Shown here in pieces: positions 1 through 64,000 of a stretch of DNA of 64,000 bases. The stretch is from Haliotis asinina (lineage: Eukaryota; Mollusca; Gastropoda; Lepetellida; Haliotidae), in the NCBI RefSeq assembly GCF_037392515.1, contig NC_090288.1, positions 14,613,969-14,677,968 of the forward strand. The letters run 5' to 3'. The translations under genes were made by a program, and so were the position numbers. How positions within the stretch are numbered: position 1 is the first letter of the stretch; every line of letters starts with the position of its first letter. Under the pieces are notes generated by a model that made no database searches, had not been told where the DNA came from, and saw only the letters and a list, made by a program, of their open reading frames with translations.

Positions 1-1044
1 AATGTGTTTGTATCATTTCTATTATTTCATGGGGCTGAGTTCAGTCGTCTTTCCTACAGCCAGTTCAGATTTCTTAAGGCATGCTTGAAGTTCAGGGGTT
101 ATAGCAGCTTATGTTGTTATGCACTGTATGGCTTGGTGGTCATCATGTCGGTCACTGGATTTTCTGGTCCAAACTCAGTTATTACAGACCTGTCGTGCAG
201 CTGGAATATTGTGTATGTCATTGGAAAATAGACAAGAAGCAAAAATGTTTGTGGCATGTGGAACTAGTTTGGATTTTTCAGAGGAAGTAGGGATGACGAT
301 GATTTTATGCCATTTTTAGCAATATTCCAGCAGTATCAGTGCAAGAAACACTACAAATGTGCCTAATTTATGGGGGAATCAAACTGTGGCATCAGTGAGC
401 CATGTGATCTCTGAGATATCCCACAGAGGGCATTACCATTGAAGCTGTAGCTGAAAGGGTGATCTCTCTCAAGTAATTTTCTTTCTAAGGTTACTTTGGT
501 TTCTATGGCAACCATGTTTAAAACAGCATCTGTAGGTTCTATATTTTCACTTAAATTTGAAAGTTTGTGGATGTTTTTTGAAGCTTTTTAGTAGGTCTTC
601 TATGGGTAACATATTCTTCGAAAATACTGTATTTTGATTTTTTTGTTTAGATACAGTCCTGAGCTGATGATAACTTGATGACTGGACAGTGTCTTTGTTA
701 TATGTGAACAATTCCATGGCATGTTTTACCATTGCAGATCCAAAAACACAATTTAGTTGGTGATCATCCCAGCATCAAAGTGCAAATACAATATTTATTT
801 CCTTTCATCACTTTATTTGAAGTTTTTAACTTCCAGTGTGAATTTATGTGACTTCTTTTCAGGTAGAAATCATACCTGTTTTGTTTATGATCACTGTGGC
901 ACTTCATGAACAATCATATGATGTTAGCTTTAGCTTTTATGATGAAATCATATAATGTTGCATTTGTTGTCATTGCAGAGAATTTGCTTGATGTTATTAA
1001 TTTTTTCCATAAAAAGTGCTTTTTACTATGTTTCATGCAATATT

Positions 1045-1213
1045 CCGGGGTAGCCTGGGGTAGCCTAGTGGATAACGCGTTCACTCGTCATGCCGAAGTC
1101 CCAGGTTCGATTCTCCACGTGGGCACAGTGTGTGAAGCCCATTTTCTGGTCACCCCTGTCGTGATATCGCTGGAATATTGCTAAAAGCAGTGTAAAACTA
1201 AACTCACTCACTC
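1045..1213 (+). repeat. tRNA-derived SINE
   Basis: The head has a pol III A box (TAGCCTAGTGG, 1061-1071) and a B box (GGTTCGATTC, from 1104) at tRNA spacing. A body follows with the block CGCTGGAATATTGCTAAAAG, ending in a CACTCACTC tail. Partial copies of the same family occur, mostly inverted, at 3620-3785, 5010-5165 and 6160-6300, and directly at 12285-12441. This is a typical mollusc dispersed SINE. Confidence 0.75.
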
Positions 1214-2884
1214 TTATTTTTTCCTCAAACTTTTATACAAATACTAATACTGTTGTGATGAAAATTCTCAATTCAGGACCATTTGGAAAATGTGCAGGTG
1301 TACATTCCTTGGCATATTAATAAACAGCTATTATCATGGAGTAGTTTTATTATCATGAAAGTTAACATGTTTTTGTTTCACTCTGATATTTCAGGATGTT
1401 CTTGTTTCAGGAAGGTTTGCTTCTGATCATGGCTTAGATATCAATGAAATCTCCACTAGCAAAGGCGTTGACTATAATAACAAATACCCTTGTATTTTGC
1501 TAGGAGGTCATTAAATGGTAAGATGGTGACTTATGTCCAGTGTTTCTGATGATCATGTCTTTTGCATTTGTTATGTAGGATCATTGAATCCTGTATCGAG
1601 TACAGGGATTGCACATTCGGGCATATCATTTGCATATTCGCATCTGGACAATGACTTCTTGTTACTGATGCACCTGTGCAAAACAACATTGTGTTTGTGC
1701 CACAACATAATGGTATCATCTTTGTCAAAACTGCAGTATTAGCACTTTGGGTGGCGATTTCACAGTGAAATCAACATTGTAGCCAAAGCTCCAATCCAAT
1801 CAAAGTTTCTTTCTCAAAAACCACCCATGGTGGTACAAAAGAATACAAATATACATATATATATTACATAAAAGGAAAAGAATGGTGATATCAGTAACAT
1901 TGGTCAGGTTAACTTTCCAAAAACAATATGTAACTATTTTGACAGATTTTTCAATTCTGACTGTTTCCTCCTTCAGGTTAAGCTTTTGTATTTGTACATA
2001 TTTGGCCACTTAAAATAAAATTCATTAGCATAAAGACAACATTCTCTTTCAAAGTCTGTACATACATATAATGTATTTCATTAGGAGGCGATGTCATTAT
2101 ACGCTGACAGCTTGGAGTGTTGTTCATGCTATCGACCACTGGCCTTCCTTAGCAATTTTAAACCAACCAGAATATTGGCTATTGGAAAAATATATTTGCC
2201 TTGTGTTTAAGACCTAACTGTTGATTCTAAAATCTGGAATGCATAGTGAGTAATTTGTTGTAAAAATAATTTCAATTTAATTTTAGAACAATTTCAGTAA
2301 CTGATATATATTTATTACTGGCCTGTGGAAGGTACTGCAGTGGACTATTTTTATGGCAATATTACACTGTGTAATACTGCTTGATGTATGACGTCATGAT
2401 GGTTTACAGTTGACATAGTGGTTTACAGTTTTTATCAAACTTACTGTGATGCCAAATCATTAACTTGTTTAATGAAATGGTATTACAGGGAGGTGAGCTT
2501 AGTATCTTCTACATTTGCACCAGTCACTAAATATCTGAATATCCATCAGTTTTCAAAAATACTCAGTTTGCTGTGGCCTGACCGTGTTCAAGTGGAATCT
2601 TTGAACAGCACTAGGTGAACAAATACCATTAAAAATCAGATGAAACACACAGGAAGCAATCATTGTACTGTACAGATCCCTTGCTGCAGAATACCATGCT
2701 TAGACTATTGTATATAGATAATGTTACATATTTTTGTGTTGTTTCATACAAGTGATGTGTATCTATTTTATGGCAGTATTGTTCATGTTCCTCAAGTCTG
2801 GAACAAATCTCATGTTAGAGCAAATTATGTATATTTGCCTACTGTGTACAAGTGATTGTATACTCAACCTTTAAAAAAAGTTAC

Positions 2885-2890
2885 AATAAA
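2885..2890 (+). promoter_or_regulatory. Candidate poly(A) signal AATAAA
   Basis: Canonical hexamer in an AT-rich context, with a T/G-rich stretch shortly after it. It would end an upstream plus-strand transcript. There is no coding evidence to tie it to a gene in this window. Confidence 0.35.
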
Positions 2891-3619
2891 GATAGTTTAG
2901 GATGTTGTTCTCGTTTTTATTCAGTTATTTGGAGGAGTACTCCAATCTTTGGTTAGTCTCACAATCATTGGTTGAGGAGATGTAGGAGTAAGAATATACT
3001 ATGAAACATTTACAAAAGTTGACATTTATATAGTTTCAAGCTTTATTTTTATCACTGTCACTACTCTTCAAACACCTTTAAGCATTGGTTTGCCTGGCCT
3101 TCGCAGTTTCCATGGAAAAGCTGAAATATTGCTGACATAGCATGAAACAACATTTAGTCACTAAGGAACCATTCATAATTTATGGCTGTTGGTGCCAGTG
3201 AAAAGGGTTAGTAAGATTTAAATGAACTTAGTCCTCAACAGTATTACATCTACATGGTTTACAAATCCTAGCAACTAATAATTTCAGGTAGAGGAAATTT
3301 TCCTGGCTCAGTTTCATGTGGCAGAGTGACACAACTTACTCAGTAGGCTGCAGTGTGATCTCACCAATGCAATTAATGCAGGTGTAAATAGTAGTGTTGC
3401 ACGATGAAGCCTTGATAGGTAAAGGACAAAGGGTAACAATACCATTACAGGTGACCGTGAAGGCATGGAAGCCAGCACAGATATTACTGACAAAGATCCA
3501 AGCGCTTGGCAGGTTTGTTCCCTTCCCAATTTGACAAATGACAAATTAATTCTCACCAAGAGCCCATACATGTACAAATGTACAATAATGGTTGCACATA
3601 CAAGCTAGATTTGCATACA

Positions 3620-3785
3620 GTGAGTGAATGAGTGAGTGAGTATGGTTTTAACAACATCACGGCAGGGAAGACCAGAAATGGACTTCACATATTGTTCCCA
3701 TGTGGGGAATCGAACTGGGGCCTTTGACGTCTAGAGTGAACGCTTTAACCAATAGGCTACCCCAAAGCCCGAATACTAATTTAAG
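3620..3785 (-). repeat. SINE copy, inverted
   Basis: It starts with GTGAGTGAATGAGTGAGTGA (the reverse of the CACTCACTC tail), passes through the body, and ends with the reverse B box (GAATCGAAC) and the reverse A box (TAGGCTACCCC). It is diverged but complete enough to be assigned to the same family as the copy at 1045. Confidence 0.65.
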
Positions 3786-5009
3786 TTGGTTGGTTTAGCA
3801 TTTACATTTAGAATAAATATGTTTATTACTCCTTTTTAACTTAATAGACTGGGAACGTGGTTTAAGCATATATGGAGTAAATCTTTGTGACAGCAATTCC
3901 GTTACATACGTCTCTGTACCTAACAAAGATTTAAGTTAAATGAGAAATAACTATAACCTGATAGCTTATCACGCCATCATTGAAATTGAATGTCTATCCA
4001 TCTTTGGGATATCATACTCGTAAATATTTTAGTATCACCAATGTCCAATCCAGACAGGAAAATCCTGTTGAAAATGAAACTCTGCCTTTCCAATATGTTC
4101 AGTGTTTTAACCTAATAGATTACAAATAGTTATAGTTGAGTGAGAATCAGTCCAACCCAGTGATGCAAACATCGTTCTCTTAGACACTAAGGAGTGTTAT
4201 CAACACCCATTCTCTCCTGACGCTCTAGATTTTACAATACTTCCTCCCGTTCTACATGACAACTTCTATGGGCTGTGGGATAGTAAGCAAGTAAGTACAA
4301 AAATAACAAGTAATAGCAAGTATTTTGTGTGTTCTTTTCAAAGTGAACGCACCTTTGTACAATAAATGGCATATAAACAACTGTTTTATCTTCAACTGAA
4401 TTTGAGATGTCCTCGAGTCAGTGGTGATGACAAATTAATGTGTCTCCATTAACGTTCTCTGAACTTTGGTGTTGCTAAGCAAAATCATCAGAAATATAGG
4501 GTCTGGCGGTAATGGAAAACAAGCAATTATATGAGTGTGGCCTAATCACCATCTTCAATGATCCCAAGTGGTAATATTTTTCTCAGTTATATAATTAATA
4601 TCCTAGTCACTACTATACCGAAAGCCCATCAAAAATACAAAATTGAAATGTGGTACTATACTTGAACAGATACCGCTTACATGTTCATAATATTTTGAAG
4701 GATGCTCTGACTCAGTTTACATATAATGTTATGTATTTTTACATAATTCATAAACAAAACAAAATGAAATAATTCTGGGATTAGGTACTCATCATTCATC
4801 GATGTTGTCATTCTGTTAAGGACCTACAAAGATTGATTACATATACTGCCACAGTACACGTACGAACACGGATAAGTATACTTTCATTCACATTTTTATA
4901 AAATCGCATTACTCGTTAAAAAGTCACACAAAGTTGTGTTATTTATACCGTCCAAGACCCCGTTCAACAAAACGATCTTAGTGTTAAGATGACTGTAATA
5001 CCCACAGGC

Positions 5010-5215
5010 TTTGCTTTTGTGAGTGAGTGATCCGGTGTTCCGCCCATCTTAGCAATACTCGAGCAATATTAGGGCGGGGTACTCTAGAAATGGGCTTCAC
5101 TCGTCGTGCCCATGTGGGTAATGGAACCCGGATCTTCGTCGTGAGGAGCGAACGTTTCAAGTCGCCTGTTATGGCAAGCATGGGTTGCTGAAGGCCTATT
5201 CTACCCCGGGACCTT
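5010..5215 (-). repeat. SINE fragment plus tail of a second mollusc repeat
   Basis: A GTGAGTGAGTGA start and a SINE body with a diverged B box are followed at about 5160-5215 by a block reading GGCAAGCATGGGTTGCTGAA. The same block closes the repeat in the SEPHS intron at about 11840. This looks like two adjacent repeat families. Confidence 0.55.
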
Positions 5216-5379
5216 CACGGGTCTTGTGTGAATGGTACACATGTTAGAAATGTGACTGTTGTAGAGGCGATTGCTCGATGTCAGGAGGCCAATACAGAAA
5301 TAGCTTCTGTCATAACGACAGGAGAAAGGCATGTTCTCAAGTCTTAAGGGGATATTTAGTATGATTTGTTCCCATATTT

Positions 5380-5485
5380 TGCCAGGAGAATCGACCTTTT
5401 CCCCCCCGGATGGGACTCAACCCTACAAGACTACTAGAATCTCCAGTTTACTCAGAAAGTGTTGTCCCAGGTGTAACGTTCCAGA
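5380..5485 (+). repeat. Diverged relative of the 297-bp tRNA-derived monomer
   Basis: The segment reads through CCGGATGGGACTCAACC, ACTACTAGAAT and TTTACTCAGAAAGTG in the same order as the monomers at 32258-33804. It is an old single copy of that family and shows that the family is dispersed in this genome and not restricted to the array. Confidence 0.5.
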
Positions 5486-5887
5486 AAGCATTCTTAGGCT
5501 AGGCCAACGTCAGAACGCTACCTGGGGTGTTACATTTGACCACTTTCTAAGTGTCATTCTGTATTCTCACTTATACATTTTTGCTGCGTCACCTTCGAGG
5601 TGTGTTTCCCCATTCTGGATGAGTAAGCAGAATTCGCCGTTACATCGAATAAGTGTTGTCAAAATTAACTGAATCAGACGTAAAATAACCAATAGCAAAA
5701 TGTCCACAGTGCTGTGCTAGTCAGTCTCACCGTCCCTGAACCACTTTATTTTCCCTACTGCCATGCCCCTTCTGCACTTCTAAATTCCTAAATGAGCAAG
5801 TCTACATTTCTTCATTTTCTGAATATCTCTCGTCTCCCAGGGGCTTCTTTTCAATTTATATGGGCTAGCTTGTTATCAAAATTATGA

Positions 5888-5962
5888 ATGCGAGCGCGCG
5901 CGCGTGTGCGTGCGTGCGTGCATGCATGTACAGAGAGGGAGAGAGAGAAAAGAAGAGAGAGA
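5888..5962. repeat. Microsatellite (GC/GT/GCGT then GA)
   Basis: Alternating GCGCGC, GTGCGTGC and CATGCATG runs pass into GAGAGAGA. Simple-sequence DNA with no coding content. Confidence 0.8.
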
Positions 5963-6159
5963 GTCTGTTGATGTGCCAGTTAACAGGTAAACCGAAGGAT
6001 CGGCGATAATTAAATTTATGGAGGTGAATAAAAATTGCTCAAGGAAATAAATTACCGCACATAATTTTAAATTCGAGAAGGAATAGTGTAAAGACCAGCA
6101 TACAACCAAGATTAACTCGCAAAAATTGTTATGGCTATACAGTACACTTCTCGTTCAAA

Positions 6160-6300
6160 AGGTGAGTGAGTATGGTTCTAAGCTGCTGTAAGCACTATTT
6201 CAGTAATATTCCAGAAATGGCGTTCACGCATTGTACCCATATTGGGAATCGAACTCGTGTGCCAAATACGCGTTGTGTCGGAAAGTGCACATTGAATCGC
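6160..6300 (-). repeat. SINE fragment, inverted
   Basis: GTGAGTGAGTATGGTTCTAA, then a CAGTAATATTCCAG body and a GGGAATCGAACTCG reverse B box, in the same order as the copy at 3620. Confidence 0.55.
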
Positions 6301-7184
6301 CAAATCTTCGTCTTCGCCCGAGGTCAAAATAAACGTTGGCCCTTAGGCCCGAAGCCGACTGAAAACCACTCGGACACCACAGGTTTTGTTTTCCTAATGG
6401 CGGTCATTTTTTTCATCCCCAGTTATAACTAAAAGTATTAAACGTAGGGTCTACACGTTGTTATCAAGGCCCATAACTTATTTATGGTTCTTATGCCATG
6501 CAGCTCTTCGGGGTTAAGAGCAAACACTTCGATTTTCCATAACCATTTTTAACAAGTAGTGTCGTTTAAATGCTGTCATGTGCACACCCTCAATTTCACA
6601 AGGTAGAAACGACTGGAAATTCATAACCGCTTCATTTCGCTCATAACTACGTTCACCCTTCGTCATAATTATGTCATAGTAAACTTCAAAGAATTGGAAA
6701 GAGACCGAATAATTATATACATATTTACATTACACTAATTCACTTTAACATATCTTGCGTATGATGCTTAGCATTATGATTTATTGCTGAATGTTTTCTT
6801 TGTTTTATTATTATTATTATTTTTAATTATACACAAATTTACTTTCATAAGCTGTATATGACGCTTAGCATCATTATTTATTGTTGAATGCTTTATACTT
6901 TTCAAAAATGTTAATTTTCTTCTCATAAAGTGTCGGGAAAATAAAACATAACTTGGGTTCGTCTATATTGTCGATAATATTTTTACTACATTTTCGTTAC
7001 ATGAAGTCACTCCATGATAGCAGACAGAGTGTCTGTTATACACGAAAAATTAAGCAGAACATCACTATCATAAGATAAAAACTAAAAATCAATGCGTATT
7101 TGTGACATCAAGAAACCCCACCATACTGATTTTTAAAAAAATCAAAACCATTTAGCTGAACATTTCAGCTAAATTACTTCTCCC

Positions 7185-7422
7185 TTTCAAGCCAGCCAGC
7201 CAGTATCTCGCGTCTGTCTGCGCTTTCATCCGGGTCCTGGTCGTTCGCTAGGGAGGTCGCCATATTTTGCTTTGTGGAGAAGAAAACAGCCTAGTGGTTT
7301 GAAAACTTCCTGTTTCTAATAAGCGTTGTATGTTCTTTTAAAGTGGTTTAATTGATTCAATTTTACTCTTTTCTACATTTTTCAGGTTGTTTTCGACCCT
7401 GACAACTGCCAAGCTGGCTGAA
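7185..7422 (+). promoter_or_regulatory. Probable promoter and 5' UTR of selenophosphate synthetase
   Basis: Base composition becomes more G+C and CpG rich at about 7190-7265, unlike the AT-rich flanks. A GTATGT donor-like site at 7328 and a pyrimidine-rich acceptor ending ACATTTTTCAG at 7385 suggest a short intron in the 5' UTR. The coding exon then has 37 untranslated bases before the ATG at 7423. There is no TATA box. The transcription start cannot be placed from sequence alone. Confidence 0.4.
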
Positions 7423-10400
7423 ATGGCATTGCGTCGTCCGTTTGATCCTGCGGCACATGAGTTGGATCCCAATTTCCGACTCACCAAATTTGCTGACCTA
7501 AAGGGATGAGGGTGTAAAGTCCCTCAAGAAGCTCTGCTCAAGCTTCTTGAGGGACTGCAACAGGAAAGCAATGCCCAGGATGCGGAGTCGCAATTTCAAT
7601 ATATGGCGCCCGTTCCCAGGATTGGTAAGATGCATTTATTGATGATTTGTGTGCGTAATTCATTCGAGTCTCATTTCCGTAACATCTCAACTCCGAAACC
7701 CACTTTGAGGCGCTTAATTAGTATTGTCCGCCACAATGACACATCATATGTTTGCTTTGGCGACTTTGCGATGATTTGATTGGTGTTACATAGCCTTTAA
7801 TACGTGTACTAGAACATATGTCTCTTATGTAGGTCATTATTGGGCTCCACCCCTTTCAGACCTCTTCCAACCAAGATGGCGTCAGTAGCCGGGTCTTATT
7901 GTTTGACCACGTGGTGTTATCACATGGCGCGAAACTTAGAACGGTTGAGGCATATCACATGGTTGCCATATAAGCTCATCACGTGACTGACGGGCGGACG
8001 TTTTGTACCCAGAATAAATTACGATTTGTGAACTAGTTACAATATAATATTGAATTTATAAATTGATAGCAAATGATAATAAATATGATTTTTTTACACA
8101 ATACTGTTAAGAGTATTGTGTATCATCCAAAAGCTGATTATCAGAACATTAGCAATAACCGTGATCTGCTGGTGTGTAACACAAATTATTATTTATATAC
8201 AAACTAAGGTTGTTTAAAATAAATAATATTCACAGTCTTTACTCATTCACAATGAAAAAAAGTCACAAAATATAGGTCATAGAAAACCTCAAGGAAAGGT
8301 TATGAATGTGAAAATTGTATCTTTGAACTTTGAAAATATTCACGTCCTTTAAAAAGTCCAAATGCATTTTCCAGGCATTGGAATGGATGCATCGGTCACG
8401 CCTCTGCGTCATGGTGGTCTCTCATTGGTTCAGACAACAGATTTCTTCTACCCTTTGGTTGATGACCCCTACATGCAGGTAACAGAAAACAAGAGAAAAC
8501 ACTGACTGTGAAGGGACCAAAATGGGTTCTACAAATAATACCCCAGATAAAACCTCTAGCCAGAATTAGAACACACAGTAGCTACCCAAGGATAATAATA
8601 AGTCATCTTCTTTGACGTCTCCACACACGAAGTGATTGCTCACACCATTTACTCTGAATCTACTTATTACCCTGGATAACATAAGCTACATTTTGTGCAG
8701 GAAGGTTATAGTCACATGACTTTATCCAAACTGGGTACCCATTTTCTGGTGGGTGAACACTTTTGAAGAAGCTCACTTGCCTGAGGTGAGACCACATGTA
8801 TCACATGCTTCGTTGTGGGTAGGACTGAAGTCACAGAAACTCTGAGGAGTCAAGCTGCCAAATATGGTCACCAATCCAAGGACTGTCCAAGCTCAACGTT
8901 GTTTAACTGAACTGATTTGTGACCTGAGCTCTCTGCACACTCCTGTATGTGGGACAGTTCAACATGCTTTATTAACGTGTGTGCGTGCGTGCGAAAGAGA
9001 GAGCCATTTTCAAGTTTTAGGTTGTTGAATATAGTCTCATGTTACGGGTACTGGATACTTTTCTGTATTCTGAGGGGGCATTTATTCTGTACATGGCTTG
9101 CAGTGAAGGGGGTCACTCACCTTGTACATAAATCTCCATAAAAATCACCACCACCACCACTCATTCCACTAGGTTGACATCCACACAGTACATCACTTAA
9201 AGCTTTTCTTTGATGACAATTTTCTGTAAATCTGCAGAAACCCTCAGGTTTAAATGCGAATCAATCGTTCCTGGACAAAGCTGGGGTGTTGCAGCCCATG
9301 AGACCCCATGAGACCCCATGAGATTTTCCACTGAACTCACTTTCTCCTGTTGCCATCCCTGTTTAGCTGAATTGCATGGCAAGACTGACTGATAGTTCAA
9401 AGGAGTGTTAACTCAGACCCACAAAGAGATTTTTCATTGGAAATGCATTTACACTTTGTCTGCTTTCCACACAGGGCAAGATTGCTTGTGCCAACGTGTT
9501 AAGTGATTTATACGCCATGGGTGTAACAGATTGTGACAACATGCTGATGTTGCTGGGTGTCAGCAACAAGATGTCGGAGAAGGAGAGAGACGTTATTGTC
9601 CCAATGGTGATGAGGGGTTTCAAGGTAATACCGGAAAATGTGATATGGTATCCAAGTTCCTAAGATCTTATTCTGATGAGTTTTTGGTCTGTTGGTGCTA
9701 TAATGTAGTCTTGGCTTTCACCCAAGTTTTAAATTATTATTGAAAACATTTGTGATATTTAAGGCTTTTCATTTGCATTGTTCTAACATGACACCATTTA
9801 TCTGAGAGTACTGGTATGTTCAATTTTTTGGTGATGCCAACTTGCTCTCTCTATAAAACACAAAATTCAACAGAAAACTAAAATATTAGTATTTCTGTAT
9901 GGTGGGACCACATCATCAGCACTGTACCTGAAAATTTACTTGACAAAATCAAAACACCAGTTCGAATTAATTTTATGATTAATACCCAAACTGATTTTGT
10001 ATGTTATATATATATGCCAATTTATTAAAGGCTCAATGTCACACATTTTTTATCCTATCTGGCCAATGTTTTTTAATAGTTGGGGCTTATGCACTCAATA
10101 AAGCTTCCTATTGATGCACTATAAAACATATTAAATACATCCATTGTCCAAAGTCAGTACTTTAGGGGAACAGCTTCCAGGAAGTGAACACTTGCTATAT
10201 ATGTAATTTTAATAATTGCTCCATACATTGAAAACTCTCATACATGGTGTTGGTGTTTCCTGAACTGGTTTCAATCTCAAAGTTGAGCGTATGGTATGGT
10301 ATTCTTTGAGAGCACTCCAAGGGACATAACTCTGTGGGGTTTGCTTAATGAGTTAAGAAATGTAGGGGGTAGCCAGTAGAGGGCACATGTTGCATTGATT

Positions 10401-13345
10401 CCTTCGAACTGTTTAATTTAATATTGGAATCTAAATGTTTGTTTTAGAATAAATTGTTTGGAAGCTACCCTGAGGTTTGATAGTATTGAGAAAAATGCAT
10501 TATATATTTTTAGATAAGTGTGTTGTGACATAGTGCCTTCAACTTCAAGGCCTCATTATCCACCTACTTTAGTCAGAACACACTCGCATTTCAGTTACAT
10601 TTCAAGTTAGATGTTTCAGTTGTTGAAGACCAGGATATTAGATGTTTGATTCTTGTTTTGTTTGTGTTTGACTAGTCTCCCATGTTTTGTATGTTTCTCT
10701 GTGCAGGACTGTGCTGAAGAGGCTGGATCGCAGGTGACTGGTGGTCAGACTGTCATTAACCCATGGATGACCATTGGAGGTGTGGCCACATCAGTCTGTC
10801 AACCCAACGAGTACATCATGTAAGATACAAGGCAGTTTGCAACCAGTAATCATTGAACCTTTAATGGTTTTTTTTACTTTGATGTGTGCATCTGTTGGTT
10901 GTATTTATTTGTGGTTTAATAACTGCACTCAACAATATTCTAGCCATATGGCAGCGATCTCCAAATATGTGTGATCATGTCTGACTGCAACAGTCCAGTG
11001 ATTAACAGCATGAGCATCTAGTGGTGTTCAGTTGATCCAAAATAATTGAAAGTTGATTGAAAGGATTAAAAATAATTATCCATTGTAAAAGCCTTAAAAA
11101 TTGGTAACTACATTAAAAAGTGAACTTATTATGATCATAGTGGATGAGCATCGATCTACACAACTGGGATACGATGACATGTGTTAACCAAGTCTGCGAG
11201 CCTGCCCACTCAATCACATTAATCACCTCTTTGAGTTACTGAAAACCAATTCTAACTGGGGTCATTGTTCATACATGACAAGCGGCATCTCAAAATGTTA
11301 ATGATTTCATACAGCACGTTTCCAGTCAGACAGTATTGTGGAGTCTATTTTATTTCAGATTTTCTGAATGGTCCCTCATGTTTGTTTGACAGATGGCAAA
11401 AGGTTGATTGATATAGACAGTTACAAATTGAACAATGTAGTGCAAGTGAACTCAAATAAAGTTGAATTGGTATTAGACTGATTACCTTCCCTCCTTCAGG
11501 CCTGACAATGCAGTGGTCGGGGATGTATTGGTGATGACGAAGCCGCTGGGTACACAAGTAGCAGTCAATGCCTACCAGTGGTTGGACCAGCCAGAGAGAT
11601 GGAACCGCATCAAGCTAGTTGTCAGTGAGGATGACGTTAGGAAAGCTTACCAGCGGGCAATGTTCAGCATGGCAAGACTCAACCGAACAGGTTTGTTTGG
11701 TACTTTTTCTGTTTGCACTCGGAAATGTTCCAGCTATATGACAGTCATCTGACTGACCAGACAATCCAGAGATCAACAGCATGAGTATCAACCTAGTCAG
11801 CAAGTCTGACCACATGATCCCTTGAGTTGCTAGCAAGGATGGGTTGCTGAAGTTCTAACTGGAGCCTTGATGGATACAACCAAACAGATTGTATTGTAAG
11901 AAACTTGGATGCTCATTGTTGAGAAAAAAATCAAATCAACTTATGAGAAAAAAGACTCTTGCAGGTTTTACCATAACTTTAATATAGTGTTGTGACAATT
12001 TCTGGGTGTGTTTTCTTTTTTCTTTGTTCACATATGTCAGAGTCTTAAAAATGTGCCCCAGTAAGTGAAAAAATATTACTACCACATAGTCTTAAATTTT
12101 AATCATGGTTGTGACCCTCAAATGTTGAAAGAGATTGTATAAATCTAGTTCTTGTCCATTAGAACACATTTGATAAAGTAGATAACTTTAACTTATAAAG
12201 GTAATTGCTGATTTCTTGATGGAGCTCGTAGCTCCCTTTCTGCTGTCTGTAAGTAGGTCAGCTGACAGTGTGCATTGTATTGAGAATATCCTGACGGCGA
12301 TGATTTCTAACATGTCATTCGGAAGACCCAGGTTTGATTCTCTGCAAGGGCACAGTGTTTTAATCCCAATTTCTTGTGTCCCCCCACCATGATGTAGCTG
12401 GAATATTGCTTAAAGCAGTGTAAAACCAAGCTCACTCACTCTACCCCAAGTTGTGCATATTTTTTCATCTGTCCTCCAACATATTTGCATGCAAGTAAAG
12501 TTGATGTGAAACTCGATTGCTTTGCAGCTGCACGCCTGATGCACAAGTACAATGCCCATGGAGCCACAGACGTTACAGGCTTTGGGCTGCTTGGTCATGC
12601 CAACAATCTAGCCAAGATCCAGAAGAACGAGGTTGGGTTTGTCATCCACAACTTGCCAATCATTGCCAAGATGGCGTCCATCAGCAAAGCATGCGGAAAC
12701 ATGTTTGGTCTGCTTCAAGGACACTCAGCTGAAACTTCTGGTGTGTATCTAGATTTTTTCTGTGTCATGCTTGAAAAGCTGTTCTCATTGAATCATTTGA
12801 TGGTGTCATTACTGCAGTATCATTGTAACTAAATAGCTGTGGGGCAGAAGGTAACGCCGTGGTTAAAACATTTGTTAATGCTGGTTGAAAACCAGGTTTG
12901 ATTTCCCAAAGGGGTACAGTCTCTGGTATCTGTTATACCTAAATGCAGAATAACACAGTAGTCTAGCTCATGGTGCCTTCCAACCATTTTTCTGTGAAAA
13001 CTGGTATCTTATTAATAGGTAGATATTATCAAGTTATTCTTTTTCCAGAAAAAGTTGATTAGATAAACGTCTGCAGTTTCACATTAGTTACAGTGAATGA
13101 AATCTTGGAATCAAGTTAAGCCTTTATTCTCTGTTTGCTGATGATATTTTTCCTTTCCAGGAGGTCTTCTGATTGCTTTACCCCGAGAGCAAGCTGCTGC
13201 TTTCTGCAAAGACATTGAAAAACAAGAGGGTTACCAGTCTTGGATTATTGGAATTGTTGAGAAAGGCAACCGCACAGCCAGAATTATAGACAAGCCGCGG
13301 GTCATTGAAGTGCCCGCCAAGGACCGCGATGGGGAATTGTGGTAG
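7423..13345 (+). CDS. SEPHS2: Selenophosphate synthetase, selenocysteine-type (SEPHS2/SPS2)
   Basis: The enzyme makes selenophosphate from selenide and ATP, the selenium donor for selenocysteine tRNA, in the cytosol. Seven coding exons: 7423-7624, 8375-8478, 9475-9624, 10707-10819, 11500-11690, 12528-12740 and 13161-13345. All have GT-AG borders and the phases close exactly to 385 residues, within the usual family size. The N-terminus carries the catalytic motif as KG-Sec-GCKVPQE, with TGA at 7507-7509 as codon 29 where SPS1 paralogues have Thr or another residue. Later landmarks are GIGMDASV, the [19 protein letters not shown] nucleotide-binding stretch, [30 protein letters not shown] and [12 protein letters not shown] near the C-terminus. 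The ATG is supported by the family-like N-terminus and the acceptor 37 bases upstream. Introns contain SINEs and other repeats. A gene model that treats the TGA as a stop would lose the active site. The family assignment is certain; decoding as Sec is a strong inference. Confidence 0.95.
7507..7509 (+). other. In-frame UGA, predicted selenocysteine codon
   Basis: TGA lies at codon 29, between Lys-Gly and Gly-Cys-Lys, exactly where selenoprotein SPS2 enzymes carry their catalytic selenocysteine. The reading frame continues for 356 codons and six more exons with strong family similarity, so it is not a terminator in practice. Confidence 0.9.
7518..7556 (+). promoter_or_regulatory. Stem-loop just 3' of the UGA, selenocysteine-redefinition-like element
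   Basis: GTCCCTCAAGAAGCT (7519-7533) pairs perfectly with AGCTTCTTGAGGGAC (7541-7555) around a 7-nt loop CTGCTCA, and an outer A-T pair makes 16 bp. It starts nine bases after the UGA. Coding-region hairpins directly 3' of a Sec UGA (SRE, best known in SELENON; hairpins are also reported in SPS genes) promote readthrough. The function here is inferred from position and perfect pairing. Confidence 0.7.
8660..8885 (+). repeat. Dispersed repeat in intron 2, related to 14140-14320
   Basis: The segment runs CCCTGGATAAC, then GGTACCCATTTTCTG, then GTGGGTAGGACTGAAGTC, then GAGCTGCC-like blocks and CCAAGGAC. The same blocks in the same order recur at 14140-14320. Both are diverged copies of one family whose type I cannot name. 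Confidence 0.5.
10905..11245 (+). repeat. Dispersed mollusc repeat in intron 4
   Basis: Blocks include CAATATTCTAGCCATATGGC, AACAGCATGAGCATC, GATGACATGTGTTAACCAAG and GCGAGCCTGCCCACTC. The copy at 11700-11870 has the same opening blocks, so this is a dispersed repeat. It is non-coding. Confidence 0.55.
11700..11870 (+). repeat. Dispersed mollusc repeat in intron 5
   Basis: AATGTTCCAGCTATATGACA, then CCAGACAATCCAGAGATCAA, CAGCATGAGTATC and GCAAGGATGGGTTGCTGAAG. Same family as 10905-11245, with the terminal block also seen at 5160-5215. Confidence 0.55.
12285..12441 (+). repeat. SINE copy in intron 5
   Basis: A diverged head with AGGTTTGATTCTC (B box relic) is followed by GTAGCTGGAATATTGCTTAA and a CACTCACTC tail. 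It is a member of the family at 1045 and lies about 90 bp upstream of exon 6. A partial head of another copy lies at 12838-12925. Confidence 0.6.
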
Positions 13346-14008
13346 TCATAGAAACAAGGACTATTCTGCACAGCAACATTATTTCAATGCTTGTTCTCTG
13401 TAAATAATTTGCAATGTATTGAAATGAAGGGACCTTGAAATCAGTGGACATTTGATTTGCATTTACTATTGCAAGCAGGAAACTGTGCAGTTCTTACCTT
13501 TTTTATACCTTTGCAGCAGTTGTATCAAAAAATCAAGTTCGTGACATGTACGAGGTTAAACATTCCAACACTGCAGTTTTAAGTTTGATGACCCTTTTCT
13601 CCATCTTGTATGCGATAGTACAAGAAAAAATATGGTTTGAAGTGATATTTTATACTAGATTATGTATCTGACAACAAACGTTTTCCTAATTTGAAAATTG
13701 AAAGTGATTTTTGATATTTTCTGTCATTTACACACACCTGTACTTGAACAGGTTTTATTAGTGCATTTTAGATTTGATTCATTGTCATCGCTTCCATGCT
13801 TGAGCCAAGTAGATGTGAGCAAATCCACTTGGTTTTCAGTGTGTAAAAGTTGCCATGTCTATCAGATTCTCATTCCTATCTCTATGAAGCTTGTTGGAGT
13901 AATTCTTTTTAAAAGATTCTGACATGGCAGAGCTCGATAGGCAATGACAGAGTGACTTGGTCAACTTTTTCATTTCATTATCATGTACACCAAAGAAATC
14001 AGAATAAA
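13346..14008 (+). other. 3' UTR of selenophosphate synthetase with poly(A) signal
   Basis: AT-rich non-coding sequence follows the TAG at 13343-13345. The first clear AATAAA is at 14003-14008. A SECIS element is expected here if the UGA is decoded as Sec. I checked each RTGA core by eye and found none with a convincing 10-13 bp helix, apical AA and 3' NGAN. A 7-bp TCTTGTA/TACAAGA hairpin lies around 13604-13625 but lacks the apical AA. Confidence 0.6.
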
Positions 14009-14139
14009 TCTTGTATATGTAACTGTTTGTTTTATATGAATTCTAAGATGCCATTTCTAGTTATGATAAATACATAATTAACATGTGCCTATTGCGCACT
14101 CTAAGGCATTCTCAAAGTGATACAGAATATTTACACTGT

Positions 14140-14320
14140 TAACTCCCTGGATAACTCTGACTGCCTGCAAGGTACTAGGTTACCCATTTTGTGCTGAGTG
14201 AAGAGAGGTAATTTTGAACAAACCCAATTGTGGGTCAGTACTGGAGTCCTAGAAATCGCAGACGTCGAGCTGCCAAGCACAAGCTTTCACCCATACAAGG
14301 ACCTTCTGCACCCAACATTG
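14140..14320 (+). repeat. Dispersed repeat, second copy of the 8660-8885 family
   Basis: CTCCCTGGATAACTCTG, GGTTACCCATTTTGTGC, GTGGGTCAGTACTGGAGTCC, CGAGCTGCCAAGC and CAAGGACC occur in the same order as in the SEPHS intron 2 copy. Confidence 0.5.
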
Positions 14321-14327
14321 CGTAACT

Positions 14328-15075
14328 TCACACTCACTCTATAAAGTTAATGTAAGTGCAAAACAGAAAACAGTGAGCATTCATTTTCAATCGGAAGTGT
14401 TTCAAAATCGCCTTTTTTATTTGCTATTTTGTACATGGCCATCTCAGAAACAAAACACAAACCCGCCCCTAGGCGTAAAAGGTGTGAAATTACTGCCGCA
14501 CAAAAAAAGAGAAATTTGTAGATACAAAGAGAAAAATTCACTATAAATGCCAGTGGTAAGGTTAAAAATGAAAGACTGAGTGTTACTGATTATATAAAAG
14601 TATATAGTGCCATTTATGATTTAGGGAATTTAAACCATGAACAACAGTGAGAGAGAACTGTCGAGCCAAATGCAAACGACTTTCAGAAAAGGAAGCAGAT
14701 ACTGGTGTGTTGGCTTTTGTCATGGTTTCCGTCGTTGATAAAAATAAGGGCAAGAGTGTGACAGCTGCACTCATGACTGTCGAGGAAGGACTAGCGTGTC
14801 GATTCCTGTGCTTTTTCAAAATGGCGCGCTTAAGCCGTCAGGAGTGGTCTCCCTTCAGTAACTGGTCGGCAAGAAGGTGGGTGAGGTGTCGGTGCATATA
14901 TTCCTCTCACTTTCAAATGAGTTAAGAGGTAATTAACCTTGCGGCTGAACCAACTGGTTTGCACGTTTATTTTGTACACGGTACAACTGAGAATTTACCA
15001 ATAGGACAACATCGTATCGCCAGTTATATCCTCGCTCACCCAACTGCAAAGTCGGGATCCCTGGTCTTTACAGAT
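14328..15075 (+). repeat. Old diverged copy of part of the 4.25-kb unit
   Basis: The segment follows the array unit from its CACTCACCCGCTAAAG block (for example 34293 on) through GGTTTCCGTC, CATGACTGTCG and GGAGTGGTCTCCCTTCAG to CCCAACTGCAAAGTCGGGAT, with many substitutions and one larger internal deletion. In the unit this part corresponds mostly to intron 1 of gene A. Exon 1 itself is not included. It is a relic about 13.5 kb upstream of the array, in the same orientation. Confidence 0.7.
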
Positions 15076-15087
15076 CACATATACTCT

Positions 15088-15228
15088 CATCCTCGATATC
15101 TCCAGGGTATACGCTCCGATAAGTCTCCACTATATATATATTATGACATATACACAGACACGACAGAGTGTATTCAGTATATATAGTGGAGACTTATCGG
15201 AACGTATACCCTGGAGATATCGAGGATG
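15088..15228. repeat. Long palindrome (two 51-nt arms)
   Basis: Arms 15088-15138 and 15178-15228 are reverse complements with a single mismatch, separated by a 39-nt loop. The key core is GATATCTCCAGGGTATAC and its complement. The left terminus of the MITE-like element (15146-15181) lies in the loop. Confidence 0.85.
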
Positions 15229-15885
15229 ATATACTCAAGGAGGTGCAAATACATGAATCATTCACTGACATCGTTATAAATGAAACCCCGACATTAAAAC
15301 TGCACATTTCGATCTTTGATTACCTTAAGTCGACCTTTTTAACAACAGTGCACAATTCTCAGCCGCAAACGAAATTTCAACCAATCAGAGCGGCGCGTCT
15401 CTGTGAGGTAATAGAAGGTTTAGATATGAGGGTCCATGCAGAATTCATCTACATTTCAGGGAGTAAACTATTTCGTTTACAGGTTTGTACAGAAATCGCG
15501 ACAGCTGTTGTGAAAAATGAAAGCTATAGGTTCTCACAATCCACTATCATTTACTTTTGTCTCCTGCTTTGCCGAGTTACAACCTTTGTTTTCATAGACG
15601 ATTCTGTCAAAATCACTCGGTGTTGTGGTAAAAATCTACACGTTATTTGTCACTATTTACTTGATGCTCGGTTAATGAATTTATAACGGGTATAATTAGT
15701 GGTAACGCCACTTAGATTACCCGACAAAGGTCCCCATTAGGCATTTCTTGTGTCTGAATCGATCAAAGGATTAACAGCGCACTGATTGATTAATAAGTTT
15801 CATGAGAATTTGTCAAAAGGTAGTGTCTATGTATGTACATTTATTAAACTATACTGAATACACTCTGTCGTGTCTGTGTATATGT
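15146..15885. mobile_element. MITE-like element with about 36-bp terminal inverted repeats
   Basis: The sequence from 15146 to 15181 (core ACACAGACACGACAGAG) is repeated perfectly in reverse complement at 15850-15885, enclosing about 670 bp. TA dinucleotides occur at or near both ends, which would suit a Tc1/mariner-type target, but the exact ends are ambiguous. Inside is an open frame (15168-15686) with no recognisable transposase motif, so it would be non-autonomous. Confidence 0.5.
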
Positions 15886-16165
15886 AAAAACAACACCCTT
15901 CTTTCAAAGGATTAACCGCCAATACCTTGATTGATTGCTCTTTTTGGCGAAGTTACTTTTTTAAAAGAATGACGCACATTATGCAATTAGTTGCCAGGTG
16001 TGCTATCTTGGGTGACCAGCGAGACTATACAGCAATGTGAAAAATCTGAAACGATAGACTGTTAAAAGACACATCACTTGGGAAATCTGTAGATGAATTA
16101 TATATCACTCGTTTTTGTGGACATTGATGGATACATTCCACGAACAAGGTAATAGCCTGACATTG
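15886..16165. other. Short unassigned stretch
   Basis: No gene is visible. A block around CAAAGGATTAAC followed by TGATTGATT occurs twice (near 15764 and 15906), suggesting small internal duplication. Confidence 0.4.
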
Positions 16166-16169
16166 CTCC

Positions 16170-16857
16170 TGTCGTAACTGGAATTTGGGTGTTAGTAAAC
16201 CCTCTTACCAGTTACCCGTTACGACGACCGTTCTGCCTTATTGGGGGTGCTGCCAGCTCTGGTGGCATACTCGCTTGGTCTGTCCGGGGCTACATCTAGG
16301 AATAACTGGTCTGACGACCGGGATTCCTAACTAGCGCATATCATTCGTGTACTGGCACTGAGGCATACAATGAATAACTCAACACAAGTTTCTATACTCA
16401 CATCGGTTTACTCGATCCCTCTCTTCATAACAATTGGTCTTGGCCTGGACAGGGTAGGGCAAGCTCTCGGGATGTGAGCGTTCTACTGTCTCTTCAACCC
16501 GCACCGCACCTCGCACATTTTTGTGCTGACGGTATCTTTTTAAGGTGTTCGAGCCTGCTCCACCCTTGTCACATGACCATCTACCATCTCTCTGATTCGT
16601 TAGAAGTTACATCATTCCCTGGTCTCATGTCGTACCTCGTGATTGGAAATCTCCCTTAATTCTAATCAGTGACTCAGATTTAATTGCTACTTGACGAATC
16701 TGTTCTGTTCAGTTGTTCGACATTTATTTCCTTTTTCCATCCCTTAATATATTACCCAATAGTAATAGCATTGGTGCTATGCCGAACTAACCGCAAATCT
16801 CAGTGATAGATGTATAAATCGTTTCTTGTATACGATTGCAATTTTCACCTTATAACA
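16170..16857 (-). repeat. 3' LTR of the retrotransposon
   Basis: A direct repeat of 26181-26868 with the same ends. The flanking CTCC at 16166-16169 matches the CTCC after the other LTR. Confidence 0.93.
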
Positions 16858-16867
16858 TCCTCCGCCT
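16858..16867 (-). other. Polypurine tract
   Basis: AGGCGGAGGA on the element strand directly abuts the 3' LTR, the usual place for plus-strand priming. It has one interrupting C. Confidence 0.6.
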
Positions 16868-18440
16868 GTGGACAAGAGCTGCCCACAGCTCGGAATAAGT
16901 GAACATGAGAACATGGAAGGGATGTAAGGAGACATAACATAACATAGAGACGAGGCAATACAGGAGCACGTAAATCGAAGATTAAATGTGGAATCTTTCT
17001 GACGAAATTTTAATATGAAACGCAAAAGCGATCAGTATGCCAAAGGTACCTAACTGACGAGCGAAAGAGAATGGCTCCTGTGTTACTTCGAACGAGCACC
17101 AAAAGCATGTACACATCAGCACAATTTTTTCCGATAAAGTTTACAAAATAATAACGATGATGAAATGTCAGTGTGTATGAGCAGACATGGTCTGATCAAG
17201 CTCAAATGTCACAAAGCTCACTGGTCATCGGTCCCCAAACGAATTTACTGTCACTAGTTTGGGCAGGAAAAGTTCAGCATAAACTGCCCGGTACTGTTAC
17301 CGAACTCCACAACGAATGTCAGATTGTACACACAGCGAAGAGTTAGTTATGAAACACACAGCGTGGTAAGATCCAACGGGATGATCTTGCTAGACAACCT
17401 CGTGAGAAGTTGAAAAATGTCCGCACATCAGTAGATTGGCCTGGACAAACATGTTGTTTACCCGACGAGCAGCAGATCAAGTTGAACGATCGTGCCATGG
17501 ATGGGTGGCAGAACAATGTCATCTGCGATGCTAGGCGATGATGGACAACGTAGTGTGTTAAGTCGTCTGGCGTGTGCATTGGCTGTGACGTGAGCGCACT
17601 GAAGTGTGGAGTCAGATGATCGATGTTGGCGGGGGTCCGATGACAGTAGGGGACGTGTGTAACTTCTGTCCCAACTGAACGTTGATCGGTTATGGAGCTG
17701 CAACACTTGAGAAAAAGTGTTAAACCACAACCAACCTCTGTGACATAAAGCGAATGTAAACAGTAGTGAAGTTCTAGAGACATGGTAATATGGATGACAA
17801 CGACCTGAGTTGGATATTATGCTCCATGGAGGTATGTAGCCAAGTAAGAAACTTGTGAAGACAAAGTACGATACAAGGTACAAACGACGCATTAACCCGT
17901 GTGTACTGGGCTTAAGCTTACGAGCGACCCACACCACGTTAAGAGAATACGTTGATGTGGTTGTAAGCATCGACAAGATATTATTATAAACACTTAAGAC
18001 ACATACTTTGTGGTGCAACATACTTTAACAAACAACATAGAAATTCGAGTGAGGGATTATAGGAATACGTTAAAGAGAGATGCGAATCGAGTGTTATCTG
18101 TATTGACAGATAAACATTATCAACACTACATATAGACAAGTACAGGTACAGGAAAGTGAAAGAATTACCAATTCTGCAGACTGTGCGTGTAACATATTGT
18201 ATGAACAATAAAATTATAGCCATCTGACAGTATACAAGGTTAATCTAAGAAAGAATATGGAGAGTATAGTAAGGTGATAATATCAATTACTTGTTACATG
18301 GTTAAATAGGTAGAATGTAAATGTACAAGATATAGGACGTTATATGATCGAGTAATTGTAAATACAGACATATACTAAAGGTTAAAATGGAATACGTTTG
18401 CAATACATATATATATATAGAAATGATGTACGACATTACT
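16868..18440. other. Element 3' region between the extra ORF and the 3' LTR
   Basis: Overlapping minus-strand frames of 146 and 187 codons (17343-17783 and 17458-18021) are present but show no motif and conflict with each other. I do not support either as a gene. Confidence 0.45.
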
Positions 18441-19182
18441 TTAGGCTGCTCTGGATACGTGTGGATAGTCGAAAGATGATTCTGATTCAGAGGATACTAC
18501 TGGTGAATTCGGTTGAGCAGGTGGATTTGAACGACGGGCAGGCTCATCTGACCCGCTCGATAACCACCCACCGTCCGAGGAATCCTCGTGGTGACGTGGG
18601 GACCGCGGTGGTTGTATGAGTGAAAGGTTGGAAGGAGAAAGTGGAGGGATAGTGGGCTCTGAAGGAGAAGAAATTAGAGGCGGTGCACTGGCTGGGCGGG
18701 GAGCCACCTGATGTTGCGTTAAACAACGAAAACGCAAAGGTGGCATTGACCTGACAATGTGGGTGAGGACCACACGCCCATTAAGGTACGGAGTACCACA
18801 GTCAGGACAATATATGTATGGGATATCTCCCGGCACCGAGGATAAGGCCCGAAAACGGTCAGCGCAGCCCCTATGAATGGTTGCATAGCAACAGGGGAGC
18901 GGTAAAATGTTAAAAGTTGGGCCTGCTACGAAAGGAATAGACTTTCTGCAGAAAACGCAAGAGGATTGAGGCGACCATCTTTGGTACCAACGGCGAGTGT
19001 TGTCAACCAGATGGCCGATAAAAGTGTGGTTTAGCGGGAAGGTGGTATCGATATGACGGATGAAATGGCAGGTAGGGAATATCGAATTCCCGTTCTAGAA
19101 AATCCAAGAGAACCAGTAATGAATATTCACCACCTAGATTTTGGTAGTTGGGTCTATTGCCCATACCTACCAAATCTGGCAT
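18441..19182 (-). pseudogene. Extra ORF downstream of pol with a Cys/His-rich, RING-like region (frame broken)
   Basis: Two overlapping minus-strand frames occupy the position where some retroelements carry env or accessory genes. The first runs from an ATG at 19182 to a stop at 19003 and contains a hydrophobic LLVLLDFLERE block. The second is open from 19094 to the stop at 18441. It holds Cys pairs CVFC (about 18949-18960) and CPDC (about 18795-18806) with CC, His and Cys between them, a cross-brace-like arrangement missing one RING ligand. Its C-terminal half is Ser/Pro-rich and acidic. The overlap suggests one gene broken by a frameshift, or two exons. No transmembrane segment typical of an envelope is seen. 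The function is unknown. Confidence 0.5.
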
Positions 19183-20544
19183 TTGGTATTTAAATACATG
19201 AACCCATTTATTTTGGGCAATGTCAATACGCGACGTATGAACGAATACGACTCCTCATGGCACTCGAAGTTCTGTATGAACAGAAGCAACTTGGAGTTGG
19301 ATGCTGACAAGCGCCATGAGAGTAAACAAGACCCAAACTGGTCGTCGAAGAGTTCTTGTTGCTAAAAAATCAAAGAAAGTCAACCATGAATCATAAACAG
19401 AAATGTAAAAGAAAATGATATATGTTATTAATAGTATTATTAGGAAATTCCATGGATTGGAAAAATAGTCACAGTGAAAGTACGTTCACCTTATATCTGC
19501 TACCAGGAATAGTAAATCTAATGTTACAGTATTTAAAATGTTAATAATCGTCACACAGAAGTAACAGTAGTGTCCCACCAAGATGCATGCGAACAAACAA
19601 CATTCAACAACATTTTGTTTCATGCAAATATTTCTTCATCACAGAATATATGTATGTAAGCATAATAGAATCATTGAACACAGATTTTTCTTGACTTCTC
19701 TCGAGTCGTGTAACTGTAATTCTGTGTTCATCACCGTCTTTCATTGAGCGACATAGTATTTCATCGTATTTCATTGAATATCAACGCATTCCACTGTATT
19801 TCACTGCACATCAACGTACTGCACCGTTTTTCATTGAAAACATCGATTTCACTGTAGTTCGCACGGAATATCATCGGATTTGTCAGTATACTGAATCGTC
19901 GCGCAACGCACTATCGTCAGAGCTCTGTATAGCGTAGTTCATTGCTTTTTGCACCTGTATACGCACATAGCGAATTGCTTTGTAATAGTCCGCGAATATG
20001 TACAACGTCTCTTCTGGACAACACGATTTATAATCGTTCGCGGACAAATAGTAGGACTATATGTAACTTGACCTACACGTTTGTGGTCAGTAACTCGGGA
20101 ATGTATTCATCAAGTAGTAGTATGCGACGTGACCCAAACCTTAACAACGTTTGGTCATTAATCATAATCCGTGTACAGGAATATATTTTTCATCATCAAC
20201 CAACATGTGACTGTATGTAGTCCAAGTACTCTGAATGTGCACAACAAGACATTTGACAAGACAATACATACATCAATATATGGAAACATTTCTGTTGTCT
20301 TGTTACCTTGGGACAATGACATATGTAACATTATAATGAATGAATGATCTATAGCATGTATCGATATGAGCTGTGCTCCATGCATATAGCATCAACTAGG
20401 TATTTTCCTGCAATAAAACACATGCAAAAATCAATATTAGAGGGGCCCTCTCCAACTTGATATTGCTGTGGCAAACTGAAAAAGGAACAAAATATATTAA
20501 TAAATCAAACAAACTGTAGGCGCTGCGAAACTGTATTGCACACG
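19183..20544. other. Element interior between integrase and the extra ORF
   Basis: About 1.4 kb of AT-rich sequence with only short frames. A run of related short blocks (TATTTCATCG, TTTCATTGA, TTTCACTG variants) at about 19740-19880 forms a degenerate local repeat. No coding sequence is supported. Confidence 0.5.
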
Positions 20545-21549
20545 CTAATGCTTGCGCTTCTTCTTTTTCCGCAATGATTTATGAATCATGTAGTCGCGAA
20601 TTAAGCTTTGTGGGATATTGGATTCAGGTTCCCATGTTGCTTCTTGCACCGAGAAATTTTCCCAGTGGATTTTGTAGTATTTCTCACCATTAACCAGTTT
20701 GTGAGCCAAGATTCGTTTAACAATGAAGACATCATCATCGTGTAAATCAAAAGTAGAATCTTTTGTCTGTTTTGCTGACTGTTGCTGTGATGCGGTGTTC
20801 GTCACGTCTGTGTCCGACTCAGACGCATCAAGCTGAGACTGATTAAGGGGCATGTCAGTTTGCGTACGAGGAATGACGTTAGTTAATCTCTCCTTAGGAT
20901 TGACAAATTTTCTCAAGCGGTTCGCGTGGACAGGCACTTTAAGTAATCTATGGTCATCACAACGACGCAGTTTGTACGTAAAGTGGGGCAATTCATCAGC
21001 AATGTAAAAAGGTCCATGAAAAATCTGTCCTAACTTTCGACATTTACCCACAACACGCGCGGTTGCGTGGAGCCACACTTTGTCTCCCAGCTGAAAAATA
21101 GGGTTTGAGGTATTCCTGTCATAATAACACTTAGCTTTCTCATGTGCTTGTTGTAAATTGGTGCGTGCCAATTGTCTAGTAACCTCCACATGATGTAAAA
21201 TAGCATCAAGTCTTTGTTTAATTGTTTGTGGAAGAGGTTCACTTGCCTGTAATTCAACATCAATGGGCACTGAACATTCTTGACCAAACAGGAGGAAATA
21301 TGGGGAAAATCCAGTACTCTGTGTTGCTGGGCTAGTGTTATACGCAAACATAACACTAGGGAGGAGATCATCCCAATTGTCTTGATTATCATTGATAAAC
21401 ATACGGAGCGTTTGCATAATGAATGAGTTCAGTCTCTCACAAGCTCCATTAGTCTGCTGATGGTAACTACTGGTTTTCAAAGCTTCGATCCCTAATATTG
21501 AACACACTGCAGTAAACAGCTTACTGGTGAAGGAAGTACCATTATCAGT
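20545..21549 (-). pseudogene. Pol, integrase C-terminal half with GPF module and chromodomain
   Basis: Same frame as the preceding part after the TAA. It contains TDNGTSF, the catalytic Glu in QTNGACERLN, and the FAYNTSPATQSTGFSPYFLL block. A GPF module (FHGPFYIADE...) follows, and a C-terminal chromodomain (last about 60 residues, with HWENF and ATWEPESNI), ending in a Lys/Arg-rich tail. In chromoviruses such domains direct integration to marked chromatin. Without suppression of the upstream stop this half would not be made as part of Pol. Confidence 0.88.
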
Positions 21550-23535
21550 TTATAGCAGTCTTGGGATTCCATAAACACAAATATACTTGGAGTAGAATGT
21601 CTGAGCCACCTCTGCCGCTTCCAGTGTTGAAAGAGGGATGGCTACACTCCATCGCGAAAATGCACAAGTCAATAAAAAGATGTACCGGTGTCCTGCTTTC
21701 GTAGTCGATAATGGTCCCAAGAAATCAGCTTGTACCCGATCAAATAATTTACCTGGGACAGGTAGGGGTTGTAATGGAGCAGGTTTCTTGTGAAAATCAC
21801 GTTTATTGACTTGACAGGCAGTACATGATATAATGTATTGCTTTATGTCATCCAACATGTGGGACCAGTAGTATTTCTGTCTAATAGCATTGAATGTCCT
21901 ATCAATACCAACATGTCCTGCTAACAAACTATCATGATATGATTGAAGAACACTGTTTATCAAAGATTTAGGAATCACTAACTGACGAATAATTCTGTCT
22001 TTTCTATGGCCGGGTCCAGGCGGCGCATACAAATGATATAGTATATCATCATCAATGACATAATCCTGACTTTGTAACAACAGTGCACGAGTAGTCTTGT
22101 CATCCTTGGTAAATGCATGAGACCTAATGCAGTCAATCAATGGTTTGAGCTCAGGGTCATCATATTGTCTTTGTGCTATTGAATAATCTCCCTGAAACTC
22201 TGGAATTACACTAAGAGGATTATTGCTAATGTCTTTGTCATACAAGTCTGATGAATCCTCATGTGTAGTGATAACTGAATGATCGCTATCGCTGTCCGGC
22301 GAGGGAGAGGCAGCGTTGCATACACGATGCACGTCGGTGGCAAATAGATAGGGAATATCAGAAAGTGGGTCATCTGAGTCAGGTGGGCATTCTGGATGCG
22401 GCAAACGGGATACAAAATCCGCATTACCTAACTTCTTGCCGGGTCGATATTGAACGGTGAAAGTGAAATCACTCAACAAAAGTGACCAGCGGCTCAACCT
22501 AGCTGAGCGGTCCTTATTGTCGTTCAAATATTGTAAAGCCCTGTGATCTGTCACAACCGTAAATGGAGCGTGTGTCAGATATACCTGGAAATGTTTAATT
22601 CCCGACACGACTGCCAAACATTCTTTTTCTGTTATTCCATAGTTTTTCTCCGCTTTAGATAAAGCACGACCACTGTAAGTAATGACTACATCCTTGCCAT
22701 TTCCATCTCTCTGACCTAATAAGCAGCCTAAAGCCTCATCACTCGCATCAGTGTACAGAATGAATGGTTTGTCAAAATCCGGAAACGCTAGGATTGGCGA
22801 TTTGAGTAAAGCCGACTTAAGGGTTTGAAATGCGTTTTCCTGGGCGTCGGTCCATACAAATGGTTTGTCCTTTTGTATCAGGATGTGCAGAGGAGCAGCT
22901 ATTTTTGCAAAGCCCTGAATAAAACGGCGATAAAATCCTACTATACCGAGGAAACTTTTGACTTCCTTGGGTGTTTTGGGGGTCTTGAAATTTGCTATCA
23001 CGCTAGTTTTCTCTGGATCAACTTGTACACCATTTTGTGAAAAAATATGGCCTAAATATGCAACAGATGATTTCGCAAACTGGCACTTGGATGGCTTCGC
23101 TTTTAAATTTGCTTTGCGCAAGCACAAGAAAACCTCCTCTAGATCTTTCAAATGGGTGTCAAAATCTCGGGAAAAGCACAATACATCATCCAAATAACAC
23201 ATTGTTTTACGCCAATTGAGATTGCGGAAAACGTCATTGATCAATCTTTGAAAAGTGGCTGGTGCAGAGGCCAGGCCAAAGGCCATACGATTGAAATGGT
23301 AGGTGCCACTAGCTGTAACAAAGGCACTTTTAGGCTTACTGTCCTCATTTAAAGCTATCTGCCAATACCCTGATGCCAAATCAATAGTTGTGTAAAACTG
23401 GGCATGGGATGTACCTAGGACATCAAGAACATTTTCTAGTCTGGGCATTGGAAACGCTACTGGCCGACAGAGTGAATTTACAACTCTGTAGTCTACCGCT
23501 AGTCGCCAAGATGGAGGGGAACCTTTGGGCTGTTT
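21550..23535 (-). pseudogene. Pol, reverse transcriptase, RNase H and integrase N-terminal part
   Basis: It begins with the WRLAVDYR block that follows the frame break. RT catalytic residues are visible in TIDLASGYW and YLDD (near 23185-23196). The connection domain and the RNase H (YTDASDEALG ... TDHRALQYL) follow, then the integrase zinc domain (His-His, then CTAC near residue 580 of the ORF) and the first catalytic Asp in QADFLGPL. The frame ends in TAA at 21550-21552, one codon before the second catalytic Asp motif TDNGTSF. The downstream part is in the same frame, so this is a nonsense change. Confidence 0.9.
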
Positions 23536-24749
23536 TTAGGTACCATAACAACAGGAGAGGCCCAGGGGCTAGTATGGTCTGGTTCACAAATGCCTAAGTC
23601 TACTAATTCCTGAACCTGACGATCTATCTCTGCACGCATTGCAGGATTAGTACGGTAAAACCGTTGTCTCACCGGTGGGGCATTTGCTGTGTCAATGTCA
23701 TGTTGTACAGAATCATTCAAACCTAACTCCGAGAGATTAATAGCAAAGCAATCCCGATACTTGGCTAACAGTTGACCAAGCCTAACCTGTTGTTCCTGGG
23801 ACAGAGGGGATGCCGAAAAATCAATATTCAAATCACGTAACCTTGCATCAATTTCAGATTGCGAAAGGGGCGGTTCCTCCTTGTGTGAGGCAGAGGACTG
23901 CATAGGCGCAATTTCCTCTGACGGGACAATGGTAAAATGAGCTACTTCATGGCCTTTGGGGATCTCTACAGCATAAGCATTAGTATTGATTATTTGGTAC
24001 ACAGATTTTCCTGGAGTTGCGGAAACAACGCAACGAGCTCCTAAGACCTGATGTGTTTCTGCTAAGAGAGGGTTAGGTTCACATATGCCTACATGATCAG
24101 ACGGGAATCCACTCACATAAACTGGAAAAATAATTTCAGATTGAGGGGGAATGGTGACAGCCGTCAATGAACGAACCGGTATCTGTTCGGATTCCTTGGG
24201 ATGGTCCAAAACAGGAAGGGGCTCTCTATTATGTGACCAAACCGGAACTACTGTTAACCCATTTTGAAGTGTCAATGTGAAAGATTGATAATTCAGAATT
24301 GCAGCTTGTTGGGTCAAAAAGTCTAAACCTAAGAACATAGGCGACGCTAACGTTGTAACAACCTGAAAACAGTGTTCTGTTTGAAAACTACCAATTGTGA
24401 TGGGAAGTAGAACTTGTCCTATGACCGGGACTATAGTAGAACCTATTCCTTGAAGTGATATAACATCTGATTGTTGAATAGAAATTTTGTTTCTTAAACC
24501 TGACGCATTAAATGCATCTAAGGTTATGACACTAATAGCAGCACCAGAATCCACTATAGAAGAAATCAGTTGGTCTCCTAATATAACATGTATCCTATGC
24601 CTGTTATCAACCTTTGATGTTACTTGGAAAAAAGGAGATGGGCGTTCATTGAAAGATGGGGCAGAAGGATGTGGCGACTTTAATTTCGAAGTTGAGAAAC
24701 TTTGCCTTTCCGAACGGGGAAGCTGCCTACGTGATCGAGACTGTAATTG
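23499..24749 (-). pseudogene. Pol, protease and start of reverse transcriptase (frameshifted)
   Basis: Open in the Gag frame after the UAG. It carries an aspartic protease with the DSGAA active site (codons near 24539-24554) and an LGLDFL flap-type motif, followed by the RT thumb-side start ending in SPVVMVPK. The frame then runs out at a stop at 23499-23501. The RT continues in another frame from about 23535. The break coincides with a T5 run on the plus strand (23533-23537), so a one-base homopolymer loss in the element or the assembly is the simplest cause. Confidence 0.85.
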
Positions 24750-24755
24750 CTATTG
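24744..24755 (-). promoter_or_regulatory. Gag-Pol stop-codon readthrough site (CAA UAG CAA UUA)
   Basis: On the element strand the gag stop reads CAATAGCAATTA. UAG followed by CARYYA is the tobamovirus-type readthrough motif, and CAA UAG CAA UUA matches the tobacco mosaic virus site. Gag and protease are in the same frame with no further stop until the RT break, as expected for readthrough and not for frameshifting. Confidence 0.8.
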
Positions 24756-26003
24756 ACGTTGGATAGTGTTTGATCGACTCCTAGCCCTGCATACCTGATG
24801 AAAATGTCCCACTTTCTGACAAAAATGACATTTCGCATTTCGCGCCGGACACTTATCAGCATGAGAAAAAACATACTCACCTCCGCATCGATAGCATTGC
24901 TGGTTCCGGGCCATGTTGCGTCCCTGTCTGAAGTTGTTTCGTTGGGGAAGGGGCTGTTGTCTTCGTTGATAGTATGGCTCTGGAGATGACTGTTGCCAAA
25001 ACTGAAAGTGTGGTGGCTGGGGCGGTCCTGATGGATACCTGTTGGGTGGGCTGGCAGATTTGGAGCGCCTGTCCTGTTGGTACTGAAAAGTATTGACCCG
25101 TGGCGACGGGGTCAATTTCGCCGATAGAGCAGCAATCTGTTCTCTCAGAGTATCGATTGCCGTGCTCACTCCCTGGTCCTGTTTTACCTGAGGTAATATC
25201 GATCGAGCAAGCCGCGCAAATGAAACAGCGTCATTGAGAGTTTTAGGCTGTTTCATTAGCACGTGTTGCCGTGTACTATCATCCAATCCCCTAACAAATG
25301 CGTCCAGTATGTCCGTTTCTGTCTTACCTAACAGACTAGCTGTCTCTGTTAATTCTGCCAAATACACATCTATGGTTTCAGTTGGTAATAATTGACGTGA
25401 TCCAAACTTTTCGAGCAGAGACCATCGATCGGTTGGGTGGACATATTTGTCCTTAAACAACTTTTGGACTTCGTCAAACAGAATGAATTCATTGTCTGAT
25501 GTCTGCAGCACGTCTTTATACCACAAGTATGCCGAATCCTTTAAAAAGAGTGGGAAAACCTGTATTTTCTGAACGTGATTCCATTGTTTGAAATTAGCAA
25601 AATGGAGAAAACGATCAAGCCATTCCTCAGCATGAGAACTATCTTTACCTGTAAAATGTTCTGGCATTAAAGTGGAATCGCCCATCTTGAATTCAGAATT
25701 GGAACTTACAAGAATGTCTACATCTGCCAAATGTGTAGAGGAACTTGAAGATTCTAAATCCTCCTGAGAAAGGGATGAGAGGGAGTCCTGAGAAACAGAA
25801 TGAGGAAAGTTTTGAAGAACAGGTGGAACTGAGCCCGAAGCGTCAGATGGAGGCAGATTCTGGGGATCCTGGGGGGTGGAAGATCGTAACGGTGGCTGTA
25901 TTAAACATAGGCGGGCCGGATTAGTAAAAATGTTAGAAATGATGGGGTGAAAGATCGTACTGTCATATGACGTCGATAAGTCAGAATCATTTGGTTGAGA
26001 CAT
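24750..26003 (-). CDS. Retrotransposon Gag
   Basis: 417 residues. A Ser/Pro-rich N-terminal third (to about residue 100) is followed by a retrotransposon gag domain (about 110-290, with the WLDRFLHFANF and AYLWYKDVL type core). A Gln/Pro/Arg-rich linker follows, then two zinc knuckles at about 370-405. The second is a canonical CX2CX4HX4C; the first is a spaced variant, CX2CX7HX3C. The protein would form the particle and bind RNA. The ORF ends in a UAG that sits in a readthrough context, and the same frame stays open into protease. Confidence 0.9.
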   Translation of the reverse strand: MSQPNDSDLSTSYDSTIFHPIISNIFTNPARLCLIQPPLRSSTPQDPQNLPPSDASGSVPPVLQNFPHSVSQDSLSSLSQEDLESSSSSTHLADVDILVSSNSEFKMGDSTLMPEHFTGKDSSHAEEWLDRFLHFANFKQWNHVQKIQVFPLFLKDSAYLWYKDVLQTSDNEFILFDEVQKLFKDKYVHPTDRWSLLEKFGSRQLLPTETIDVYLAELTETASLLGKTETDILDAFVRGLDDSTRQHVLMKQPKTLNDAVSFARLARSILPQVKQDQGVSTAIDTLREQIAALSAKLTPSPRVNTFQYQQDRRSKSASPPNRYPSGPPQPPHFQFWQQSSPEPYYQRRQQPLPQRNNFRQGRNMARNQQCYRCGGEYVFSHADKCPARNAKCHFCQKVGHFHQVCRARSRSNTIQRQ

Positions 26004-26164
26004 TACAAGTCAAGAGGGGTGGAAAAAATACTGCAGATACCATATTCAAACGGCGAAAAGAAATCTACAGTCGTCAAACGTCAGTACGAGCGAATGAAAA
26101 GGTATGAACGGTCTTGTGTAAACAAATGCAGGGGAACGTCTTAAACATTTTGTTCAAGACAAAA

Positions 26165-26180
26165 CCCGCCATCTCCACCA
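26165..26180 (-). other. Primer-binding site, probably tRNA-Ala
   Basis: Immediately inside the 5' LTR the element reads TGGTGGAGATGGCGGG. The first 11 bases are complementary to the CATCTCCACCA 3' end that I remember for eukaryotic tRNA-Ala. One mismatch follows and pairing then resumes. Confidence 0.65.
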
Positions 26181-26868
26181 TGTCGTAACTGGAATTTGGG
26201 TGTTAGTAAACCCTCTTACCAGTTACCCGTTACGACGACCGTTCTGCCTTATTGGGGGTGCTGCCAGCTCTGGTGGCATACTCGCTTGGTCTGTCCGGGG
26301 CTACATCTAGGAATAACTGGTCTGACGACCGGGATTCCTAACTAGCGCATATCATTCGTGTACTGGCACTGAGGCATACAATGAATAACTCAACACAAGT
26401 TTCTATACTCACATCGGTTTACTCGATCCCTCTCTTCATAACAATTGGTCTTGGCCTGGACAGGGTAGGGCAAGCTCTCGGGATGTGAGCGTTCTACTGT
26501 CTCTTCAACCCGCACCGCACCTCGCACATTTTTGTGCTGACGGTATCTTTTTAAGGTGTTCGAGCCTGCTCCACCCTTGTCACATGACCATCTACCATCT
26601 CTCTGATTCGTTAGAAGTTACATCATTCCCTGGTCTCATGTCGTACCTCGTGATTGGAAATCTCCCTTAATTCTAATCAGTGACTCAGATTTAATTGCTA
26701 CTTGACGAATCTGTTCTGTTCAGTTGTTCGACATTTATTTCCTTTTTCCATCCCTTAATATATTACCCAATAGTAATAGCATTGGTGCTATGCCGAACTA
26801 ACCGCAAATCTCAGTGATAGATGTATAAATCGTTTCTTGTATACGATTGCAATTTTCACCTTATAACA
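26181..26868 (-). repeat. 5' LTR of the retrotransposon
   Basis: In element orientation it begins TGTTATAAGG and ends CCAGTTACGACA. It is 688 bp, the same length as the other LTR, with no difference noticed. It contains an AATAAA hexamer near its 3' half. Confidence 0.93.
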
Positions 26869-27255
26869 CTCCTATAACTTTAATTTGTTTTACTTTTAAT
26901 ATTGTTTTTATTAAGTTGTCGTAGATTTCAACAGAATCATTCTTTTCGTCGTGAAGTATAATGATACAGACGACATACACTAGGGCGTGCATGCGAATTA
27001 TGATTCATATATATAGTAAAACTATAAAATATCTAGATATTACATTCCTGTTATACATGCGCAGATCTCCTCTTCTTATTAAGTTTCCAAATGCATACAA
27101 GTATGATTAATGAAGTAATTAGGATTATAAGACCAAATATAAAGACGTATATTGACATGTGTCTACATACTGGTGAGTGAACGTTACAAACCAAGTAAAT
27201 TTAGCAAGTGAAATTTATCGCGCAGTATTTTCACTTCGAACCCAACCTCGCTAAT
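26869..27255. other. Unassigned AT-rich stretch next to the retrotransposon
   Basis: No coding sequence or known repeat recognised. It begins with the CTCC target duplication. Confidence 0.4.
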
Positions 27256-28050
27256 GTTATGTTACAGGTTGTGTCATGCAAACTCATTTTGGTCATGATT
27301 CAAATACATATTTGACTACTAGTAGAAAGTAGTTTTCATTTTCTAACTTTATGAAAACAAACCATAATCTCATTAATTCAAATGGACCTTAGTCCGTGAC
27401 GTCACGCTTTTCAAAAATGGCGGCGCCCTGTCTGAGGATGAATGCTATTTACGTTTGTTTCACAGACTTACAAAATCAAACTTACTTTCTACAGGTAGTA
27501 GAACATGTATTTTATTAATGGACAATAGGATTTTGCATGACATTGCTTATAACATAACATTTTCACTCTTGTCACCGGGGTGGAGGTCAATATAATATCT
27601 TGCTTGCAATATTAATGTCACTCCGACCCCCACCTTGCTTCCGTGGAAGAAGGCGTTATGTTACAAGTTGTGTCATGCAAACTCCTTTTGGCCATGATTC
27701 AAATACATATTTACTTACTAGTAGAAGGTAGTTTTGAATTTTTAACTTGATGAAAACAAACCATAATCTCAATAATTCTAGCGGACTTTAGCCCGTGACT
27801 TTACGATTTTCAAAAATGGCGGTGCCATGTCTGAGGATGAATGCTATTTAAGTTTGTTTTCACCGACTTACAAAATCAAAATTACTTTTCGCTGGTGGTA
27901 AAATGTGTATTTTATTGATGGACATTAGGATTTTACATGGCATTGCTTATATGATAACAATTTCACTCTTGGCAGCGAAGCGGGGGTCACTTCGACCACC
28001 AACTCGCTTCCAAGGAAGAAGGCGTTATATTCATGCAAAATCCTTTTGGT
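27256..28050 (+). repeat. Tandem duplication of about 0.4 kb (two copies plus a partial third)
   Basis: Copies begin with GTTATGTTACAGGTTGTGTC (27256), GTTATGTTACAAGTTGTGTC (27655) and GTTATATTCATGC (28024). They share TTTTCAAAAATGGCGG, GTCTGAGGATGAATGC and TGGAAGAAGGCG blocks with moderate divergence. Copy 1 has a perfect CRE octamer TGACGTCA (27397-27404) close to an ATGGCGGC (YY1-like) motif; copy 2 has lost the CRE. No gene is evident. Confidence 0.65.
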
Positions 28051-28184
28051 CAGCAATGTGCAGTAAGCAATGTTGATTTTATGAACTCGATGAAACTTAA
28101 CTCCATTTTCTATCCTGGAAGCATGGAAGGAGGCAAACCATCCGATTTAGTATATACCGCAGGCTTCCACAACGCTCGCTTCGC

Positions 28185-28310
28185 CAGCCTGGTTCCCTGG
28201 GTCTGATGCGCCTGCGCTAACGCTCCAACACTGTTCTGATGCGCCTGCGCTAACGCTCCAACACTGTTGGAGCGTTAGCGCAGGCGCATCAGACCCAGGG
28301 AACCAGGCTG
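28185..28310. repeat. Palindrome with perfect 46-nt arms and duplicated inner arm
   Basis: Arms 28185-28230 and 28265-28310 are perfect reverse complements. The spacer contains a second copy of the inner arm, which itself forms a 26-bp perfect hairpin (28236-28261 with 28267-28292) around the loop CACTG. GC-rich core GCGCCTGCGCTAACGCTC. It could extrude as a cruciform. Confidence 0.85.
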
Positions 28311-28479
28311 TCGCTTCGCACACACAACCAACCAATTTAAGCACAAACTACGATGTCCGGTGGAAATCTGTACACAGTGCCACCATCATCCGACCCCAAA
28401 GAGCAATTAACGTCTACACAACAATTCGGCATGGTGACGTCGAGAAATTAGCAAACACACAAACTTCCAACACATTGTG

Positions 28480-28597
28480 GATATGAAAATCTGGTCATAA
28501 CGACTTGTTACATTCCGCACTGATTCTCCGTGTATATGTTTAGCCAGAATGCCCCGATTTACTATCTGTCCTAAGGAAATACCATTGATAAATGGCC
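28480..28597 (+). repeat. Decayed fragment of the 4.25-kb unit at the array edge
   Basis: It matches, with about one change every several bases, the unit stretch at 28852-28965 (blocks GTGTATAT.TTTAGCCAGA, GATTTACTATCTGTCCTA). It lies immediately before the first good unit sequence, so the array boundary is nested in older unit DNA. Confidence 0.6.
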
Positions 28598-29033
28598 AAC
28601 AAGAGGTGTCTCCCTTCAGTAAGTGGTCGGCAAGAAGCTGGATGAGGCACCGGTGCATTCATTCCTCTCACTTACAAATGAGCTAAAATTTAATGAACCT
28701 TGTGGCTGAATCAGTTGGTTTACACGTTTACTTTGTACACGGTATAACTGACAATTTACCGATACGACTACATCGTATCGCCACTTATATCCCCGCTCAC
28801 CCAACTGCAAAGTCGGGATCCCTGGCTTTTAATTGTCAGCCAATGTGTCTGAAAATCTTGTCGTAATGACTTGTTGTTACATTCGGCTCTGGTTGTCCGT
28901 GTATATATTTAGCCAGAGTACCCTGATTTACTATCTGTCCTAGAGATATTACATTGCTCAGTGGGAACGTACAAAGCAACAGAGAATATTTAAGGTTTCT
29001 CTTTGTTTTGAAGTTTTCTTTCTTTGATTTCAG

Positions 29034-30399
29034 ATGGAAGACGGTAAGCCCGTTTCCTTGGCAACATGTTTATTAAACCAGTGCATGTATATCATGCTAT
29101 ACGTCTAAATATAAAGCAAAGATTACACATTCACCTCCGGTATTTACATGATGGGTCAGTGGGGTAACTTGGTGGTTAAAGCACAGACTAAGTTACCGAA
29201 GTCTCAGTTTCTATTTCTTTCATGCTTGAAACACGTGATCCCACCAGGGTGTTCCTCCAACCCTAGCCGCCCGGATAAAGTTGGGTTAACACTTCAGGCA
29301 GCGTAAAACCATACTCACTCACTCACCCACACACTCATCATTTGGGACGCATACGCAAGGGGAAATGACGATTTTCGTCTCTAAACATTCAAAGGGTGAC
29401 TGGGCCGGGTTAACTGGTATTCCGTCTACGTTGATTAATATTTAAAATACCATCCTAACCTTTTCTGTTTTCTCAAATTGTACATGTGTCTGAATATTAA
29501 TGAGTGCCTTAACTGCCCCAGCACCACTCAAGTCGCTTATTTCTCCGTGTCGGTCTGGACTGAAAGTAACAACCAGACGAACAGCACTGTCCTGATGTCG
29601 GTATCAGACAATATAGAAATGTCCAAAGACACTTCGTTGCGTAAAAAAACACTCAAAAGGGGGGGTGGGGGTGGCGGGGGAAGGGAGACCACTCTCAGAT
29701 CGCTTGTGCTGTGACCTATAGTGAGCGAAGTAATCGTAAAATAACCAGCGGCCCGGTATCAGCTTGTACCATGGCCACCCATGTGTATACACTTCGAATT
29801 TTCCATTGCAGATTCAGATTGTCAAGATTGCGCCTGAAGACAGCAACACAGCTAAAGGACGCCGGTGATTCCATAACCCACACTTAAGTATCAGTAAAAC
29901 GCTAATTAACCAGTTGGTCTGGATGTTTATTTTGTACCTGGTAGATCTGAGGCATCTACGCCAGCATATTCGACCCAGCTAGAACGTTCCTCGCTTTGCT
30001 CGTTTTCCATTGCACATTCAGATTATGAAGGATGGACTTGAAGACAACAACACAGCGGTTGAGGACAAATATCCCTGAACAAGTTCATTTGTTAACTAGT
30101 TTGCCCTGTATTACATTTTCAAGATAGCTCGATGCCAGAGTCTGTTCAGCTGCCTCTACTGCTGTGTTGCTGTCACCTATTCGTTGAAAAATACACTAAA
30201 GGAAGAACAACAGACTCGGGTGTGTACCATTCACTGACATTTATTCAGGTTACACCAAGAAATGAAATGGTATGTACCAAAGAAAGCATCAAAATCGGGG
30301 CCGGAAATGAAGCGCAGTCAAGAGAGGAATAAAGAAATGTCAGCCAAAGGGTATGCCAAAACATTGAATAATAGGTCGAAAGGGTGTGTCCACAAATAG
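29034..30399 (+). pseudogene. Gene A, copy 1: 5'-truncated
   Basis: Exons 2 (29034-29043), 3 (29812-29864) and 4 (30249-30399) are present with intact splice signals, but the array starts at 28598 inside intron 1, so exon 1 with the start codon is missing. Exon 4 has one change specific to this copy, Lys72 to Glu (numbering of the full protein). It is probably not expressed as the full protein. Confidence 0.5.
29140..29335 (+). repeat. SINE-like segment inside the unit
   Basis: A degenerate tRNA-like head (GGGGTAACTTGGTGGTTAAAG) region is followed by a body with CCCGGATAAAGTTGGGTTAA and a CACTCACTCAC tail. It lies in intron 2 of gene A and recurs in every unit, for example at 35412 and 39637. 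The insertion therefore preceded amplification of the array. Confidence 0.55.
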
Positions 30400-30866
30400 G
30401 CCGAAATATGTAGTCAGATCAGTCCAAAGTGGAAAAGGCACCACAAAACATCCTACCACACAAACACACTCAATCACGTGCTCGAAAACGTCAGTCACAC
30501 ATGCAAACCACAACTCTCACACATCCACCCATACTTACACGCCAAACGCTCTCACACATTCAGATACACCCTCACACATTCACACATGCAAAACACATCG
30601 TCTTCACAGACATTCAAACAAGCATTTCTCTCTCTATCTCTCTCGCTGTCTCTCTCTCACACACACCACATAAAACACATCTCTCTACCATGCACCAATT
30701 CACAAACGCAAACGCACCTGACACAAACATCCCGTTATGCTTATTACAACCTCTAATACATACACGCACTCAAACTTTCAAACAAAACACACCCTCGCAC
30801 ACATATATATGTATACACTTTAACCTGTATGCGCACACACGCACGCACGCACACTGGATGAGCAAT

Positions 30867-31486
30867 CTAAGAGAACATTCTCCTAAAGAAGGCAGCCACT
30901 CTCCTCAGCGCCTTCCTCACAGGATGAACCTCTATGTCCTCCACGAAACTGTCCTCGTCCTCGTCTTCATAGACCCAGTAGTCACTGTCGTCGTCACTAG
31001 GGGCAGGATAGTGGTCGACGTAGGTGATGGTGACTGGGGCGGGGAGCGTCTCACCGTGGTCAGGGCGGGCCCAGAATGGGGTGAAAACACTCAGGGGGTC
31101 ATGAGAAGGGGTCGGGGAAGCTGCCTGTGGACGCTACATCGGTCAGTGGGGAGGGAGGGAGGGAGAAAGGAGGGGCATTTAAAGGAGTTACAGGAGGTGT
31201 TAGAGTTGAATAAGGCAAAAGGAAGTCATAGTCCCAGATTACACATGAACAATAATTTTTATGTTTACATGAGAGAGGGGTGTGTGGGGGCTATTTCTGG
31301 ACATTATAACAGACTGGAAAAAGTGTCCAGTGCAGTAGCACGTGTAAGAGATCACTGGCTCATGGACAAAAGCAAACTATTCCACCGAATAGGAAACAGA
31401 TGTAGATGGGATGTACATACACAGTCGGACTCCTCATCCAGCGACGGCCATAGACTAGCAGCAGGAGTCACATGATACCGGATCAT
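30867..31486 (-). CDS. Gene B, copy 1: small spliced gene, 107 aa, acidic centre and cationic end
   Basis: Coding exons 31421-31486 (start ATG at 31486) and 30867-31124 are joined in phase 0 by a strong TGT|GTATGT donor and a CCACAG acceptor preceded by an ACTGAC branch-like site and a pyrimidine tract. The exon with the ATG is itself bounded upstream by an acceptor (TTATTTTCAG at 31498), so a further 5' exon is likely and the true start may lie upstream. The protein has a Pro/aromatic first half, then SDDDSDYWVYEDEDEDSF (very acidic), then an amphipathic cationic C-terminus (VRKALRRVAAFFRRMFS). Acidic-then-cationic order is seen in antimicrobial peptide precursors but also in nuclear proteins; no signal peptide is visible. 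Copy 1 has a silent change in Ala23. The 2-kb tRNA-monomer insertion separates this copy from the putative promoter. Confidence 0.55.
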
Positions 31487-31851
31487 GTCTTCCCGTGCTG
31501 AAAATAATCCAAACAGCACATTCAAATACACAGTAACTACATATGCAACAAAACCTTTAGCATGTTCAAAACATAGCAAGATATTCGTTCTTCCAGATAG
31601 GTGCATTGCACAAATTAGGACTGCGGACCAAAAGATCTACAGTCTCTTCTGATCATCAGATAATCAAGAGTTTTAAAAGGTCTAATATACAGAAAATAAA
31701 TCACAGATTACTTTACATTATCCCCCACCATATGTAGACACGGAAAGTTCACACTTCAAGAGCAGAAAGGCTGTATGAAGATACAACATATGTCATATTT
31801 GGGATCTCACTTTCTTAGTAAAGTACAAATTCTAGTACTTTTTTCGGTTGA

Positions 31852-32241
31852 GTCCCATCCGGGATTCGAACCCGCACCCTCAGAGTCAGGCACCTAATCG
31901 CCAGCACACAAAGTCAGCCGCCTAGCCCGCTCAGCCACCGCGACTTCCACGAAAATGAAAGTCGGACAACTGGTAGTCTAGACTGCGTACTTTGTGTACC
32001 CCTCTGATGAGTGTAAATTGGCACGGCTCCCACGGCCGAAAGCTATGATTACACGATGCCATTTAGAAAGTGGTCAAATGCAACATATGTCATATTTGGG
32101 ATCTCACTTTCTTAGTAAAGTACAAATTCTAGTACTTTTTTCGGTTGAGTCCCATCCGGGATTCGAACCCGCACCCTCAGAGTCAGGCACCTAATCGCCA
32201 GCACACAAAGTCAGCCGCCTAGCCCGCTCAGCCACCGCGAC
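31852..32241 (-). pseudogene. Two tRNA-like heads, inverted orientation
   Basis: Heads at 31852-31944 and 32149-32241, again 297 bp apart, with intact boxes on the minus strand. They face the five direct heads across the junction near 32257, where AAAATGAAAGT runs into GAGATCCCAAA. Confidence 0.65.
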
Positions 32242-32420
32242 TTCCACGAAAATGAAAGTGAGATCCCAAATATGACATATGTTGCATTTGACCACTTTCT
32301 AAATGGCATCGTGTAATCATAGCTTTCGGCCGTGGGAGCCGTGCCAATTTACACTCATCAGAGGGGTACACAAAGTACGCAGTCTAGACTACCAGTTGTC
32401 CGACTTTCATTTTCGTGGAA

Positions 32421-33701
32421 GTCGCGGTGGCTGAGCGGGCTAGGCGGCTGACTTTGTGTGCTGGCGATTAGGTGCCTGACTCTGAGGGTGCGGGATCGAA
32501 TCCCGGATGGGACTCAACCGAAAAAAGTACTAGAATTTGTACTTTACTAAGAAAGTGAGATCCCAAATATGACATATGTTGCATTTGACCACTTTCTAAA
32601 TGGCATCGTGTAATCATAGCTTTCGGCCGTGGGAGCCGTGCCAATTTACACTCATCAGAGGGGTACACAAAGTACGCAGTCTAGACTACCAGTTGTCCGA
32701 CTTTCATTTTCGTGGAAGTCGCGGTGGCTGAGCGGGCTAGGCGGCTGACTTTGTGTGCTGGCGATTAGGTGCCTGACTCTGAGGGTGCGGGTTCGAATCC
32801 CGGATGGGACTCAACCGAAAAAAGTACTAGAATTTGTACTTTACTAAGAAAGTGAGATCCCAAATATGACATATGTTGCATTTGACCACTTTCTAAATGG
32901 CATCGTGTAATCATAGCTTTCGGCCGAGGGAGCCGTGCCAATTTACACTCATCAGAGGGGTACACAAAGTACGCAGTCTAGACTACCAGTTGTCCGACTT
33001 TCATTTTCGTGGAAGTCGCGGTGGCTGAGCGGGCTAGGCGGCTGACTTTGTGTGCTGGCGATTAGGTGCCTGACTCTGAGGGTGCGGGTTCGAATCCCGG
33101 ATGGGACTCAACCGAAAAAAGTACTAGAATTTGTACTTTACTAAGAAAGTGAGATCCCAAATATGACATATGTTGCATTTGACCACTTTCTAAATGGCAT
33201 CGTGTAATCATAGCTTTCGGCCGTGGGAGCCGTGCCAATTTACACTCATCAGAGGGGTACACAAAGTACGCAGTCTAGACTACCAGTTGTCCGACTTTCA
33301 TTTTCGTGGAAGTCGCGGTGGCTGAGCGGGCTAGGCGGCTGACTTTGTGTGCTGGCGATTAGGTGCCTGACTCTGAGGGTGCGGGTTCGAATCCCGGATG
33401 GGACTCAACCGAAAAAAGTACTAGAATTTGTACTTTACTAAGAAAGTGAGATCCCAAATATGACATATGTTGCATTTGACCACTTTCTAAATGGCATCGT
33501 GTAATCATAGCTTTCGGCCGTGGGAGCCGTGCCAATTTACACTCATCAGAGGGGTACACAAAGTACGCAGTCTAGACTACCAGTTGTCCGACTTTCATTT
33601 TCGTGGAAGTCGCGGTGGCTGAGCGGGCTAGGCGGCTGACTTTGTGTGCTGGCGATTAGGTGCCTGACTCTGAGGGTGCGGGTTCGAATCCCGGATGGGA
33701 C
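32421..33701 (+). pseudogene. Five tRNA-like heads, direct orientation (class II, Leu/Ser-like)
   Basis: Heads at 32421-32513, 32718-32810, 33015-33107, 33312-33404 and 33609-33701, each 93 nt, exactly 297 bp apart. Their length and a long variable region resemble tRNA-Leu or tRNA-Ser. The acceptor stem pairs at only about five of seven positions and the anticodon stem is poor, so these are tRNA-derived sequences and not functional tRNAs. The first head has GGGATCGAATCC in its B box; the other four have the perfect GGGTTCGAATCC. All could still recruit pol III. Confidence 0.65.
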
Positions 33702-33834
33702 TCAACCGAAAAAAGTACTAGAATTTGTACTTTACTAAGAAAGTGAGATCCCAAATATGACATATGTTGCATTTGACCACTTTCTAAATGGCATCGTGTA
33801 ATCATGTATGAAGATAGTCATTCATGAATTTTAG

Positions 33835-33920
33835 TAAAAATTGCAAATGGCGGCCTTGTACAAATGTCATCACTACCGATACTGCTGTTACTCTGCGGCC
33901 GATTCCAGTATAAATCTACG
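33835..33920. promoter_or_regulatory. Candidate promoter region of the unit (shared 5' side of genes A and B)
   Basis: A TATAAAT box at 33909-33915 lies 139 bp before the gene A ATG, and an AAATGGCGGCC (YY1-like) motif stands at about 33846. Gene B of the preceding unit is transcribed away to the left, so the region could serve both directions. The same sequences are conserved in the following units (for example 38069-38140). No transcription start data are available. Confidence 0.35.
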
Positions 33921-34053
33921 TCTTTCACATGTTAAAATACAATAGTGTCTTCTTAAATACCTTGAATATGCAGCCTTGTAAACATCTTGTCGGTAGAAGA
34001 TCTTGAAACGATGCCGTAGTCAACGAAATGCAGAGCGATAGCGAGTAAGAGCA

Positions 34054-36663
34054 ATGGCGGTTCTGTTAAAAACAGATGGGACGGTGGTAACAGCAACGGT
34101 AACTAGTGTAGAGACGAGGTCAGAACGAGGCGTCATTGTCCATTTCCGGTAAGGACAATCAGCCGGCTGTAGTTGCATGACATGTGGCCAAAGGCTTGGC
34201 GATTTTTAGGTCTCCGGCCATTGCCAATATATTCAAACGTCGGATATGCTAATTAACCACCAAATCGGGCTCATGGGCTGACAAAAATACAACACTCACC
34301 CGCTAAAGTAATGCTAGCGCAAAATAAAAACAAACTTTGGGCATTCCTTTTCAATCAAAAGTATTTCAGATTCCCTTTTCTTACCTATTTCGTATCTGGT
34401 TATCCTAGACACACAGGTCGCTGTATAAACTCCGGCAGCGAAGGTTAAGATTGGCAGACCATTATTATCATCCCGCGCATGGTTGCGAATGCATCAAAGT
34501 ATATTGTGTCATTTGGGGAATTAAGACCATGAACAACAGGGAAAGAAAGACATAGCTGTCGAGCCAAAAGCAGAGTTCTTTTAGAAAAGGAAACAGATCC
34601 CGGTGTGTGGGCTGTCGTCATGGTTTCCGTCGGTGATAAAAAGAAGGGCAGACCGAGTGCATTTTGACCTCGAGTATTAACTTGTTAACTACTGAATACA
34701 TTTAATTGCCGGCCAAGACACTTCGCCTCAGCCGGAAAATGTCTGCTGGTGTGTGGCTGATGCACATTAAAGTTTGCCGTGACTGCTGCACTCATGACTG
34801 TCGTGGAAGGACAAGCGTGAAGATTCCTCGAACTCCGCGCTTGAAACTGGCGCTAATAAGACGACAAGAGTGGTCTCCCTTCAGTAAGTGGTCGGCAAGA
34901 AGCTGGATGAGGCACCGGTGCATTCAATCCTCTCACTTACAAATGAGCTAAAATTTAATGAACCTTGTGGCTGAATCAGTTGGTTTACACGTTTACTTTG
35001 TGCACGGTATAACTGACAATTTCCCGATAGGACTACATCGTATCACCACTTATATCCCCGCTCACCCAACTGCAAAGTCGGGATCCCTGGCTTTTAATTG
35101 TCAGCCAATGTGTCTGAAAATCTTGTCGTAATGACTTGTTGTTACATTCGGCTCTGGTTGTCCGTGTATATATTTAGCCAGAGTACCCTGATTTACTATC
35201 TGTCCTAGAGATATTACATTGCTCAGTGGGAACGTACAAAGCAACAGAGAATATTTAAGGTTTCTCTTTGTTTTGAAGTTTTCTTTCTTTGATTTCAGAT
35301 GGAAGACGGTAAGCCCGTTTCCTTGGCAACATGTTTATTAAACCAGTGCATGTATATCATGCTATACGTCTAAATATAAAGCAAAGATTACACATTCACC
35401 TCCGGTATTTACATGATGGGTCAGTGGGGTAACTTGGTGGTTAAAGCACAGACTAAGTTACCGAAGTCTCAGTTTCTATTTCTTTCATGCTTGAAACACG
35501 TGATCCCACCAGGGTGTTCCTCCAACCCTAGCCGCCCGGATAAAGTTGGGTTAACACTTCAGGCAGCGTAAAACCATACTCACTCACTCACCCACACACT
35601 CATCATTTGGGACGCATACGCAAGGGGAAATGACGATTTTCGTCTCTAAACATTCAAAGGGTGACTGGGCCGGGTTAACTGGTATTCCGTCTACGTTGAT
35701 TAATATTTGAAATACCATCCTAACCTTTTCTGTTTTCTCAAATTGTACATGTGTCTGAATATTAATGAGTGCCTTAACTGCCCCAGCACCACTCAAGTCG
35801 CTTATTTCTCCGTGTCGGTCTGGACTGAAAGTAACAACCAGACGAACAGCACTGTCCTGATGTCGGTATCAGACAATATAGAAATGTCCAAAGACACTTC
35901 GTTGCGTAAAAAAACACTCAAAAGGGGGGTGGGGGTGGCGGGGGAAGGGAGACCACTCTCAGATCGCTTGTGCTGTGACCTATAGTGAGCGAAGTAATCG
36001 TAAAATAACCAGCGGCCCGGTATCAGCTTGTACCATGGCCACCCATGTGTATACACTTCGAATTTTCCATTGCAGATTCAGATTGTCAAGATTGCGCCTG
36101 AAGACAGCAACACAGCTAAAGGACGCCGGTGATTCCATAACCCACACTTAAGTATCAGTAAAACGCTAATTAACCAGTTGGTCTGGATGTTTATTTTGTA
36201 CCTGGTAGATCTGAGGCATCTACGCCAGCATATTCGACCCAGCTAGAACGTTCCTCGCTTTGCTCGTTTTCCATTGCACATTCAGATTATGAAGGATGGA
36301 CTTGAAGACAACAACACAGCGGTTGAGGACAAATATCCCTGAACAAGTTCATTTGTTAACTAGTTTGCCCTGTATTACATTTTCAAGATAGCTCGATGCC
36401 AGAGTCTGTTCAGCTGCCTCTACTGCTGTGTTGCTGTCACCTATTCGTTGAAAAATACACTAAAGGAAGAACAACAGACTCGTGTGTGTACCATTCACTG
36501 ACATTTATTCAGGTTACACCAAGAAATGAAATGGTATGTACCAAAGAAAGCATCAAAATCGGGGCCGAAAATGAAGCGCAGTCAAGAGAGGAATAAAGAA
36601 ATGTCAGCCAAAGGGTATGCCAAAACATTGAATAATAGGTCGAAAGGGTGTGTCCACAAATAG
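34054..36663 (+). CDS. Gene A, copy 2: small spliced gene, 102 aa, basic tail
   Basis: Exons 34054-34148, 35299-35308, 36076-36128 and 36513-36663 all have GT-AG borders. Their total of 309 nt closes to 102 codons plus TAG. Exon 1 starts at an ATG in a fair context (gcaATGG), preceded by a TATA-like TATAAAT at 33909, and predicts beta-strand-like segments (KTDGTVVTATVTSV, then GVIVHF). Exon 2 is a 10-nt microexon (ATGGAAGACG) adding Trp-Lys-Thr. Exon 3 reads IQIVKIAPEDSNTAKG. Exon 4 is rich in Lys/Arg (PKKASKSGPKMKRSQERNK). There is no signal peptide or membrane segment. The spacing of K-x-DG...A-x-VTS recalls the N-terminal domain of kinesin-13 (KIF2) proteins, from memory and weakly. Function unknown. 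An alternative is that these are fortuitous ORF pieces; phase closure and conservation of the open frame across copies argue against it. Confidence 0.55.
36280..36342 (+). pseudogene. Decayed duplicate of gene A exon 3 (present in every unit)
   Basis: About 200 bp after exon 3, a second block repeats its frame (IQIMKDGLEDNNTAVED against IQIVKIAPEDSNTAKG) and the preceding TTTTCCATTGCA tract. The acceptor AG has become AC and the frame ends in TGA after 20 codons. It would be skipped by splicing. Equivalent blocks lie at the same offset in the other units. It supports the exon 3 reading frame as a real ancestral coding segment. Confidence 0.5.
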
Positions 36664-36719
36664 GCCGAAATGTGTAGTCAGATCAGTCCAAAGTGGAAAA
36701 GGCACCACAAAACATCCTA

Positions 36720-36945
36720 CCACACAAACACACTCAATCACGTGCTCGAAAACGTCAGTCACACATGCAAACCACAACTCTCACACATCCACCCATACTT
36801 ACACGCCAAACGCTCTCACACATTCAGATACACCCTCACACATTCACACATGCAAAACACATCGTCTTCACAGACATTCAAACAAGCATTTCTCTCTCTA
36901 TCTCTCTCGCTGTCTCTCTCTCACACACACCACATAAAACACATC
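36720..36945 (+). repeat. CA/CT-rich simple sequence in the unit
   Basis: ACAC-, TCTCTC- and CACACA-rich stretch in the 3' flank between the converging genes A and B, followed at about 37096-37122 by a (GCAC)n tract of variable length. It produces long spurious His/Thr/Ser-rich frames on the plus strand. The equivalent blocks in other units vary in repeat number. Confidence 0.75.
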
Positions 36946-37136
36946 TCTCTACCATGCACCAATTCACAAACGCAAACGCACCTGACACAAAGATCCCGTT
37001 ATGCTTATTACAACCTCTAATACATACACGCACTCAAACTTTCAAACAAACCACACCCTCGCACACATATATATGTATACACTTTAACCTGTATGCACAC
37101 ACGCACACACGCACGCACGCACACTGGATGAGCAAT

Positions 37137-37756
37137 CTAAGAGAACATTCTCCTGAAGAAGGCAGCCACTCTCCTCAGCGCCTTCCTCACAGGATGAACC
37201 TCTATGTCCTCCACGAAACTGTCCTCGTCCTCGTCTTCATAGACCCAGTAGTCACTGTCGTCGTCACTAGGGGCAGGATAGTGGTCGACGTAGGTGATGG
37301 TGACTGGGGCGGGGAGCGTCTCACCGTGGTCAGGGCGGGCCCAGAATGGGGTGAAAACACTCAGGGGGTCATGAGAAGGGGTCGGGGAAGCAGCCTGTGG
37401 ACGCTACATCGGTCAGTGGGGAGGGAGGGAGGGAGAAAGGAGGGGCATTTAAAGGAGTTACAGGAGGTGTTAGAGTTGAATAAGGCAAAAGGAAGTCATA
37501 GTCCCAGATTACACATGAACAATAATTTTAATGTGTACATGAGAGAGGGGTGTGTGGGGGCTATTTCTGGACATTATAACAGACTGGAAAAAGTGTCCAG
37601 TGCAGTAGCACGTGTAAGAGATCACTGGCTCATGGACAAAAGCAAACTATTCCACCGAATAGGAAACAGATGTAGATGGGATGTACATACACAGTCGGAC
37701 TCCTCATCCAGCGACGGCCATAGACTAGCAGCAGGAGTCACATGATACCGGATCAT
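37137..37756 (-). CDS. Gene B, copy 2
   Basis: Coding exons 37691-37756 and 37137-37394. It has a silent Phe102 change (TTT to TTC); otherwise the reference protein. The intron contains the (GGGA) microsatellite in its short form. Confidence 0.55.
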
Positions 37757-38278
37757 GTCTTCCCGTGCTGAAAATAATCCAAACAGCACATTCAAATACA
37801 CAGTAACTACATATGCAACAAAACCTTTAGCATGTTCAAAACATAGCAAGATATTCGTTCTTCCAGCTAAGCGCATTGCACAAATTAGGACTGCGGACCA
37901 ATAGATCTGATCATCAGATTGTCAAGAGTTTTAAAAGGTCTAATATACAGAAAATAAATCACAGATTACTTTACATTATCCCCCACCATATGTAGACACG
38001 GAAAGTACACACTTCAAGAGCAGAAAGGCTGTATGAAGATAGTCATTCATGAATTTTAGTAAAAATTGCAAATGGCGGCCTTGTACAAATGTCATCACTA
38101 CCGATACTGCTGTTACTCTGCGGCCGATTCCAGTATAAATCTACGTCTTTCACATGTTAAAATACAATAGTGTCTTCTTAAATACCTTGAATATGCAGCC
38201 TTGTAAACATCTTGTCGGTAGAAGATCTTGAAACGATGCCGTAGTCAACGAAATGCAGAGCGATAGCGAGTAAGAGCA

Positions 38279-40888
38279 ATGGCGGTTCTGTTAAAAACAG
38301 AGGGGACGTTGGTAACAGCAACGGTAACTAGTGTAGAGACGAGGTCAGAACGAGGCGTCATTGTCCATTTCCGGTAAGGACAATCAGCCGGCTGTAGTTG
38401 CATGACATGTGGCCAAAGGCTTGGCGATTTTTAGGTCTCCGGCCATTGCCAATATATTCAAACGTCGGATATGCTAATTAACCACCAAATCGGGCTCATG
38501 GGCTGACAAAAATACAACACTCACCCGCTAAAGTAATGCTAGCGCAAAATAAAAACAAACTTTGGGCATTCCTTTTCAATCAAAAGTATTTCAGATTCCC
38601 TTTTCTTACCTATTTCGTATCTGGTTATCCTAGACACACAGGTCGCTGTATAAACTCCGGCAGCGAAGGTTAAGATTGGCAGACCATTATTATCATCCCG
38701 CGCATGGTTGCGAATGCATCAAAGTATATTGTGTCATTTGGGGAATTAAGACCATGAACAACAGGGAAAGAAAGACATAGCTGTCGAGCCAAAAGCAGAG
38801 TTCTTTTAGAAAAGGAAACAGATCCCGGTGTGTGGGCTGTCGTCATGGTTTCCGTCGGTGATAAAAAGAAGGGCAGACCGAGTGCATTTTGACCTCGAGT
38901 ATTAACTTGTTAACTACTGAATATATTTAATTGCCGGCCAAGACACTTCGCCTCAGCCGGAAAATGTCTGCTGGTGTGTGGCTGATGCACATTAAAGTTT
39001 GCCGTGACTGCTGCACTCATGACTGTCGTGGAAGGACAAGCGTGAAGATTCCTCGAACTCCGCGCTTGAAACTGGCGCTAATAAGACGACAAGAGTGGTC
39101 TCCCTTCAGTAAGTGGTCGGCAAGAAGCTGGATGAGGCACCGGTGCATTCAATCCTCTCACTTACAAATGAGCTAAAATTTAATGAACCTTGTGGCTGAA
39201 TCAGTTGGTTTACACGTTTACTTTGTGCACGGTATAACTGACAATTTCCCGATAGGACTACATCGTATCGCCACTTATATCCCCGCTCACCCAACTGCAA
39301 AGTCGGGATCCCTGGCTTTTAATTGTCAGCCAATGTGTCTGAAAATCTTGTCGTAATGACTTGTTGTTACATTCGGCTCTGGTTGTCCGTGTATATATTT
39401 AGCCAGAGTACCCTGATTTACTATCTGTCCTAGAGATATTACATTGCTCAGTGGGAACGTACAAAGCAACAGAGAATATTTAAGGTTTCTCTTTGTTTTG
39501 AAGTTTTCTTTCTTTGATTTCAGATGGAAGACGGTAAGCCCGTTTCCTTGGCAACATGTTTATTAAACCAGTGCATGTATATCATGCTATACGTCTAAAT
39601 ATAAAGCAAAGATTACACATTCACCTCCGGTATTTACATGATGGGTCAGTGGGGTAACTTGGTGGTTAAAGCACAGACTAAGTTACCGAAGTCTCAGTTT
39701 CTATTTCTTTCATGCTTGAAACACGTGATCCCACCAGGGTGTTCCTCCAACCCTAGCCGCCCGGATAAAGTTGGGTTAACACTTCAGGCAGCGTAAAACC
39801 ATACTCACTCACTCACCCACACACTCATCATTTGGGACGCATACGCAAGGGGAAATGACGATTTTCGTCTCTAAACATTCAAAGGGTGACTGGGCCGGGT
39901 TAACTGGTATTCCGTCTACGTTGATTAATATTTGAAATACCATCCTAACCTTTTCTGTTTTCTCAAATTGTACATGTGTCTGAATATTAATGAGTGCCTT
40001 AACTGCCCCAGCACCACTCAAGTCGCTTATTTCTCCGTGTCGGTCTGGACTGAAAGTAACAACCAGACGAACAGCACTGTCCTGATGTCGGTATCAGACA
40101 ATATAGAAATGTCCAAAGACACTTCGTTGCGTAAAAAAACACTCAAAAGGGGGGTGGGGGTGGCGGGGGAAGGGAGACCACTCTCAGATCGCTTGTGCTG
40201 TGACCTATAGTGAGCGAAGTAATCGTAAAATAACCAGCGGCCCGGTATCAGCTTGTACCATGGCCACCCATGTGTATACACTTCGAATTTTCCATTGCAG
40301 ATTCAGATTGTCAAGATTGCGCCTGAAGACAGCAACACAGCTAAAGGACGCCGGTGATTGCATAACCCACACTTAAGTATCAGTAAAACGCTAATTAACC
40401 AGTTGGTCTGGATGTTTATTTTGTACCTGGTAGATCTGAGGCATCTACGCCAGCATATTCGACCCAGCTAGAACGTTCCTCGCTTTGCTCGTTTTCCATT
40501 GCACATTCAGATTATGAAGGATGGACTTGAAGACAACAACACAGCGGTTGAGGACAAATATCCCTGAACAAGTTCATTTGTTAACTAGTTTGCCCTGTAT
40601 TACATTTTCAAGATAGCTCGATGCCAGAGTCTGTTCAGCTGCCTCTACTGCTGTGTTGCTGTCACCTATTCGTTGAAAAATACACTAAAGGAAGAACAAC
40701 AGACTCGTGTGTGTACCATTCACTGACATTTATTCAGGTTACACCAAGAAATGAAATGGTATGTACCAAAGAAAGCATCAAAATCGGGGCCGAAAATGAA
40801 GCGCAGTCAAGAGAGGAATAAAGAAATGTCAGCCAAAGGGTATGCCAAAACATTAAATAATAGGTCGAAAGGGTGTGTCCACAAATAG
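38279..40888 (+). CDS. Gene A, copy 3
   Basis: Exons 38279-38373, 39524-39533, 40301-40353 and 40738-40888. Compared with copy 2: Asp8 to Glu and Val11 to Leu in exon 1, and a silent change in Leu92 (TTG to TTA) that is shared with copies 6-8 but not with its neighbours 2, 4 and 5. All splice dinucleotides are intact. Confidence 0.55.
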
Positions 40889-41370
40889 GCCGAAATATGT
40901 AGTCAGATCAGTTCAAAGTGGAAAAGGCACCACAAAACATCCTACCACACAAACACACTCAATCACGTGCTCGAAAACGTCAGTCACACATGCAAACCAC
41001 AACTCTCACACATCCACCCATACTTACACGCCAAACGCTCTCACACATTCAGATACACCCTCACACATTCACACATGCAAAACACATCGTCTTCACAGAC
41101 ATTCAAACAAGCATTTCTCTCTCTATCTCTCTCGCTGTCTCTCTCTCACACACACCACATAAAAACACATCTCTCTACCATGCACCAATTCACAAACGCA
41201 AACGCACCTGACACAAACATCCCGTTATGCTTATTACAACCTTTAATACATACACGCACTCAAACTTTCAAACAAAACACACCCTCGCACACATATATAT
41301 GTATACACTTTAACCTGTATGCACACACGCACACACGCACGCACGCACGCACGCACACTGGATGAGCAAT

Positions 41371-41990
41371 CTAAGAGAACATTCTCCTAAAGAAGGCAGC
41401 CACTCTCCTCAGCGCCTTCCTCACAGGATGAACCTCTATGTCCTCCACGAAACTGTCCTCGTCCTCGTCTTCACAGACCCAGTAGTCACTGTCGTCGTCA
41501 CTAGGGGCAGGATAGTGGTCGACGTAGGTGATGGTGACTGGGGCGGGGAGCGTCTCACCGTGGTCAGGGCGGGCCCAGAATGGGGTGAAAACACTCAGGG
41601 GGTCATGAGAAGGGGTCGGGGAAGCAGCCTGTGGACGCTACATCGGTCAGTGGGGAGGGAGGGAGGGAGAAAGGAGGGGCATTTAAAGGAGTTACAGGAG
41701 GTGTTAGAGTTGAATAAGGCAAAAGGAAGTCATAGTCCCAGATTACACATGAACAATAATTTTAATGTGTACATGAGAGAGGGGTGTGTGGGGGCTATTT
41801 CTGGACATTATAACAGACTGGAAAAAGTGTCCAGTGCAGTAGCACGTGTAAGAGATCACTGGCTCATGGACAAAAGCAAACTATTCCACCGAATAGGAAA
41901 CAGATGTAGATGGGATGTACATACACAGTCGGACTCCTCATCCAGCGACGGCCATAGACTAGCAGCAGGAGTCACATGATACCGGATCAT
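41371..41990 (-). CDS. Gene B, copy 3
   Basis: Coding exons 41925-41990 and 41371-41628. One replacement, Tyr74 to Cys, just before the acidic run. Splice signals unchanged. Confidence 0.55.
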
Positions 41991-42527
41991 GTCTTCCCGT
42001 GCTGAAAATAATCCAAACAGCACATTCAAATACACAGTAACTACGGGATATGCAACAAAACCTTTAGCATGTTCAAAACATAGCAAGATATTCGTTCTTC
42101 CAGATAGGTGCATTGCACAAATTAGGACTGCGGACCAAAAGATCTACAGTCTCTTCTGATCATCAGATAATCAAGAGTTTTAAAAGGTCTAATATACAGA
42201 AAATAAATCACAGATTACTTTACATTATCCCCCACCATATGTAGACACGGAAAGTACACACTTCAAGAGCAGAAAGGCTGTATGAAGATAGTCATTCATG
42301 AATTTTAGTAAAAATTGCAAATGGCGGCCTTGTACAAATGTCATCACTACCGATACTGCTGTTACTCTGCGGCCGATTCCAGTATAAATCTACGTCTTTC
42401 ACATGTTAAAATACAATAGTGTCTTCTTAAATACCTTGAATATGCAGCCTTGTAAACATCTTGTCGGTAGAAGATCTTGAAACGATGCCGTAGTCAACGA
42501 AATGCAGAGCGATAGCGAGTAAGAGCA

Positions 42528-45138
42528 ATGGCGGTTCTGTTAAAAACAGAGGGGACGTTGGTAACAGCAACGGTAACTAGTGTAGAGACGAGGTCAGAAC
42601 GAGGCGTCATTGTCCATTTCCGGTAAGGACAATCAGCCGGCTGTAGTTGCATGACATGTGGCCAAAGGCTTGGCGATTTTTAGGTCTCCGGCCATTGCCA
42701 ATATATTCAAACGTCGGATATGCTAATTAACCACCAACTCGGGCTCATGGGCTGACAAAAATACAACACTCACCCGCTAAAGTAATGCTAGCGCAAAATA
42801 AAAACAAACTTTGGGCATTCCTTTTCAATCAAAAGTATTTCAGATTCCCTTTTCTTACCTATTTCGTATCTGGTTATCCTAGACACACAGGTCGCTGTAT
42901 AAACTCCGGCAGCGAAGGTTAAGATTGGCAGACCATTATTATCATCCCGCGCATGGTTGCGAATGCATCAAAGTGTATTGTGTCATTTGGGGAATTAAGA
43001 CCATGAACAACAGGGAAAGAAAGACATAGCTGTCGAGCCAAAAGCAGAGTTCTTTTAGAAAAGGAAACAGATCCCGGTGTGTGGGCTGTCGTCATGGTTT
43101 CCGTCGGTGATAAAAAGAAGGGCAGACTGAGTGCATTTTGACCTCGAGTATTAACTTGTTAACTACTGAATATATTTAATTGCCGGCCAAGACACTTCGC
43201 CTCAGCCGGAAAATGTCTGCTGGTGTGTGGCTGATGCACATTAAAGTTTGCCGTGACTGCTGCACTCATGACTGTCGTGGAAGGACAAGCGTGAAGATTC
43301 CTCGAACTCCGCGCTTGAAACTGGCGCTAATAAGACGACAAGAGTGGTCTCCCTTCAGTAAGTGGTCGGCAAGAAGCTGGATGAGGCACCGGTGCATTCA
43401 ATCCTCTCACTTACAAATGAGCTAAAATTTAATGAACCTTGTGGCTGAATCAGTTGGTTTACACGTTTACTTTGTGCACGGTATAACTGACAATTTCCCG
43501 ATAGGACTACATCGTATCGCCACTTATATCCCCGCTCACCCAACTGCAAAGTCGGGATCCCTGGCTTTTAATTGTCAGCCAATGTGTCTGAAAATCTTGT
43601 CGTAATGACTTGTTGTTACATTCGGCTCTGGTTGTCCGTGTATATATTTAGCCAGAGTACCCTGATTTACTATCTGTCCTAGAGATATTACATTGCTCAG
43701 TGGGAACGTACAAAGCAACAGAGAATATTTAAGGTTTCTCTTTGTTTTGAAGTTTTCTTTCTTTGATTTCAGATGGAAGACGGTAAGCCCGTTTCCTTGG
43801 CAACATGTTTATTAAACCAGTGCATGTATATCATGCTATACGTCTAAATATAAAGCAAAGATTACACATTCACCTCCGGTATTTACATGATGGGTCAGTG
43901 GGGTAACTTGGTGGTTAAAGCACAGACTAAGTTACCGAAGTCTCAGTTTCTATTTCTTTCATGCTTGAAACACGTGATCCCACCAGGGTGTTCCTCCAAC
44001 CCTAGCCGCCCGGATAAAGTTGGGTTAACACTTCAGGCAGCGTAAAACCATACTCACTCACTCACCCACACACTCATCATTTGGGACGCATACGCAAGGG
44101 GAAATGACGATTTTCGTCTCTAAACATTCAAAGGGTGACTGGGCCGGGTTAACTGGTATTCCGTCTACGTTGATTAATATTTGAAATACCATCCTAACCT
44201 TTTCTGTTTTCTCAAATTGTACATGTGTCTGAATATTAATGAGTGCCTTAACTGCCCCAGCACCACTCAAGTCGCTTATTTCTCCGTGTCGGTCTGGACT
44301 GAAAGTAACAACCAGACGAACAGCACTGTCCTGATGTCGGTATCAGACAATATAGAAATGTCCAAAGACACTTCGTTGCGTAAAAAAAACACTCAAAAGG
44401 TGGGTGGGGGTGGCGGGGGAAGGGAGACCACTCTCAGATCGCTTGTGCTGTGACCTATAGTGAGCGAAGTAATCGTAAAATAACCAGCGGCCCGGTATCA
44501 GCTTGTACCATGGCCACCCATGTGTATACACTTCGAATTTTCCATTGCAGATTCAGATTGTCAAGATTGCGCCTGAAGACAGCAACACAGCTAAAGGACG
44601 CCGGTGATTGCATAACCCACACTTAAGTATCAGTAAAACGCTAATTAACCAGTTGGTCTGGATGTTTATTTTGTACCTGGTAGATCTGAGGCATCTACGC
44701 CAGCATATTCGACCCAGCTAGAACGTTCCTCGCTTTGCTCGTTTTCCATTGCACATTCAGATTATGAAGGATGGACTTGAAGACAACAACACAGCGGTTG
44801 AGGACAAATATCCCCGAACAAGTTCATTTGTTAACTAGTTTGCCCTGTATTACATTTTCAAGATAGCTCGATGCCAGAGTCTGTTCAGCTGCCTCTACTG
44901 CTGTGTTGCTGTCACCTATTCGTTGAAAAATACACTAAAGGAAGAACAACAGACTCGTGTGTGTACCATTCACTGACATTTATTCAGGTTACACCAAGAA
45001 ATGAAATGGTATGTACCAAAGAAAGCATCAAAATCGGGGCCGAAAATGAAGCGCAGTCAAGAGAGGAATAAAGAAATGTCAGCCAAAGGGTATGCCAAAA
45101 CATTGAATAATAGGTCGAAAGGGTGTGTCCACAAATAG
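42528..45138 (+). CDS. Gene A, copy 4
   Basis: Exons 42528-42622, 43773-43782, 44551-44603 and 44988-45138. It encodes the copy 3 protein sequence (Glu8, Leu11) but keeps the TTG codon for Leu92. Splice sites intact. Confidence 0.55.
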
Positions 45139-45612
45139 GCCGAAATATGTAGTCAGATCAGTCCAAAGTGGAAAAGGCACCACAAAACATCCTACCACAC
45201 AAACACACTCAATCACGTGCTCGAAAACGTCAGTCACACATGCAAACCACAACTCTCACACATCCACCCATACTTACACGCCAAACGCTCTCACACATTC
45301 AGATACACCCTCACACATTCACACATGCAAAACACATCGTCTTCACAGACATTCAAACAAGCATTTCTCTCTCTATCTCTCTCGCTGTCTCTCTCTCACA
45401 CACACCACATAAAAACACATCTCTCTACCATGCACCAATTCACAAACGCAAACGCACCTGACACAAACATCCCGTTATGCTTATTACAACCTCTAATACA
45501 TACACGCACTCAAACTTTCAAACAAAACACACCCTCGCACACATATATATGTATACACTTTAACCTGTATGCACACACGCACACACGCACGCACGCACAC
45601 TGGATGAGCAAT

Positions 45613-46232
45613 CTAAGAGAACATTCTCCTAAAGAAGGCAGCCACTCTCCTCAGCGCCTTCCTCACAGGATGAACCTCTATGTCCTCCACGAAACTGTCC
45701 TCGTCCTCGTCTTCATAGACCCAGTAGTCACTGTCGTCGTCACTAGGGGCAGGATAGTGGTCGACGTAGGTGATGGTGACTGGGGCGGGGAGCGTCTCAC
45801 CGTGGTCAGGGCGGGCCCAGAATGGGGTGAAAACACTCAGGGGGTCATGAGAAGGGGTCGGGGAAGCAGCCTGTGGACGCTACATCGGTCAGTGGGGAGG
45901 GAGGGAGGGAGAAAGGAGGGGCATTTAAAGGAGTTACAGGAGGTGTTAGAGTTGAATAAGGCAAAAGGAAGTCATAGTCCCAGATTACACATGAACAATA
46001 ATTTTAATGTGTACATGAGAGAGGGGTGTGTGGGGGCTATTTCTGGACATTATAACAGACTGGAAAAAGTGTCCAGTGCAGTAGCACGTGTAAGAGATCA
46101 CTGGCTCATGGACAAAAGCAAACTATTCCACCGAATAGGAAACAGATGTAGATGGGATGTACATACACAGTCGGACTCCTCATCCAGCGACGGCCATAGA
46201 CTAGCAGCAGGAGTCACATGATACCGGATCAT
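45613..46232 (-). CDS. Gene B, copy 4
   Basis: Coding exons 46167-46232 and 45613-45870. No coding change noticed relative to the consensus protein. Confidence 0.55.
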
Positions 46233-46766
46233 GTCTTCCCGTGCTGAAAATAATCCAAACAGCACATTCAAATACACAGTAACTACATATGCAACAAAAC
46301 CTTTAGCATGTTCAAAACATAGCAAGATATTCGTTCTTCCAGATAGGTGCATTGCACAAATTAGGACTGCGGACCAAAAGATCTACAGTCTCTTCTGATC
46401 ATCAGATAATCAAGAGTTTTAAAAGGTCTAATATACAGAAAATAAATCACAGATTACTTTACATTATCCCCCACCATATGTAGACACGGAAAGTACACAC
46501 TTCAAGAGCAGAAAGGCTGTATGAAGATAGTCATTCATGAATTTTAGTAAAAATTGCAAATGGCGGCCTTGTACAAATGTCATCACTACCGATACTGCTG
46601 TTACTCTGCGGCCGATTCCAGTATAAATCTACGTCTTTCACACGTTAAAATACAATAGTGTCTTCTTAAATACCTTGAATATGCAGCCTTGTAAACATCT
46701 TGTCGGTAGAAGATCTTGAAACGATGCCGTAGTCAACGAAATGCAGAGCGATAGCGAGTAAGAGCA

Positions 46767-49376
46767 ATGGCGGTTCTGTTAAAAACAGAGGGGACGTTGG
46801 TAACAGCAACGGTAACTAGTGTAGAGACGAGGTCAGAACGAGGCGTCATTGTCCATTTCCGGTAAGGACAATCAGCCGGCTGTAGTTGCATGACATGTGG
46901 CCAAAGGCTTGGCGATTTTTAGGTCTCCGGCCATTGCCAATATATTCAAACGTCGGATATGCTAATTAACCACCAAATCGGGCTCATGGGCTGACAAAAA
47001 TACAACACTCACCCGCTAAAGTAATGCTAGCGCAAAATAAAAACAAACTTTGGGCATTCCTTTTCAATCAAAAGTATTTCAGATTCCCTTTTCTTACCTA
47101 TTTCGTATCTGGTTATCCTAGACACACAGGTCGCTGTATAAACTCCGGCAGCGAAGGTTAAGATTGGCAGACCATTATTATCATCCCGCGCATGGTTGCG
47201 AATGCATCAAAGTATATTGTGTCATTTGGGGAATTAAGACCATGAACAACAGGGAAAGAAAGACATAGCTGTCGAGCCAAAAGCAGAGTTCTTTTAGAAA
47301 AGGAAACAGATCCCGGTGTGTGGGCTGTCGTCATGGTTTCCGTCGGTGATAAAAAGAAGGGCAGACTGAGTGCATTTTGACCTCGAGTATTAACTTGTTA
47401 ACTACTGAATATATTTAATTGCCGGCCAAGACACTTCGCCTCAGCCGGAAAATGTCTGCTGGTGTGTGGCTGATGCACATTAAAGTTTGCCGTGACTGCT
47501 GCACTCATGACTGTCGTGGAAGGACAAGCGTGAAGATTCCTCGAACTCCGCGCTTGAAACTGGCGCTAATAAGACGACAAGAGTGGTCTCCCTTCAGTAA
47601 GTGGTCGGCAAGAAGCTGGATGAGGCACCGGTGCATTCAATCCTCTCACTTACAAATGAGCTAAAATTTAATGAACCTTGTGGCTGAATCAGTTGGTTTA
47701 CACGTTTACTTTGTGCACGGTATAACTGACAATTTCCCGATAGGACTACATCGTATCGCCACTTATATCCCCGCTCACCCAACTGCAAAGTCGGGATCCC
47801 TGGCTTTTAATTGTCAGCCAATGTGTCTGAAAATCTTGTCGTAATGACTTGTTGTTACATTCGGCTCTGGTTGTCCGTGTATATATTTAGCCAGAGTACC
47901 CTGATTTACTATCTGTCCTAGAGATATTACATTGCTCAGTGGGAACGTACAAAGCAACAGAGAATATTTAAGGTTTCTCTTTGTTTTGAAGTTTTCTTTC
48001 TTTGATTTCAGATGGAAGACGGTAAGCCCGTTTCCTTGGCAACATGTTTATTAAACCAGTGCACGTATATCATGCTATACGTCTAAATATAAAGCAAAGA
48101 TTACACATTCACCTCCGGTATTTACATGATGGGTCAGTGGGGTAACTTGGTGGTTAAAGCACAGACTAAGTTACCGAAGTCTCAGTTTCTATTTCTTTCA
48201 TGCTTGAAACACGTGATCCCACCAGGGTGTTCCTCCAACCCTAGCCGCCCGGATAAAGTTGGGTTAACACTTCAGGCAGCGTAAAACCATACTCACTCAC
48301 TCACCCACACACTCATCATTTGGGACGCATACGCAAGGGGAAATGACGATTTTCGTCTCTAAACATTCAAAGGGTGACTGGGCCGGGTTAACTGGTATTC
48401 CGTCTACGTTGATTAATATTTGAAATACCATCCTAACCTTTTCTGTTTTCTCAAATTGTACATGTGTCTGAATATTAATGAGTGCCTTAACTGCCCCAGC
48501 ACCACTCAAGTCGCTTATTTCTCCGTGTCGGTCTGGACTGAAAGTAACAACCAGACGAACAGCACTGTCCTGATGTCGGTATCAGACAATATAGAAATGT
48601 CCAAAGACACTTCGTTGCGTAAAAAAACACTCAAAAGGGGGGTGGGGGTGGCGGGGGAAGGGAGACCACTCTCAGATCGCTTGTGCTGTGACCTATAGTG
48701 AGCGAAGTAATCGTAAAATAACCAGCGGCCCGGTATCAGCTTGTACCATGGCCACCCATGTGTATACACTTCGAATTTTCCATTGCAGATTCAGATTGTC
48801 AAGATTGCGCCTGAAGACAGCAACACAGCTAAAGGACGCCGGTGATTCCATAACCCACACTTAAGTATCAGTAAAACGCTAATTAACCAGTTGGTCTGGA
48901 TGTTTATTTTGTACCTGGTAGATCTGAGGCATCTACGCCAGCATATTCGACCCAGCTAGAACGTTCCTCGCTTTGCTCGTTTTCCATTGCACATTCAGAT
49001 TATGAAGGATGGACTTGAAGACAACAACACAGCGGTTGAGGACAAATATCCCTGAACAAGTTCATTTGTTAACTAGTTTGCCCTGTATTACATTTTCAAG
49101 ATAGCTCGATGCCAGAGTCTGTTCAGCTGCCTCTACTGCTGTGTTGCTGTCACCTATTCGTTGAAAAATACACTAAAGGAAGAACAACAGACTCGTGTGT
49201 GTACCATTCACTGACATTTATTCAGGTTACACCAAGAAATGAAATGGTATGTACCAAAGAAAGCATCAAAATCGGGGCCGAAAATGAAGCGCAGTCAAGA
49301 GAGGAATAAAGAAATGTCAGCCAAAGGGTATGCCAAAACATTGAATAATAGGTCGAAAGGGTGTGTCCACAAATAG
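46767..49376 (+). CDS. Gene A, copy 5
   Basis: Exons 46767-46861, 48012-48021, 48789-48841 and 49226-49376. The protein is identical to copy 4 by eye. This unit changes subfamily downstream: from about 50100 it carries the gene B variants of copies 6-7. Confidence 0.55.
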
Positions 49377-49823
49377 GCCGAAATATGTAGTCAGATCAGT
49401 CCAAAGTGGAAAAGGCACCACAAAACATCCTACCACACAAACACACTCAATCACGTGCTCGAAAACGTCAGTCACACATGCAAACCACAACTCTCACACA
49501 TCCACCCATACTTACACGCCAAACGCTCTCACACATTCAGATACACCCTCACACATTCACACATGCAAAACACATCGTCTTCACAGACATTCAAACAAGC
49601 ATTTCTCTCTCTATCTCTCTCGCTGTCTCTCTCTCACACACACCACATAAAAACACATCTCTCTACCATGCACCAATTCACAAACGCAAACGCACCTGAC
49701 ACAAACATCCCGTTATGCTTATTACAACCTCTAATACATAAACGCACTCAAACTTTCAAACAAAACACACCCTCGCACACATATATATGTATACACTTTA
49801 ACCTGTATGCACACACGCACACA

Positions 49824-49859
<36 letters not shown>

Positions 49860-49874
49860 CACTGGATGAGCAAT

Positions 49875-50502
49875 CTAAGAGAACATTCTCCTAAAGAAGG
49901 CAGCCACTCTCCTCAGCGCCTTCCTCACAGGATGAACCTCTATGTCCTCCACGAAACTGTCCTCGTCCTCGTCTTCATAGACCCAGTAGTCACTGTCGTC
50001 GTCACTAGGGGCAGGATAGTGGTCGACGTAGGTGATGGTGACTGGGGCGGGGAGCGTCTCACCGTGGTCAGGGCGGGCCCAGAATGGGGTGAAAACACTC
50101 CGGGGATCATGAGAAGGGGTCGGGGAAGCAGCCTGTGGACGCTACATCGGTCAGTGGGGAGGGAGGGAGGGAGGGAGGGAGAAAGGAGGGGCATTTAAAG
50201 GAGTTACAGGAGGTGTTAGAGTTGAATAAGGCAAAAGGAAGTCATAGTCCCAGATTACACATGAACAATAATTTTAATGTGTACATGAGAGAGGGGTGTG
50301 TGGGGGCTATTTCTGGACATTATAACAGACTGGAAAAAGTGTCCAGTGCAGTAGCACGTGTAAGAGATCACTGGCTCATGGACAAAAGCAAACTATTCCA
50401 CCGAATAGGAAACAGATGTAGATGGGATGTACATACACAGTCGGACTCCTCATCCAGCGACGGCCATAGACTAGCAGCAGGAGTCACATGATACCGGATC
50501 AT
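49875..50502 (-). CDS. Gene B, copy 5
   Basis: Coding exons 50437-50502 and 49875-50132. Leu33 to Arg plus a silent Asp31 change, both shared with copy 6. The intron GGGA run is lengthened as in copies 6-8, marking the subfamily switch inside this unit. Confidence 0.55.
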
Positions 50503-51036
50503 GTCTTCCCGTGCTGAAAATAATCCAAACAGCACATTCAAATACACAGTAACTACAAATGCAACAAAACCTTTAGCATGTTCAAAACATAGCAAGATAT
50601 TCGTTCTTCCAGATAGGTGCATTGCACAAATTAGGACTGCGGACCAAAAGATCTACAGTCTCTTCTGATCATCAGATAATCAAGAGTTTTAAAATGTCTA
50701 ATATACAGAAAATAAATCACAGATTACTTTACATTATCCCCCACCATATGTAGACACGGAAAGTACACACTTCAAGAGCAGAAAGGCTATATGAAGATAG
50801 TCATTCATGAATTTTAGTAAAAATTGCAAATGGCGGCCTTGTACAAATGTCATCACTACCGATACTGCTGTTACTCTGCGGCCGATTCCAGTATAAATCT
50901 ACGTCTTTCACATGTTAAAATACAATAGTGTCTTCTTAAATACCTTGAATATGCAGCCTTGTAAACATCTTGTCGGTAGAAGATCTTGAAACGATGCCGT
51001 AGTCAACGAAATGCAGAGCGATAGCGAGTAAGAGCA

Positions 51037-53649
51037 ATGGCGGTTCTGTTAAAAACAGAGGGGACGTTGGTAACAGCAACGGTAACTAGAGTAGAGACGA
51101 GGTCAGAACGAGGCGTCATTGTCCATTTCCGGTAAGGACAATCAGCCGGCTGTAGTTGCATGACATGTGGCCAAAGGCTTGGCGATTTTTAGGTCTCCGG
51201 CCATTGCCAATATATTCAAACGTCGGATATGCTAATTAACCACCAACTCGGGCTCATGGGCTGACAAAAATACAACACTCACCCGCTAAAGTAATGCTAG
51301 CGCAAAATAAAAACAAACTTTGGGCATTCCTTTTCAATCAAAAGTATTTCAGATTCCCTTTTCTTACCTATTTCGTATCTGGTTATCCTAGACACACAGG
51401 TCGCTGTATAAACTCCGGCAGCGAAGGTTAAGATTGGCAGACCATTATTATCATCCCGCGCATGGTTGCGAATGCATCAAAGTATATTGTGTCATTTGGG
51501 GAATTAAGACCATGAACAACAGGGAAAGAAAGACATAACTGTCGAGCCAAAAGCAGAGTTCTTTTAGAAAAGGAAACAGATCCCGGTGTGTGGGCTGTCG
51601 TCATGGTTTCCGTCGGTGATAAAAAGAAGGGCAGGCTGAGTGCATTTTGACCTCGAGTATTAACTTGTTAACTACTGAATATATTTAATTGCCGGCCAAG
51701 ACACTTCGCCTCAGCCGGAAAATGTCTGCTGGTGTGTGGCTGATGCACATTAAAGTCTGCCGTGACTGCTGCACTCATGACTGTCGTGGAAGGACAAGCG
51801 TGAAGATTCCTCGAACTCCGCGCTTGTAACTGGCGCTAATAAGACGACAAGAGTGGTCTCCCTTCAGTAATTGGTCGGGAAGAAGCTGGATGAGGCACCG
51901 GTGCATTCATTCCTCTCACTTACAAATGAGCTAAAATTTAATGAACCTTGTGGCTGAATCAGTTGGTTTACACGTTTACTTTGTGCACGGTATAACTGAC
52001 AATTTCCCGATAGGACTACATCGTATCGCCACTTATATCCCCGCTCACCCAACTGCAAAGTCGGGATCCCTGGCTTTTAATTGTCAGCCAATGTGTCTGA
52101 AAATCTTGTCGTAATGACTTGTTGTTACATTCGGCTCTGGTTGTCCGTGTATGTATTTAGCCAGAGTACCCTGATTTACTATCTGTCCTAGAGATATTAC
52201 ATTGCTCAGTGGGAACGTACAAAGCAACAGAGAATATTTAAGGTTTCTCTTTGTTTTGAAGTTTTCTTTCTTTGATTTCAGATGGAAGACGGTAAGCCTG
52301 TTTCCTTGGCAACATGTTTATTAAACCAGTGCATGTATATCATGCTATACGTCTAAATATAAAGCAAAGATTACACATTCACCTCCGGTATTGACATGAT
52401 GGGTCAGTGGGGTAACTTGGTGGTTAAAGAACAGACTAAGTTACCGAAGTCTCAGTTTCTATTTCTTTCATGCTTGAAACACGTGATCCCACCAGGGTGT
52501 TCCTCCAACCCTAGCCGCCCGGGTAAAGTTGGGTTAACACTTCAGGCAGCGTAAAACCATACTCACTCACTCACCCACACACTCATCATTTGGGACGCAT
52601 ACGCAAGGGGAAATGACGATTTTCGTCTCTAAACATTCAAAGGGTGACTGGGCCGGGTTAACTGGTATTCCGTCTACGTTGATTAATATTTGAAATACCA
52701 TCCTAACCTTTTCTGTTTTCTCAAATTGTACATGTGTCTGAATATTAATGAGTGCCTTAACTGCCCCAGCATCACTCAAGTCGCTTATTTCTCCGTGTCG
52801 GTCTGGACTGAAAGTAACAACCAGACGAACAGTACTGTCCTGATGTCGGTATCAGACAATATAGAAATGTCCAAAGACACTTCGTTGCGTAAAGAAAAAA
52901 CACTCGAAAGGGGGGTGGGGGTGGCGGGGGAAGGGAGACCACTCTCAGATCGCTTGTGCTGTGACCTATAGTGAGCGAAGTAATCGTAAAATAACCAGCG
53001 GCCCGGTATCAGCTTGTACCATGGCCACCCATGTGTATACACTTCGAATTTTCCATTGCAGATTCAGATTGTCAAGATTGCGCCTGAAGACAGCAACACA
53101 GCTAAAGGACGCCGGTGATTGCATAACCCACACTTAAGTATCAGTAAAACGCTAATTAACCAGTTGGTCTGGATGTTTATTTTGTACCTGGTAGATCTGA
53201 GGCATCTACGCCAGCATATTCGACCCAGCTAGAACGTTCCTCGCTTTGCTCGTTTTCCATTGCACATTCAGATTATGAAGGATGGACTTGAAGACAACAA
53301 CACAGCGGTTGAGGACAAATATCCCTGAACAAGTTCATTTGTTAACTAGTTTGCCCTGTATTACATTTTCAAGATAGCTCGATGCCAGAGTCTGTTCAGC
53401 TGCCTCTACTGCTGTGTTGCTGTCACCTATTCGTTGAAAAATACACTAAAGGAAGAACAACAGACTCGTGTGTGTACCATTCACTGACATTTATTCAGGT
53501 TACACCAAGAAATGAAATGGTATGTACCAAAGAAAGCATCAAAATCGGGGCCGAAAATGAAGCGCAGTCAAGAGAGGAATAAAGAAATGTCAGCCAAAGG
53601 GTATGCCAAAACATTAAATAATAGGTCGAAAGGGTGTGTCCACAAATAG
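51037..53649 (+). CDS. Gene A, copy 6
   Basis: Exons 51037-51131, 52282-52291, 53062-53114 and 53499-53649. It has Ser18 to Arg in exon 1, shared with copies 7 and 8, in addition to Glu8 and Leu11. The intron 1 sequence carries the TAATTGGTCGGG and CTTGTAACTGG variants that define the copy 6-8 subfamily. Confidence 0.55.
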
Positions 53650-54088
53650 GCCGAAATATGTAGTCAGATCAGTTCAAAGTGGAAAAGGCACCACAAAACA
53701 TCCTACCACACAAACACACTCAATCACGTGCTCGAAAACGTCAGTCACACATGCAAACCACAACTCTCACACATCCACCCATACTTACACGCCAAACGCT
53801 CTCACACATTCAGATACACCCTCACACATTCACACATGCAAAACACATCGTCTTCACAGACATTCAAACAAGCATTTCTCTCTCTATCTCTCTCGCTGTC
53901 TCTCTCTCACACACACCACATAAAAACACATCTCTCTACCATGCACCAATTCACAAACGCAAACGCACCTGACACAAACATCCCGTTATGCTTATTACAA
54001 CCTTTAATACATACACGCACTCAAACTTTCAAACAAAACACACCCTCGCACACATATATATGTATACACTTTAACCTGTATGCACACA

Positions 54089-54124
<36 letters not shown>

Positions 54125-54139
54125 CACTGGATGAGCAAT

Positions 54140-54767
54140 CTAAGAGAACATTCTCCTAAAGAAGGCAGCCACTCTCCTCAGCGCCTTCCTCACAGGATGA
54201 ACCTCTATGTCCTCCACGAAACTGTCCTCGTCCTCGTCTTCATAGACCCAGTAGTCACTGTCGTCGTCACTAGGGGCAGGATAGTGGTCGACGTAGGTGA
54301 TGGTGACTGGGGCGGGGAGCGTCTCACCGTGGTCAGGGCGGGCCCAGAATGGGGTGAAAACACTCCGGGGATCATGAGAAGGGGTCGGGGAAGCAGCCTG
54401 TGGACGCTACATCGGTCAGTGGGGAGGGAGGGAGGGAGGGAGGGAGAAAGGAGGGGCATTTAAAGGAGTTACAGGAGGTGTTAGAGTTGAATAAGGCAAA
54501 AGGAAGTCATAGTCCCAGATTACACATGAACAATAATTTTAATGTGTACATGAGAGAGGGGTGTGTGGGGGCTATTTCTGGACATTATAACAGACTGGAA
54601 AAAGTGTCCAGTGCAGTAGCACGTGTAAGAGATCACTGGCTCATGGACAAAAGCAAACTATTCCACCGAATAGGAAACAGATGTAGATGGGATGTACATA
54701 CACAGTCGGACTCCTCATCCAGCGACGGCCATAGACTAGCAGCAGGAGTCACATGATACCGGATCAT
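54140..54767 (-). CDS. Gene B, copy 6
   Basis: Coding exons 54702-54767 and 54140-54397. Arg33 and silent Asp31 as in copy 5. Confidence 0.55.
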
Positions 54768-55301
54768 GTCTTCCCGTGCTGAAAATAATCCAAACAGCAC
54801 ATTCAAATACACAGTAACTACAAATGCAACAAAACCTTTAGCATGTTCAAAACATAGCAAGATATTCGTTCTTCCAGATAGGTGCATTGCACAAATTAGG
54901 ACTGCGGACCAAAAGATCTACAGTCTCTTCTGATCATCAGATAATCAAGAGTTTTAAAATGTCTAATATACAGAAAATAAATCACAGATTACTTTACATT
55001 ATCCCCCACCATATGTAGACACGGAAAGTACACACTTCAAGAGCAGAAAGGCTATATGAAGATAGTCATTCATGAATTTTAGTAAAAATTGCAAATGGCG
55101 GCCTTGTACAAATGTCATCACTACCGATACTGCTGTTACTCTGCGGCCGATTCCAGTATAAATCTACGTCTTTCACATGTTAAAATACAATAGTGTCTTC
55201 TTAAATACCTTGAATATGCAGCCTTGTAAACATCTTGTCGGTAGAAGATCTTGAAACGATGCCGTAGTCAACGAAATGCAGAGCGATAGCGAGTAAGAGC
55301 A

Positions 55302-57914
55302 ATGGCGGTTCTGTTAAAAACAGAGGGGACGTTGGTAACAGCAACGGTAACTAGAGTAGAGACGAGGTCAGAACGAGGCGTCATTGTCCATTTCCGGTAA
55401 GGACAATCAGCCGGCTGTAGTTGCATGACATGTGGCCAAAGGCTTGGCGATTTTTAGGTCTCCGGCCATTGCCAATATATTCAAACGTCGGATATGCTAA
55501 TTAACCACCAACTCGGGCTCATGGGCTGACAAAAATACAACACTCACCCGCTAAAGTAATGCTAGCGCAAAATAAAAACAAACTTTGGGCATTCCTTTTC
55601 AATCAAAAGTATTTCAGATTCCCTTTTCTTACCTATTTCGTATCTGGTTATCCTAGACACACAGGTCGCTGTATAAACTCCGGCAGCGAAGGTTAAGATT
55701 GGCAGACCATTATTATCATCCCGCGCATGGTTGCGAATGCATCAAAGTATATTGTGTCATTTGGGGAATTAAGACCATGAACAACAGGGAAAGAAAGACA
55801 TAACTGTCGAGCCAAAAGCAGAGTTCTTTTAGAAAAGGAAACAGATCCCGGTGTGTGGGCTGTCGTCATGGTTTCCGTCGGTGATAAAAAGAAGGGCAGG
55901 CTGAGTGCATTTTGACCTCGAGTATTAACTTGTTAACTACTGAATATATTTAATTGCCGGCCAAGACACTTCGCCTCAGCCGGAAAATGTCTGCTGGTGT
56001 GTGGCTGATGCACATTAAAGTCTGCCGTGACTGCTGCACTCATGACTGTCGTGGAAGGACAAGCGTGAAGATTCCTCGAACTCCGCGCTTGTAACTGGCG
56101 CTAATAAGACGACAAGAGTGGTCTCCCTTCAGTAATTGGTCGGGAAGAAGCTGGATGAGGCACCGGTGCATTCATTCCTCTCACTTACAAATGAGCTAAA
56201 ATTTAATGAACCTTGTGGCTGAATCAGTTGGTTTACACGTTTACTTTGTGCACGGTATAACTGACAATTTCCCGATAGGACTACATCGTATCGCCACTTA
56301 TATCCCCGCTCACCCAACTGCAAAGTCGGGATCCCTGGCTTTTAATTGTCAGCCAATGTGTCTGAAAATCTTGTCGTAATGACTTGTTGTTACATTCGGC
56401 TCTGGTTGTCCGTGTATGTATTTAGCCAGAGTACCCTGATTTACTATCTGTCCTAGAGATATTACATTGCTCAGTGGGAACGTACAAAGCAACAGAGAAT
56501 ATTTAAGGTTTCTCTTTGTTTTGAAGTTTTCTTTCTTTGATTTCAGATGGAAGACGGTAAGCCTGTTTCCTTGGCAACATGTTTATTAAACCAGTGCATG
56601 TATATCATGCTATACGTCTAAATATAAAGCAAAGATTACACATTCACCTCCGGTATTGACATGATGGGTCAGTGGGGTAACTTGGTGGTTAAAGAACAGA
56701 CTAAGTTACCGAAGTCTCAGTTTCTATTTCTTTCATGCTTGAAACACGTGATCCCACCAGGGTGTTCCTCCAACCCTAGCCGCCCGGGTAAAGTTGGGTT
56801 AACACTTCAGGCAGCGTAAAACCATACTCACTCACTCACCCACACACTCATCATTTGGGACGCATACGCAAGGGGAAATGACGATTTTCGTCTCTAAACA
56901 TTCAAAGGGTGACTGGGCCGGGTTAACTGGTATTCCGTCTACGTTGATTAATATTTGAAATACCATCCTAACCTTTTCTGTTTTCTCAAATTGTACATGT
57001 GTCTGAATATTAATGAGTGCCTTAACTGCCCCAGCATCACTCAAGTCGCTTATTTCTCCGTGTCGGTCTGGACTGAAAGTAACAACCAGACGAACAGTAC
57101 TGTCCTGATGTCGGTATCAGACAATATAGAAATGTCCAAAGACACTTCGTTGCGTAAAGAAAAAACACTCGAAAGGGGGGTGGGGGTGGCGGGGGAAGGG
57201 AGACCACTCTCAGATCGCTTGTGCTGTGACCTATAGTGAGCGAAGTAATCGTAAAATAACCAGCGGCCCGGTATCAGCTTGTACCATGGCCACCCATGTG
57301 TATACACTTCGAATTTTCCATTGCAGATTCAGATTGTCAAGATTGCGCCTGAAGACAGCAACACAGCTAAAGGACGCCGGTGATTGCATAACCCACACTT
57401 AAGTATCAGTAAAACGCTAATTAACCAGTTGGTCTGGATGTTTATTTTGTACCTGGTAGATCTGAGGCATCTACGCCAGCATATTCGACCCAGCTAGAAC
57501 GTTCCTCGCTTTGCTCGTTTTCCATTGCACATTCAGATTATGAAGGATGGACTTGAAGACAACAACACAGCGGTTGAGGACAAATATCCCTGAACAAGTT
57601 CATTTGTTAACTAGTTTGCCCTGTATTACATTTTCAAGATAGCTCGATGCCAGAGTCTGTTCAGCTGCCTCTACTGCTGTGTTGCTGTCACCTATTCGTT
57701 GAAAAATACACTAAAGGAAGAACAACAGACTCGTGTGTGTACCATTCACTGACATTTATTCAGGTTACACCAAGAAATGAAATGGTATGTACCAAAGAAA
57801 GCATCAAAATCGGGGCCGAAAATGAAGCGCAGTCAAGAGAGGAATAAAGAAATGTCAGCCAAAGGGTATGCCAAAACATTAAATAATAGGTCGAAAGGGT
57901 GTGTCCACAAATAG
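55302..57914 (+). CDS. Gene A, copy 7
   Basis: Exons 55302-55396, 56547-56556, 57327-57379 and 57764-57914. Same predicted protein as copy 6 (Arg18). The whole unit is nearly indistinguishable from copy 6, pointing to a very recent duplication. Confidence 0.55.
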
Positions 57915-58361
57915 GCCGAAATATGTAGTCAGATCAGTTCAAAGTGGAAAAGGCACCACAAAACATCCTACCACACAAACACACTCAATCACGTGCTCGA
58001 AAACGTCAGTCACACATGCAAACCACAACTCTCACACATCCACCCATACTTACACGCCAAACGCTCTCACACATTCAGATACACCCTCACACATTCACAC
58101 ATGCAAAACACATCGTCTTCACAGACATTCAAACAAGCATTTCTCTCTCTATCTCTCTCGCTGTCTCTCTCTCACACACACCACATAAAAACACATCTCT
58201 CTACCATGCACCAATTCACAAACGCAAACGCACCTGACACAAACATCCCGTTATGCTTATTACAACCTTTAATACATACACGCACTCAAACTTTCAAACA
58301 AAACACACCCTCGCACACATATATATGTATACACTTTAACCTGTATGCACACACGCACACA

Positions 58362-58393
<32 letters not shown>

Positions 58394-58408
58394 CACTGGA
58401 TGAGCAAT

Positions 58409-59036
58409 CTAAGAGAACATTCTCCTAAAGAAGGCAGCCACTCTCCTCAGCGCCTTCCTCACAGGATGAACCTCTATGTCCTCCACGAAACTGTCCTCGT
58501 CCTCGTCTTCATAGACCCAGTAGTCACTGTCGTCGTCACTAGGGGCAGGATAGTGGTCGACGTAGGTGATGGTGACTGGGGCGGGGAGCGTCTCACCGTG
58601 GTCAGGGCGGGCCCAGAATGGGGTGAAAACACTCCGGGGGTCATGAGAAGGGGTCGGGGAAGCAGCCTGTGGACGCTACATCGGTCAGTGGGGAGGGAGG
58701 GAGGGAGGGAGGGAGAAAGGAGGGGCATTTAAAGGAGTTACAGGAGGTGTTAGAGTTGAATAAGGCAAAAGGAAGTCATAGTCCCAGATTACACATGAAC
58801 AATAATTTTAATGTGTACATGAGAGAGGGGTGTGTGGGGGCTATTTCTGGACATTATAACAGACTGGAAAAAGTGTCCAGTGCAGTAGCACGTGTAAGAG
58901 ATCACTGGCTCATGGACAAAAGCAAACTATTCCACCGAATAGGAAACAGATGTAGATGGGATGTACATACACAGTCGGACTCCTCATCCAGCGACGGCCA
59001 TAGACTAGCAGCAGGAGTCACATGATACCGGATCAT
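58409..59036 (-). CDS. Gene B, copy 7
   Basis: Coding exons 58971-59036 and 58409-58666. Arg33 but with the ordinary Asp31 codon, so intermediate between copies 6 and 8. Confidence 0.55.
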
Positions 59037-59570
59037 GTCTTCCCGTGCTGAAAATAATCCAAACAGCACATTCAAATACACAGTAACTACAAATGCAACA
59101 AAACCTTTAGCATGTTCAAAACATAGCAAGATATTCGTTCTTCCAGATAGGTGCATTGCACAAATTAGGACTGCGGACCAAAAGATCTACAGTCTCTTCT
59201 GATCATCAGATAATCAAGAGTTTTAAAAGGTCTAATATACAGAAAATAAATCACAGATTACTTTACATTATCCCCCACCATATGTAGACACGGAAAGTAC
59301 ACACTTCAAGAGCAGAAAGGCTATATGAAGATAGTCATTCATGAATTTTAGTAAAAATTGCAAATGGCGGCCTTGTACAAATGTCATCACTACCGATACT
59401 GCTGTTACTCTGCGGCCGATTCCAGTATAAATCTACGTCTTTCACATGTTAAAATACAATAGTGTCTTCTTAAATACCTTGAATATGCAGCCTTGTAAAC
59501 ATCTTGTCGGTAGAAGATCTTGAAACGATGCCGTAGTCAACGAAATGCAGAGCGATAGCGAGTAAGAGCA

Positions 59571-62183
59571 ATGGCGGTTCTGTTAAAAACAGAGGGGACG
59601 TTGGTAACAGCAACGGTAACTAGAGTAGAGACGAGGTCAGAACGAGGCGTCATTGTCCATTTCCGGTAAGGACAATCAGCCGGCTGTAGTTGCATGACAT
59701 GTGGCCAAAGGCTTGGCGATTTTTAGGTCTCCGGCCATTGCCAATATATTCAAACGTCGGATATGCTAATTAACCACCAACTCGGGCTCATGGGCTGACA
59801 AAAATACAACACTCACCCGCTAAAGTAATGCTAGCGCAAAATAAAAACAAACTTTGGGCATTCCTTTTCAATCAAAAGTATTTCAGATTCCCTTTTCTTA
59901 CCTATTTCGTATCTGGTTATCCTAGACACACAGGTCGCTGTATAAACTCCGGCAGCGAAGGTTAAGATTGGCAGACCATTATTATCATCCCGCGCATGGT
60001 TGCGAATGCATCAAAGTATATTGTGTCATTTGGGGAATTAAGACCATGAACAACAGGGAAAGAAAGACATAACTGTCGAGCCAAAAGCAGAGTTCTTTTA
60101 GAAAAGGAAACAGATCCCGGTGTGTGGGCTGTCGTCATGGTTTCCGTCGGTGATAAAAAGAAGGGCAGGCTGAGTGCATTTTGACCTCGAGTATTAACTT
60201 GTTAACTACTGAATATATTTAATTGCCGGCCAAGACACTTCGCCTCAGCCGGAAAATGTCTGCTGGTGTGTGGCTGATGCACATTAAAGTCTGCCGTGAC
60301 TGCTGCACTCATGACTGTCGTGGAAGGACAAGCGTGAAGATTCCTCGAACTCCGCGCTTGTAACTGGCGCTAATAAGACGACAAGAGTGGTCTCCCTTCA
60401 GTAATTGGTCGGGAAGAAGCTGGATGAGGCACCGGTGCATTCATTCCTCTCACTTACAAATGAGCTAAAATTTAATGAACCTTGTGGCTGAATCAGTTGG
60501 TTTACACGTTTACTTTGTGCACGGTATAACTGACAATTTCCCGATAGGACTACATCGTATCGCCACTTATATCCCCGCTCACCCAACTGCAAAGTCGGGA
60601 TCCCTGGCTTTTAATTGTCAGCCAATGTGTCTGAAAATCTTGTCGTAATGACTTGTTGTTACATTCGGCTCTGGTTGTCCGTGTATGTATTTAGCCAGAG
60701 TACCCTGATTTACTATCTGTCCTAGAGATATTACATTGCTCAGTGGGAACGTACAAAGCAACAGAGAATATTTAAGGTTTCTCTTTGTTTTGAAGTTTTC
60801 TTTCTTTGATTTCAGATGGAAGACGGTAAGCCTGTTTCCTTGGCAACATGTTTATTAAACCAGTGCATGTATATCATGCTATACGTCTAAATATAAAGCA
60901 AAGATTACACATTCACCTCCGGTATTGACATGATGGGTCAGTGGGGTAACTTGGTGGTTAAAGAACAGACTAAGTTACCGAAGTCTCAGTTTCTATTTCT
61001 TTCATGCTTGAAACACGTGATCCCACCAGGGTGTTCCTCCAACCCTAGCCGCCCGGGTAAAGTTGGGTTAACACTTCAGGCAGCGTAAAACCATACTCAC
61101 TCACTCACCCACACACTCATCATTTGGGACGCATACGCATGGGGAAATGACGATTTTCGTCTCTAAACATTCAAAGGGTGACTGGGCCGGGTTAACTGGT
61201 ATTCCGTCTACGTTGATTAATATTTGAAATACCATCCTAACCTTTTCTGTTTTCTCAAATTGTACATGTGTCTGAATATTAATGAGTGCCTTAACTGCCC
61301 CAGCATCACTCAAGTCGCTTATTTCTCCGTGTCGGTCTGGACTGAAAGTAACAACCAGACGAACAGTACTGTCCTGATGTCGGTATCAGACAATATAGAA
61401 ATGTCCAAAGACACTTCGTTGCGTAAAGAAAAAACACTCGAAAGGGGGGTGGGGGTGGCGGGGGAAGGGAGACCACTCTCAGATCGCTTGTGCTGTGACC
61501 TATAGTGAGCGAAGTAATCGTAAAATAACCAGCGGCCCGGTATCAGCTTGTACCATGGCCACCCATGTGTATACACTTCGAATTTTCCATTGCAGATTCA
61601 GATTGTCAAGATTGCGCCTGAAGACAGCAACACAGCTAAAGGACGCCGGTGATTCCATAACCCACACTTAAGTATCAGTAAAACGCTAATTAACCAGTTG
61701 GTCTGGATGTTTATTTTGTACTTGGTAGATCTGAGGCATCTACGCCAGCATATTCGACCCAGCTAGAACGTTCCTCGCTTTGCTCGTTTTCCATTGCACA
61801 TTCAGATTATGAAGGATGGACTTGAAGACAACAACACAGCGGTTGAGGACAAATATCCCTGAACAAGTTCATTTGTTAACTAGTTTGCCCTGTATTACAT
61901 TTTCAAGATAGCTCGATGCCAGAGTCTGTTCAGCTGCCTCTACTGCTGTGTTGCTGTCACCTATTCGTTGAAAAATACACTAAAGGAAGAACAACAGACT
62001 CGTGTGTGTACCATTCACTGACATTTATTCAGGTTACACCAAGAAATGAAATGGTATGTACCAAAGAAAGCATCAAAATCGGGGCCGAAAATGAAGCGCA
62101 GTCAAGAGAGGAATAAAGAAATGTCAGCCAAAGGGTATGCCAAAACATTAAATAATAGGTCGAAAGGGTGTGTCCACAAATAG
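59571..62183 (+). CDS. Gene A, copy 8
   Basis: Exons 59571-59665, 60816-60825, 61596-61648 and 62033-62183. Predicted protein as copies 6 and 7. This is the last complete gene A before the array ends. Confidence 0.55.
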
Positions 62184-62675
62184 GCCGAAATATGTAGTCA
62201 GATCAGTTCAAAGTGGAAAAGGCACCACAAAACATCCTACCACACAAACACACTCAATCACGTGCTCGAAAAGGTCAGTCACACATGCAAACCACAACTC
62301 TCACACATCCACCCATACTTACACGCCAAACGCTCTCACACATTCAGATACACCCTCACACATTCACACATGCAAAACACATCGTCTTCACAGACATTCA
62401 AACAAGCATTTCTCTCTCTATCTCTCTCGCTGTCTCTCTCTCACACACACCACATAAAAACACATCTCTCTACCATGCACCAATTCACAAACGCAAACGC
62501 ACCTGACACAAACATCCCGTTATGCTTATTACAACCTTTAATACATACACGCACTCTTCAACTTTCAAACAAAACACACCCTCGCACACATATATATGTA
62601 TACACTTTAACCTGTATGCACACACGCACACACGCACGCACGCACGCACGCACGCACGCACACTGGATGAGCAAT

Positions 62676-63303
62676 CTAAGAGAACATTCTCCTAAAGAAG
62701 GCAGCCACTCTCCTCAGCGCCTTCCTCACAGGATGAACCTCTATGTCCTCCACGAAACTGTCCTCGTCCTCGTCTTCATAGACCCAGTAGTCACTGTCGT
62801 CGTCACTAGGGGCAGGATAGTGGTCGACGTAGGTGATGGTGACTGGGGCGGGGAGCGTCTCACCGTGGTCAGGGCGGGCCCAGAATGGGGTGAAAACACT
62901 CAGGGGGTCATGAGAAGGGGTCGGGGAAGCAGCCTGTGGACGCTACATCGGTCAGTGGGGAGGGAGGGAGGGAGGGAGGGAGAAAGGAGGGGCATTTAAA
63001 GGAGTTACAGGAGGTGTTAGAGTTGAATAAGGCAAAAGGAAGTTATAGTCCCAGATTACACATGAACAATAATTTTAATGTGTACATGAGAGAGGGGTGT
63101 GTGGGGGCTATTTCTGGACATTATAACGGACTGGAAAAAGTGTCCAGTGCAGTAGCACGTGTAAGAGATCACTGGCTCATGGACAAAAGCAAACTATTCC
63201 ACCGAATAGGAAACAGATGTAGATGGGATGTACATACACAGTCGGACTCCTCATCCAGCGACGGCCATAGACTAGCAGCAGGAGTGACATGATACCGGAT
63301 CAT
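62676..63303 (-). CDS. Gene B, copy 8 (upstream region lost)
   Basis: Coding exons 63238-63303 and 62676-62933. Leu33 as in copies 1-4 and a silent Val6 change. Its TTTTC-type acceptor tract upstream is still present, with one substitution, but about 40 bp beyond the exon the unit is replaced by the gag-like element, so any 5' exon and the promoter are missing. It may be unexpressed. Confidence 0.45.
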
Positions 63304-63343
63304 GTCTTCCCGTGCCGAAAATAATCCAAACAGCACATTTAAA

Positions 63344-64000
63344 TTCAGAGCATATTCAGAGGACCAACCTTCCGCCGCGTCAAGGGCGAGAGGAGAGTCT
63401 TTCTGCCCTGAAGACTCGGTTCTCTGCCCTCGGAAGGTCCTCCCTCTCCGCACTGCTTCCTCGGTGGGAGGCTGAAGGATTCTGTTGCCTCTGCCGGACC
63501 AGGTTACCTTATCCCTCAGCTCCTCCTCTCTGATAAACAGCGGATTAGGCTTCGGGTGGCAAACTCGCCCAGTCTGCTAGATCCTCCCTCCTTGGGCGCA
63601 GACACCTCTCGAGTGGCATCTGCAGGCATGCCCCACAAGGTGTCAGACAATCACCTCATCCATTTGGACAAGGAGGCTAGATCCATCATGGGGCTGAGCA
63701 ACTATATTGTTCACGCCTGCCAAGCTATGGCCACTTTCGTCAAGGAAGCGGGGATGGAGCAGGACCAGGAGCCTCTGTATTGGGCATTTGGAGCTGTTGC
63801 TGGCAGAGTGGCCCTATCAGCTGCTAGGACTTCGGCCGCTATTATCAACCTCAGACGGGAAGGCTTCCTGGGGCATACTAATGTCAGGAGATTAGTGATT
63901 TCCTCTGTCACGCGTCAGTGTCCGCAGACATGGGGAAAATCCAAGATGCCCTGCAGCAGGATTTAACCAATCGGATCATGGCAAGTGGCAGACTCTCCGC
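63344..64000 (+). mobile_element. Partial retroelement with gag-like ORF, possibly DIRS-like
   Basis: At about 63343 the unit ends and a different, GC-richer sequence begins. A plus-strand frame is open from about 63401 to about 63890. It contains a Pro/Ser-rich start, then MPHKVSDNHLIHLDKEARS and a helical segment ending ALSAARTSAAIINLRREGF. This resembles, from memory, the first ORF of DIRS-type elements. Near 63885 the coding potential moves to the next frame (DFLCHASVSADMGKIQDAL), which stays open to the window end, so there is a frameshift. The element runs past the window. Confidence 0.4.

Follow-up and report, generated by a model that had tools for sequence, protein, structure and literature searches.

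A tandem array of near-identical units in the abalone (Haliotis) genome raised the question of what a single unit encodes. An earlier note, made from raw sequence, proposed two unknown small spliced genes per unit in convergent orientation, one on each strand. We analysed the window, the whole 64-kb stretch of DNA, and reached a different count. With a probability of about 70%, the unit would be a tandemly amplified single-gene cassette in abalone, the product of which may carry a masked basic tail. Of the two proposed genes, the minus-strand one alone had support.

Self-BLAST and unit alignment, with the 4225-bp unit at 33805-38029 as the query for the copy search, yielded the following array:

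28599 to 63344, no strand assigned: tandem array of eight head-to-tail units, the first and last incomplete (from self-BLAST, unit alignment and periods).

The periods were 4225, 4249, 4239, 4270, 4265 and 4269 bp, and pairwise unit identity was 98.80-99.93% with gaps set aside. Six full units were located between a partial first unit (28599-31771, without unit bases 1-1059) and a partial last unit, which stopped at base 3993 of 4225. The eight-copy, head-to-tail array of about 4.25 kb that had been described at 28598-63343 was therefore correct to within one base, and the alignment of eight near-identical units also upheld the notion of a tandemly amplified cassette. An array of non-coding RNA genes was rejected, as an Rfam scan of the window returned zero families at the gathering score; a sub-threshold match to mir-297 in a GT-rich repeat (E 0.033; 29.3 bits, with the threshold at 90) was taken as chance.

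The minus-strand gene was found to have three coding exons of 25, 77 and 267 nt, for a coding sequence of 369 nt (122 aa plus stop). Its copies are listed below in array order:

30867 to 33985, minus strand: gene copy 1, exon 1 at 33961-33985, exon 2 at 31421-31497, exon 3 at 30867-31133.
37137 to 38210, minus strand: gene copy 2 (reference, 122 aa), exon 1 at 38186-38210, exon 2 at 37691-37767, exon 3 at 37137-37403.
41371 to 42459, minus strand: gene copy 3, exons at 42435-42459, 41925-42001 and 41371-41637.
45613 to 46698, minus strand: gene copy 4, exons at 46674-46698, 46167-46243 and 45613-45879.
49875 to 50968, minus strand: gene copy 5, exons at 50944-50968, 50437-50513 and 49875-50141.
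54140 to 55233, minus strand: gene copy 6, exons at 55209-55233, 54702-54778 and 54140-54406.
58409 to 59502, minus strand: gene copy 7, exons at 59478-59502, 58971-59047 and 58409-58675.
62676 to 63314, minus strand: gene copy 8, truncated, with exon 2 at 63238-63314 and exon 3 at 62676-62942 but no exon 1; the array ends at 63344.

The gene was complete in seven of the eight copies, with exons 2 and 3 open in all eight; copy 8 was without exon 1, the end of the array having cut the gene off. Both exon segments of the initial model thus existed and were open throughout, but that model omitted the first coding exon and placed an acceptor 9 nt too far downstream. The missing 5' exon, 0.4 kb upstream of the initial model, encodes the peptide MFTRLHIQ, which is the N-terminus of a predicted H. 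asinina protein, P0001. This peptide was coded exactly on the minus strand at 38210-38187 and at 33985-33962, followed each time by G|GTATTT. Exon 1 joined exon 2 at 37767 (TTTTCAG|CACGG), and the start of exon 3 was corrected to 37403 (GTAG|CGTCCACAG), 9 nt earlier than before. The corrected exon 2/3 junction read DC-RPQAASP, compared with DC-RPLASSP and DC-RSLAVSP in the two Haliotis relatives. On a generic metazoan splice matrix, the exon-2 donor (-1.16) and the exon-3 acceptor (-3.28) were weak sites. The acceptor first proposed, 9 nt downstream, scored 0.34, better than the corrected one, and may also be used.

The initial 107-aa product had two matches among 5.8 billion proteins, both from Haliotis: the H. 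asinina uncharacterized protein P0001 (120 aa; E 2.8e-53, 85% identity) and H. rufescens LOC125376035 isoform X1, P0002 (140 aa; E 2.5e-42, 71%). The corrected 122-aa product was 90% identical to P0001 and 72% identical to P0002, and its similarity to this uncharacterized Haliotis family extended over the full length. In a protein-level comparison, P0001 agreed in the exon-1 peptide and had like residues across both junctions; at that level, the lack of any gastropod homologue with such an exon structure, which the earlier note had named as a refuting condition, was not borne out. The note was right in taking the DNA to be from a mollusc and in its claim of an unknown small spliced minus-strand gene missed by open-reading-frame calling. 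From these comparisons, we consider the minus-strand gene to be real and its structure to be shown by identity to the predicted H. asinina and H. rufescens proteins. Because P0001 and P0002 are themselves predicted proteins, some of the agreement may stem from a shared prediction pipeline.

The gene is already in databases as uncharacterized predictions. The P0001 and P0002 clusters held 13 and 26 member sequences, on one contig each, which is suggestive of several copies in those species too, although isoforms and duplicate records may inflate these sizes. With a profile of the three sequences, 6945 candidates yielded nothing at E<=10 other than P0001 and P0002, and the 122-aa protein appears restricted to Haliotis among the proteins searched so far. 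No Pfam family, and no NCBIfam family at E<=1, was found for P0001 or P0002; the best Pfam match of the 107-aa model was sub-threshold (E 0.16, with 12.8 bits where the cut-off was 27.8). The best PDB match of the minus-strand product had an E value of 0.28, or 0.72 with the three-sequence profile. A viral relative was rejected, with none of 17 pattern matches in viral contigs confirmed. Literature titles and abstract openings mentioned nothing on this gene, which is not proof of absence.

Six codons of the minus-strand gene varied among the copies. Four of the changes were synonymous, where 25% would be expected (one-sided P 0.037); the sample is small (n=6), and one of its changes lies in copy 8, the truncated one. 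By columns, 6 of 370 in the exons varied (1.6%, in a count that took exon 2 one base too long), against 60 of 3602 (1.7%) outside all proposed exons. The unit contained 13 distinct indel intervals, many of them in simple repeats; none was located in the minus-strand exons, and none in the exons proposed for the plus strand either. The real evidence for this predicted gene is its conservation across species.

The equal variability of the exons and the rest of the unit is also what would be seen if the array were a satellite or mobile-element amplification in which the gene copies were passengers without dosage value. This explanation drew further on the left flank, where diverged collinear relatives of the unit were found at 72-83% identity: unit bases 488-1292 at 14330-15070, and unit bases 1302-1425 at 28473-28595. 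Given these relatives of unit bases 488-1425, a dispersed repeat may make up part of the unit; alternatively, the pieces may be a single old copy of the 5' flank into which 13.4 kb was later inserted. Other repeats also inserted nearby. Against passenger copies, the coding frame was intact in seven of eight copies, as expected of a gene amplified for dosage. The ends of the array fell inside the unit at different phases. Unit 2 has 16 stop-to-stop frames of 60 aa or more, none of which matched a Pfam family at E<=0.01. We consider a passenger origin unlikely, albeit the best placed of the alternatives, and retain the single-gene cassette as the preferred reading.

Several other features of the flanks were observed. 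The two left-flank relatives of the unit lie 13.4 kb apart, with an LTR element within the gap. This element, at 16170-26868, is a Ty3/gypsy-type LTR retroelement with 99.86% identical LTRs, TG...CA ends and CTCC on both sides, and its sequence marks it as a recent insertion. Four of its minus-strand frames, separate from one another and located at 20548-26009, gave matches to chromodomain, integrase, RNase H, RT, protease and gag, while three further frames at 17346-19094 matched no Pfam family. A plus-strand frame at 12398-12829 matched selenophosphate synthetase (selenide, water dikinase 1; E ~6e-32 to a solved chain); it is likely an exon of a host gene left of the array and could serve as a possible synteny anchor. 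Beside the array start, at 28202-28310, a 33-bp duplication was followed by an inverted copy in a palindrome-like arrangement. Directly right of the array end was a 184-codon open frame (63412-63963) with a sub-threshold Pfam match to RP-C (E 0.051). A diverged gene copy in the left flank was sought by tblastn with the window, asinina and rufescens proteins in both flanks and was rejected, as the only matches had E values of at least 0.35.

The array itself was interrupted by an insertion that the earlier note did not mention:

31784 to 33804, no strand assigned: 2021-bp insertion in intron 1 of gene copy 1, parting units 1 and 2 (from self-comparison, repeats and tRNA calls).

It was flanked by a 12-bp target duplication (TGTATGAAGATA at 31772 and 33805) and consisted of about five direct copies of a 297-bp tRNA-like repeat together with inverted ones; within the insertion, ARAGORN made seven tRNA-Thr calls. 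For a SINE-like element, the combination of 297-bp repeats, direct and inverted, with a 12-bp target duplication is unusual. Because exon 1 sits beyond the insertion, the first intron of copy 1 measures about 2.46 kb.

The 122-aa protein is acidic (-12), and its charge is unevenly distributed. In 20-aa windows, residues 81-100 had a net charge of -12 and the last 20 residues about +6. The same layout of -12 then +6 was found in H. asinina, and one of -11 then +5 in H. rufescens. The acidic tract reads DDDSDYWVYEDED and the basic tail RKALRRVAAFFRRMF. If helical, the last 17 residues would have a hydrophobic moment of 0.80 (window), 0.77 (asinina) and 0.65 (rufescens), values reached by 1.0%, 0.9% and 2.6%, respectively, of 5000 shuffles of each tail. 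A conserved acidic tract lies beside a basic tail, which as a helix would be amphipathic.

From this composition, we propose a mechanism of masking. The tail would form a helix, and the acidic tract DDDSDYWVYEDED would hold the basic tail RKALRRVAAFFRRMF until a membrane or partner is met, so that the protein could work as a masked membrane- or partner-binding peptide. Tandem copies would raise protein output, and unequal crossing-over or gene conversion would keep them alike. Dosage demand or germline expression, as the earlier note suggested, may be the role of the amplification.

The same charge layout, acidic then basic in all three proteins, is compatible with a precursor of a secreted, cationic, antimicrobial-type peptide, comprising an acidic pro-segment, a basic amphipathic C-terminus and an alternative hydrophobic N-terminus. 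A cationic, potentially amphipathic segment was present throughout (+6, +6 and +5; moment 0.65-0.80 assuming a helix). A source for the alternative N-terminus was found at the end of the first intron:

37768 to 37921, minus strand: last part of intron 1 in copy 2, sharing the exon-2 frame and open as far back as an in-frame Met in copies 1-7; possible alternative start.

Read-through in copies 1-7 was hydrophobic up to this Met, with VAYVVTVYLNVLFGLFSA before RED in copy 2. Between the Met and exon 2, the sole indel was one of 3 nt in copy 3, and a 12-nt indel lay upstream of the Met. In H. rufescens, isoform X1 (P0002) begins upstream in the same register, with FSA directly before RED (FSA|RED). 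An alternative start at the end of intron 1 is thus possible on these alignments. However, the H. rufescens leader was weakly hydrophobic (1.15 per residue over 15 aa, against 1.99 for the read-through form), and the main form of the window and H. asinina (MFTRLHIQ...) had no hydrophobic leader, its first 34 aa peaking at 0.30 per residue over 15 aa. On these Kyte-Doolittle values, the main form showed no signal-like leader. No convertase site before the tail was evident by eye, and the tail varies little, whereas many immune peptides vary more. A secreted precursor is consequently judged doubtful, slightly more so than passenger copies. A broader version, in which a gene born in abalone is tandem in several species and gives rise, by alternative first exons, to both an intracellular acidic protein and a secreted cationic peptide precursor, is improbable in our estimate. 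If true, the secreted product would represent a new family of cationic amphipathic peptides, for example in gamete or surface defence.

The single-gene reading leaves no place for the second gene of the unit, a 102-aa plus-strand protein besides the minus-strand gene, which had been proposed from a chain of four segments:

34054 to 36663, plus strand: four-segment chain at 34054-34148, 35299-35308, 36076-36128 and 36513-36663; judged to be chance, not a gene.

In all seven units holding its exon 1, the chain did close, at 309 nt and with GT-AG borders, and its exons were free of indels among the copies. Its splice sites were respectable on the generic matrix (donors 5.31, 4.99 and 2.05; acceptors 6.95, 4.18 and 3.12), all six outscoring the exon-2 donor and exon-3 acceptor of the supported gene. 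On reading the sequence, a second, diverged copy of part of its exon 3 also seemed to lie some 200 bp further downstream. Closure of this kind was not above chance, though: when chains of at most four exons were built with the same generic matrix, a chain of at least 309 nt with sites at least as good as the proposed gene's weakest arose in 27 of 60 dinucleotide-shuffled units. The real plus strand did reach 981 nt against a 60-shuffle maximum of 522, but this length belonged to a single low-complexity frame at 36765-37745, antisense to exon 3, and not to the four-segment chain; a frame of this description had been pointed out beforehand.

No relative of the plus-strand product was found at E<=1 among the 5.8 billion proteins, Haliotis predictions included, with one candidate sharing words; no Pfam family was found at E<=1, and the best PDB match had an E value of 0.49. 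For this gene, the single protein search thus showed the lack of homologues that formed one half of the earlier note's refuting condition. Its variable codons comprised one synonymous and three nonsynonymous changes, a neutral ratio. The putative start at 34054 is 69 bp from the minus-gene start of the preceding unit, and because that gene starts at 33985, the plus-strand exon 1 lies in the 5' flank of a real gene. The description of the two chains as convergent was correct within one unit, but did not take account of this overlap with the preceding gene's flank. The diverged relative of the unit at 14.3-15.1 kb starts at unit base 488 and is undetectable over exon 1. The plus-strand chain is therefore regarded as chance and the gene as described as non-existent, which makes two genes per unit the least probable explanation.

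For splicing chains assembled from raw sequence, this outcome indicates the need for a homology or shuffle check, as the chain with the better sites was the unsupported one. The locus offers a clear example of a small gene, restricted to one lineage, within a tandem array that is recent and near-identical; its predicted relatives are P0001 in H. asinina and P0002 in H. rufescens. The exact exon coordinates allow for testing why abalone keeps many copies of a protein found in no other organism searched.

Among known systems, the array resembles histone and rRNA-gene clusters in its near-identical kilobase units arranged head to tail, with copies presumably kept alike by concerted evolution. It differs from them in that its gene is unrelated to theirs and no Rfam family reached the gathering score in the window. 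The protein resembles the precursors of linear alpha-helical antimicrobial peptides in layout only, with a cationic, potentially amphipathic C-terminus after an acidic segment; unlike in that class, the main form is without a signal-like leader or a cleavage site visible by eye, and P0001 and P0002 are without a Pfam family. Neither of these two relatives bears a named function. P0002, the H. rufescens isoform X1, belongs to the same family and differs in its start, while P0001 of H. asinina shares with the array gene both the protein family and the exon-1 peptide.
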